A stretch of 64,000 bases of DNA from Thunnus maccoyii (lineage: Eukaryota > Chordata > Actinopteri > Scombriformes > Scombridae). Location of the stretch: positions 9,994,501-10,058,500 of the forward strand of contig NC_056539.1 in NCBI RefSeq assembly GCF_910596095.1, given 5' to 3'. The notes under the pieces are model-generated. The model saw only the letters and a list, made by a program, of their open reading frames with translations. It had not been told where the DNA came from and made no database searches. This document shows positions 1 to 64,000 of the stretch, in pieces (the stretch's first letter is position 1; every line of letters begins with the position of its first letter). Made by a program: the position numbers and the translations under genes.

Positions 1-2095
1 TTTTGGCTCGATGAAAATAAAATGGCTGGCAAAATTTCCATCCATCAAACCATGTGGCCAGTACAAAATTTGTTGATAATGCCTATCAGTAAGAAACAGC
101 ATAAAAGTGTCCTGCATCAGTTCTATCTTGAATAATTATTAACCTTAATAGTGGAATGACTTGCTTATTAGATGTCCCCACAGTGATCTCACTGAGCCAC
201 CACATAAGAATTTGCTTCCACATCTTTACCACTAATAAAACACTGCACGGATACACAAGAGCCTAAGATCTTAAAGACAAACTCAGATTTTTTATGACCT
301 GTGTTGTGTGTCACAGTTTTGAACTTACACATCAGCATAGCAATGCACTCACCACTATCATTCTAGAGACTGTGAAAATAAATACTTGGCTGGAAACAGC
401 TTTATAATTATTAAATCCAACAGGGCCAAAGAAATACAAGCCTCACAGCAGCTATTTGGTGGTCTACATAAACACTTAAAGTTAGTATCTTTTGCACAGC
501 AGATCAACTTCCACATTCAACCTGCAGTTTGACCCAGATGTCTTACTTGTAAAGTGTGCATGCGCCCTACCCTTTTGTTTACTGACCTAGCTAATGCAAC
601 TGTGAAGAATAAGAAGTCATGTAGATGGCCTGAATGATGCACAAAAATGTTTTACTGAAACAACAAGCTTGTATGTCATTGACTTCATTGGACTCTATTG
701 AAATGCTCCAGTGAAGACTTCTGGTCCAAAATATCTACAATGACAAAGGTTTGTATATTATGTTAAACATCTGTAGGTGCACTATCTAGAACTACAATGC
801 TTATTCTCCTTTAGTATGTATTCTACATTGGCTGTGAACAGGCATATCAATTAAATCACCACTCCTCACAGATACAGTACTACTGTAGTACATAGCTCGG
901 CCCGTACAGACAAAATGTTGTATCATACCATTACTTGAACTGATTTGGACATGTTCCGTATCTACCACGTAATCTTCACTTTGATCAGGGTCAGTGCAAG
1001 AGGCTTCTTCTAGCATCTCTACAATTACTTACTGTTGTTGGTCTGATAAACACAAAGCATGGAGAAAGATAAGGCTCGGCTGCCACTTAAGAATATTGTG
1101 GTTGTCCAAAGTCAGGTCATCAGTATCATGAGATGATCTCCCTTGAGAGTTGTTGGTTATTTCATTAAATACACAAGAAACTGGACGGTGGCTATGTTTC
1201 CCATTGACTGAGTGCTTCAGTGCTTAGATTCAATGCACAAGTTAAACATTTGCTATTGCAAATGCCAGTTGAAAGTATACACATGGGACCAGTTTGGGGG
1301 GACTGACTGATGAGCTGTATGAAATGCAAAGTTTGGTATCACTTTTATTAAATCAGTTTAGAGCCAAGCAGGTCACAACATAGAAATCATTAACATCTCT
1401 TTTTTGTTGAGCCTTGCAACAGATATTTCCACTAGATCTCTGATCAGGCCTTAGTCACTGACTGCTCAATCAATAAGCCCTACTCCAATCAATATATGTC
1501 TGAATAGGCCTCCCTAAAACTAGCCAGATGTAGACCCATTCCTTTCAAGGGATGAATGTATAGAAATCAATACATGTAGCCTTTTAGCAATCTTACACAT
1601 CTTCAGATAAGAGATCATGAGCCATACACTCTCCAAATCTGCCAAACCCCTGAATGTGCACACTCACACAGAAAAAATGTGCTCCTTTAAGGGGCATATT
1701 TGTTGGATCTGCAAGATCTCATGGCTAAAGAGGAAAGCATTGTGCTCATCTGTACACACAACCCCACATACCATGACATATGAGTATAAAACGTAGTATA
1801 TCGCCACACCTAGTTCAATTCAGTGAAAAAGAAACCAAACGTGATGACAGCCAAACGTGTAGTGTCGTTTTGTTCCTGTAAATCAGTGCTACTGAGGAGT
1901 CTGCAGGCCATCCGTCTCCATGAATCAAACTGCTGGTGGGCTGGGTGGCTCATACCGGCAGGGAATACAGGCCCCTTTTTCGCCCGGAACTCAACCAGAC
2001 CGGGCACAAATTACAGTTTAATTTGCTCAAAACGCATGAACGAAAATGTCAACACATTCATCTAGCCAGCAGGACAGAGTTTGACGTCTAATGTG
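1..2095. other. gene-poor flank with one possible exon
   Basis: No gene that I recognise. The minus strand has a 71-codon open frame at 1016-801 starting MLEEASCTDPDQ and rich in acidic residues. It is preceded by an AG and has an internal GT after the residues QISSSN, so it could be a first coding exon of a gene reading leftwards out of the window. The CpG-rich patch to the right would then be its promoter. This is inference only; I cannot name the protein. The rest is AT-rich sequence without visible structure. Confidence 0.3.
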
Positions 2096-2099
2096 TAGC

Positions 2100-2690
2100 G
2101 TGGTGCTGTTAGATAGCAGGCCGCCAGCTCGCATCGTTTAGCATAGTTTCGTTTCTCACTAGTCGCCATCACATCCACTTCCAGCCCTTCAGTGGCCAAA
2201 GCATGCTAACCAGCTAACGTTGTGTGAGCACCAACACATCAGCCACTGTGCAAAACTTCAAAAAATTCAGCTTGCATGACACGCAGACCCACCTGCCACC
2301 GCCGGTGCCTTCTTTGTCCTTTCGCTTGTCGTACAGCTTGACTTCTGGATCCGGTTTCGGCCTGGTTTGCGGTGGACGAATATGAGTCTGGCCGGCAGAT
2401 TACAAAAGCTGGCTAGCCCGCTAACGACGGTTAGCTGCTCTGCTCGTTGGCTGCCAACAAACCGCTCTCCACATGCACGGCTTCTGTTTTTGTGTCTTCT
2501 GCGCCGTTTCAAGCCGCCAGTCTGTCCTTGTCGGTTCGGCCGTTACTGTGGGAACCGGTGCGCGGGCGTCCCGTGGTTCCGTGTGTCTCTCCGCACCCGT
2601 TACCTGGTGCCACACCGTTTTTCTAGTTGAGTGAGGCCCCGCTCGAGCCGCGGCCTGTCGCACAATCAAAGATGGCAGATTGTAGTTGCC
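2100..2690. promoter_or_regulatory. CpG-rich promoter-like island
   Basis: This is the most GC- and CpG-rich stretch in the left half of the window, in sharp contrast to its AT-rich surroundings. Near its right edge (about 2669-2680) is an AAGATGGC core resembling a YY1 site, often found at housekeeping-gene starts. On the minus strand a GGTGGCAG|GTGGGT donor-like site occurs near 2290, so a transcript could start near 2670 and run left towards the possible exon at 1016-801. Open frames inside are short and overlap on both strands, as expected in GC-rich DNA, so none is called. Confidence 0.45.
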
Positions 2691-2879
2691 AGATTGATCC
2701 TCTCATATCCCCCTTTCAAAGCCTCTAACGTCTGTACAGGTGTTCAGTCACACATCAACATACCACATTCACCGTAGATTCAGACACCGAAATTCAGCTT
2801 TCTTTACAGATGACAAATATATTAATTACTTGTTGACATGGTTGACATCAATGACATTAATATTTCATATAAATCTACA

Positions 2880-3146
2880 TTATCAAAGTGTCAGGTGATG
2901 TAAATTATCATACATTTACATTTTTACATTTTATACATACATTTTTAAACACAAAACCATAAAGATGTTTTACTTTTAATATATACACAAACATGAACTG
3001 AAAATATGAACACTCAACTGTTGTTGGTGTTGTGTGAAAAGTGTGATGTGATACTGGAGTACAATTTGGCGAGTCCATTCTACATCACAAGTGTTTATAG
3101 CTTATAGTCTTTTTGGGTTAAGGGTAGGCTTAAATTCATTTAAAAT
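2880..3146 (+). repeat. direct repeat, copy 1 (about 260 bp)
   Basis: It aligns end to end with 3391-3632. Shared blocks include ATCAAAGTGT, TTTTACTTTTAATATATACA, GGAGTACAATTTGGC and TTGGGTTAAG, separated by small indels and substitutions, roughly 80-85 percent identity by eye. It is a local duplication or two insertions of one unknown repeat. Confidence 0.75.
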
Positions 3147-3269
3147 ATATAAAGTAACATACCATTTTTTACTCATTTAATATTTACCTCAGCACTCTTC
3201 ACTTCTTTGAACTGTTTGTGTCCTGTTTACAGTTCACAGAAACGTTTCACCTGTATATAGTCATTCCTT

Positions 3270-3390
3270 GTGTATATTTCTGAAGATTGTTGTGTTGTTA
3301 TTCTGTGTAAGTACACTGAGAGCCACTAAACCAGAGTCAAATTCCTTGTATGCGTAAACATTCTTGGCCTATAAAGATGATTCTGATACA
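3270..3390 (+). repeat. LINE 3'-tail-like fragment
   Basis: The stretch (...GTCAAATTCCTTGTATGCGT... ending GATGATTCTGATA) resembles the 3' untranslated end common to fish non-LTR retrotransposons, where a short GATTCTGA-type motif closes the element. It separates the two copies of the 250-bp direct repeat. Family assignment is from memory of the motif, not from a search. Confidence 0.4.
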
Positions 3391-3632
3391 TTATCAAAGT
3401 GTTAATCAATGTAAATTAACATACATTTAACCACACAAAGCCAAAAATATGTTTTACTTTTAATATATACAATATAAACTGAAAATGCGAACCCTCAGCT
3501 GTGGTTGATGTTGTGTGAAATGTGTGATGTTATACTGGAGTACAATTTGGCAAGTCTATTCTACATTACAAGTGTTTACAGCCTGTAGCCTATATTTTTT
3601 TGGGTTAAGAGTAGGCCTAAATTCATCTAAAT
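3391..3632 (+). repeat. direct repeat, copy 2 (about 240 bp)
   Basis: Second copy of the 2880-3146 repeat in the same orientation, starting 511 bp downstream of the first. It lacks a short stretch of the first copy near its start. Confidence 0.75.
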
Positions 3633-3739
3633 GAGTGAATGAAGCCAGTTGTTGCTGTGTTACGGTTAGATATAGGCTATGCTGCTATTTTCTTTTAGAA
3701 AATACAACAAGAACAAAGTTTAGGATCATCCTAAAATAT

Positions 3740-4080
3740 AAAGAACAATCCCCTCAATAATCTCTTTAGTGGACTGAACAGCTCTTTTAGTGCATGGCTG
3801 CTTATGCCCAGATGATCAACAGAACGATTGAGAAGGTCCTTTGTGCCTGCTGCTGTGAAGTTTTTCAATGACATTAAGTGGCCTCTCTGATTATTTATTA
3901 CTGCTGGCTGTTAGCTCTTTTTTTACACTTTATTTGCTCTGTGAAGCTTTTATTGCCTTGTGTTTTGTCATACACATCACTTATCCATGTGTCCGGTGCT
4001 GTCTTTCAGACTGACTTACCGTTCTATCATGTTTTTGATGTCTTTGTTCTATGTTTTTTCCACTTGTCGTATGTATTGTC
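3740..4080 (+). mobile_element. LINE (non-LTR retrotransposon) 3' end, decayed
   Basis: Around 3815-3875 one frame reads STERLRRSFVPAAVKFFND, the typical C-terminus of fish LINE reverse-transcriptase proteins (family motif RRSFVP-AVKLYN). An AT-rich 3' untranslated segment follows and runs into the CTAT microsatellite, which may be the expanded tail of the element. Only the last part of ORF2 remains, so this is a 5'-truncated dead insertion. Confidence 0.6.

Positions 4081-4143
<63 letters not shown>
4081..4143 (+). repeat. (CTAT)n microsatellite
   Basis: About 15 uninterrupted tetranucleotide units directly after the LINE 3' end. Confidence 0.95.
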
Positions 4144-4186
4144 AGTAGTCCTAGAAAGTATAAGATGATACAGTTTTATAAACGAG

Positions 4187-4528
4187 GTGTTTAACTGTGC
4201 AACTATACAAACAGCTGAATTAAAAAGAAAAGTGTATGCTCAAATTATAGCCTATCAAATTTTTATCTCAAATCTTTGTAATCCCTCGAATGACGTTCAT
4301 ATCGTGGGCATCTCCGAACCTGGCAACCCAAATGTTTACGAGTCACGCGTGGACGAATCTTGTTCCGGGGTCTACCGGTGGTTTACTACCGGCGGTTGGT
4401 TTAAAGTCTATCTCAAACTAAATTCAGTAAACAGGTTTTATTCTCCATTTTTAGAATACATTTCCGTAGGCTATAGATATCAACGTGCTGACGTTACCGC
4501 TCCCTCTCTCCCTGTCTATGATATCTAG
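4187..4528 (+). other. CpG-bearing open frame of unknown status
   Basis: A 113-codon open frame covers a patch (about 4280-4510) with many CpG dinucleotides, unusual in this AT-rich flank. The predicted peptide resembles no family I know and has no upstream promoter or splice signals that I can defend. It may be an unmethylated regulatory patch or a remnant of an old insertion; I do not call it a gene. Confidence 0.2.
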
Positions 4529-4549
4529 CTAGTTTGATTGATTGGGTTT

Positions 4550-6290
4550 TATGAATTCCAAATCGATACTCTATAGCCTAGTTAAGCGTATTAAAATTCA
4601 CATACCTGATTCCATAGATATAACGACAAAATACCTCCAATCAATGACAAACAGCAAACCTATATTCATAAAGAACAATAAAAAAGTAATCAACGCACCT
4701 CTACCTAACCTTGAATGAATATTGATTAGGGATAATTTTAACACTGCCCCCCCCCTCCAAAACAGAACAACTAGTAAAATTGTTTAAAATATTATTGGTC
4801 CACAAATGGAGTGCATGGCAAAACCAATCAAGCCTACTGTTTTCAAGATTTTTACACTAACAAAGCCAGTGGTGAACTTATTGATGATGGGGTGAAAATC
4901 CGTTGAACAAGGCTGTGTCAGTGTCTCTGCTGCTCTACATGTTTCAGTCAATTTAATAATAAAAAAAAACAACATGCACAAAATAGGCTCACCTCTTCCT
5001 GCACCATATTGATTGGTATTGATGCTTTGTAATTTCATGTCTTTCTTATTTACGGGCAATCGTGCCACAAAACTATGTCTTCCTTAAAAAAGAAAACAGT
5101 CTCAAATACGGACTTGGATTACATGAGACTGAAAGAGATCCCAGAGGGAGATTTGTAATCATTTCACAAAGGAGTGTAGCTCATGAAGCTTTTTCAAACC
5201 TGATATCAGGTAGATTTTAAAGCCACCATCAGGGGGCATCATTGACCAATGTACATCATATTAATAATAATTTACTGAAGTCCAGTGCCCAGGAACAATT
5301 TTGAAGTACTTCTATATAGTATAGAAGTAGATAGACCTTTGTCCAACATTACCCTAAAATGAGGAAATTATATTTATTAAAGCACTATTGCACAGTTGTA
5401 GTTACTTCATATTTTCCACATAAAAAAGCATCACTTTAGTTTAAATAAACTGTATACAAAATACACACAAAACATTAAATTCTTCACTTACTGGGCTGTG
5501 TACTTTTACTTTTTTTTACATTTATATCTATTTGAATTAATTTGCTTTTTTTTGCTTTGCTTTTACTTAAGTAAAGATGCAAATATTTCTTTCCCCTCTT
5601 GAATTTGCAATTTCTATGGTCACTATGTTAATTATTATAAGGAGCATCTTCCTCGTAGCAAGTCAGCAATGTATTATACATTCTTAATCACAACAGATAT
5701 TAATTAACAACATTTATGCCTTTATCCTGTCCAACAGTGTGGACAAACATGACTTATTTAAACAAATCTTTCATAGCCACAGAAAAAAAAGATTTGATTC
5801 AGTTGGCTGAGTATTAAAATACCAGTGGATTCATCTGAGAGTGATAAAAGGTTCCAGTGTTGTGATTTCTACTGGTAGGTTTTACTTTTCATTTCAGTGC
5901 ATTTAGATAATAATAGGGTATCAAAATGTATGTGTTAAGCCTTCAACATAACTTATATCTAAGCTCTTTGTTGTCAAGTGACAATTTGTCAAAAATTGAT
6001 TTGTCGACATCTACAGTCCAGTTAAATTGGTGAAGTGGAACTATTGTCTTATTAAAAGGAATGACAGGGTTAATCACAATAATCAGATATCACTGTGAAC
6101 AGTTCACACTATTTTATGTCAATATACATCCACCAACTGTGTTTTTCTGTGTTGAAGGAAGCAACTGGTCTATGGATTTAAACCCTGTCATGATCATTTA
6201 AAAGAGTGATGTTAATGTAACATATAAATGTAAAAACAATTTCAGCACATTAACATCAGTTTTATTGGAAAGTACTGTAATAGTCTGTGT
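4550..6290. other. spacer without recognisable genes
   Basis: AT-rich sequence with homopolymer runs (poly-C near 4747, T-rich near 5510-5565). I see no splice-flanked open frame or repeat with clear ends. Confidence 0.6.
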
Positions 6291-6294
6291 GAAA

Positions 6295-6295
<1 letters not shown>

Positions 6296-6338
<43 letters not shown>
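6296..6338 (+). repeat. (TG)n microsatellite
   Basis: About 20 GT dinucleotide units immediately left of the transcript-like segment at 6400-7205. Confidence 0.95.
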
Positions 6339-6340
<2 letters not shown>

Positions 6341-6399
6341 CATAGACATGAGTTCTCGATCATCGACTCAACAATCAGATTTTCTCTGCAGACTTCACA

Positions 6400-7205
6400 C
6401 CCTCTTCAAACAGAACTCACTCTGCTCATTTGTGCCTTGAGGATCAACTTATTTATGGTTGGTTGGTTGTTGTGTTTAGAGATGTACAGCAGCACCAAAA
6501 TACCTTGGCAGTTCATTGAAGGGAGCTGAGGAATGTACAGACCCCTCAGGGTGAGTGAGTTTTTTTTACTGGACTTCACATTTTCAGATGTAGTTAAAAC
6601 TCCGAATAACAACTAATGAGCAATATTATCTTATTTTCTTCAAAGGTGCTATTTGACACACCCATATATGAGTGGGCTCAGCAAGTCTTCAAGGTAAGAC
6701 CCACTATAATGTCAAGTCCACACTAATATAAAATGCCAGTTAAAATCTCATTAATTGTGCCTTGTAATTCAACATAAAGACATGTGATCTCTTGTATGTT
6801 CTTTAGATTGCACTGGTGGCAGAAATGTTGAGACTTCAGCAGAGAAAACAGCTCCCATCTGCTGTGAGATGAAACCATGAACCAAAAAGCCAAACAGAGA
6901 ACCAGACTCTGCTGAGGTTCCTCCTCCACCTCCTCTGACGCCTCCAACTAAAGCTCCAGTTGCTTCAGTCCCTGAGGATGAGAACATGAACAATGAACCT
7001 ATCAGAGAACGAGACTCTACTGCTCTCTCACCTCCTCTGACCCGTCCTCCTGCTGAACCTCCAGTCCAGACCAAAATGAAGAAGAAGGGTGGAGTCAAAC
7101 TTTCTGCTGCTGCCTGCCTGAGGACGAGGACCGAACCCATTTCTGTCTTATTATTGTTGTCCATGGTGTTAATGTTAATGTTGAAAACAATAAATTCATT
7201 GATGT
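6400..7205 (+). other. spliced-looking small transcript, unknown product
   Basis: Exon-like signals occur in order on the plus strand. A GG|GTGAGT donor lies near 6551. A mini-exon 6646-6693 has an AAAG acceptor and an AAG|GTAAGA donor. A last exon begins after CTTTAG near 6806 and ends at an AATAAA signal (7189-7194). The mini-exon can read VLFDTPIYEWAQQVFK. In the last exon the longest open stretch is Pro- and Thr-rich with two similar blocks (APVASVPEDEN and PPAEPPVQTK), then Lys-rich, then a hydrophobic C-terminus (ISVLLLLSMVLMLMLK) like a membrane or GPI-type tail. The phases of mini-exon and last exon do not join into this frame. It is therefore either a lineage-specific gene whose 5' exons I miss, a non-coding RNA, or a decaying gene. 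Confidence 0.3.
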
Positions 7206-7214
7206 ACTGAAGTC

Positions 7215-8575
7215 AGTCAGTTTAATTTACTGTGAACTAATGCAACTTAAGATGAAGAAATCATCAAACAGGAAGTGTAAGTTGGAGTCATGGTATTTTA
7301 CAGGACAGCTTGGTCCTTATAAAGGTCTATGTTGTTATTATAAAAAAAATCTGATTCTGAAAACAATAATTTTTCAGGTGGGCATACACAAACAATCACA
7401 GATAACAATAAATCAAGGAGCCTAGGGCTATTATTGATATTTGAGATATCCAAAAATCCAATGATGTTATAATGACATATCCTAAACCATCTTTACTGAA
7501 ACATAGAACACTTTTGACAAACATTCATCAAATTAGTTTTTTTTTTTCAGGATTTTTTAGAAACATGGACTAGACCAGACAGTTAGACACTAAACTTGTG
7601 CTCTCTGGTGGACAAACTATGTCACAGCAACACCGTTTTTGAATAATCTGAAACATTCAGTGTCTTTGGCATTTTTGTACTTTTTGGCCGATTTATCGAC
7701 CTGTCTCTACATAAATAGACAGAAAAGGTAACAAATGAGCCACCTGAGGCAGAGAGACGTGGATCCACCACCCTTCTGACCTACCTGGAGACACATTGGA
7801 AGCTCCAAGAGGAAGAAAACCATGTTTTTGAAAATACATGTATATTTCTAAATAAAAGACAAAGAAGATACAGAGACTTTGAGCCGGTATTGTATCACTG
7901 TTTATTGTTGTAGTTATCAGTTGTTGCACTCTCTGCAGGGAGTTACATGTGGTTTTCCATTATCATTATTATTACTATCATTGGCTATTGTAGAATGTGT
8001 CAGGTTAGTGCAAGTTATAGATAAACAAATACTGTAAGGAAATATATATATTTTTTCAAATTAAAGAAAATGATTCACGTGAAAAGACAAAGGATGTAAT
8101 AGTGATCTATACATATAGATCTATACTTGGTTTCAGCCATGAAATATATAGAAGAATCACAGATTTTTCTTGATTATCTAACTCATGTTTCATTTTTGAC
8201 AAACTGTTTAGTTAGTTAGTTTACATCGATTTTCTAATATGTTCGATTGAAATCAGAAACCACACAAAAGCATTAGACACATTTCTGCCCAAAGTACTGC
8301 ACCATACAGGTGAGTGTTAAATCATTTTAAAGGATGACCCAGATCCTAGCAATCACACAATGTAATATGTTGAATATTTTTTAATATAGTATAACTTAAG
8401 TTGACCTTTGAAGGCATCATATAGTGGCATCGTGGACTCATGTACAGTCTCCTTGTATTTGTCCATTTCAGGAGAGGGGGTGCTATTATATAAAACTACA
8501 TTCATGTGTGTAAATGTGTTAGAAGACTGATCACAGCTGAATTGGTTTGAGTATTAATTGCACATCACTGAGCAG
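7215..8575. other. 3' flank of FMO-A
   Basis: No gene recognised. On the minus strand, possible poly(A) signals for FMO-A are an ATTAAA at about 8379-8384 and an AATAAA near 7901-7906. The nearer one gives a 3' UTR of about 200 nt. Confidence 0.5.
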
Positions 8576-11500
8576 TCAGTACACCTTTATCCTGTCCAAC
8601 AGTGCTGTGGGATCTTGTAGGAAAGCTTGAAGGCTGTTCCTGTTAATGTATGCAGCCAAACCCACAACAGCAGCTGACAGAAACAGAAGCCACTTCAGTG
8701 ACCTCTTGGCTTTGGGCTCATCACAGGGCCTGGTCTGCATGGGTTGAGCCACTCTCTCCCACTGAGTGAGGATGGCCTGGCGGGCCCCAGCCCACTTTTT
8801 TGGCCCTCTGAGACGATATTGGTACGGGGACCCGGGACCGAACATCACATTCAGTCCCAGCCTGGGATCAGTCAGCATCAGCCTCGGGATGCTGGGTCGA
8901 ACCCCCACCAGCTCTGCTATCTCATCCATGTAGGTCATATAGTCAACCTGGATAGTGTGTCTCAGACTGGTGACATACCTGAAAAAGAGACACGAGTTGA
9001 ACATGTTGTGGATAACAAGATTGGGTACGTTTCAGACCCCACATCTGTAAATAATCTCAAAGTTGCACTGCAGAACCTTTTAGCCATGGTCTCCTGCTTG
9101 CACTGGACATCTTTAAGCATTGCAGCCACTGAAGGAAGCTTGACGCAGCCTGTTTAAAGGAGACATTGTGATACAGTGATTTGCTTTCTTAAACACTAAA
9201 TACTAAAAATACTGTTGCACTTTTTACAGAAGCTGTGCTACCTTTAAAGACACGTGTGGCCCATCTGGCCTGCATCTCAGAGATGGGCATGATGGCTCCC
9301 AGTGGCTGTACTAGACCAATGATAGCCAGAGTGGGGAGATCTAGCTCAGGAGGAAACACATACTTGTACAGAGATGCTTTGTTCTCAGACACTGAGACCA
9401 CATGTGAGGCCAGGAATGGAAAGGAAAACTTGTAGCCTGTGGCAAAGACCTGCAAGATAGGTAACTCATCTCAGTCACACACACTACTGGCCCTCTGCAC
9501 TGCTGTCTATGGAAGTGTAAGGAAGGAAGAGGAACAGACAAACTGTTAGTGTGAGTGGGTGAGTGTCTATACACATATAACCTACCACCAGGTCAACATC
9601 TTCCACTACACTTCCATCGTCAAACTCCACACTGGACCCTTGAAATCTGCGGATGTTGGGTTTCACCTGAACTGTTCCAGATAGGATGCGGTTAGGCAGC
9701 TCATCGTTCACTGTGGGATGTTGGCTGAACAACCTGAGATTTAAATTCAGACTAATGAATAAAGGATTACAATCACATAAATACTGCAAGCATTTGGATT
9801 AAAACAAGCCTAAAAGCATAAAGGCATGATGCACAGGAAGGACATTTTGATAATTTTATAACTGTACTAGAGAGCCATACTAATAGTGAGGCTATAACTG
9901 TAAAGTTTGTCTTAAGGCAGTGCTCAATGAGAGGCTATAAGTCATTAAAATGAAAACAGTTCTATCCCCTTTTGAGCATGAACATGCTCAACTGAGTCCT
10001 TGGTAACTTGCACATTATCACAAGATATAATGTAAGTAAAGTTCAAGTTTTGAATTATAGAATTATCGAATTATAGAAGGTTAATCATTTGGTGATTGTG
10101 CTCAATAAATTCACGCCAATCTGTCAACTGAATCATGAATCATATAGAGACCATTAATAGCTACAACAAATTTCATGGATAGATGTTGTCAAGATATCGT
10201 CTTCTGTAGTAACATGAGGCAATGGCAAAGGTACATACAAACCAACAAACTGACATTGCAATTCTTAGTTTTTGCCATTTGGGGGGTAAAAACATGCTAT
10301 AGTTCAAAAGCTATTTTTCCAAGCTACACAATGCTATAGCTTTGATAGATATAATTGTAGAAAACAGATGTGAACAGAGTAATACAGTACCTGTGCTTTG
10401 GCTTTAGATTGTACAGACTATGGTCAAATCTTTGGTTGAGTCTTTTCTCTCCCAGATCACAGAAAACACCAAAGGGAAGGATTTTCTTTACAAATGTCAT
10501 TGCCCGACTAAACAACAAATCAATGGGCAAGCCATTGTCCCCAACTCTGTTCAGAATCCAGGCTCCCCTTCGAGTGCTCAGGTAAAGCTGAAAACATGAA
10601 GAGAGGACATGGAGGTTGGATCAGCTGTTCTCGTTTAGTATGAACAGTTTGAAAAATTGAATATTAGTGATTGTAAATACATTTCATTTCTCCAGTGTGT
10701 AACTTTGTGGTTGTGTGCCACTGTCACCATTGTCTCTAGCCAGACAGCCAAACATCAGAAAGAAAAGTCTGACATTTTGGGAGATGCAACATGATGATTA
10801 TTATTAAGTGTCTAATATTGAAATTTACAGCTAAATATAGAAAAACCTACTGAGTGTCTATCATATAGGGAGATGTAAATAAGTGAATGGGGGGACACAG
10901 CCCGTCTGCAGACAGGCAGAACTTGGCATGACAGAGGTAGCTTCATATAGTATGTACAGATATGAGAGTGGTATCAATCTTCTCATCTAACTCTCGGCAA
11001 GACAGCGAATATGTGTACTTCCCAAAATGTTGAAGTATTCGTTTAAGAAAACCTTTCAAATGAATCCAGCAAATGTTCTGCAGCTATGTGGTCATAAATG
11101 TAAATATCTGCCCATCTAAATGTGAAAACAAAGGTAAATTTGCAATAACTCTCTGTTGTAAATGTGCTGAATATCTTGCAGAGTTACAACCTGGTTCAAC
11201 ACTGATTTACAGCATTTACTGGACTTGTATGTGCATGCAGATTTACACATGACTAGACTGAATGTGTTCAACTTTAAATTTACTTCCAGATAATTTGGTT
11301 CATTGTTGATTTGTTTTACTCATCGTTTGACTGTAGGGCCGCTCATATCTTTCTGCACTCTGCTGGTGGAATAAAATGTTATCGTGACTGACAAATACAA
11401 TGAAAATAAGAAAAAAAGTGGGTTTTTTTTGCATTAAGCATGTCAAATGTACAAACAATCCAAGCACATATATCTGCTCTGTATGTATGTAACTCAGTCA

Positions 11501-12738
11501 ACCCAACCTGCTTGGTGACTCTGCTCAGCTCCACTGCTATGTCTCCTCCAGAGTTTCCTATTCCAATCACTACAGCTTTTTTATTCCTCCACTCTTCAGG
11601 AGTTTTGTAGTCTCGACTGTGGAAGTACTTTCCTTTGAAAGTGTCAATGCCTGAAAAAAAAAACACAAATTTGTAACTGCTACACAAAGTACTTCTTTAT
11701 TTACTTACTGCTGCGAGAGGACTTTGATCCGTGTTTGAAATAGATACTACAGCATTGACCTAAAAAAATTTAGGTCAAGGTTGACAACATTATACTGACA
11801 ATACTGTTCTCTTTGGGTGGTGCCGCTCTCTGTTGATACAGGATTATGCAACCACGTTGTATATGGTTGCCTTTACAGACTCGACCATACCGTGTCAAAG
11901 GTTGTTTCTTAAATAACAATTTCTTCTTCATGTTGAAGTGAACTGAAGGTTTTTATAGCCTATAGGTGGTACCTGGGAAGTCATGGAGAGGCATGTTGGG
12001 GTGGCAGTGGTGTCCAATACAGATCATCACAGCATCAAATATATGTTTCTCCTTTTTGCCATCCTTGTTCTCTGTCTCAACATCCCACTGGCCTGAACGA
12101 GAAAAATCTGATCTCTGCTTCAGCTGCAAGACTTTGGTCTGTGTGATAGAAAAGCAGCAGCAGATAACAGTTTGTTGATAACAGTACAAAAGCCTTTCTT
12201 TATTAGGTAGGTCCTATTGAACTAACTAACATTTTATATTTGAGACTGATGTAAAAAAATAACGCATCATTTCAAAAACAGAAATAAAAATAAAGGAAGT
12301 GAGTGAAGCATTCTCACATTGAAACGTATGTATTTAGTGAGCTGGAAGTGATCAGCATACATCCGAAAGTAGTCCATGATGAGGGAGTTGTGCATGAAGT
12401 TGGGGAAGTGTGCGGGGATGGGAAAATCACTGAAACACATAGTCTCCTTGGAGGTGTTGATGATGACAGAGTGGTAGATGCTGGCCCTGTCTGGCTCGGG
12501 ATTCTCCTGCAATAAACCACAACAGCCAGGAAGAGATCGACTATTCATTCTCACTTATATACTCTGTGAGTGAAAGAAAGTCCAACCTGCACATAGTGTG
12601 ACCCACCCGAAACCTCCACAGTCCACCAATGTCATCGCTGCTTTCGAAGCAGACAGGCTCCAGCCCCTCATCCAGGCAGCACTTGATACAGGCCAGACCC
12701 GAACTACCTCCTCCAACCACAGCAACACGACGAGTCAT
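8576..12738 (-). CDS. FMO-A: flavin-containing monooxygenase, FMO5-like
   Basis: NADPH- and FAD-dependent ER monooxygenase that oxygenates soft nucleophiles (N, S) with O2; FMO5-type members can also act as Baeyer-Villiger enzymes. Nine coding exons joined by splice sites: 12738-12607, 12506-12318, 12138-11973, 11650-11508, 10587-10391, 9733-9586, 9449-9242, 9149-9077, 8978-8576, all GT-AG, giving 552 residues. Motifs seen: FAD site VVGGGSSG (residues 9-14 as GxGxxG), active-site Asn61 in IINTSKE, FMO signature [11 protein letters not shown] (167-177), NADPH site GIGNSG (192-197), FATGY (327-331) and a hydrophobic C-terminal anchor ([15 protein letters not shown]). The start is chosen because [11 protein letters not shown] matches the family N-terminus exactly. 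The 356-nt mammalian exon is split here into 148 and 208 nt. The gene looks intact. FMO membership is sure; the exact orthologue is not. Confidence 0.95.
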
Positions 12739-13253
12739 ACTTAAACTGCACGAAGGATGACCCAGATTAGTCTGAACAATGTTTTATCTCACAACAACAA
12801 CAACATTAATTAATGCACAACACCGCAAGTTGGACACGTTTCTCCTTTCATGGACTATACAGTGTTTATTAGGGCAATTACAGCTGATTTGCAGAATGTC
12901 TAATGCGCAGGTAAGAAGATGCATGCAGTTAACAGACAGCAGTCACACGATCTGGATATTTCGCTAAATGTTTGATCTGCTCCACAAAAGTTCAACACGA
13001 GTTTATGTGCCTTGCAGTTACATTTTGACGGACATAATAAAGGCTGTAAATTGCGTTGTCCGACCAAACTTCACTCTTGTTTGTTGGTTGGTCAATCTGT
13101 AGAGTCGCTGTCAACAATCTCCAGAGCGCAGCATTTATCAGTTAATCCAGCTAACCCTATTTATTTTACAGACTGTTACATATGCATACTATATAACGTT
13201 ACTGTAAAGTTACCATCGACTGTAACCAAGTTCATGCAGTTACACTTTCTTAC

Positions 13254-13330
13254 CTTTCGCAGTTCGGGGAGGTAAACGACTTGTTCGCGCTGCATGTAGA
13301 TATTGTATCTCAGCAGTGGGCGGAGTGTGA
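13254..13330 (-). other. probable 5' non-coding exon of FMO-A
   Basis: A strong donor CGAAAG|GTAAGA reads leftwards from 13254. The matching acceptor is GTGCAG at about 12745, a few bases before the FMO-A start codon. FMO-B, -C and -D show the same layout: one upstream exon ending in a strong GTRAGA donor. The 5' boundary is a guess. Confidence 0.45.
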
Positions 13331-14130
13331 TTGGGTAAAAGATTGTGCAAATGCATAAAACAGCCAAAACTAACCCATTTCTCTGTGGCGTCAGGGTTAC
13401 TTGAGGTTAGTGGAAAAGCAATCAGACAGACAGCGCCTCTGCTTGAAAACAACATGATGATCACTAGACTCAAAGGTAATATGAATCTGAATTTCTATAT
13501 TCAGTGAATGGAAGTCAGATAACACACTCACATTAAAAAAAAAAAAAGTTTTAAGTATAACCAACGAGCCAGCTTTCTTTACTTTGGACCATAGTTCATA
13601 TATACAATATAATAAAGATCACATAAAATAGGCTCAAGATACAAACATAGCCTCTCCCTGTCTAAAGAAATCAGCAGTTTCAAAACGTATGTACAGAAAG
13701 CAGAGCTGTGCAGAGACCTTTAGAGGAGCAAGTGCTCAAAATTAAAAAGGAGCACATGGAATAAGATTTTAAAACACCATACACCAACATAATTTACAGG
13801 ATGACCTGCTATGCTGTGTTATAATATGCTATGATTCGCTCTTTATTGTGTGTGTGTGTTTGTTCTGCTGGTACCTATTAAACATCACACAGCGGAGGGC
13901 AACTTTCTCTGCAGGCTGGACGAGGCACACTGAGAGCTGAGAACCATAATGACTACGGTGTAAATCATAAACTGTGAGCACAGAGGTTTTGTTTTTGTAA
14001 GAGTAAATGAATGGCAGGATTAGTTAAAGGCTTCAAGTATTTTTGTCTGAAGGACTCGGTTTACAGTGTTTGTCTGAATAACATATAAAACAATTTGCTT
14101 TCTAAAACAGAGACCCCTGAGTGTCAGGTA

Positions 14131-15263
14131 GGGGAGAACGGGGTAAATAGAGCCAGTGAGTAAAATGAGCCACCCCCTTTATCTAGGTAACCATAAACGA
14201 AAGTAATCATGTGATCACAAATTAATAAAGTAAAGTTCACATTACTCAATCCATCTTGGACAAGCACATGGAGAGAGTGGTCAGCAAAACAGAGCAAAAA
14301 AAAAGACTTTTGTCATGGAAAGTGAATTCATCACGTTACTAAAATTATCAGTCATAATTAAAATAGATACATTTTGGACATTATTATGTTAATTTAAGTC
14401 AGTGTAAACTACAAAACAAGGTCAAAACCTAGCATAACTGTGGATCTGAGCCACTGTAAGAAACAGTTTTGTCAAAATGGAGGTTGTGGGGTAAAACATG
14501 CCAGCGATGTTGGGGCAAGTTGAGTCAATGGATCAATTTACCCCCCAAACATTATTTTCTGATATTCTAGAGGCTAGAGACACTGTTCATGTTTGATCCC
14601 TGTTACAAGTGCTACAATGTTGATGAATAAATACCTAATTGTTGACTAATGTTAAGTTTAAGCCACACACAAACATGCTGTACATACAGACAGGTGACAA
14701 ATTAAAGGAAAAGCTGACATAAAGTGTCTTGGTAAGGCGTTGGGCCACCATGTGCCACCAGAACAGCTTCAATGTGCCTTGGCATTGATTCTACAGTCTC
14801 TGAACTCTTCTGGAGGGATGAACATCATTCTTCAAAAAGATAATCTTTACTGAAAATGTTGAGATAACATGTTGAACAACAAGACACAAACATGTTTTTA
14901 CTTAAAAGTACAAGTTTTTGCCTTTGTTAAATTGATGGCATTAATAAAGTTCAGAATTATTTTTGATTTTATAATTGATTTGTTTGATTTTGTGTGATTT
15001 TTATATCAGTATTTAATGGTAGCACTATTTACCTCATCCCCATGCTCATTTTACCCCTACCTTGGGGCAAATTGTGCCATAAGACTAACTTTTTTGATGG
15101 TTCATTGTTCTAAAACCATAATAATTAAATCATTTGTTTTCATTTCCATGGGTGCACAACAACCTGAGGTATATATAGTTACTATTATTTGAAACAAATA
15201 CACTTTCATTTTGCAGTAAAATCATCAAATGTAAGAAGTGGCTCATATTACCCCGTTCTCCCC
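14131..15263. mobile_element. non-autonomous DNA transposon with TA target site
   Basis: Terminal inverted repeats begin GGGGAGAACGGGGTAA at both ends; about 23 of 27 positions match. Each end is flanked by TA (14129-14130 and 15264-15265), the target duplication of Tc1/mariner-type elements. The inside repeats GGGGTAAA and TGAGCC-like motifs near both ends and has no open frame, so it is a 1.13-kb MITE-like passenger. It carries a second nested repeat at about 14690-14842. Superfamily is inferred only from the TA site. Confidence 0.75.
14690..14842 (+). mobile_element. nested fish repeat fragment
   Basis: The block starting ACAGGTGACAAATTAAAGGA and continuing with GGCGTTGGGCCACCATG...CAGAACAGCTTCAATG is a sequence I know as dispersed in many teleost genomes, probably a DNA-element remnant. 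It lies inside the TA-flanked element, so it arrived later or was captured by it. Confidence 0.5.
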
Positions 15264-15265
15264 TA

Positions 15266-16690
15266 CTGAACAATGGCTTGGACTCAAATGCAGACAGACT
15301 CAGTTGGCAAGTTCAAAAATCAGCCCTTTAAATCACAGCTGGGTCGGTTCACAGGTGATCAGTCAGCAAAACAAGAATATCCAAATCAGTTGGCTAAAGG
15401 CAAGGTCAAAGGCAAAAACAGGTCAGGAACTATAAGGCTCACAAGGGAAAAAGGCTGGAACGCTGTCACACAGGAACAAGATCAACTGGCACAGAAGGAA
15501 GGAAACACAGACTGTATACTCTGGGGGAGGGGAGACAATGAGACACAGGTGCAACACATCAGGGCAGGACAGGTAATCACACCAAAGGGAGACACACTAG
15601 GGTAGGAAGTGAAGGACCTGAAATGAGACAAGAGGTGAGTATTAAAATAAAACAAGTACAAGACAAAGAACACTGGGAGAAACAAAAGATAACTCAGCTA
15701 TCCAGCCGGGGCATGACACAGAGGTGAAAAGGCTTTAAAGACATTTAGCATATACATATTATTTCTATGCTTTTGATATGGTGACAATCTCTCTGATCCA
15801 GAGCATAACATGTAGCTTTTCAAATCCCATAATTACAAAGAAACTACAAGACAACAACTGAGATGGAAAGAGGAGAATCATTAAAGACTGTAAAATACGG
15901 CTAAAAATAATAGAGAGGCAGAGTTCAGAAGTAGTGCAAGAGACAGACAATATATGTTTAACAGCTCCAAGCAACACAGTAGAAAAATATTTATAAATCC
16001 TAGAACAACAAGTTCTGTATTTCACAAAATATTCTGGCTGAAATACTTTATTGGATGCTGGATCTGTAATTGTTCCAAAACGGAGATTTCACAGAACAAA
16101 GTCTCAACTTTATAGGATTCTTAAATATACATTTTTTGCTGGCGTCAGTTACTGAGGTCAACAACCTCAATAACAGCTTAAGAAAACATCATGTTAATAG
16201 AGTTTTTGTGTAGTGCTAGTATCTGTATTAGTAAAAGATCTACAAGTCCTTTAGGTTTTAATCTTTTTCTTTGACTACTTTTGTTAGTGGGGATGCCCTT
16301 TGGTTTACATGTGGAGAACAGATTGTGCTCTGGTAAAAAGTATTTACCAGAGCAGTAGGGTTATTAGGGAATAAGTCCTTGGAGTGAAGACTGTATCTCC
16401 CCAAAAAAAGAAAAAAAAAAAGAAAAAAAAAAAAGCTAGATTAAAAATGAGCAAGTTATGGTAGAAGAGGACATAAACTAAAATGTATTTTTCACAACTC
16501 AGCAACCAAAAAGGTGTATTTATTACTTGCTTATTAGTTTATAAAACATTAATAATTTATCAATCATTAATAAAAATCACTGGTTATAACTTTTGGACAA
16601 TTTTACAAATAGGCAGATCTTGCTTTGTCTCCATCTGCTGGTTTCAATGTAAAACGATCTAACATCTTACAGTTCTGTAGACCACATGAG
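15266..16690. other. spacer between FMO-A promoter side and FMO-B 3' end
   Basis: No gene recognised. It contains an A-rich run at about 16398-16434. An AATAAA on the minus strand at 16519-16524, about 170 nt past the FMO-B stop codon, is the likely FMO-B poly(A) signal. Confidence 0.55.
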
Positions 16691-16693
16691 AAG

Positions 16694-19600
16694 TCAACAG
16701 ATTTTCAGCTGCTGTTTACTGTACAAGAAGCAACACAGCAGAGCAGCACCTGAGAAACCCATGATGATGCTCAGCTTTGAAGAGGGTCTGGTCTCTGGTT
16801 CTGGTTCCACTCTAGTCCTGAAAGGCTGAACCACCCTCTCCCACTGAGTGAGAATGGCCTGACGGGCTCCAGCCCACTGACCCGGTCCAGTCAGACGGTA
16901 TTGATATGGAGTGCATGGACCCAGCAAAACCTGCAGTGCCAGTCTGGGGTCCCTCAGCAAGAGCCACAGTACGTTTGGTCGAACCCCCACCTGCTCTGCT
17001 AAAGAGTCCAGGTACGGGATGTAGTCTACCTGGAGGGGGTTACGCTCTGAGCAGGCAAATCTGTGAGCACAGGGAACAAAAAAAAAAAAAAACACAACAA
17101 AACACATTTTATATAACACTTCCTGACTCAACTTAGTTACAAATGCTTTACATAAAAGAAGATGTGAGAAATTTAAGAAGACATTGGTCAAGTAATGAAG
17201 TTATATACATAAATAATGGTAACACATGTACACACAAGAAGAAATGCACATTTTTATGTTTTCATCTAACTTTTATTTAAACAGGTAAGTTAATCAAAAA
17301 CAAATACTCATTTACAACTAGAACAGGTGGATCAAGAGCCTGCTGGTTACTGGATAAGGTTTAATAGTACACCCTCCTCAGAGTATATGTCACTGACTAG
17401 CCTATCACTTTTCTTAGATGGCTAAATTGTTGCGTTTTTTTTGTGCTCTGAATGTAACCCATGAGCAAATGTGTAGAGAAAACAAAACAAAACATGGACA
17501 GATTACTGTACAGTGAACAAATGGTTTTGGGCTATTTGAATTTTTGAAATTTCTTCAGGTCAGACTTGAGCCTTTATGGATTTCCCAAAAGCAGTTAAAT
17601 TATAACTATTATCAAAAAGCTGTTATCAAGGAGTGTGTGGACCAAATTTCAAGCATGGGATTTTTTTGGCACCACCTTTGGTTGATTTGAAGAGATATAG
17701 AAATGTTCAAAGTTTTTTTTCTTAAAGACCTAAAGATTTAGTTTACAGTTCATTACTGTCTGTAGCAGCAGGAGGTTTAAGTTGATCAGGATATGATGAG
17801 CAAACATATTTATCATACCTGGTGTATCAGGCCAAGAGGGGTTTGTACATAATAATGATAATAATAATAATAATAATAATAATAATCTGCAGTCACAACA
17901 ATAGATTAGATTTGTAGTCATCAGACAGTTTAATATGGAGCTTGCAGACTTTCTATAATTCAGCGTTACAATTATTTGTTACCTCTGATGCATTGTTGCT
18001 GTATCTTTCTCAATTTCCTTCCTCATGGTCTCCTCTGAGGGGAGGGTCGTTAAGCCTGCATGGAGAAAATTCAGTCAATTTAAAAAATACACAAAGGACA
18101 CCTAGAGAAGACTAATTTTTAACAGCCTTAGTCTTAAGACAGCTACTACTATCATCCCAGCTTCAAGTTTCAGTGTTCATGGTAAGACCACAAATGATAA
18201 TAGATCTTGTGTATCGATAAATGCCTTCACTATTAAGTAAGGTATCTTCTCAAACAGTCAGCACACCTATGAGCATAAAACTCAGTTTCTGTGTTGTACT
18301 TTACCTTTAAAAACCCTTGTAGCCCAGCGAGCCTGCATCTCAGCCAGAGGGTTGATGGCTCCGAGACCGTGGATGAAGCCCACCACTGCCAGCGTAGGTT
18401 GGGTCAGTCCAGGAGGGAACACATGCTTGTAGAGATGCAGCCTGTAATCACATTTAGCCTGCAGAGCTGAGGGCAGGAAGGGGAAGCTGTAGTTGTACCC
18501 TGTGGCAAACACCACTACATCCACCTGTATGACATGCACAGAAAAGTCATGAATATTTAATTAACTTGTGATTTTTTGCATTTTCATAACCAAATGATAA
18601 TAATAACTAAAAAAAAACCAAAAAAAAAAAAACAAAAAAAAAACTAAAGAGGAAACGCCATTTCCACATTATGTGACTTTGTTGACTCACAGTCTAATGA
18701 ATGCACAATATAAACACCTTGTCTATAATGCTCCCGTCAACAAAGACCACACTGGAACCACAGAATTCCTTCACATTTGGTTTCACCTGAACACGACCTG
18801 AGATGATCCGAGCGGGCAGGTCGTCATTCACAACAGGGATCTGTGCAAAAAAACTGCCGACAGGACATTAGAGCTCCATAAGTGACCCATATATAAGGAG
18901 CGTTTCAGAGGCAAACATACAGTGAAGGCTGGAATAGGTACACGAGTGCAGGACAGAGTAGAGGTCAGTTTGTTCTTTGTAGTCTCAATTAGATCAGAAA
19001 GTTAAAGTTGTATTTCACAGCTTGCCTACAGGGGTCACACTCCCTTATTACAAATGAAGAAAATCACATGAACAAAGTAATAAGTAGTTCCTGCAAGCAT
19101 CTCATTTACCACCATTTCAAAAAGGTCTTTTGTATTCTTCTTGTTTAGGCATTTAAACCTGCACACTCTGTACTCTAGCGTCACCACCAGATCAAATGTT
19201 TTACTTCTACACAAAATAATAGTGAAGAAATACTGAAGTGTAGTGCATGGCAGTCAGAATTTTAAAATATGGATACATAAAAAAACTGAAAAGTCTGTGT
19301 TGTGAGCAGACTTTCAGCTGCCATTTATACACAAGAAACAATAAAAAGAGGACAGAACTACAGGACCCTCAGGACTAGCATTAAATTACTGGTATGGCTA
19401 CACATGTGCATTGCAGCCTGAGGCACTGTCAGGACTTCCAGACTTGTAACAATCCCTTAATGGACTCTTTGAAGACACAAGAATGTTAATATGATCTTGT
19501 TACCCATGTTTTGGTTTCAGGCCATATAGTCTGTGGTCAAATGCTTGGTTCAGCTTCTTCTCCAACATGCTGTTGATCCATGAGGGGAAGAGCTTCTTTA

Positions 19601-21370
19601 TCATCACATCCACTCGAGAAGTCCCAACAAGGTCAGTTGGGAGCCCCCCCGGTCCTACACGGCCGACCACCCATGCTCCACTCCTGGTGCTGAGGTAAAC
19701 CTGCAGGTCCGGTCAGCACAGGGAGGATTCACGTGCTCATCATTTATTTTATTTTCAGCATCACAGTGTTTTTAAAAATACAATTAAAAGTGTCATTTAC
19801 TTGATATGAAACAAAGACAAAAGTACAGAAACTGTTTAGTTGTGCACCTTCTCAGCCACTCGACTGATATCCACAGCAATATCACCCCCAGAGTTCCCAA
19901 TCCCAATCACCACCACTCTTTTCCCCTGCAGACCCTCAGCATTGCGGTATTCCCAACTGTGGAAATACCTGCCTCCATAGCTCTCTATACCTGAAATGGA
20001 ATAAGACAAAAGACTAAATAACGTGTACTATTTTACACATAGCCTTAGTTGTACCCCGATTAAAGAGCACTGAGAATGTGATGACTGGAGGTGAAATAAT
20101 GTATATCATGATTCCTGGTACCTGGGAAGTCTTTGAGCGGCAGGTGAGGCTGGGTGTAGTGTCCTGTGCAAACTATCACTGCATCAAAAACATGAGTCTC
20201 CCTCTGACTGTCTCTCCTCTGTGTCTCCACCTCCCACTGGCCTGTCACAGCAAAGTCTGGACTCTGCCTCACACCGACCACGGTAGTCTGAGAAGGACGT
20301 TGATATTTGACATGTGAAATCAAAAAAATTGAAACAACTTCACTGTCATATAGCTGTATTCACACATATAACTGAAAAGTTTGAGTAATAAAAGAAAGAA
20401 GTGTTTTGCAAACTGACAGTAACAGAAAATATATATTGTTATTATATTCTTGTCCTTTTGGAATGCACTGACAGTAAAGGGTCATATTCTTCAGTTTTCT
20501 CCTTTCTGTTACATATAGAAAAGGTAACTGATCATATTACAGCTTTTACAAATAAACCTGAGGGTTACTAACCTGGAAGTGAATGTGCTGCAGCAGTTTG
20601 AATGCCTGAGCATAAAGTCGCAGGTAAAGCAGCACCTCAGAGTGGTGCATGTTGTTGGGGAGCTCAGCTGGAGGAGGGAAGTCACTGAAAGACATCATCT
20701 CTTTGGAGCTGTTGATGATCACCGACTGATAGATGTTGGCTCGTCCAGGCTCTGACAGCTCCTAAAGTAGGGACGATACAGATAATGATAGACACATATT
20801 TCACTTTGCTGCTTGTGGGCAATTAAACTGTTACAAGTACAGTATATCATTATACATTATATCATCATGTCCCAAATTTCAGAGGACTTTTAAAGTATAA
20901 GACCATTGGTCAGCAACTTGCCAAATCCAAAGTATAATATTTTTAGTAATTCCAAAAGTGTCAAAAAAGTTCCAAAAGTTGAGATGTCTAACTTCCTGCT
21001 TGATTTCCATAAGGGGGTTATGGTCATTCTTTTGAAAGTTGAAAAGTTTAATTTCTGATTAATTTCATGTATATTTTATCAGTAGAAAACCCAATGAATG
21101 TTGCTTTAAATTGTTAATTTTCAAAGAAGCATTTATTTAACATGCTGTATGCTGCAGTATAAGGATGCATAATTCAAAACATCAAAGATAGAGTATCAAT
21201 TTAGTGACAAATCACCAGATAAAAACATTGTCCCTCACCTTAAATCTCCACAGACCACCGATATCATGGCTGCTCTCAAAGCAGGTGGTCTCCAGACCTT
21301 CATCCAAACAGGCCTTGATGCTGGTCAGACCGGACGGCCCTGCACCGATCACTGCCACCTTCTGAACCAT
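16694..21370 (-). CDS. FMO-B: flavin-containing monooxygenase, FMO5-like
   Basis: Same enzyme class as FMO-A (FAD/NADPH monooxygenase, ER membrane). Nine coding exons: 21370-21239, 20761-20573, 20287-20122, 19990-19848, 19700-19504, 18853-18718, 18524-18305, 18055-17983, 17060-16694; all introns GT-AG; 540 residues. Seen: FAD site VIGAGPSG (9-14), Asn61 in IINSSKE, signature [11 protein letters not shown] (167-177, first Phe replaced by Tyr), NADPH site GIGNSG (192-197), FATGY (327-331) and a short hydrophobic C-terminal anchor ([16 protein letters not shown]). The ancestral 356-nt exon is split 136+220, 12 nt away from the FMO-A position but the same as FMO-D. The start [11 protein letters not shown] fits the family. 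Intact by eye. The relic exon at 30523-30654 is closest to this gene. Confidence 0.95.
17849..17886 (+). repeat. (AAT)n microsatellite
   Basis: About 12 trinucleotide units in the last intron of FMO-B. Confidence 0.9.
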
Positions 21371-21831
21371 GCTGGAGAGGAAGCACTGCTAACAGTGAGA
21401 GAAAATGAGATACTGGCTGCACTGGAAGACTCTGGGTAGAACTGGAGTGAGAAGAAAGGTGGATGAGGAAATATGTGTGCTGTCTTGTGGTGTTAAGCGC
21501 CAGTATGTTTAGTGTCTTTCAGTTCATGACAAAGACACCTCATTGTTTTTGAGTCATTCATTTGCATAGAAATACTTTTTTAAGTTGCTTGAGTCAATCA
21601 GAGGTAATGATGTTAATTTGAGTAAAACACAGATGAGTATTTAACAAGATTAACGTTTCATCTTATTTTAAAAAATGTCTGTATCTCCTTTCCTTCAAAA
21701 ACTCATCAAACCAGTTATTTCTGTGCTCACTTCTGCTGCTGCTCTTTTGTCTGTGATGACCAGGTGAAAAATGTGGAGTGACACTACAGCTGAACAGACC
21801 TTATTCACCGCAGATCTTTTGAGTGGTCAAA

Positions 21832-21912
21832 CACAGGTGTAACTAATGATAATTATTGCTTCAGTGCATCCATTTCATCAAGTGAAGCCTTCATTAATTA
21901 GTTCCACCTGTG
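21832..21912. mobile_element. short inverted-repeat element upstream of FMO-B
   Basis: Arms CACAGGTGTAACTAAT (21832-21847) and ATTAGTTCCACCTGTG (21897-21912) pair with one mismatch around a 49-nt loop. Sequences sharing ACAGGTGTAATTAA or GCACAGGTG recur at about 52283-52300 and 53095-53105 and near 53260 in the PLPP6 intron, so this looks like one small dispersed element family. Confidence 0.5.
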
Positions 21913-22772
21913 CTTTTTCTGCTATGACACGTCAAAATGTCTGCTGTGTAAAAGGTGAATGTATGAATCTGATTCATTTAAGAACAAAGAAGAAACGTTG
22001 TTCTCTGTGGTGCTCTGATGGTAACGGCTATCAAGTGTGTGGTTAGCATGATTTATTAAGAAAGCAAAAATGACACATAAATTACAAGATGGACAGATGT
22101 TTGGCTGGAGAGGAAAGATAAACAAATATGTTAAAGCTCTTACACAACAAGGTGTGTAAGAGTGCAAGGAGTGCTGAAATAAATATTGTATGAGTAAAAA
22201 AAATGTGATATATTACTTTATATACATAAAGTAGGTGCTTATGTAGAGTATATACAGTGTGCTCAAATATATATTTAACAGTAATGGATGATATGTAATC
22301 AAACTAATATAAATATTTATAATTTGTAAGCTTGTTTGGGTACCACTGTGTGCATTTTACTTGCAGAACATCTGGATTCAAGTGGAAATTACAGTCACTG
22401 AACAATAAATGACAAAGGCTAGTTTGTTATTCATTAAACCTTTAAGAGGGTTAAAAAATACCAAGTTTACAGGTAACTTATTCGCAGAGGAAGCACATAT
22501 TGAAATTGAAATACAACATGATAATAAACTGAGTCTCACATGTGAGAATTATTTATATACTCAAATGCAGATGATCATGTCAGAGGAGCATCCATTACAC
22601 TTCCGTGCTCTCATTACAACACCAACATAGAAACACACTCTTCCACATAATAGCTGCAGTAACCGCAACTCAGCAGTAATTTTCCTGAATATCACTCTCA
22701 TTTATTAATTAAAAAACACTGTTCTTGTTCCATGTCTAACCAATTATAAGCCAACACAAACATGAGTCTTAC

Positions 22773-22860
22773 CTCTTCGTCACAAGGAGAGAGAAATAAT
22801 GGACTAAAACACCCTCCTCCAGTCTCGATATCTCCGCTCTTTAAATCTGTTACCTACTCA
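22773..22860 (-). promoter_or_regulatory. probable 5' non-coding exon and promoter of FMO-B
   Basis: A strong donor GACGAAGAG|GTAAGA at 22773 faces the FMO-B coding region. A TTTAAA element lies about 60-70 nt upstream (about 22839-22844) and could act as a weak TATA box. The acceptor would be one of the AGs just 5' of the start codon at 21370. Confidence 0.4.
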
Positions 22861-22869
22861 GTCAGGTTT

Positions 22870-24130
22870 TAACAGACAGACAGTGGAGGCTGTGATTGAT
22901 CAACTGTGGGTCCTCAGAACGAATGAAGATATGGAGAAATACACTCAACAAAAACTTTGCTGGACAGTGAATCCTGTTCAAACTGCTGTTAAGAGTAATC
23001 CACGGATATCAACATGAATAAAAAATACTGTCATTAAAATGTCTTGTTAATATGAGTAATAAGTAATTTGAAACAGAGGATCTGACACAGAGGTTAGAGT
23101 GTCATTGCAGTGAGTTCACTCTATTAAATAAATACTATGATTGCGTAAAAATTGCAAAACAGGAGGCATAGTGCCACATTTGTAAAACTCTGTCCTTATG
23201 TAAATATGTTTTCTTTATATGCATATAATTTATAAAAGCCAGGATCAGTCTGAAACCAGTCTGATAATCTACATCAGTTCAAAATCTATCATGTTTGTGA
23301 TAAAGAGAAAATGCAGTTCAATACTCTGAAGACCTTCAACCCAAGCACATGATCTACAGCACCAGCAGTCACAGGATGTTTCTTTTTAACATCTTATTGA
23401 TCTAGAAACAGATTTTATTCTTGGTAGATCTTGCAGCTTTAAGAACAGTTTATATGTTTTAAGACCATCTAATATCTAATTTACTCAGTTTTACTGCTAA
23501 TGTTTTGAGACATAATTGTAGTTCAGCAAGTTACTAATTCAATCCTGCTTTGAAACTGCTTCCTCTGCTTCCTCCATTTTCTTATCTCGAGCTTTCTGAA
23601 CTCCTGCCTACAGTATCTTACAGTTTTTAATCTTTGGGTTTTCTCCACTTATTTGGTACATTGATTCATTTCCTCAAAGATGGTTTACCTTAATTCAGTT
23701 CTATAACTACAGTAAATAGCTTTTAATGTCATCACCCTGATTATAATATCCAAAAGTCACAAGAATAATCTTAAAATAATCCTAAAAATGTTAATCTGAT
23801 AGATAATTATTTAATTTCTTTCAGACAATTGTGGCCTACTGGATCAAAGGAGAGACAAAATAATATATGGTGAAGTGGTTCTCGTAAACCTGTGATGAGG
23901 TGAAAAGGAGTTCAGAAAATATAAAATTCTTCCTGCTTTTATGTTGACACATTTTTATCATGTGATTTCCCAACACTTAACATTAAAGGAAAATGCCAAA
24001 ATTTAAACAGTAAAAACCAAACTGAGACAAGTCTTTTTCTTTGGACTTTTTATTTGAGATACTCTTTGCACCCTTTGATCACACTAAATATCATTGCTGA
24101 AATCTTTTTTCTCAGTGACACTGTGCTGAT
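22870..24130. other. spacer between FMO-B and the Ser-rich locus
   Basis: AT-rich, no gene recognised. An AATAAA on the minus strand at 24049-24054 is placed to end the transcript of the Ser-rich locus to its right. Confidence 0.5.
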
Positions 24131-25800
24131 TGTTTTATATCAACTTTTCCCTGGCATCTTTAAATGGAGTGTGTTTAGTCCGGTTCCAGAGGTCCTCTGC
24201 CAGCTGCTGGCACTCGGCTAAAACAAGCAAACAATACAAAGGTTAGATGGACTGGCAGATAGAGATGATGTCTGAAGTCTTACATGGAGTATTAACACCA
24301 GTTTGCTTGGAAATACAGTCTGCTAAGCACCTTTACGTCTCTGTCTAGTACAACATGAAATAACCATCAGACCCTCACTCCCCCTAAACTATAAGATGAC
24401 TATGAAGAGCTTAAACCAGAAAAACATGACTACTGGACCCAACTTACAAAATCAATGTAGAAACACAGGCTGTTGGACCAGATCAGTCTCCTGCTGCTCA
24501 GGCTGGGAGGAGAAAGAGACAGTGTTTCTGTTCTCTTTACAGTTATGCTGGACCAGGTGCACCTGAAGAGAGAAGACAATGAGATAGAAGACATGTGAGA
24601 GGACCAGCTGCAGGGATCAACTAACAATGAAAACACAGTTCACGTACATCTGTCACTGATTCTGAGATGAATAATACAGTATCTATAGAGCCAATTTTAA
24701 GATTTGTGGTTATCCTTTGTTACTGTAGATATTGCTCACAAAATAATTAAACACAATGTAATTAGCCCACTATTATACCTCACAATGCTCACTATGTAGA
24801 AGTCACTTACATCATCTCTTCTTGGGGTTGTTACTTCCTGTCCTTCATCATTCTGGCACTGTTGCTCATCATGTTCTTCATCTTGGGGCTCTTCTAGGCC
24901 TTCAAAAAAAAACAAACCATTCAGGATATTGAAGTCACACAAAGTCACAAATGAAAGCTAATACAGTTTTATTACCATTGTGCCTCACCTTGCTCTTCCA
25001 CTATATAATGACTTTGCCACCCTCGTCTCTGTGGACCTGTTCCCTACAGTATGCATCCAGGGGCTGTTCCTAATCTTGCTTCTCATGCTGGAGCTTCTCT
25101 GGGCTCTTTTTTGGGGTCTTCGAGTCACCCAAAATCAGCCCTGAAGGGAAAAGACACAAATAAAATTAATTAAAACTTTGATTAATTCTGCAGTTTCTAA
25201 GACAGCAACACTAAATACTTCTAGTATCTGTTAGATCACTTTTACTCCTTTTGTTGACTCTTCGTCACATTACCAACAGCACAATGAAAGATAATATTAT
25301 ACATTTACAGTAGATTTCCATTGATTACCAGTGTATCATGCTCTTCCACTATATAGAGCTTGCGTCTCCTCCTGGGTTCATTCATTTCTGGTCTCATCAA
25401 TGGTCGACCTCCCGGTGTGTCCCTCATCTCTTTTCTCCTGGTGGGGTCCTCTGAGATCTTCTTTTCATCTTGGGTCCTGGAGTCATCTGAAGACTGTACT
25501 GAAAGGAAAAAAATAACAGAGAAAAACAACCAAACCAAATCTTATGCAAAATTTCTCTCCTGCCATTTTAGATGTTTCTTAATGGATAATTTATGTTAAT
25601 GGAGCAGAACCTTTAGGGAGATCAATTTACATATAATCAGGCTTTGAGTAAAAGTTTGGGAATATTCAATAGTATCAACCCCATCAAATTTATGCCGGTG
25701 CTGTTAGTCTTGGAACTCTTAACTAGTCTTGGAGGATGAGGACTGTAAACAGACACATTTTTGCACCATCTTATCTTTACTGTATCTATCTAACAATTAT

Positions 25801-25815
25801 TTATTATTATATGTT

Positions 25816-25846
<31 letters not shown>
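25801..25846 (+). repeat. (TTA)n microsatellite
   Basis: Trinucleotide run in an intron of the Ser-rich locus. Confidence 0.85.
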
Positions 25847-25847
<1 letters not shown>

Positions 25848-26379
25848 CATAAGCAAATTGGCAGGACAAGAGTATAAGGAATAAAAAAATAAACATTCTG
25901 TAGCAATCAAACTCACCTTTTCATATTCCAGTTGTGCTGCTGGTCAATTCTGCCTCTCAGTGAGCCAAACAGGTCACATGATGTCCTGAAAAAGTGATGC
26001 TCTGACCTTTTCAATGAGCAACTCCCAGATTCCACCACAAGCTACTTGTGGAGGATTCATTTTACTTACCTTACTTACCATTTGGACTGTTTTGCCTTTT
26101 TCCTCCTCTGGTAGTGAGGAGAGACACTCAGAGGCTGTAATGCCTCTAATACACAGTTACTGTGTTTCTATCTCTTTCTCCCCTGTGTGGACTCCTGCAC
26201 TGTTGACTGCACTCTTAGTTTGGAGTGATCTTTCTTTCTTCTGCCAGAGAGGAGCTTCACTGTGAGGGTGCAACACGTGGGAGGTTCACTCTGTCCCCCC
26301 AGATCAGCCCCCCTTCTGACAGGCACCCTGACCAGAGTCACAAGTGCAGCAACGAGGATGTGATCCACATCAGAGCTCC

Positions 26380-26885
26380 ATCAGATCAGATCAAGTTAGG
26401 TCATATCAGTTCACATGTATGATCAAATCAGAATAGATCATATTATCAATAGATCATCACATTAATTTAAATCAAGTCAGATCAGATCAGACAAAATCAC
26501 AACACATCGATTCAAATAAAATCTGATCCGATCCAACAAATCACATAAAATCAATTCAAATAAATCTTGATCAAATCAGATCAGACAAAATCACAACACA
26601 TCGATTCAAATAAAATCTGATCCGATCCGATCACACAAATCACATAAAATCAAATCATATTAGATCATATCATCAATAGATCATCACATTAATTTAAATC
26701 AAGTCAGACCAGATCAGACAAAATCACAACACATCGATTCAAATAAAATCTGATCCGATCCAACAAATCACATAAAATCAATTCAAATAAATCTTGATCA
26801 GATCAAATCAGACAAAATCACAACACATCGATTCAAATAAAATCTGATCCGATCTGATCTAATAAATCACTTCAAATCAATTCAG
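26380..26885 (+). repeat. GATC-rich satellite with two-level periodicity
   Basis: The block ACAAAATCACAACACATCGA recurs at 26491, 26585, 26718 and 26812. Spacings are 94, 133 and 94 nt, giving a higher-order unit of 227 nt made of two unequal halves. The array is unusually dense in GATC and ATCA words. It lies just inside the first intron following the Ser-rich exon. Confidence 0.85.
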
Positions 26886-27194
26886 AATGAAATCAAATTC
26901 AAATGAATTGTTAAGAGCGCTTCCCTGCGGGGTTACCTTCTGGAGGTCCAGCAGCTCTCTTACCTCTCCTGCCGCCTCGCTGCCTGTTTGTTTCCCTGAG
27001 CAGCTCCCTCACGCACGTCAGCTCGGGACCAGCTGTCATCAGACGAGGCCTGGTGGGTGTCTGAGGACTCGTAGAGGAGGACGAGCTGCAGGATGAGCTA
27101 GAAGAGGAGGAGAGAGAGGGAGAGGCAGGAGAGCACCTTGGGAAGGAGTGATGGGATGAGTAAGAGGTAGAGGAGCAGACAGGAGAGGAGCTTG

Positions 27195-27400
27195 GAGACC
27201 AGTTACTGGATGAGTCAGGGGAAAACCTGGAAGAGGAGAAGGAGGAGGAAGAGGAAGGAGAACTACTTGGATGCCAGCTACTGGATGAGCCAGGGGAAAA
27301 CCTGGAGGAGGAGAAGGAGGAGGAGGAGGAGGAAGGAGAGCAACTTGGTGACCACCTGCTGGATGAGTCAGGGGAAAACCTAGAAGGAGAGGAGGAGGAA
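27195..27400 (-). repeat. in-frame minisatellite encoding Ser-rich repeats
   Basis: The core CTGGATGAGTCAGGGGAAAA starts at 27206, 27281 and 27359, periods of 75 and 78 nt, both multiples of three. On the minus strand each unit encodes a Ser run plus a block like SRFSPDSSSNWSP. Unit length in whole codons suggests selection for an open frame at the time of expansion. Confidence 0.75.
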
Positions 27401-27651
27401 GAGGAGGAGGAGGAGGAGGAGGAAGGAGGGGAGCTTGGAGAGAGGCTTAAGAGAGAAATAAAAGAAGAGGAAGAGGTGGAGTTTGAAGGGGAGCCAGGAG
27501 GTGTGTAAGGGGGAGACTTGCGTGTGGAGCCTGGGGAGGAGCTGCAGGAGAGGGATGGTGCTGGTACCCTCCGCAGGATCAGTCTCGGGCTGGTGGGCCG
27601 GTTGGGGTTTGGCACGAGGACAGATGTCCAAGTGAAGCGCTGACCAATCTG

Positions 27652-30520
27652 AAAACAGACAGAAACCTTTAAACTTCTGCTGCAGGTCACATGATCATCA
27701 ACTGTTTGAATAATGACAGAGAGAAGTCAGCGCTGATGAAGACTGAATGTTTACATCATACTGCTGTATGTCAGGAAATATTTGACCAATATATAAATTC
27801 CTTTCAAACAAGGACACAGCTGTCAGATAAATGTACAGTGGAGTAAAAAATACAATATTTCCCCCCAAAATATAGTAGAGAAAAAAGTATTACACAGTCG
27901 AAGTGATAAAGTAAATACTGAGTGCAGTACAGATACAGGACTTAAGTGTTCTTCCAGACTCTGCTGCACCTGATGATGCCACATTAATAAAGCAACGATT
28001 GTTTCATTATTGATAAGAATAATTTTAATATACTCTCTTGTACAAAAAGTGTCTCCATATAATGTTTTCACGTTAAATAAACACATTAAATCGTTAATGC
28101 AGATTGTATGTTTTGAAATGTTATTTTTAGGATAATTTATTAATCCGGCTAATTGTCTCCCTACAGAGTCTGGATGCTTTATCACGATTTACATTAATAT
28201 CACATCTCATATTGATATAGATCATTATTTTTTTTATTACTATTATTGTAATATAATTTTCAGGAATAAGAGAACTTGCTAACAGTGTCTCTTCTGACTG
28301 CTCACGTTTTAAACGGAGAATATCAACTTCTGACCTCTTATAGGAGATTTAGAGACCCTCAATTTAAACAGGCTGAAGAATTTTATACATCAGTCTATAC
28401 TGTTGGTAAACCAACATCTGAATCCAGAGGATATGATGTGATGTGTATGATTGTTATGGCTATTTGATGCGTTTTGTTCAGCTATGAAAAGTGTCATATT
28501 TGTATGTTTAATCTGTGTGTAAATCTCTTGAACGGGACCGCCTAAGGATGCAAAATGAATTTATTCTACATTTTATTAATACATGTTCAAAGATTATTTA
28601 TTTGTTAGAATCTGGTTTAAATCTTGTACAGTCATCTGGGGTCTTTACAGAGTTGTAAAACGTCAAAAGTCCAGTTTGATTAATGTAGCCTAAGTTTGTT
28701 TTAACGAAGGATATGAAAGTTAATGATGTGACGACATGATGACGCTGTGAGTTCTGTCTCAATGGTAAAATACATGTTAAAAAAACATGGGCTTTAAATG
28801 AATAAATCTCACATCTTTCATGCTCAAACAGCTCTGATCCACGTTAGTCAGTCGTCAGTCGATGTCAGAGTAAAAAAAGTCGTATATGGAGGTCGTCTTT
28901 TTTAAGAAATCGTCGAGTGAAATGTTGAAAATCACACAGCGTGTCTTTTCTGCTGATACCGAGTTTGTTTATGTTCGAATGATGATCACGTCTGATGAAG
29001 CACCTGACAACTAGCATAGCAACCACTGAACCAGCTGCAGGCCGATAAAACATAAAACATCACTTCAGTAAGAAAAACTACTGTCATTAATTATTCATCA
29101 TTCAGACATAATAAAAGGAAAAAAAAACATTAAATTTTTTCTATCTTCATTTTATTTATATTTTCCACTGAGGTTATTTGTAGAATCGCAATAAATCAGG
29201 TGGTCTTTAAATTGATAATCATGCCATAAAATAAATCGAGAAATGCCAAAATCATAGCAACATGGAGAAACGTGAAAGTGTGATTTCATAATTAAAACTA
29301 ATAACATGTTGGATTACAGCATGAACAGCAAACAGGAAAATAATAAAATAATAAAATAACGCCAGCAGCAATAATGAACATAAAAGACATTTTATTCAAG
29401 AAAGAAGTTTTTTTTGTTTTGTTTTTTTTACCCTCTGAGAAATATTTAAAAAAAGCCAAGTTTCACAATGTGTTTATTTCATGTCACCATATTACAATAA
29501 TTCTTATACTGTATAGAAGTGACTTCATTCAAAGTGTTTTCCTCAGTCAGCTTTTGATAAGTGCTCTTTTAAAGTAGAAGCAAATAACCCAACAAAAAAA
29601 ACAAATAAATTCTCCACCTGTGTGATAAACTGTGACTTGGATATGATAACGTGTTGTATTTTGATACAATAGTTTATATGCCGTAGGTTTGTTCATTGGT
29701 GGACGGGTTTCTGGTGGTAGTTTTAGTAACACAAAGAAGCCACAGGTGATTGACACTGAGGGTTTTGTGGTCTACTGTCCCAGACTCACCTCTTAAGGAG
29801 CATTTTCTTCAAAGTTAATCAAACTCAAAGTTAATCAAACATGAAGCTGGTGAGCAGTCAATAGATTATCTGTTCAAGCCAAATCAAAAGCACACTGAGT
29901 TTGGACAAATGAAAGAATTTGTTCCTAAAAAGAAAGATTGATTTCTACAGTCTTGATACAATCCACACACACAGTGACTGTCCTTCACCTCCCTCTTGTG
30001 ATCTTCACTGACAGGCTTATTTTAGATAAACACTACACACAAAGTAAAAAAAAAATGGTTTGACAGTTTTACAGATTTTTCATTGCTTTGTTGTTATTTG
30101 TTTGTCTCTTACGGCATTTCAAATGATACCATTTCATACAGTTGCTGCTGTTCTGCATCTCACCTTTGTGTCCTTTTGATTACAGCTGGAAAGGCTTTAT
30201 GTCATGCGTCTGTTATTGCATTTTTATTGATAAAAAACAGGCAAAAAGTATGTTTCTTACAAAGGTTACACTTCTACTGTGCAGATTCTTGGAAGTTGAA
30301 GAACATTTGGCCATAACTGGACAAAATGCACTACTGGACATTAATGTGATAAATCACTGCTACTGAGTGCACATGAAGGTAAATCCCAGAGAAGTTATCA
30401 AAAGAGTCACATGATTACATGGTTGGACTTCAATTCAATTCAGGGTCAGTAAAAATGTGATATAATTTTCAAACACACTTTCTCAAATGTATAGAACATC
30501 TAATACTGTATGTGACCCTC
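27652..30520. other. spacer between Ser-rich locus and the FMO exon relic
   Basis: AT-rich. A minus-strand 62-codon open frame at 29053-28865 could hold an upstream exon of the Ser-rich locus but has no convincing donor. I see no other genes; no further FMO exons accompany the relic at 30523-30654. Confidence 0.4.
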
Positions 30521-30522
30521 AA

Positions 30523-30654
30523 CTAAAATCTTCACAGACCACTAATATCATGGCTGCTCTCAAAGCAGATGGTCTCAAGACCTTCATCCAAACAAGCCTT
30601 GATGCTGCTCAGACCAGAGATTCCTGCACTGATCATTAACACCCTCTGAATCAT
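30523..30654 (-). pseudogene. solo FMO exon-1 relic
   Basis: Exactly 132 nt, the length of coding exon 1 in all four FMO genes. It translates as [18 protein letters not shown], then [18 protein letters not shown], closest to FMO-B. The FAD motif GAGPSG has become SAGISG, the Trp codon of GLWRF is TGA, the following Lys codon is TAG, and the donor GTGAGG is now TTGAGG. The similarity continues a little way 5' of the start (GGAGAGGAAGCA is shared with FMO-B). It lies 1.1 kb downstream of FMO-C in the same orientation, and I see no partner exons. Confidence 0.9.
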
Positions 30655-30655
30655 G

Positions 30656-31775
30656 ATGGAGAGGAAGCAGGAAAACAAACGCAGACTGAGACCAGCAGAA
30701 AACAAAACCATGCAACCATGTTTTGATTTAGGTAAAAGTGACTAACTTAAGTACAGCATAAAGTCTTTGTGGTTGAAAATTGTGTGTGGTTGGTCTGTTT
30801 TTGTGTTCTTCAAGTTCACTAGTCTTCTTAAGCAGTCTCATTGCACTTGTTTGATTTCCACAGAAATTTAAATAAACCAAACCGAATGAGCAAACACACT
30901 GCACCAAAATGATTTGATGTGAGGGAAGTCTCTAAATCTGGCAGTTGCCTGTCTTTGTTTTGTTTAGGTTCACACTTTCAGCCTTTGCTTCACCATATTC
31001 TTGTCTTTTTGTTGAATGATCGGTTACAACACTTGTTGGTTGTACTCAGCACTCAAGTTTTCTTTTATTAGTTATTTGTTTTGTTTCATTATTTGCTTGT
31101 TTTTGTTTTGTGAGAACCCTGTGAGTTAGGGTTAGGGTTACTCAGGTGATACCTTGTGATTGTACAGTAATGTCATGTTTTTGTTACCTGGCGCCACCTG
31201 CGACTGGCTGCATGGATATCTTCAAAAACAATAGATGTAGTCCATTTATCAATATGACTACTCACAGCATCATGCCAAGAAAATAAAAAAGGAGAGAAGT
31301 AAAAAAATCTCAACTTTCTCTTTAAACAGAAGAAGGAGACAATGTGTCCAGTACTAACATTTTATTTCCTTTAGCTTAGATTCCTTTCTATATGTGAACT
31401 GTCTCCTTTTGTCTGTGTGACTGTTTATTTTTCTCATTTTTCCTGCATCAGTAAGCCTCAGTTTTGCTGTTGTGGTTGTGTGCAGATTCCTCCGACCTTT
31501 TCAACTGACACATCTGTAGTGGGACTGCGAGTAAATGAGTGCAAACTACTTTCACAATTTTATAACCCCACATTATTACATTATACAGCATTGCATACAT
31601 CAAAAGAGGGAGGCTGTCTGTCTCTCTACATGTCAAACATCAAAGGAAAACACCTTAGATACAATACATCATGTCTACAAGTCTCAGACCTGTGTATTCT
31701 TTATCTTTCACTGCATGCAAAGGATTTTAGATCCCATGGTTCAAGCTGGACCCAGATATCATCATGTTGTTGTGG
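30656..31775. other. 3' flank of FMO-C
   Basis: No gene. A telomere-like GTTAGGGTTAGGGTTA lies at 31125-31140. Minus-strand AATAAA signals at 31424-31429 and 31361-31366 are candidate poly(A) sites for FMO-C, about 350-410 nt past its stop codon. Confidence 0.5.
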
Positions 31776-34700
31776 TTAGCCAGTGAACCAGATGTCCTTG
31801 AGGTAAATCTTGCACCTGTCCAGAGCCTGAGCTGCACCCTGCAGCACTGGAACAATCTCATTTTTAGACAGAAGCACAGCCATTATCACAGTTCCTCCAA
31901 ACATGAGCAGCCAGGGAGAAAAGAGGACAGATGGTGTGGTCTCTGGTTCTGGTATTTCTCTGGTTCTGAAAGGTTGCGCTACTCGCTCCCACTGAGTGAG
32001 GATAGCCTGGCGGGCACCGGCCCACCGTCCAGGCCCATTGAGACGATACTGATATGGAGTGCAGGGACCACAGAGGACCTTCACCCAGAGCACAGGATCT
32101 CTCAGTAGTAGTCTCAGGAAGTTAGGTCGAACCCCAACCTGTGATTAAAAGTCTGTCACAATGGTTGTGTCTTTTACATATGGTAACATACTTTTACATA
32201 GAACTGAACTGAACTAACCTCATCAGCCATAAAATCCAGGTAAGGGATGTAATCTACCTGGAGATCAGCCTGTCGTGGGCAGGGATAGCTGAGAAAACAA
32301 AGAAGAGGAGCAGATTCATATGTCATTATTCACGATACAAATTTTAAGTATAAAAGCTGAAATTCTACATTTTCCACAGACAAGCCCTGAATGATCTGGC
32401 TGCACCATCTAAACAACATCAGCGTCTAAAGCATGTGTACCTCTTCATGTTTCTTTTCCTCTCAGACTCAATGACAGCCAGCATTTTCTCCTTGGGCGGA
32501 AGACGGCTCAAACCTTAAAGATAATACAGAACAAACTAACACCTCTTGCTTCTTAATCCTGTGTGTGTGTGTGTTAAGCTCACAAATGTTTACCTGCAAA
32601 GACCTTAACAGCCCACCGCGCCTGCATTTCTACTATGGGCATGATTGGTCCTTTTGTCTGGAAAAGACCCATGACGGCCAGTGTGGGGTGTTGTAGAGAA
32701 GGAGGAAACAGTCTCCTGAAATTTGAAAAAACTGTAAGGTGATCCTTAGAAATGATTATGTCATATTACAATATAGGTGATAGTCCTATAATTAATACAG
32801 GAGTATCCAACACTCTTTCCAGCATGTACTTACTTGTACAATGTCAGCTGTCTGTGAGGCCCCTCAGACAGAGCTGGAGGCAGGAATGGGAAGTTTCCAT
32901 TATAACCTGTACAGAAGACCATAACATCAATGTTCTCCTCCACGGTACCATCTTCAAATACAACTCCAGAGCCATTGAACCTTTTCAGATTAGGTTTCAT
33001 GACTAGCGCCCCCTGAAGGATTCGGCCAGGAAGGTCATCATTGATCAGAGGCCTTTTGTCCAGAACTCTGGGAAAGAGAGGAAATGATGAATAGATTCAA
33101 TCAAATGCATCTTGCTTCAAACATTATATCACGTACAAAATGACACCTTTGTATCTAATTGTCTGCACCACTGACACCCTGCTAGTATGGACGGAAGTCA
33201 TTGATGAAATTTGCAGACTTTGAGCATGAGCCTTTTCTTACAACGTAATTAATGCAGATGAAATATCTATGTATCTATGGATCTAGCAATTAAAATTAAT
33301 ATTTTGACGTAAATAGTTGAGAGTAAGTGACTAGAGTAACTAAAAGATAAGTATTCTGTGCTTGTTCTTTATGTTCATGTGTGTAAACAGTAAAGTTATG
33401 GAGGTATATTGAAGTATACAGTATATGTAACTCTGCCCTTACAAATCCATACCTGCTCACTCTCAAATGTTTACTTGCAGACTGTGTAGCGATCTGAATT
33501 TATTTTGTGCTCTCTCAGATCTTTTGTCATCAATGTACTTCCATGTAAAGGCACAATCTACATCTGTAAAATAAAGGGCAGTCCCACCAGCAAACCCTTA
33601 AGTTAATTGTTCTTTTGACAAGAGACTGACACTTAAGAGCTCGTTCTAAACAGTTTTCTAGTGCTGTTAGCAGCTTGCTTACATTAGCATTTTTTTAGTT
33701 ATGCTAGTGACATGGCTCTAGGGATGGCAATGTCGGTTGGTCTGTCATTTGGCCAGTCCACCACTTTGGTCAAGGCTGAGATCTCAGCAACTATTGGATG
33801 GATTGTGGTAAAATTTGGTACAGATGCCCCCCTCAGAATTATTATTATGTTGTTTACCCCCCCTGAGTTTTCAACTAGCACCCTCATCCAGTACTTGGGT
33901 TTATGACCAAATACCTACAAAACTAAAGACATTCCCACCAGCATCAATATTTGTGTTGTTTCTGTTGTGTAACTAGTGAATGTATCCATCAATAAACTGT
34001 AAAAAGGGGCCTGGGATCATGAGGTAGAGAGGAACAGACTCTCAGATAAGTCATCCAGGGGGAAATGGGTCACCTGTGTCTTGGCTTCAGGCCATACAAT
34101 ATATGGTCGTATCTGTGGTTCAGCGCTCTCTCTACTGCCCAGTTGACCAGAGTTTTGGGGAGAAGCAGCATGAGGATATTGTTGAGCCTGGTGATAGATG
34201 TCATATCCAGGGGAAGACCACTGTTGGACATCCTGCCAATCACCCAAGCCCCCTGCCGTGTGCTGAGAAATGTCTGTCAGAGATAGAAACGAAGGAGTGT
34301 AACATTCTCATGAACATACCGAAATAATTTTACAAGTTAAAAATGTTGCATAATTTTTTGCACCAACAAACGGTTTCTGTATGATTAGAACATTTATCGA
34401 TAAGTAGTAGCAATAGTAAAATAAAAATCTTGCATAAGAATAAAACCAAAAATGAATGGACTGTGTGAAAGCACATTTGTCATCTGTCTCAATTAAGTCC
34501 CTTGGGTTCTGCTGCCAAAAACACTGGATACAATACTTCTCTACTCTTTGTTTGTCTCACCTTCTCTGCAGATCTACTAATCTCTGCAGCAATATCTCCT
34601 CCAGAGCTGCCAATGCCAACCACCACCACCCTCTTTCCTCTGCAGGCATCTGCGTCTTTATATTCCCAGCTGTGAAAACACTTTCCAGGAAACGTCTCAT

Positions 34701-35542
34701 GTCCTAGAGAGATACAGATGGTGCAAAGGAAAAAAGGTAGATTCTTGCAAGAATGTGCCAATGTAAAGTAAATCAACCCATTAAAATCAAATTCTGTCTG
34801 ACTTGAATGACAATATATGCTTGACATATTTGAAAAGTGATGTCTGACCTGGAAAGTCTGACAGGGGTAGGACAGGATGGGTGTAGTGGCCTGAACATAC
34901 TAGAACTCCATCAAAGACATGCGTCTCTTCCTCTCCGTCCCTGTTAATAGTCACTATATCCCACTGACCAGACACAGAGAAATCTGGTCTTTGTTTAACA
35001 CTCCTCACTGTGGTCTGAACAAACACACACACATTAATAATCCATTAAGAACTTTACATCACAGTATGCTATAGAAACATGTGAAAAGACAGTGACACTC
35101 CTGGCATGATGAAAAAGGAATAACCTGGAAATTAATGTATTTGAGCAAGTCAAAATGTTCAGCATAGAGCCTGTAGTACTGCAGGAGCTGAGAGTTGTGC
35201 ATGTAGTTTGGGTAGTCAGCAGGCATTGGAAAATCGCTGAAACACATCATCTCTTTGGAGGTGTTGACCACCAAAGAGCGGTAGATGCTGGATCGCTCAG
35301 GCTCAGGAGAATCCTGTGGAAACAAAGGATACTGAGACATAGAGCTGACATTTTAAACAAATATGAAACTGACAACAAGATAAATATGTGTATTCTCTTT
35401 AAAACTGCACCTTAAATCTCCACAGGCCGCCAATGTCATCAGTGCTTTCAAAGCAGACAGGCTCCAGGCCCTCATCGACACAGATCTTGATACAGACCAG
35501 ACCAGAACTGCCCGCTCCAACCACTGCCACACGTCGAACCAT
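31776..35542 (-). CDS. FMO-C: flavin-containing monooxygenase, FMO5-like, divergent motifs
   Basis: Same class as FMO-A. Ten coding exons: 35542-35411, 35313-35125, 35014-34849, 34703-34561, 34273-34074, 33067-32834, 32715-32594, 32513-32441, 32288-32219, 32138-31776; GT-AG throughout; 563 residues. Seen: FAD site VVGAGSSG (9-14), Asn61 in VVNTSKE, signature [11 protein letters not shown] (167-177), then NADPH site GIGSSG where the usual Asn of GNSG is Ser, and FCTGY (328-332) where the family has FATGY. The C-terminus carries a hydrophobic segment ([15 protein letters not shown]) and a longer polar tail. The 356-nt exon is split 234+122, unlike its neighbours, and the last exon has an extra intron between ADE and VGVRPN. 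The frame is open throughout, so it should be a working gene, perhaps with altered cofactor handling. Confidence 0.94.
33690..33960 (+). repeat. dispersed fish repeat in FMO-C intron 5
   Basis: The text CATGGCTCTAGGGATGGCAA ... CAACTATTGGATGGATTG ... AAATTTGGTACAGA ... TTTATGACCAAATACCT is a very common teleost repeat that I recognise from memory. A second copy of the same family lies in the opposite orientation at 35610-35950. Confidence 0.65.
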
Positions 35543-35609
35543 TACTGAACACTTGTGTAGGGAGGAACAAAAAGTATCAGAAATGTGTTGTGTACAGCAG
35601 GTACAGCAG

Positions 35610-35950
35610 TGCTTTGAGCTAAATACATTAGCATGCGAACATGTTCACAATGACAACACTAACATGCTGATTATATTTACCAGATTCACAATTTCATGTT
35701 AGCCTTTTAGTATCATTTGTAAATTACAATTAAATATGTAGTGCAGCTAAGGCTGATGGGAATGTCATTAGTTTGACAGGTATCTGGTCAAAAGTATTGG
35801 ACAAATTGAAATTTTGACCTGATGATGGCGCTAGATGAAAAGTCAGGGGATCATAGTTATTAGGATTTATCCTCTGGGGACCATGCACATGTGTACCAAG
35901 TTTCATGACAATGAAATATCTTTTGAGATATTTCAGTCTGTGGTAGATTG
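35610..35950 (-). repeat. dispersed fish repeat, inverted copy upstream of FMO-C
   Basis: Reverse complement of the same family as 33690-33960 but including other parts. It contains AGTATTGGACAAATTGAAAT, GATGATGGCGCTAGATGAAA, CTCTGGGGACCATG and ACCAAGTTTCATGACAATGA. It sits in the intron between the presumed 5' non-coding exon and the first coding exon of FMO-C. Confidence 0.65.
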
Positions 35951-36248
35951 AAAAACCGACAGTTTCCACCTTTTCCTGAAACCAGCATCATTTCCATCAT
36001 CAAATGATACTTGATGGCCACTTCAGAAAATAGTATTTACATTACACACATAAAGTCTGCAATTATTATAAGCTCAGTGAATATTATCTCAATATTATTT
36101 CACTAGATTTTGTACACCTGCAAAACTATGAAGGAGATACTCAAGAGTTTAACTATACCTTCTGTTTATAATCCACACAAGTTCATGACAAGCAGCCTCT
36201 TGCTATAGGAGCATATTAACACTGTAGGATGTTTAGAATAACACTTAA

Positions 36249-36598
36249 AAGTGCAGTGTGTAGGATTTAGTGGCATCTAGGTTGCAGATTGCAACAAACT
36301 GAATACCTCTTCCAAGCATGTAGGAGAACCTGGTGAACTGGTGGCTGCAAAACCCACGAAAAATGCAAAACGCCCTCTCTAGAGGCAGTGTTTGGTTTGT
36401 CCATTCTGGGCTACTATAGAAACATGGCGGTGCAACATGGCAGGCTCCATGCTCCCTATGTAGATATAAAGGGCTCATTCTAAGGTAATGAAAACACAAT
36501 TCTTATTTTCAGGTGATTGAAACATACTTATGAATATTATATTCCATCTCTGCCAAGTCTGTTCCACTAGATGCCACGACATTCTACACACTGCACCT
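36249..36598. mobile_element. 350-bp MITE with TTAA target site
   Basis: Left end AAGTGCAGTGTGTAGGATTT and right end reading inward AGGTGCAGTGTGTAGAATGT form inverted repeats that extend into GTGGCATCTA. TTAA flanks both sides (36245-36248 and 36599-36602). TTAA duplications mark piggyBac- and Kolobok-type elements. No open frame is inside. The element lies between the probable 5' exon and first coding exon of FMO-C, so it is intronic. Confidence 0.85.
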
Positions 36599-36972
36599 TT
36601 AACCTGAAGCATGCTGCAGAAGCTGAGTGTTAGACCACTTTAATAAATCAGAGACAAATTAAATGAGTAGTTGAAACAGTGACGTTTTCTCTTGTCTCTT
36701 CCCTTCAACACCCAAGCACAGAGTAACAGGATTCTTTCCAGCAAAGCCAAGTTTTGTGTTTTTATAACTCCCTAAGAACAGTTAAAAAATGAAGCACTGT
36801 CAGTTATCTCAAATCATTAACTATTTTAAAACTCATAGGAATATTGAGGAACTAAATTAGTTTACAAGCACAGAATGTGTGTCCCTGCATGTAAAGTGAC
36901 CCATTATTGGTAGGGGGCAATCAAACAGGTCTCTTATTGTTGAAGTCTGAAATATGTGTCAGGAACTCTCAC

Positions 36973-37030
36973 CTTCTTCTTCCTCCTTTAAGCTGATCCT
37001 GACGTCCTGTGCAGCTGCGATCAGATGTTA
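36973..37030 (-). promoter_or_regulatory. probable 5' non-coding exon of FMO-C
   Basis: Donor GAAGAAG|GTGAGA at 36973, facing the FMO-C start 1.4 kb away, where GTTCAG|TA precedes the ATG. The arrangement is the same as in the other three FMO genes. The transcription start is not resolvable. Confidence 0.4.
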
Positions 37031-37039
37031 AACAGCTTG

Positions 37040-38895
37040 TAAATTCATATGAGCTGAACTGTTGCTTATCAACTAATCAGTTAAACAGTACTGCAGGGGA
37101 GGGACTTTAACCCTGTTTGGTGGAACGGAAAATACTCCAAATATCCTGCAGCAGAATGCTGTGTTCTGCAAAACAACAAGAGACTGCAAAGGAAAGTTAA
37201 AGTAGAAGAGGAAGATTCTGTTTCCTAACTTTGATCTGGATATCTAACCATCCTGATGAATAAACATCATATAGCATTATATTTACTTCATAAATTATTC
37301 ACTCATTATTGACCTGATTGATACAATTATTAATATACATGGAACAAGTCCTCCCTCACAGTAGAACTGAAGGTAAAACACATTTACTATAAAGCAATTT
37401 TGACACATGAACTCACATTCCAACTCATCATATACATAAAATATAAAGAACACAGTATACCTGTGCAGGTCTTCCTGACTGCCTTCACCCTGCCTGAGGA
37501 ATGGATGCTGGATAAAAATGGCCACCTAGTGTTCAAAAGGATTTATATCATGTTTCCAAAGCTGATTCAATTAAATTTTTATACATATCATTATTCAGTT
37601 TTGGATTGTAACAATATTTAGATTTACTGCATTATGTTTATTATTAAATTGAATTATTTCATTATCTATCACATGCTGAAGTTTTCACGCTTTTGCTTTT
37701 TCGTCATTTTTCTTTACAGACATAATAAAAGTAATTAAAGTTAGTTAAGAAGCAACTCCTCACCATCTCACTTCTAATAAATCTGTACAGTGTACGTGTC
37801 TCCAGCTTCATGTACCTCAAAACACAGACTCTCAGGTGGTTTAGTGTGAAATATAAGGTGGCTGGTCCCATCCCTTTGTTTCCTTTGTCTTTTTTCACTG
37901 TCCAAGTGTAAAGATGGAAAATGAGCAAAGTGTTGAGTTTCCCTGTTCCACTCAGTAGGAAGTAACAACAAATGTGATCAATGTCTGCATGGTCCAACTT
38001 AGACAAAGGAAATTGACACTTAATGATAACTGCTATTTACACTATACCGATTTGATACAATGGGTTACACAGCATAAAAGGGCAAAAAGATAATGAACTG
38101 CACTTCATGCATGGACCTCAGTATTCCTATACCGTTTAAAAATTCCCTTCTTTGTGTTTCATTGGACAGTGTTGTTTTCAGTTTTTCTCTGAGCTTTAGT
38201 GGATATATGAACTCAGAGTTGGACATTTTGTACTAAAAGGCCGTAGGTCTATAAGATTGATTTGACTGTCTCAAGACTGAAGCGACACACTAGCCCCAGG
38301 TGAACATCAAACTGCACAGAATGAGGACGGTGTATTTTGTCCCCCATCACTTACCTTGGAGTCGCATTAGGCCCATAAGCAGAGAGTAAATTAATACAGT
38401 GAGTAATAACTCACTGTATAATGCGCATACTGTATGAGCATGTATTGTTTCAAAACAGACTTAAAAAAATTTGACCACACAGTATGGTTACTGTTTCTAT
38501 ATTTGGCAAGAGTTGTCTGGTGAATGCACACCAGAGACTAGGTGCTGGTTACAGTAATAACATAATTTAAAGCGATGACTGCACACTAAGCCAGCTGTAA
38601 GAAAGACCAAGTGCAGTCAACACATTCGTTATACAATCATAAAATAATTTGTTTGCATTCATCTTCTATTCAATGCCATTTAAGTAAAACGTGATTATTT
38701 GATTTGGTGAACATGTTACCTGCTAAAATATCACTTTGAACAGAGAAAAATAGTGGTCATCACTGTATTTTAATGGCAACAATGTTGCCAGTATATTACT
38801 GTAAAACTGGTTACAGTGACAGTCATGATCACTTGCTGGTGACAATGTTACCAACTGCATTAAACGTGCATTACAGTATGTGACACACAATTATG
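37040..38895. other. spacer upstream of FMO-C
   Basis: AT-rich, no gene or repeat that I can delimit. Confidence 0.55.
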
Positions 38896-38899
38896 ATTA

Positions 38900-39480
38900 T
38901 AATGAACAAGGTATCCACATGTTTAGTTGCATTCAAAAGTTTTACAGCATTTAAGGGTCACGTGGCCTCGATTGCTCGGTCATGCCGGTTTGTCCTGTCT
39001 GAGCATGCAGCACAACTCCTACTACAGGCTCTTGTAACATCACACATTGACTACTGCAGCTCCTTACTGGTAGGCCTGCCCACATGTACGGTCAAACCTC
39101 TGCAGATGATCCAGAAGGCGGCGGCATGTCTGGTCTTTACCAGCCCCAGAACAGCACAACAAACATATCCCTCCACTGGCTCCCTGTTGCTGCCCACATC
39201 AAAGTCAAAACCCTGATACTCACTTACAAAACAGGAACTAAAACAGCTCCCGCCTACCTGAACTCCCTCATTCAGGTCTACACTCATCCAACTCACTACG
39301 CTCTGCCAGTGAATGGCGCCTGGTACAAACACCACAACAGGGCCTTAAGTCACCGGCCAGACTCTTCTCTTCTGTAGCTCCCCGGTGGTGGAACAAGTAA
39401 CCAAACTCTGTTTGATTCAAAGACTCCCTCTCAATCTTTGACAAAAGACTAAAGACCCAGCTCTTTCGCAAACACCTCTG
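38900..39480 (+). mobile_element. L2-like LINE fragment (reverse transcriptase C-terminus)
   Basis: Plus-strand frames read VLSEHAAQLLLQALVTSHID, then YCSSLLVGLPTCTVKPLQMI, then QKAAACLVF; after a frame change, SLHWLPVAAHIKVKTLILTY and TAPAYLN; then LFRKHLCTDG near the end. This order is typical of fish L2-like (Maui) ORF2 C-termini. Frame changes show it is dead and 5'-truncated. Confidence 0.85.
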
Positions 39481-39599
39481 CACTGATGGATTGAAGGAAA
39501 AAAAAATCTACTTCTATACAATCTATGCACACTATGCATCGCCTCTGTACACTGCCTGTTGGCACCTATGTCCTATCGCACTCAAACTTAGCTTTATGC

Positions 39600-39669
39600 T
39601 AGCGTGTATTGAACCTGTCCACTTGTCAGACACCTGACGTATGACCCAAGTACCGAGTGCTCAGATACA
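39600..39669 (-). pseudogene. FMO exon-5 scrap
   Basis: The run from TTGTCAGACACCTGACG to CGAGTGCTCAGATACA (39623-39668) matches the start of FMO-D exon 5 (43194-43235) with two substitutions and one 5-nt gap. Weaker similarity continues left through TGTCCACT and CGTGTATTG. It encoded the [18 protein letters not shown] region. Same orientation as the FMO array; it lies directly right of the LINE fragment. Confidence 0.8.
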
Positions 39670-40094
39670 CATGCACGAACAAGAGAGTATAAATTGTAAA
39701 GCATATTGTCTCCTTCACCTGATTCAAGATCATGCTGTATATCCTCCATTGTAGCATCCCTGCACTGGTTTGCATCACATTTGAGATTTCATTACAAAAT
39801 AGTGCTGATTATATATTATGGTCTGCATAGTTTAGTCCATATTTTTCTGTATTGGACTCACAGGTTCCTGCTCAGAAACCCATAATCACAGCTTCTGTCA
39901 TAAAACGTCTGTCTGCCGGTTAAGAGAGAGGACCAAAGGTTATCTTGCTGTGAGAGCACTGAAACCCTTCTGGATGTAATTTGCTCGGCCAAAAACAAGT
40001 ATCTTCTTGCTTTTTTGATGTCTAGACTTATAACCTTCTTGATTTTTTTGCACTTTGCATTGTATGGGTTTGCTTCTCTCTATTGCAACTGTGC

Positions 40095-40097
<3 letters not shown>

Positions 40098-40164
<67 letters not shown>
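40098..40164 (+). repeat. (AT)n microsatellite
   Basis: About 33 dinucleotide units. A shorter (TA)n lies at about 40896-40914. Confidence 0.95.
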
Positions 40165-40168
<4 letters not shown>

Positions 40169-41230
40169 ACAAGTTGTTGAGTATTATTTGGTCCAATAGG
40201 ACAATAATATTTTTCTGTGGTATTGATTTGTTTGAGCAGTGACTGTATGTGACACTGTAACCAGACTGTAAGTGAAGCTGTTTGTGTGGCGTTAACTGGC
40301 GTGCACGACTCCACCTGGATAAATGATTGACAGCATGCTGCCTCCCAGACTGTGTGCCCAGTTTAATTTGCAGACCATGTGAAAGTGCAAAGCTGTCTCT
40401 TCTATCACAGGGTGTGTAAAAAAAACTGTTTCCACATACACAGGGGTGCATTTAGTGGTTTGGGGACCCTGAGACTCCTTTGCACTTTGCTTACTTTTTG
40501 TATATCACAAGTTTCATCACTAGGGGACTCACTAAGAGGAGGACATCAGGGAAAGATAGTGTGCTAATGTGGAACCGGTTGGACTGTTGTCTATATATAT
40601 ATATTTTTTTTTAACTTATTTTGTTTCAGTTATGTGTAAGTAAAGTCTTCAGAAGGTTAATCTCAAATAACTTTTATTTAATGTATAGTCACTTGAACAG
40701 TATGCCTAATATTCAATTATGATTTCAATAAGGCTTGAGACAAGATGACACTCAGATGAGACGTTTAATATACAGCATATATTGTTGTATTCACACAGGA
40801 AAAACACATTCACATTCACTGTTACTGAAAGTTAAATATGACCTATATAAGAATGGTTAGCTTAGTTATTCTTGACCTTTAACAATTCAGTAAATCTATA
40901 TATATATATATATACCCTCAAACTCTCAGGCCTCTGGTGGACATGTTGATAAAATATGTAAACCAGGATGTGTTACATTTCCTTCATGACATATTTTGTT
41001 CATGTAAAATAGTTGCATTTGCATTTGAACTTTTTTTTTCACCCGACAAGGCTCTGCATTTAAATAGACTAACTACATAGATACAGTGATATCTCTTGCA
41101 TTAATAATCATTCCAACAATCACAAGCCAAACAGCAGTATACTGAACTAGAGGATCTAGAAAGAGTGAATTTGGTATTTAGTTTGTGTGTTTGAGAAATC
41201 TCTTCACATCATTTGACTGATGCCGCATGT

Positions 41231-44200
41231 TCAGACTGTTTGTGGGCGGAGGTTGGACAGGAGGGTGGGGATGGCAGTCGGGTTGCGAGTATGGATGTAG
41301 TGGACGGCAGCTCCTCCGGCCATGACGGTCAGGCTGAACTTGAACAGGCGGCCAGTGATGGAGGCCTCTGGTTCCTCCATCTGGAAGAGACAGGAGGGAG
41401 AAGATTACGCTTACATTTGGCTAAATGGTCAGACACTCATACTTATACAGTACTCCATGTTCAGATAATGTAGGACTATACAGTATGTATATTTAACATT
41501 ACATGTAAAGATTATGTACAACATTCATTTCAGACCTTTCTGGTTTTTAGGGGCTGGTACATGCGATCAAACTGGGTGAAGATTGCTCTGCGGGCGCCCT
41601 CCCATCTCCCTGGTCCCATCAAGCGGTACTGGTAGGCTGTGACAGGTCCCCACAGTACCTTCTTATACAGGGGGTAGTCTGTGAAAAAGAGCCAGGGGAG
41701 ACTTGGCCTCACTCCGATCTCTCCAGCTATGTTGTCCATGTAGGAAACAAAGTCCACCTGCAGCGGTGTCAACTTTGACACAATGTAGCTGTGGGGAGGA
41801 TATCAGAAATGAATGTAGGATTACACTTGGCCAATAGAGTATTCTTAATTTGTTTCCTGTCCATGATTGAAAGAATTTAATTCAGAGAGTTTAGATTGCT
41901 GAGAGGATTGAGAGAGGATATGTGAGTGTGAGCATTCATTTTCTCTGAAAGGACCTAACAGAAAAAGGGACAACGCTGGTTGCAACAAATAATAAGAAAC
42001 AGAAATATTGAGAGCTTTACCTTTTCTCAATGTCCTTGGTGTCATTATCAACAGCCTTTATCATGGCCTGATTTGAGGGCAGCTTTTTATGTCCTGAAGG
42101 GCAAAAGACAGAGCGCTGAGGTAAATACTGTAGACTGACATGTGCCCGGAAAGAATCGAGACTAGTAGCAGGTGATACATTGTGTATGTTTTTCGGATAT
42201 GAGCTAAAATGCCATTACGATGTGATAACCATTCAACCTTTTTGTGTGTGAGTATTGCTAATTGAACCACAGTGACATGCTGACATGAAACAGACATGTG
42301 CCCTCACCTTTGAAGACACGTGTGACCCAGCGGGCCTGCATTTCAGCCTGAGGCATAATGGCTCCAAGGGCATGGATGAAACCCACCACAGCCAGAGTGG
42401 GATGCTCCATGTTGGGGGGAAAGACATGCTTGTACAGACCCATACGGTGTCCAGACTTGTACATAGCATTGCTTGGCAAGTAAGGGAAATCATAGTTGTA
42501 ACCTGTAGCGAACACAATCGTATCCACCTGTAGCACAGACAGATAAAGAGATAAGTTAGAGATTTTAGATTTAGCTTGAAGTGTAAGAAGACTCTTGAGG
42601 GGATCCACACAGTTCTCTGACCTTTTCCACAATGCTGCCATCATCAAACACCACAGTGGAGCCACGGATCTCCTTAACGTTTGGTTTGATGACCACTGAC
42701 CCAGCCAGAATCTTTAAAGGCAGGTCGTCGTTGATCACTGGGATCTGACTGAAGAGCCTGTAGAGGTGAGGGGCAGCGGAGGAGGGGAAAGTGGACGATA
42801 AGGGAGAGTTTAAGATATTTTGATGACAATGACAGAATGAGAGTGGAGCTGTACATCCACAGATTAGACACACCTTTCATCATAATGCACAGTGTAATGA
42901 TTGACTTTTTTGCCTGCACACTTCAGCAACAATGGGAGAATATACTGTGATACTATATTATACTGTGTGGTCCTGAATGCATTAGTATAAACCATAATGT
43001 TTGTATTAAAAGCATGAGGAAACAGAAATACCTTACCTGTGTTTGGGTTTGAGGGCATACATGGTGTGGTCGTACATGGCATTGAGTTTTTTCTCGCCAA
43101 TCCAGTTGAGGATGTTCATTGGCAACAGCTGGAACAAGATGTGGACAAAACGTGTGTTGTACTTCATGTCCACTGGCAGGCCGTTGTCAGACACCTGACG
43201 GATGACCCAGGCACCACGACGAGTGCTCAGATACATCTGTGGAGCCCAGAGAAGAGTGTAGGAGAGAGATAGGCACAAAAACAACATCAATGAATGATCC
43301 TGAAGATGTCTTGTGATGTCTTAAAAGTCCAACTGAAATCACATTTTAAATGTATTGTTAATAGTTCCGTATTATTAGAATGAAGAAAATATGTCTTTGG
43401 AAAAATATCTGAAATGCTCTTTTTTGTCTCAGCTGTGTGTCAGAGTCTGCTTCATTGACATTTGCTGGCAGTTTACCGGTGTTACACCATACGGAACGGG
43501 AGACAAAGTAAACAAAGTGCTGTAGCTACAAGTCATGGACAGACAGTGTTTTGCTAACAGGGATTTTGAAGAGTGATGACCAAACCAGCATCTAATGGGA
43601 CCAAAGAAACATTTTCAGGTATGTTTTCATGCAGTTTAATGTGCTGCAACTGAGTAGTTAATTAGCTATCTTGCCTGCTAACTGACGTTAGCGGTGCACT
43701 TTTCACCAGTGAATGTTTGTTTGGCGGCTCGGTCAACTAGCTAAGATTCAGGACAAGACATGTATTCATGTTTGTAAGTTAGATAAGAAGGAGACTTTAG
43801 TAGTAAAGCTAATGCAGGTTGTTGTTCAGAGTCTGTGGCTCTTGCGTTGTGTAGCAGGATGCTATCAGGCTCAGTGTGACCATTTGCTCTGCCCATGATT
43901 GATGCCACATTAACACTTTATTCAAGATTTGATTTGCTGCATCGAAATAAGGAGTCCACCTGCTCCAGCTACGTAGATGGATAACAGAACGGCATCTCAT
44001 CGAAATAATGCAAAACTAGAGGGCACAATCATGAAATTAAAGAATTTCTCTTATTCTCGTATTTCTCTTATTATTTACAGAGCAGATATGTCTGCTATAG
44101 TAAAAAAAAGTTTTAATTTCAGTTAAGAGAATGAGTGCAATCACAAAGAATGTCCCAACCTCCTCTGCAACTCTGCTGCCCTCCACAGCAATGTCACCTC

Positions 44201-45233
44201 CTGAGTTACCGATGCCGACGACCACCACTCTCTTCCCGTACATGTCTTCAGGCCCCTTGTAGTCCCAGCTGTGAAAGTATTTTCCCTCAAACGTCTCAAT
44301 TCCTGCAACACAGCAGAATATATTATATTTTTCTGTACCGGGACAAATGTTGGAATCAAGAGCAAGAAGGGAAGAACATCCTGATCCTACAAAGCTGTTG
44401 TAGCTGTTGTTTCAACACTGAATGCAAAATCAGCCTCATTTTAATGAAAGCCTGGTAATAACATCAAGCACAAGATATGTTAGATGTGTCTTTACCTGGA
44501 AAGTCTTTGAGTGGCATGTTAGGGTAGGTGTAGTGACCGGAGCAGCAGATCACTGCATCAAAGACGTGACTCTCAACCTGTCCATCTCTGCTCTCAGTCA
44601 CCACTTCCCATTGACCAGTGCGAGAGAAATCTGGTCTCTGTTTGACACTCTTCACTGAGGTCTGAAATATTAACATGCAGATAATAATTTGTAGATATCT
44701 TTCAAACAGTAGCAAAAATATCTGACAAACCACATCGTCTTCCTTGTTCTTTGTAAATCTTGTTACCTGGAAGCGAATGTGTTGCAGCAGTTTGAAGTGT
44801 TCCGCATACATCCTGAAGTAATTTAGGATTTTGGAGTGGTGCATGTAGTTGGGGTAATCAGCGGGGATGGGGAAGTCACTGTAGCACATCATCTCCTTGG
44901 AGATGTTGATGGTGAGGGAACGGTAGATACTGGCTCTTTCGGGCTCCGACACTTCCTGTGGAGATGTGATTTCAAAGGACAGATGTTAAGAAATTATGGT
45001 AAGACTGACAGCAGCTTAGTCCAGTTCCTCCGATGTTATAAGTAAATTTAAGCCTAAAAAGAGAAAAAAATATTGTCAAGTTTTCGAGATCAAAGTCTTG
45101 CCTTGAACTTCCACAGTCCACCCATGTCATCACTGCTCTCAAAGCAGGTTGGCTCCATGCCCTCATCCAGACAAGCCTTTATGCTGGTCAGACCAGAGGG
45201 GCCTGCCCCGATCACTGCTACTCTGTGCACCAT
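41231..45233 (-). CDS. fmo5: FMO-D: flavin-containing monooxygenase 5-like
   Basis: Same class as FMO-A. Ten coding exons: 45233-45102, 44955-44767, 44661-44496, 44302-44160, 43236-43037, 42757-42622, 42527-42308, 42093-42021, 41788-41536, 41380-41231; 553 residues. Seen: FAD site VIGAGPSG (9-14), Asn61 in TINISKE, signature [11 protein letters not shown] (167-177), NADPH site GIGNSG (192-197), FATGY (328-332). Intron 1 uses a GC donor (TTCAAG|GCAAGA); the rest are GT-AG. The last exon is divided: after KTRK a GTCTGA donor leads to a 50-codon exon ([16 protein letters not shown]...). Without that splice the protein would stop after KTRKV and lack its C-terminal hydrophobic part ([13 protein letters not shown]). 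The 356-nt exon is split 136+220 as in FMO-B. A minus-strand AATAAA at 40673-40678 may end the transcript. The symbol is tentative. Confidence 0.94.
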
Positions 45234-45429
45234 GATGGAGCTGCAACAGGAAAAAAGGGCAAAGAAGTGGAAGGAAAAAGGTGAGATAGCATATAGATGT
45301 TCTATTACAGAGGAATATTAGACCGCTATAGAGTGCTTAGTAATACAGACAAAATTGTTGATCAATTTCATCAGAAACAAGAATATAACTACAAATTTGT
45401 GACTTAAAAGAACAATAAAGATCAGACAT

Positions 45430-45640
45430 TGTCACATCTTTGCACTGCCTCCCACTAGCACTTGCACTGGATCATGGAATTGCTTTTAAGATATTTCTGA
45501 TTGCATACAGTATAAAGCAATTAATGATCTAGCCCTTACGTTTCTGAACTCTTATCTGTACTTATGTTCTTTACATATTGACCCTTAATCTATCAATAAT
45601 AAAACCTTCTCAGTTCTTAGAAGTAGAATGAAGAGCAAAA
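45430..45640 (+). mobile_element. LINE fragment, reverse-transcriptase C-terminal part
   Basis: One frame reads IAFKIFLIAYSIK followed by INDLALTFLNSYLYL and, in a shifted frame, FSVLRSRMKSKSK. This resembles the fish LINE block I-FKILLLTYKALNDLAPTYL and the later RSRLKTKGDRAFS. Strongly decayed; family uncertain (Rex or CR1 type). Confidence 0.55.
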
Positions 45641-45871
45641 GCAAAAGCTAAAATTTTGTGTTCTGCTGTTTTTTTTCTTTTAGAAAATGTATTTATTTTC
45701 TAAGTTTGTCTTCAGTCATAGTCATGTTGCAGTTTAATAATATGCATATCAGTAAGCCACATAAATCATCTCACTAAAATATTACCAACTATCTGCACAG
45801 CGGCACTAAAACTACCATCACTCTGCAGTAGAATAAACCAGAACTACAAGAATATGAGCTTTCCTTCTTAC

Positions 45872-45910
45872 CTTGATTCTTGTATGTTGGCTTCGAGTGC
45901 CGGTCAAGTG
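45872..45910 (-). other. probable 5' non-coding exon of FMO-D
   Basis: Ends with donor AATCAAG|GTAAGA at 45872. The acceptor TTGCAG lies just before the coding start at 45233. The start is estimated about 30 nt downstream of the TATA box at 45935-45942. Confidence 0.55.
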
Positions 45911-45934
45911 GGACGAGCATTATCAAAGAACAGA

Positions 45935-45942
45935 CTTTTATA
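45935..45942 (-). promoter_or_regulatory. TATA box of FMO-D
   Basis: Reads TATAAAAG on the minus strand, correctly placed relative to the strong donor at 45872 for a short 5' exon of about 40 nt. This is the clearest core promoter in the array. Confidence 0.6.
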
Positions 45943-47925
45943 CTTTGACGGTTTCTTTTTTTTTTTCCCATCCTGCCCGAAAAAGGCAACTATCAAGGTT
46001 AACTGTGTTGACCCAAATCCAATAGGTTTAACTTTGACTAAAGTTCAATTTGTGTCATCTGAGTTAAATCAAGTGGGTGGAATATGGAAGAGTGCTGATG
46101 AGTAACTGAGTAACAAAGATCGTACACGTCAATCTATCTATCTATCCATCCATCTATCTGTCATACATGACATGCAACAATTTGTTTTGTTCCCCATTTA
46201 ATTAAAAATAATAATTACAATCAAATCATTCATGAATAATTGCTATAACACTCAAATTCATTGAACATAACACAGTATAATCACATGACCATACAGGCAT
46301 ATGTATATACATTAAGATACATAAATATAACGTCTATACAGTAAAACACACAATATCATTTATAGTGTATAAGCAGGCAAAACTGAGTGCAGTGAACATT
46401 ATTCATGTTTGACACTGTGCAACCAAGACATTTCATAATTTTAGAGCTTGATGTGACATTTTTTCAATACTCAATGACTTAATAAACAAACAAAATGTAT
46501 CTCTCTTGATACTGGTGTTTTTTTTTTTTTGCTTGAGAGTAAACAGGTGACATGTGGAATGTGCAACATCTACTCATAACACACATAAATATATTGTGCC
46601 TGTAGTCATTGTGATAAACATATTTTTCTTAAGTTTAAGTTTCTTCTCATTGTCAACATGAAAAACAACACAAAAAATAACCATAAAAATCATTTTGTTG
46701 CAAAGTTCACTATCCAGCATATTTAGATTTATCACAGAAGCGTCATGAAATAAAAAGGGCTGGAAGCTACCACCTCTCGCTGGTCGTCTTATCGCTCACA
46801 CAGGGAAGCTCATTGGTCAATTATTGCAGAATGCACAGCATGTTATAGGTCAATGAAACAGTCGACAATTGGGGCAGTGTACCAGGGAACAGTCTGTTAA
46901 ATTATGTTGTTTCAAACCTGATACCTGGATCTGGTCCAAACAAGCCACAGTCAAAAACCTTTCAGAAAGTAAAGTACAATTTTAGTAAAAACTACAGACA
47001 TGAGAACTAAACATTCTTTCTGTCAAAAGATTGTAATAAGTTGAAATACATTCACACAGAAACCATATATATAAAGTCCTGATTAATGTACAAATCAAGT
47101 TGACCAATAAACAGAAATTAGGATGCACCTGCAGAAGAACAAGTTCTAGTTTCTGGCAGTTCTAATATAAGTGTGTTAAGTAAGCAAGAAGTGGTCAGGT
47201 CTCTCTCTCTCACACATACATACACACACACACACAAAGTCTAGAGATGTGCCTGGAGTCACTCAGCCAGGAGACCATAGTGAATGAATGGATCAGTAGC
47301 AGTAAAACATGCACAACACTTCCTTTACTTTTCTTTAAATCATTTTAGGCCCAGTCCAACATCAAGTATTGGATTAAGCTCAACAGTTACATGTTATGAT
47401 ACTTGACTGACCATAAAACTCAGGTTTAAGGTGGGAAGTTGCCCTTTGGCTTGACTGTTAATTTTGATTCACTTGCCAGTTCACTGAAAATAAAAAGCCT
47501 GATGACGTGTACAGTACGTAGGCTAATATACTGATTCTCATGGTTAGTTTAAAATAAGTGAAATTATTTCTTGAACAACACATCCCCCCAAAAAGTCACA
47601 AGCTTTTCAGATTTGGTTGTCTGACTTTGTTTTAAAATGATTTTCTGGTTATTAAAAGCAATATCAGATCAGTTTTAACTACACATGTAACAGCCAAGGG
47701 CACAAAACATTACACAGCAACTTTTAATCGCTTACACATGGGTCAACAGCCTCTAAGACCGTGCTAACGTCAAACACACATCTGTGTTACAACATCTTGA
47801 CCGCTGGCGTCACTTGGAAGTTTTAACATTAATGTTGGATCTCAGACTGGCATTCAGTCAGTAGGTCTATCAGTGGATTAATCATCAAACATGCTGCTTC
47901 TGGGAAATAGTGCATGCACCTAAAG

Positions 47926-47982
47926 ACACACACACACACACACATACACACACGCACGCACACGCACACGCACACGCACACA
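47926..47982 (+). repeat. compound (CA)/(CGCACA) microsatellite
   Basis: Starts as pure CA and becomes interrupted with CG at regular spacing. Confidence 0.9.
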
Positions 47983-50799
47983 AAATCAGATGCAGTCAGT
48001 AGGTCAACATGCGGCAGGGAATAAAGTTTTCAGTACCTTCCAATTCTGGTCACTGATCCATGAAGCCTGGCAGTATACCAGGCTGTTACATAACAAATTA
48101 AACAGTTAACATGCCCTCACTAACCCAAATAAAAAACTGCATGCTACCAAGACTCTGAAAGGGAATGACGTGCGTAGTTTTACATTCTGGTATTATGGTG
48201 TCAAAAATCTACTAATGAATAATCTATTCTGGTCTGTGAGGTTAAAATTATTGCAGTGCTTGGAAACATGGCTGGAGCAAAATAATGGAAGAAAAGTACA
48301 ATGCCAGTGTCTTTAGGAATGGTTTCACAGTGCAAAATGTTAGCAAGTTGCCACTTTTATGAACAAAATCTCAGGTGATGGAAACCCATCAACTAAACGG
48401 AACATATCTTAGAGTTCCCCGTGAGCACTGATATGTTTTTAATCACCCATACATCTGCATCACACTGGATGGATCGATCGGCTGTGATTGCTACCGCTCA
48501 CAAGTCATAGCTGTTAATCTTATTATCATCATCATTCAATTATAATTTCTCTCTTCTTACCAATCTGTAACTTCAACATAAACCAAGCCAGACTGTGGTG
48601 ATCTTTCTTCAGTTTGGCACGTTGTCTTTAGTGAATGGATGGCTCACTACTTAACAATGAAGATGTAAAGATACAGTATGTACCACCCTACTGCTTTGAC
48701 TCAAGTCCATTCAATATAAAGCTTTCTTTCCTCATATTACAAATGTAAAAGTAAGTCAGTACTTTACTGAGACTTCAGCCTTGTTACATCATTTGAAACT
48801 ATCAATGCCTAGAGAAGAGGACTCCCACACACTGCTTATTGCAATAAACTGTTAAAAATTATGACATTTCTGTTTTTAGACCCTCCTCAGATATTTTTCC
48901 CTTTATAAGGAGACACATTTTTAGTAAATAAAGGTAGTGATTTGGTGTTGAAATACTAAACCTTAAACGTATATACAGCACATATTTGATATAATGACAA
49001 CAGTGATTGATTTATGTTTATGTGTATGACATGATAACAATGAGGTTAAGCATATGTAATCCATCAGAGTTGAGTTAGTAAATCAGTGGTATGTGATCTG
49101 ATGTGGTTGATTATTAATGAAACTGTGATACTGTCAAATAAATGAGAATGACATAGAGAAATAAATTGGTGAAATTAATGTTTATGAGGGTCAGGGTTAG
49201 TCCCCTTGAAACAATGTAGTGTCTGTTATGGAATTTTCCATCTCTAGGGGTTACAAATTGGGTTACATTGGGTCAAGCCTGGGCTTTGAGGTCACACTGT
49301 AAATCTTATGCAGGAAGGAGATATTCTCTCCTCTCCTTGAGACTCCAGCTGTCTGTGATGTTTTGGGGAAAGCACAAACCTCTCTGATAAAGGGTAAATC
49401 AGCATTACCATTGTCACCAAGGTTGGAGGGGGCTTTCCTAGACAACACAGATAGGTGGAATGCATAGCCAGAATGTGCTGATGGTTACCTGAAGTTCCAT
49501 GCAACGTGACCTGAACTGACGCGGGTAAAATGCAGTTCCTTGTTTAGAAACTAGTGAACCAATTAGACTATTTTTTCATATTGTAGGCTGATCTGCTCAG
49601 GTTAAAGACTAAGGGTCAGACCTTCATGGGGCAGAACGGAAAGAGACAGCATCCAAGTTGCAGATGACTTTGATGATCACTCAAAATATCCACAACAGTG
49701 TCTAATCCTATCAGATGTCGTTGTGAGGAAGAGGGAAGTAAAAGTTGAGTGTGCTTTTTGAAAGGAGAGAAGATCTTTGAGGACTGAAGGGGAATAGCAG
49801 CATAAACTGCTGGGCGGGCAAATCAACAGGCTAATATCAAGCTCAGTTCCTTGAAATTGTGCTGAAGAAAGACAAAAACTGAAGACAGGTCGGGGAAGCT
49901 GCTCCCATGAACCCTGAATCAGTGGGTAAAACTGGCCTAAAGGAAGAGCCTAACAGTGTGGACACTGTTTGTGACCTGTAACACACTCGGCATATAAATC
50001 CTACTTGCACACAGTTAGTCAATTGCAGTTTCTACTTGATACTATTAGTGTTAAAGTACAGTATCATAGCTTGGGAACCAGATGAATCTGCTGAGCTCAT
50101 ATTTTACTTGCTCTGGCAGATGCATCTGGCCGCCCCCACATTCCAAACGATTTCCACCCGGCCTGGAACTGTCTGGTTCACAACCATTTATCAAACAGGT
50201 GACGTGTTTGATACGATGACTGACAGTCTGCAGGTCTGGGGGTTGTCTGTTGTTTGAGTTTAACTGTTGTAAATAAAGTTGAGGAAAAAAGTCTACAAAG
50301 CGCAATACACCAGACTCACAAAACTCAGATCAAACTGTCAAACTAGGCAGTGCTGATCAAATATGGATCACGATTCTGTTACTGCGTTGCCTCAAATGTT
50401 TTCACAAACATATTTTAGTGTACTGTTTAGCAGTAATGTGGTCTGATTGGTTGTAGGTCTATCCTGTTGTGTGCAGAGGAATTTTGGTCTGCCTGTTGAT
50501 ATCGCCCCTTGGAAATCCTAATATGAATTCGCATATTAGTGTGAATTAGTCTGGCAATGTCAGGCTAGTTTGCCTCTACATTAACTGAATAAAGTATATA
50601 AGCTATTATTATAGGTATTATTCTTTTTCCAAAGTAAAGCATTCATGTTAATTATTATTCATTTAATAATAATAATTATTATTCATTGTTTAACCTCTCC
50701 TCTGTGCTGTGAAATTACAGGGGGTGTCTAGTCAGATCCACAAGTGGAGAGCTCATAGACCCCACTTGATTAAATTTACTTACATGTACTCAGCTGTCT

Positions 50800-50885
50800 T
50801 ACTGTTTCTTGTGTTTGTGTTTATATGCTGCCTTGCTGCAAAAAGAATTTCTTCTTGTGGGACAATAAATATCTGAACTGAACTT
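50800..50885 (+). repeat. LINE 3'-tail-like fragment
   Basis: Ends ...GTGGGACAATAAATATCTGAACTGAAC, which resembles the closing part of fish L2-like elements (AATAAAGTATCTGAA-type tail). No coding part remains next to it. Confidence 0.5.
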
Positions 50886-51252
50886 AACATTCCCTTAGTA
50901 GCAAAAATATACTTGCAGTTTAAATAATGTTCAGTGTCTAGAACAACTGTTTATACACTTTATATTGCCCATGATTCAGGCTGCTAAGGGTGGTAGAGGT
51001 GAGTGAGGTGGCTTCAGGAGGTAAACTGATTAGATTTGTTCCTCTCTGGTCTATTCTGATTAAAATCCTGTACTTTTGGAGGCTACTGTAATAGAGTAAT
51101 GAAACAGCAGGAGAAAACTGTGTGACAGGGTGCTCTTCTCTAGTCAAAGGACATTTTTCTTATAAATCTGTCTTAAAGACAAAAGCGTGTGCAGGAGCTC
51201 TTTCCATCAAGATTTAAACAGACAGTATCTCCATCTCCTTCAGTCCTCAACG

Positions 51253-54200
51253 TTAAGCTAACTGTCCCAGTAGCCCCTGCAGGGTTTGAGGTGAGAGCCA
51301 AAGCATCTCCACCAGGTTGTACTGGCAATAGCCCATCCAGAACCCAAACATCACATCAGTCACATTGTGCCTGCCAAGCATCACTCGGCTCAGCCCCACC
51401 ATGCTAGCCCACAGCAGGACGAGGACCCTGAGGGGGGCGGCCAGCACCAGGTGTGCCAGCAGGAACCGCCCGCACATGGCAGCGCGGGTGGCATGGCCGG
51501 AAGGGAAGGAGTAGCGGTCCACGGAGAAGGTGGCGAACATGTCCATGCGGTTATGCGCTGGCCTACGCCGGCGCACCACAGCCTTGACAATAGCGACCAG
51601 GACCAGGTCCAACAGCAGACCTGGAAGCATAAAGGAGGAGATGAAGAAGAAGAAGTGCTACACTGCATGAAGAAACAGCAATGTAGTCACATTAATGCAA
51701 AAGCCTTTGGCAGACAGATACGAGACACTGGAATTAAATATTTAGAGGCATAAAGAGATGATACTGTAATTGGTAGATTTTTGCATCACAGCTTTATGGG
51801 AAATTGTGCTCTAAAAACTTTGTTCCTTTCACTGGAATAATAGAAAATAATCAGAACCACCAACTGTGTGTCACGGCCTATAATAGATCAACCCCAGTGG
51901 TGAACATGGCTGCTGGGTGCTGTAGACTCATGATGGCACACAGTGATGTTTTTTGTGGTGTTTATATGCATGACTAACCTGCCTATAACACACAGAACAT
52001 TATTGTAACCAGAATAGGCCACAGAGGAAGACATGCATGCAGATTACTCATTTTGTTAAAGCCATATATTTATAAGATTTGAATTCTTTGCTGCAGCCCC
52101 CTCTGGTGGTATTTCAAGACTGAGTCTGTGCCATTACTCACGCATTGCCCTTGACAAATGTTTACCTGGTCTCTTGCACAAAGTACATGACGTAAAAGTT
52201 TCACAAAGTGCGTTCACTGTAGTTTTGAGTTATCCAGATTCACAAAACCTAACAGTGATAGACCTTTCAAACTAACTGTCAAACACAGGTGTAATTAAAC
52301 AACAATGCCCTGGTACACGTCTTTTTCACAGCAGACACTCTGGCCAGATCCCTAAGCCCTCATGAACCCTCATGGACTTAACTAGTAAGTAACAAAACAT
52401 GTTACATACGATTGTGGGTTTGAGACTTTCTTCATGGCCAACGCACCTAAGATTCAAACTTCAATACTTTATATATTGGTTCACTTTAACAAAAACATAG
52501 AAAGACAAAAATAGTAAAACCAGTCACTCATAAAGCACATAATATATTAAACAAAGTATAAAATCCATCCCATAAAATAATCACATGCACTACAGTCAAG
52601 TAATGGAGTGACTGACTGATTTGAACGTCTTCCTTACAGAGTGGACGAAAGGTAACAGCATTATTAGGCAAAAATTTAAATAAATGGTTGATGAATAAAC
52701 GCGGTGTGTAATATAACCTCTGCTTGTATTCCTCTGATTTCATGTGTTTTTATTTACCATCTTAAGTCCTTGTTAATGTAGTGTTTCTTCGTAAACACTA
52801 CTATGCCAGGCTGAACACCCACATGCCAGTTTGTTTATCATTTTTTTAACACTTCCAGGCTCCCCCTGCTAAGTAGTAACCCTGTATTTAACACTGATTT
52901 ACCGTCACAACGCTATGAGCTAAGGGTAATTCCCTCAGGCAAAGTCTGCAGCAATGCGTACTTGCACAGGAAGTGTGCATAAAGGGCTCAAAATGTCAAT
53001 GAGAGAGCCCTCATGCACTTGACAATTTAATAGTGGGACAACCCGAAGCCCTCACCAACTTAGCGTGAACGTGCCTTTGACTTGTCACAGCAGGAAAAGC
53101 ACAGGTGCTACTAATAACATTAACGATGGCTCTGTTCCACTCAAGTGTCCCAGTAAGTCTTGACAGTGTGACAGCGAGCCAGCATGCACAACACCAAGAC
53201 CCTGAAACTGAAGCAGCTAAATGGAATTCAGCCTCCATTAATTTTAGCATTTACACCTGTGCTATGATGATATCTGGAGAAAAACTGCAGCTCATATTTG
53301 CCCTTTATAAGGACACAGTGGACTTTTTTATATTGTGTCATTGCACTGAGCATTAAAAAAATGATTTTTGTGATTTTGTTCTGTAGCCTAAACTTGACTT
53401 GCTCAGGAGCAGGTCAGCTGTGCAGCATATGGTTAGCTTGGTAATCTTTTGTGAGAGTGAAAAGTGGTTTGGTGCTGCCTGCATAATCATACATTTAATA
53501 CCATAATCATAAAGCTTTCCTCTTTCTCAGCTGAGAAGCATCCATGATAAGACACATCTAACTTTAATGTAGAGGACCAGAGGCTGCCACTTGCTGCCCT
53601 GCATCAGATATTCAGGAGGAAGGACGACTGGTAAATATTAAATGACCACTGGGAGGCACGTCTGCTGCACAGTCCATTATACAGTTTAATTCCTCTTAAA
53701 AACAGCCTTTTCTTTTTCTCAGTTAGGCTGCATTCATCTCATCTGCAGTCAAAAAGATGTCAGGAGGGAGTTTCAGACATTATTCAACCATCTGACAAGC
53801 ACTTTAATATAGTCAGATGACACTTAAACTTCTGATACTACGTTAACATCCACAGTACCAACCACTGCAAACACTAAAGGTAACAAAAAACTGTGAAAAA
53901 TGCTCATTTCAATTTCCTAGAGCCCAAGTTCACATCTTCAAATGTCTTGTTTCATCTGCCCAACAGTCCAAAAAATAATGAACTTAGTATGACACGAAAG
54001 AGAGTGCATCAGCAAAACTATAACTCAATTATCAGAATTGTCAGTTCATTTTCTGTAGCTGATTCATCAACTAATCGTTTCATCACAATTTAACACTGCT
54101 ATACATCTTGACTCAATGAATCTGATAAACCACAGAAGAAGATGCAGAAAGTATTCTTCACAGCTTCTCTAACAACCTGAAAACATGGACTTAGAGACAG

Positions 54201-55079
54201 ACCTACTGTCTCACAACCTGTCACCTGTCACTGAAAGAAAAACACAAATACTGCATGTCAGCAGTGCCAATAAACTTGTCTGCATAGACTTAAGAGTTGT
54301 GTGTATGTAGTCTGACTTAGCCTACTTTTGGGGACATATTTCAAACTAAACACCAGTTCATTGGGGAGGGCTTGTCCAATTGGGGACAAAAGCCGTGTCC
54401 CAAATTGGGAAAAAGCTGATTTTTGAGTCAGTGGTTAAGGTTAGGGTTAGGGTACGTATCCAGGAAATGAATTTAAGTCTATGTAATGTCCCCAAAAGTG
54501 ACTTAAACGTGTGTGTGTGTGAATTCCCAGTTAGGAAATGAGTGACACCATATTAAGTAAGACAAGCAGCAGTGTTGTTTTACCCATGAAGAGGTTGAGC
54601 ATGACTTCTTGTCCTGCAGCACTGTCACTCTTGTACAGACAGTAGGCGGTGCCAGCCAGCCACGGGATGCCATGTCCCGATATCTCTATCAGTTTCATTA
54701 GCGGGCGCACGCTGCCCCAGGACGAGTCCTCACAGGCACACACCCCCAGCCGCTTAGACAGCCACAGGTCGATGGCGAGCAGCGAGCTGAGCGCTACGCG
54801 GATGAAAGAGGGGTTGATCCGTATACCGTCCTCTTCCGGCATCCCCTGACCGCTCCCCGAGCCGGTGGAGGAGCTGGAGCCCCGGCGCCGAGTGGGGCTC
54901 TCCGAGGCTCGGAGCCGGGCAGTGGTCGGGTCGGAGCCCTGCCGCTGGAGGAGGTGCGGCGGCGTCGAGGAACGGTTTAGCGGTTTCGTCAGCGACATGA
55001 ACTCGTAGCGGCCGTTGGAGCTGCCAAACACCGGGCTTCCTCCGCTGCGACCGGGGTTTTTTGCTTTCGGAGAGGGCAT
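51253..55079 (-). CDS. plpp6: PLPP6: polyisoprenoid (presqualene) diphosphate phosphatase
   Basis: Membrane PAP2-superfamily phosphatase that removes phosphate from presqualene diphosphate and farnesyl/geranylgeranyl diphosphates at the ER. Two coding exons, 55079-54584 and 51620-51253, joined in phase 1 (ATG G|GTAAAA ... TTCCAG|GT CTG), give 287 residues; the human protein is about 295. The N-terminus is a disordered Ser/Arg-rich cytosolic segment ([16 protein letters not shown]). Catalytic motifs are complete: KAVVRRRRP (178-186, K-X6-RP), PSGH (205-208), [12 protein letters not shown] (243-254), all in exon 2. Several hydrophobic membrane segments surround them. The 2.96-kb intron holds short repeats only. 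The mammalian gene is, as I recall, intronless, so the intron is a fish difference. GC-rich DNA around the start suggests a CpG promoter. Confidence 0.95.
53040..53270. repeat. dispersed fish repeat in PLPP6 intron
   Basis: Contains GCACAGGTG near its left part and CACCTGTGC at its right end (about 53258-53266), with CTCAAGTGTCCCAGTAAG and GCATGCACAACACCAAGACC between. I recall this as a dispersed teleost sequence. Related ACAGGTGTAATTAA text lies at about 52285. Confidence 0.4.
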
Positions 55080-55084
55080 CTAGT

Positions 55085-57148
55085 CTGTTAATCTACCGAC
55101 GTAGACAGGTCAGTGTGCTGTTGCTGCACCGCAGTGGTGATTTTTCTGCAGTGCTGTGCGGGTTTTCAGTCCTTTAGCTCATCTGTTGTACGTTTGACAA
55201 TTCACATCACGTCTAGTACCTCTGAGCTGAATCGCCATCTTTGTTGTCCTTACCGCAAAGCGACGTGGGAAATTGTGTTTTTACCATAAATGTACATTTG
55301 ACCGTTTTCTTCTGACTGTGTGTATAAAAGCATTGACCGTTAAGATAAAGTAAAAATAGAAAAATAAACTTCCTTATGAGTATTCCCGAGATTATGGCTT
55401 GGTGGATAAATGCTGTAATTATTTTCATATCTGGAATGTTTTAAAGGATAATGCTGGAGTTTTGCATATTTTCTTATTGTCAGTAAACTCAATAAAAGGA
55501 TGACAACCAACACCAGTCTAATACTGAACTCAGGTTCATTCTTTTCTACTAAAGATGTCACAATTAGTTTAATTTTTAAGGCTCAGTAATTTTATTTAAC
55601 AGTTGGGCACTGTAGATTTTAGCAAAGGTTTGTCAAACAGGAGTAAATAGCAAAGGCCTGTTTGTTAGGGACTATTTTCAGCAATGGATTATTGGACAAT
55701 TGAGCTCTATGGCATAGATATAATAATATGTATCAGGCAAGGCACACAGGCAATATACCTACAGGATCAATTCATTGTTGTTTTTGGTCTTTTCATAGGA
55801 TTTGTTCATTATATAAAGAAACTGCCAGAATCCTTTATCTCCTTGTATTGGAAAGTAATTTTTCCACACAATAAAATCAATGTTTTGACAGATTTTTTTG
55901 TGTCTTTTTGTGTTTTTTTTAGTTTTCACTCATTCAGTTAACCTTTGGACATAAATTGCCTCAGTAATCTGGGAGAGTTATAATGTTTTAGTCCCTATTG
56001 TAGAAAGCATGGTCTAATTTTTGAATAGTCTAACCAGGGTCAGCCCTGACTATGTTGGTGCCCTAGGTGAGATTTTAGATTGTAGACCCCACCCAGAAGT
56101 CTGAGTCTGAGTCTGAAGAAGAGCATGTACGAGGCTTGAAACGTCACTGGTGGATGTCTCATTAAACTGCATCTAAGGGAGCTACAGTGTGCAGACCTTC
56201 ATCTTTCTTTCTTAGATTGTAGACTCCAAGAATTGCACACAAGAATTGAGCAAAATGCTACAACAGTACCTCCAGTCATAGACCTTCAAATATGGATTCA
56301 CACTCAAATAAAGTGCAACAATAGAACCTCCAGTCCTAGAAGGGCTGCATGATAATAGCAAAAATGATAATCACATTTATTTTGCTCAATACTGTATCAA
56401 ACACACACAGGAGGGTGACAATGAATAAAAGTACACAGTTTTACTTAGCTGTTGGACCTAGGTGAGATTTTAGATTGGAGCCCCCAAAAAGTGCAACAAA
56501 GGTACCTCCAGCCCAGATAAAGTCCTCCAAATCCTCCAATGCACAGCGACTACATTATTTATAGCTTGATGGAAGGCAATGAAATCGTCAGACTGAACTT
56601 AAAATGGCAACACCACCACCACCACTGCCCCTGAAAGAAAATCATATTGTCAGACCTAAATGTTGACAGATAGCCTATGGTTAAAAAAAAAGAGTCTAAC
56701 AGCACTCAAACTGATAAAAACATATAACATATTTCCGCTGTTTCTACCAAATATATCTAAATTGCTATAATTCTGTCTGTGAAACAAAAAACCTTTGAAG
56801 AATCACTGTGGGCAATACTGTCAGGTCAATTGTATACATGTTTATAATTTTGCATAAATACGTGTGAATGTTTATTCACACGTATCTGTTTTTTCTGCTT
56901 TTGGTCTTTTTCATTACTCCCTGTATTGTTTTGTTTATAATATCATTGTTCATTTAATAACGTTGTTAAAAAGGTTTTTAAAAAACAGAGTGTGCTCTGG
57001 TTGGTCGGTGAACTACACAGGGAGGTGAACTCCGCCTCTTTCCGGATCCCCTCATGTCCTGATCGCTGATAGTCCAGATCACAGGTTGCTTGTTTTCCAG
57101 CTGCAGCCTCGTCGTTTATCGTGTGTGTGCTGCAGAGAAGAGCCCATC
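55085..57148. promoter_or_regulatory. head-to-head intergenic region of PLPP6 and PRDX6
   Basis: About 2.07 kb between the two start codons. The left end (to about 55240) is the GC-rich PLPP6 5' region; the right end (about 57000-57148) is the GC-richer PRDX6 5' region. The middle is AT-rich and holds a dispersed repeat (about 56090-56210, containing GAGGCTTGAAACGTCACTGG). It also holds a tandemly similar pair around 56062-56330 and 56452-56520 that share GGTGAGATTTTAGATTG and ACCTCCAG text. Confidence 0.5.
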
Positions 57149-60100
57149 ATGCCTGGACTTCTGCTGGGAGACGAGTTCCCCAACTTCGAGGCCGACACCA
57201 CCATCGGCAGGATCAAGTTTCACGATTTCCTGGGCAGCTCGTAAGTGTGCCAGCTTCATGTACAAGCATTACAATGTAACTTTTGTCTTTATTCTGAGTT
57301 TTTGGAAATGCTTTGGACAGTGCAACATTTTACTGCGTCACGGCAGCTGTGAACGGAGGCCTGTTGTCAGACCGAGGCGCTTCCGAGCTCTTGATCCGTG
57401 AAAGAATGAATCATTGTGCATAACAAAGACAAACCGCATGGTTTAAAGAGACCTTGATCAGCATCCCAGTGTTGCGACACCTGCTGGCTGGCACACATGG
57501 GATTACAAAAGCATGACTCTGTAGGATTAGTTAAGAATGCAGTAACATTAAGACTTTGGCTGAAATATTCAGATCATTTACTGAAGTAAAAGTTGCAATA
57601 TCACACCATAAAAACAGTTTCACGTCCTGCATTCAAAATGTTACATATGTAGTACTATCAGCAGCAAAATGTACTTAAAGTACCAGAAATAAAAGTATGC
57701 ACAATGACCTCTGACAGTGTTATATTGTTGCATTGTAAGATCATGATACATTAATATTGTAATTAATATGCATTAATACAGAATGTCTCTAACTCTATAA
57801 CACTGCATCACAAATTATACACTGATCACATGTATGTAAAATCTGCTGTTAAATAAATGTAATGCTGTAAAAAGACCAGTATTTCTCTCTGAAATGTAGT
57901 AAATGTAATATAATAGAAATACTGAAGTAAAATACATCTACCTCAAAATTATACTTACTTTGCTTAAGTAAATGTAATATAATGTACATGCTACCACAGT
58001 TGTTGTTCTCCAACCAATATAATACATATGTGTGATTGGACGTGACATGTTTTAGCTGCAGACTAATGAGAGTTAGAGAAGCAAGGCCGATGTTTATATT
58101 TTAGGTTTCAGTCTAGGTTGAAAACAACTGATACAGTGTTTTCAGGCCTTGTCCTGACTGTGCTTATGCCAGTCAGGACAAGGCCTGTATTGTGTGTGTG
58201 AACTTGGAACTGCGCTTCACTGCTTGCACCCCATGTTGGCATCCACGCTAACGCCCAACGCTGCTAGCCAGGGTTGTTTCGAAACAGCAGAGAGAAAGGA
58301 ATAGTGTTACATGCACATCACGCACACACACACAAAGCTTTGCATTTATGGGTGTAAATGTGCGCAGTTTCGTTGAATGATGCTCCAGTAACTCTATTAA
58401 AGTGCTTTTTGTGTGGTATTCACACAGATAACTGTTCAAGTTAAACAGGTTTTGTCATTTTCTGAAACTACATCAGAGGAACTCAATACTACCTTTTAGA
58501 CTGTATCATCCACCTAGAAGTGAAGAACTCGACAGAATTGTTTTGATAATCGATAAATAATTTAAGTCATTTATGAAGCAAAAACATTTTCAGTGTGAGG
58601 AATTGCTGGTTTTCTCTGTTTTTATAAAACTGTAAATCAAATATCTTTTTGGATTTTAGACTGTTGGCCAGACAAAACAAGACATTTGTCACCTTGAGCT
58701 ATGGAAAACTGTGACACCTTTTTCACTATTGTCTACATTTTTTTTAACCAAATGGTTAATATTAAGTTCAGAGTATAATTGATAGATGAATCAGTGATGA
58801 TCTCCTTGTCTTGAATGATGGACACACAGTGAGTTAGCAGATGTGATGTTGCAGCAATGTTACCGGCCATATTGTCCAAACATAACGTCTATGCTTATCA
58901 ATGTAAGGGCTCTGCTCAGTTGCCGTTGGTGATTGCGTAAATACTTCCTTCTTTCCTTGGTGGGAAAAGATGCTGAGATAGGCCCCTGTGAGAGAAAACC
59001 ATCTGTTGAAATACTATCTTTCAAAGCTCCATAAGGTCTTTCAGCGACGGTTGGTTGAGTATTATCCCAGCAGAGCAAACAACAAACATTTTACAGCCAC
59101 CTTTCCATCAAGCCTACAAATGGTGTTCATTTCATACGCATAAATAGAGTTCTCGTGAAGTATCTCTTTTCCTAGAATAACCCATGTGCAGACTTTCACT
59201 TCTTGTTGATGTTAAAAGCAACACCAGCCTCTGAACATGTTCCTGCTAGAAACTGTGTCAGTGTCCAGCATTTGTTTCCACTTCTGTTTCAATTGTTCCC
59301 AATCTAATTGGAGCCTCTGGTCACCCCATGATCAGGTGATCACAATGCCTGGGAGGAGCAAAGCTCTTTTTGTCGCTTCTATCATGTGATGATAAGTTGC
59401 GACACATTGAAGAGTAAATCCACACAAATAATATGAGGCAGAAAACTCATGTGACGCTGAGATGAATTCCAAATGTTACACGCTAAAACTCATGTCTGCC
59501 CTACCCTTCACCCACTCTTCGTCAAATACACTGAACATTCCCAGTACAGCACAGCTGCGTTTAATGTCTTGAGCATGAGTTTTCCAGATTCTCACAGACA
59601 CCTGTTGCTTCAATCTGTGGCTGGAATTTCCTCTCCCAAGACACAATGTTTAGTGTTTTTCTCATTTCTTAGCCATTTCTTCCTCTTCTTTTGTCTTAAC
59701 TTCCACTCCTTGTGCTCTTACCCCTGTCTGTATTTTGCCTCTTTTTAAATCTTTTTGAAAGTTGTGTCCCTAACAGGAAACATGGTGGCATAAATAATAA
59801 CACACATAAGACAGAATAAATGCACATGCTAAGACACCTCAAGCATGTAAATGTCTTGGTTGGTCACCCTACAAGAAATAAGAGCTTTTCTAGTGAATTT
59901 CAGTTAGCGTGTGGTTGCTTGAACTTTTAGCATTGAAGGACATAACATGACTGTCCATAAAACTGAATGTCAGTCTTTAACAGGCAAGTGAGGGTTAACT
60001 GCTGTCAATGAACTTATTTGCTTCTTTACAAAGACAGTTTTGGTACTTTTGTATAGTTAGGTCTGTGCCTTGCATGGTAGCTTTCCATGTGTGTGAATGG

Positions 60101-63100
60101 GTGAAAGAGAGGCTAATTGTATAGCACTTTGGATAAAAGTCCATTTATCTTTTACTCTGAGGATTCTAAGCCAGGCCTTTATACAGAAGATGTGTAGAAC
60201 ACATATCTCATCGCTTCATTAACATATCAATATTTTCCTCTTTAATCTGTAGATGGGGTATTCTGTTCTCCCACCCAAAGGACTTCACTCCTGTCTGCAC
60301 CACTGAGCTCGCCCGTGCCGCTAAGATCAGTGATGAGTTCAAGAAGCGAGGTGTGAAGATGATCGCCTTGTCAATTGACAGTGTTGAGGATCACCGCAAC
60401 TGGAGCAAGGTACATGCTGTGTACTTCAGCCAGTGTCTCGATCTGTTTAAATTTGGTGTGTAAGAGGTGAAAGGATAGGGCTGTCAAACTGGTCAGGCTA
60501 CTGTGGGTGGAGGACATGTAATGATAGTAATTAACTATGACATTTAAAAGGCTTACTATCTAGTAACCTTGACAGCTAAGTCAGAAGTCACTGCAATCAA
60601 ATGGTAATGATCTTCAGACTCCACCTGTGTACCTCCTGTGGAGAGGATTTTTGTTTTACATATTTTCCTTGCCCCAGAGTCTATAACCCTGTAGATTTGT
60701 TGACTTAAACTTTATCCATCGGTCAAGGTAATTGTAAAACTTATCTCTTGTTTGCCTCTCATGCTGAGTTACATTGTTATTGTGCATGTGTGCGTGTGGT
60801 ATTTGGCAGAAACTGAGGGGTCAAGTATTCATGAGTTCCCCTTAACACAGACGGGACTCTCCCTGTGATTGGCTTTGCTACGTTATAACAACGCCTCCTC
60901 TCTAAGGCCAGTGATTGGCCCAAAAGGGAGTGGAGTCACTGGGCAATAAGATGAACTGCTTGGTTTTGATTTTGAAACAGTTGTATCTCCAGCTATGGAA
61001 GATTCAAAATGCCTAAAATAAAATAATTTTAAAAAAGCCTAAAATAATTACAAACCAAACAATGAAATGAAGTGAAATACAACACACATTGTTAAATGTA
61101 TTTCCTCTTTATGTATGCATTAACTTTGTCATAATTACAAAAAAAAGTGTTAGAAGGACAATAAGTTGTTTTTTGTCTTTAATAACCAACTTAATATTTT
61201 TCACTGTGATATAAATTTTCCACACCGTATTGAAATCTAATCACAACACATAAAACAAAGTGAAAAGGTGCATTTCAGTTTTGTCCAGCAGAGAGCAGCA
61301 TAGACCTGCCAACACTGAATGCAAAGAGTTACTTGACAAAAACACAGCCTTTTGACTCAACAACTAAGTTACTGGCGGTGGTCATGTTCACAACACTTCC
61401 TGTATCCTTACAATAAAAGCTCCCACTTCTTCCCAATACATGATAAAATAAACTGGTACAGAAATATAAGCATACATATGTATGGATGTACATTAATACC
61501 TGGACCTTAACACAAAGCGCTGTCATTAGTTTCCCTGAGGAGGTGTGGGGGAGGTTTTTCTTTTTTGAGAATGCATACATAAAAAGGAAATGCATGACAA
61601 TGTTTATTGTATTTCACTTTATTTCTTTGTTTGATTTGTTTTTTATTTAGGCATTTAAAATCTTCCATACCACCTCCCTTACCAAAAAAAATAGAAAACA
61701 GCTGCACGTGTTTTTTGAGCCAAGTGTTTTCTCTGTCTGAGCATGTATTTGTTGGGTCTTCTCATGGCCTTGTAACATGCTATTGAACCTCTGTTTGTGG
61801 CTCATGCAGGGTGCAGGGTCATGTCAGGGTGGTGAGATTTATTTGCTGAGTATGATGAAATACACCAACTAACAGGTCTAAAAAAATGACAATGTGTCCC
61901 TTCCCGCTCCATAGGATGTGATGGCATATAACACTGTGGCTGAAAGCCCTCTGCCCTTCCCCATCATCGCTGATGACAAGAGAGAGCTGTCCGTGAAGTT
62001 GGGCATGTTGGACCCCGATGAGATCGACAAGGATGGAATGCCCCTCACTGCTCGCTGTGTAAGACACACGTCTTCAGTGTTACACTTGTGCAAATGGCCT
62101 CTCTCTGTATTTTAAATTAAATCACTACACCACCCTCTTGGTGTGTAAAGAGCATGTGATTGTTATGAGACAAAAACAAAAGTTAAAAGATAGTATCATG
62201 AACCAAAATTAACACCAACTGCAAGTGAAATTTGCCTTTTTCAGGAAAATCAGCCCTGATCAGACCTTCCTGTCACTGAAAGGCTTTGGCCTTTATTCTC
62301 AAATTTAGCTGCAGATGGCCACATTTATCTGGGAACCAATCAAATCAGAGCAGAATTATGCCTTTGTGTGAGACAGGCTGTTGATTGGCTACTTGTTACA
62401 CAGGCAATAGACACAGTGGTAGCATCTAAATGTTATCTGGTTTCTCTGCAGGTTGTCGCCTAAGTAAGCTGAAATGTAACGGTGTCCTCATGTCAGTCTA
62501 AAACTGATTCTATACATGAAAATGGATGACCAATTGTTAAGGAAAATATATATTTTAATTCTTTTGGAGAGTAAAACTTTCACAAGAGTAAAACTGTAGC
62601 ATATTCTGGGTCTTATGTTAAACCGTTATCATTATAATCCTCTTCAGGTCTTTGTGATTGGCCCAGACAAGAGGCTGAAGCTCTCCATCCTCTACCCTGC
62701 AACCACAGGAAGGAACTTTGATGAGTTGCTGCGAGTCATCGACTCTCTGCAGCTTACTGCACAGAAGAAGGTCGCTACACCGGTCGACTGGAAGGTAAAC
62801 AGTTGAATCATCATGTATTCATATCAGTCAGATGCCTGGATGCATGCCCTCTTTACAGGCAGATGATGTAATGACAGGTACATTAACTCATGAGCTTGCT
62901 CGACTAACATCAAATTTAATCTAATGGAGACAATTAGATCAGTGATGTTATTTATCTGTATGATCAGAATTCAAGCTGCGACTGTTCTATGCTCCACTTG
63001 TGTTGAAATACTGAAAAATCACTTTAGAAACCAGTCTTGTCACTACAGTAATTGAAGGAAGCCTTAGACACTGGCTACAATCCAAAAAAAGAAACGTATC

Positions 63101-63267
63101 ACAATTTAAAATACGCTTCCTGTTTCTCACACCCCTTTCAGCCTGGCGACAAAGTCATGGTGATTCCCTCTCTCTCTGATGCTGAAGCAGCTGCTCTCTT
63201 CCCTAACGGTGTGACCACTAAAGAGGTGCCTTCTGGGAAGAAATACCTGCGCTTCACCCAGCCCTGA
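57149..63267 (+). CDS. prdx6: PRDX6: 1-Cys peroxiredoxin 6
   Basis: Reduces H2O2 and phospholipid hydroperoxides using a single catalytic Cys with glutathione and GST-pi; also has calcium-independent phospholipase A2 activity. It acts in cytosol and acidic organelles. Five exons: 57149-57240, 60253-60409, 61915-62058, 62648-62794, 63142-63267, all GT-AG, giving 221 residues (human 224). Seen: peroxidatic Cys46 in TPVCTTE, His38 nearby; phospholipase residues His25, Ser31 and Asp138 (human 26/32/140). The Ser sits in GSSWG where human has GDSWG, so the GxSxG lipase pattern is kept. The C-terminal domain [20 protein letters not shown] is conserved. The first ATG in good context starts [10 protein letters not shown], matching the family. 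An AATAAA follows at 63486-63491. Intact. Confidence 0.97.
57560..57980 (+). repeat. dispersed fish repeat in PRDX6 intron 1
   Basis: Contains AAGTAAAAGTTGCAATATCA, GTCCTGCATTCAAAATGTTA and CAGCAAAATGTACTTAAAGT, text I recall as a very common teleost interspersed repeat with many AAGTAAAAGTA words. Ends not resolved. Confidence 0.55.
58143..58187. repeat. perfect 17-bp inverted repeat
   Basis: CAGGCCTTGTCCTGACT (58143-58159) and its exact reverse complement (58171-58187) flank an 11-nt loop GTGCTTATGCC in PRDX6 intron 1. Either strand could fold into a 17-bp GC-rich hairpin. No known element ends are recognised. Confidence 0.9.
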
Positions 63268-63485
63268 AGATGTACTAAAAGCCACATCCTTCTCTAGTTT
63301 ACTGCTCTGTGACCCTGCAAACTCTGGATGATAATCCATACATAGAATTGACCAAAATCGTAGATGCACTTAACAAGTTTGGTTACTAGCGTTTACACTC
63401 ATACATTTCTAATCATGCTATGTGTCCAGCAGCCAACCAGGAATGTTTATAGTGTCATTGTACAGTGCCTTGTTTACCTTCCTGT

Positions 63486-63491
63486 AATAAA
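63486..63491 (+). terminator. PRDX6 poly(A) signal
   Basis: AATAAA 219 nt after the PRDX6 stop codon, with T-rich and GT-containing sequence downstream as expected for cleavage. Confidence 0.8.
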
Positions 63492-64000
63492 CCGACTTTT
63501 CACATAAGTTCTTTCAATCTCTGAGCCTTTTCACACTTATTACATTTTGAAACAACAGATGAAGAGGAAGTTTGGTTACAACTTCCTCTGCTGTGACTCA
63601 TTGCACCACTAGGTGTCCTTCTACAACCTGAAAACAGATTCACCGTACTGCTGTTGCTGCAGTTACATTTGATTTCAATAGATGGCACTACATGCACAGT
63701 GATAGTATCCTCCTGACAGCCATTAGGGTGAAAGCACCAACCTGCTCTAAACATTTTCAGTGATAGGGAGTGGTACCACATGTACTGAAATTACTATTTA
63801 TTTACATTCCCATTAGGTAAATAGTAGGCTAGCCACATCAAATTGAAATCTACTTTCATCCTTATTGTTTAGGCTGATTTCTCAGTGTAAACAATAAATC
63901 TTCAAAACTTTCTCCTCCCTTTTACGCTGTCTTTTTAAAGCTTTTTGCCAACTCAGCATTACAGGCTAATGCTCTAGCTGTCTAAATGTTTTAATGTACC
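63492..64000. other. 3' flank of PRDX6
   Basis: No gene or repeat recognised in the last 500 bases. Confidence 0.5.

Follow-up and report, generated by a model that had tools for sequence, protein, structure and literature searches.

Extra introns at five positions in four old tandem FMO paralogues of Thunnus maccoyii, probably gained separately

Vertebrate genes rarely gain introns, and the mechanism by which they do so is still debated. Among the closest described systems is that of slc26a1 and slc26a2 in the Eurypterygii, for which several extra introns are reported in coding sequence that ancestrally had few exons, with gains dated over 81 vertebrates (PMC12357937). The serpins of ray-finned fish, as presented in PMC2746811, carry short GT-AG introns of 68-178 nt, several per gene, near which the length of the sequence is unaltered, and the linked receptor genes MC2R and MC5R of compact fish genomes, otherwise largely intron-less, are described as having received multiple insertions, mostly at MAG^R junctions and with one position common to both receptors (PMC3151243). 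The near intron pairs of Drosophila are positions less than 32 nt apart whose coexistence is regarded as unlikely, and they have been compared between orthologues on a known species tree (PMC2891723). As to the FMO genes, the hadal snailfish is reported to hold five fmo3 copies, four of them in tandem (PMC8118300), and searches of an open-access library, together with passages of PMC9893644 and PMC8118300, brought up no paper on FMO intron positions in fish.

The present locus comprises four FMO genes, FMO-A to FMO-D (A to D below), arranged head to tail and all on the minus strand within a 64-kb stretch of Thunnus maccoyii DNA (NC_056539.1; contig C7 of a genome of 782 Mb and 54 contigs), called the window below (Table 1). 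The exons were found with tblastn, their ends being set at GT(or GC)-AG sites that keep the frame continuous, and the spliced models of all four genes give stop-free reading frames. The FMO-like domain PF00743 extends over the whole protein in A and C, and B and D align over their full length. In a profile search of the genome with PF00743 (E <= 0.001), all 33 of the listed matches fell inside the window, which left no further FMO gene to serve as an internal outgroup, although the list is not exhaustive, a partial FMO-A pseudogene found by DNA search on contig C12 being absent from it. Seven introns occupy an identical alignment column and phase in 4/4 genes, and they delimit coding exons of 132, 189, 166, 143, 197-200, 356 and 73 nt followed by a last exon, the 356-nt unit being the one that is cut further in these genes. 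The mammalian FMO exon homologous to this unit we take to be 356 nt long as well; a literature search for the length of the human exon found none. The 143-nt exon, present in all four genes of the window, has the length published for exon 5 of human FMO3 (c.485-627; the last base of exon 4 is c.484), and the window boundaries at 487 and 630 equal human c.484 and c.627 plus one codon (PMC4190592). The same source gives human FMO3 eight coding exons (exons 2 to 9), against nine in A and B and ten in C and D. On the predicted splicing, we propose that the proteins are ordinary FMOs, the removal of the extra introns leaving the FMO frame unaltered.

Beyond the seven shared introns, six extra introns lie at five positions, with one or two in each gene. 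The first-pass annotation had described one 356-nt unit cut at three places, after 148 nt in A, after 136 nt in B and D and after 234 nt in C, with the total kept in every copy. Both statements hold: the exon sums return 356 nt in all four genes, and the claimed pair of splice sites ranks first in each of them among the in-frame, stop-free donor/acceptor pairs (171 in A, 89 in B, 58 in C and 85 in D). Each pair was scored by how closely its product resembles four ancestral mammalian FMOs, as reconstructed, and by splice matrices, which were derived from the 28 shared introns that the four genes themselves contain. In the numbering of A, which is in register with reconstructed FMO3-6 across these sites, the cuts fall at residues 321/322 (B, D), at 325/326 (A) and within 354 (C). 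None of the six intron lengths is a multiple of 3. The donors of A (1.0 bits) and B (1.5 bits) score just under the leave-one-out range of the shared introns (1.8-12.0 bits, n = 28), and those of the remaining four extra introns lie inside it. The second-best pair in A uses a tandem donor that lies 3 nt upstream in frame and would cost one Val, and the second-best pair for the 234 intron of C uses an in-frame acceptor 3 nt downstream.

The introns in the last exons of C and D had been missed in the earlier annotation. That of C ranks first of 96 candidate pairs; without splicing of that of D the protein ends at KTRKV, and with it a tail is regained that aligns to the tails of A, B and C. Judged from these sequence features, the extra introns are probably spliced in life. 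All five extra positions lie in the two longest exons, a placement with a probability of about 0.02 if positions were random; the figure is post hoc and nothing below relies on it.

Table 1. FMO genes of the window, the divided 356-nt unit and the extra introns (window positions)
Feature	Position	Strand	Description	Basis
FMO-A	8576..12738	(-)	9 coding exons, 552 aa	exon models; Pfam FMO-like 6.4e-233
FMO-B	16694..21370	(-)	9 coding exons, 540 aa	exon models
FMO-C	31776..35542	(-)	10 coding exons, 563 aa	exon models; Pfam FMO-like 1.2e-217
FMO-D	41231..45233	(-)	10 coding exons, 553 aa; GC donor at intron 1	exon models
Lone FMO exon-1 relic	30526..30654	(-)	in-frame stop	
A, 356-nt unit	9733-9586, 9449-9242	(-)	148 + 208 = 356 nt	
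B, 356-nt unit	18853-18718, 18524-18305	(-)	136 + 220 = 356 nt	
C, 356-nt unit	33067-32834, 32715-32594	(-)	234 + 122 = 356 nt	
D, 356-nt unit	42757-42622, 42527-42308	(-)	136 + 220 = 356 nt	
A, extra intron	9450..9585	(-)	136 nt; after 148 nt of 356-nt unit, between codons 325 and 326	
B, extra intron	18525..18717	(-)	193 nt; after 136 nt of 356-nt unit	
C, first extra intron	32716..32833	(-)	118 nt; after 234 nt of 356-nt unit, phase 2, inside LYK	
C, second extra intron	32139..32218	(-)	80 nt; last exon, after 70 nt, MADE^VGVRP	
D, extra intron	42528..42621	(-)	94 nt; after 136 nt of 356-nt unit, place as in B	
D, second extra intron	41381..41535	(-)	155 nt; last exon, after 253 nt, before C-terminal tail, TRK^MEEPEA	

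The array had also been called recent, and this description has to be given up. Pairwise amino-acid identity among the four proteins is 53.2-59.4%, Nei-Gojobori dS is saturated at 1.73-3.56, and the four reconstructed mammalian FMO subfamilies are equally different (55-62% identical to one another), so that the array is not recent. In an array of this age it is less surprising than had been held that introns changed several times, and the supposed unusualness of the changes is weakened by the gains already published for ray-finned fish. In a tree built without the bacterial row, A-D are separated from the reconstructed mammalian FMOs, with B, C and D grouped at 96/95 and B with D at 84/90. When a bacterial outgroup is included, A groups with the mammalian forms (92/94) and the tree gives no firm order for B, C and D. 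Approximately unbiased (AU) tests gave p values of 0.004 for A+B, 0.017 for A+D and 0.035 for A+B+D without C, the last a mild rejection, while C+D (0.115) and B+C (0.134) were not rejected. B and D are not secure as a sister pair.

Published variant tables allow the same region to be compared with tetrapods. Table 1 of PMC5471399 places three variants of human FMO3 exon 7 at c.850 (g.27086), Ser310Leu (g.27165) and Gly376Glu (g.27363). By arithmetic from that table, taking the second codon base for both substitutions (calculated c.929 and c.1127), the intervals are 79 and 198 in genomic as in coding numbering, and there is therefore no intron between residues 284 and 376. Over this colinear stretch (c.850-c.1127) human FMO3 is without an intron at any of the three positions found in the 356-nt unit. 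In quail, the FMO3 variants that PMC3840012 lists for residues 319-353 are all assigned to exon 7; these residues take in the A and B/D sites and stop a single codon before the C site.

We propose, with a probability of roughly two in three, that these old FMO paralogues gained their extra introns separately. On this view the common ancestor of the four genes would already have carried the seven shared coding introns. Spliceosomal introns would later have entered its two longest coding exons on separate occasions, A receiving one (148), the shared forerunner of B and D one (136), C two (234 and the last exon) and D one (the last exon). Splicing would then remove the extra introns and keep the FMO reading frame intact. 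Such a history needs five events on the favoured tree. The presence of seven fixed introns against six extra ones at five positions speaks in its favour; the weakness of the B+D grouping counts against it, as does the fact that no source sequence for the new introns was located. On the sequence comparisons, the extra introns would be gains in the fish lineage and not losses elsewhere, and those of B and D at 136 probably go back to one shared event. The earlier view that the intron of C is an event separate from those of A and B/D is supported.

The 234 intron of C and both extra introns of D were each single-copy when a second genome copy was sought by DNA search, and no second significant copy of any extra intron was found within the window. 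The A intron has one further copy in the genome, 88% identical, which lies in the broken FMO-A duplicate on contig C12; the exon-intron order around the intron is retained in this partial pseudogene, and the intron is therefore older than the duplication. A mobile element was considered as an explanation for the A intron and dropped, the 88% copy being part of the duplicated FMO-A piece, and unusual conservation of the intron between gene and pseudogene (119/134) was likewise dropped on comparison with intron 5 (507/617, p = 0.07). AG^R junctions flank 4/6 extra introns, against 4.7% of coding positions, and MAG^R junctions flank 3/6 extra and 20/28 shared introns, against 2.9% of coding positions; those without a MAG^R match are A, C-234 and, strictly, C-last. 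A search for tandem-duplication footprints gave no signal (4-10 matches of 30 in the extra introns, 4-14 in the shared ones), and a search of viral contigs for relatives found none. A more speculative suggestion, which we regard as doubtful, is that in this fish lineage new introns preferentially enter the two long FMO exons and that different paralogues independently gained introns at the neighbouring sites 136 and 148 of the conserved segment VDxxVFATGY. Were it true, convergent intron insertion could be studied at this locus as in a natural replicate experiment.

For the introns of A and B/D, the first-pass annotation had offered sliding and separate gains side by side; separate gains are now favoured, and sliding, possible as it is, we consider unlikely. 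In the sliding account, a single ancestral intron of the fish gene near 136-148 had both splice sites shifted by 12 nt in one lineage, and C lost it and gained its own. The distance between the A and B/D positions is indeed a multiple of 3, a criterion used in PMC2891723, where 9 of the 31 Drosophila near intron pairs are ascribed to sliding and one of these is at 12 nt. Moreover, in A, B and D the Val codons 322 and 326 begin with GT and could act as donors at either place, and A carries its tandem donor. However, the same source looks for the absence of an intron-less intermediate, and on the favoured tree C stands between as just such a form; C is without both introns though grouped with B and D (96/95), so that an extra loss is required, and the alternative of joining A, B and D to the exclusion of C is the topology mildly rejected above. 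Codon 325 reads GTG, GTG, ATG and ATT in the four copies, none of which offers an acceptor AG for a rightward slide, and sliding, according to PMC7730772, hardly ever happens in mammals, if indeed it happens. The 12-nt spacing is itself weak evidence: when three introns are placed at random in the 356 nt, two of them come within 12 nt of each other in 19% of draws (22% with the outer 30 nt excluded). Comparison of the A intron with those of B and D detected no similarity, the scores being reached by 25 and 6 of 100 shuffles, respectively, but this says little either way, since homologous shared introns are similar in only 1/42 pairs.

It is quite unlikely that all or most of the positions are ancestral and were selectively lost in the paralogues and in tetrapods. 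Had the 136 and 148 introns both been present in the ancestor, a 12-nt exon would have lain between them, and more events are needed on the favoured tree than for separate gains; human FMO3, which in the published variant table is without all three exon-7 introns, also speaks against it. Very improbable, finally, is that some junctions were mis-assigned, with other sites being the real ones or one copy not being expressed: the weak donors in A and B, the competing sites at a distance of 3 nt in A and C and the placing of the D splice at a coding-then-stop end would all fit such errors, but the claimed pair is the best of all in-frame candidates in 4/4 genes, the 356 nt are retained in all of them, and the A intron recurs in the duplicated copy on contig C12.

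With separate gains as the preferred reading, the array offers internal controls, seven fixed introns beside six extra ones, and one ancestral exon that has been hit at three places. If the events were dated in other fish, FMO would join the small number of families in which several gains are documented and would offer a test of repeated insertion at neighbouring sites. Comparison with the described systems suggests where it belongs. The Drosophila near intron pairs (PMC2891723) match in their close spacing, 12 nt here, but are orthologues placed on a known species tree, whereas the FMO genes are paralogues. The linked MC2R and MC5R genes (PMC3151243) resemble the array in having taken multiple insertions, but FMO genes, unlike those receptors, are not otherwise largely intron-less. 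The work on slc26a1 and slc26a2 (PMC12357937) concerns dated gains in many species, whereas here there are one genome, tandem paralogues and undated events; in both cases several extra introns lie in ancestrally few-exon coding sequence of ray-finned fish. The serpins (PMC2746811) are another gene family and were compared as orthologues, not paralogues, but agree in the small size of the introns (80-193 nt here), in their number per gene and in the unaltered length of the nearby sequence. FMO thus looks like one further family with intron turnover of the kind published for ray-finned fish, and not like a new type of event.

A partial pseudogene copy of FMO-A, in which the reading frame is disrupted, lies outside the window on another contig of the same genome (C12), and it retains the extra intron of FMO-A at an unchanged position. 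Within the window, a lone relic of an FMO first exon most closely resembles exon 1 of FMO-B (77% at the amino-acid level), and no further exons belonging to it were found there.

Additional features on contig C12 and in the window
Feature	Coordinates	Strand	Remarks
Partial FMO-A pseudogene	C12, locus L009, 4698-6265		exons 5 to 7 region, introns included
FMO exon-1 relic	30654-30526	minus	in-frame TGA
PLPP6-like PAP2 phosphatase gene	55079-51256	minus	PAP2 domain match, second piece only
Exon of peroxiredoxin-6-like gene	60170-60460	plus	AhpC-TSA domain match

In the protein alignment, the C-terminal tail of FMO-B (16694-17060, minus strand) is shorter than those of FMO-A, FMO-C and FMO-D. Intron 1 of FMO-D has a GC donor (AAG/gcaaga, position 45101, minus strand). 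Judged by eye, open stretches at 38884-39374 (plus strand) resemble the terminal part of a non-LTR reverse transcriptase.

The gene with the AhpC-TSA exon is peroxiredoxin-6-like, and human PRDX6 is situated near the FMO cluster. The PAP2 phosphatase gene, which is similar to PLPP6, is apparently divided by an intron of ~2.9 kb; since mammalian PLPP6 is a single-exon gene, this may represent another intron difference.
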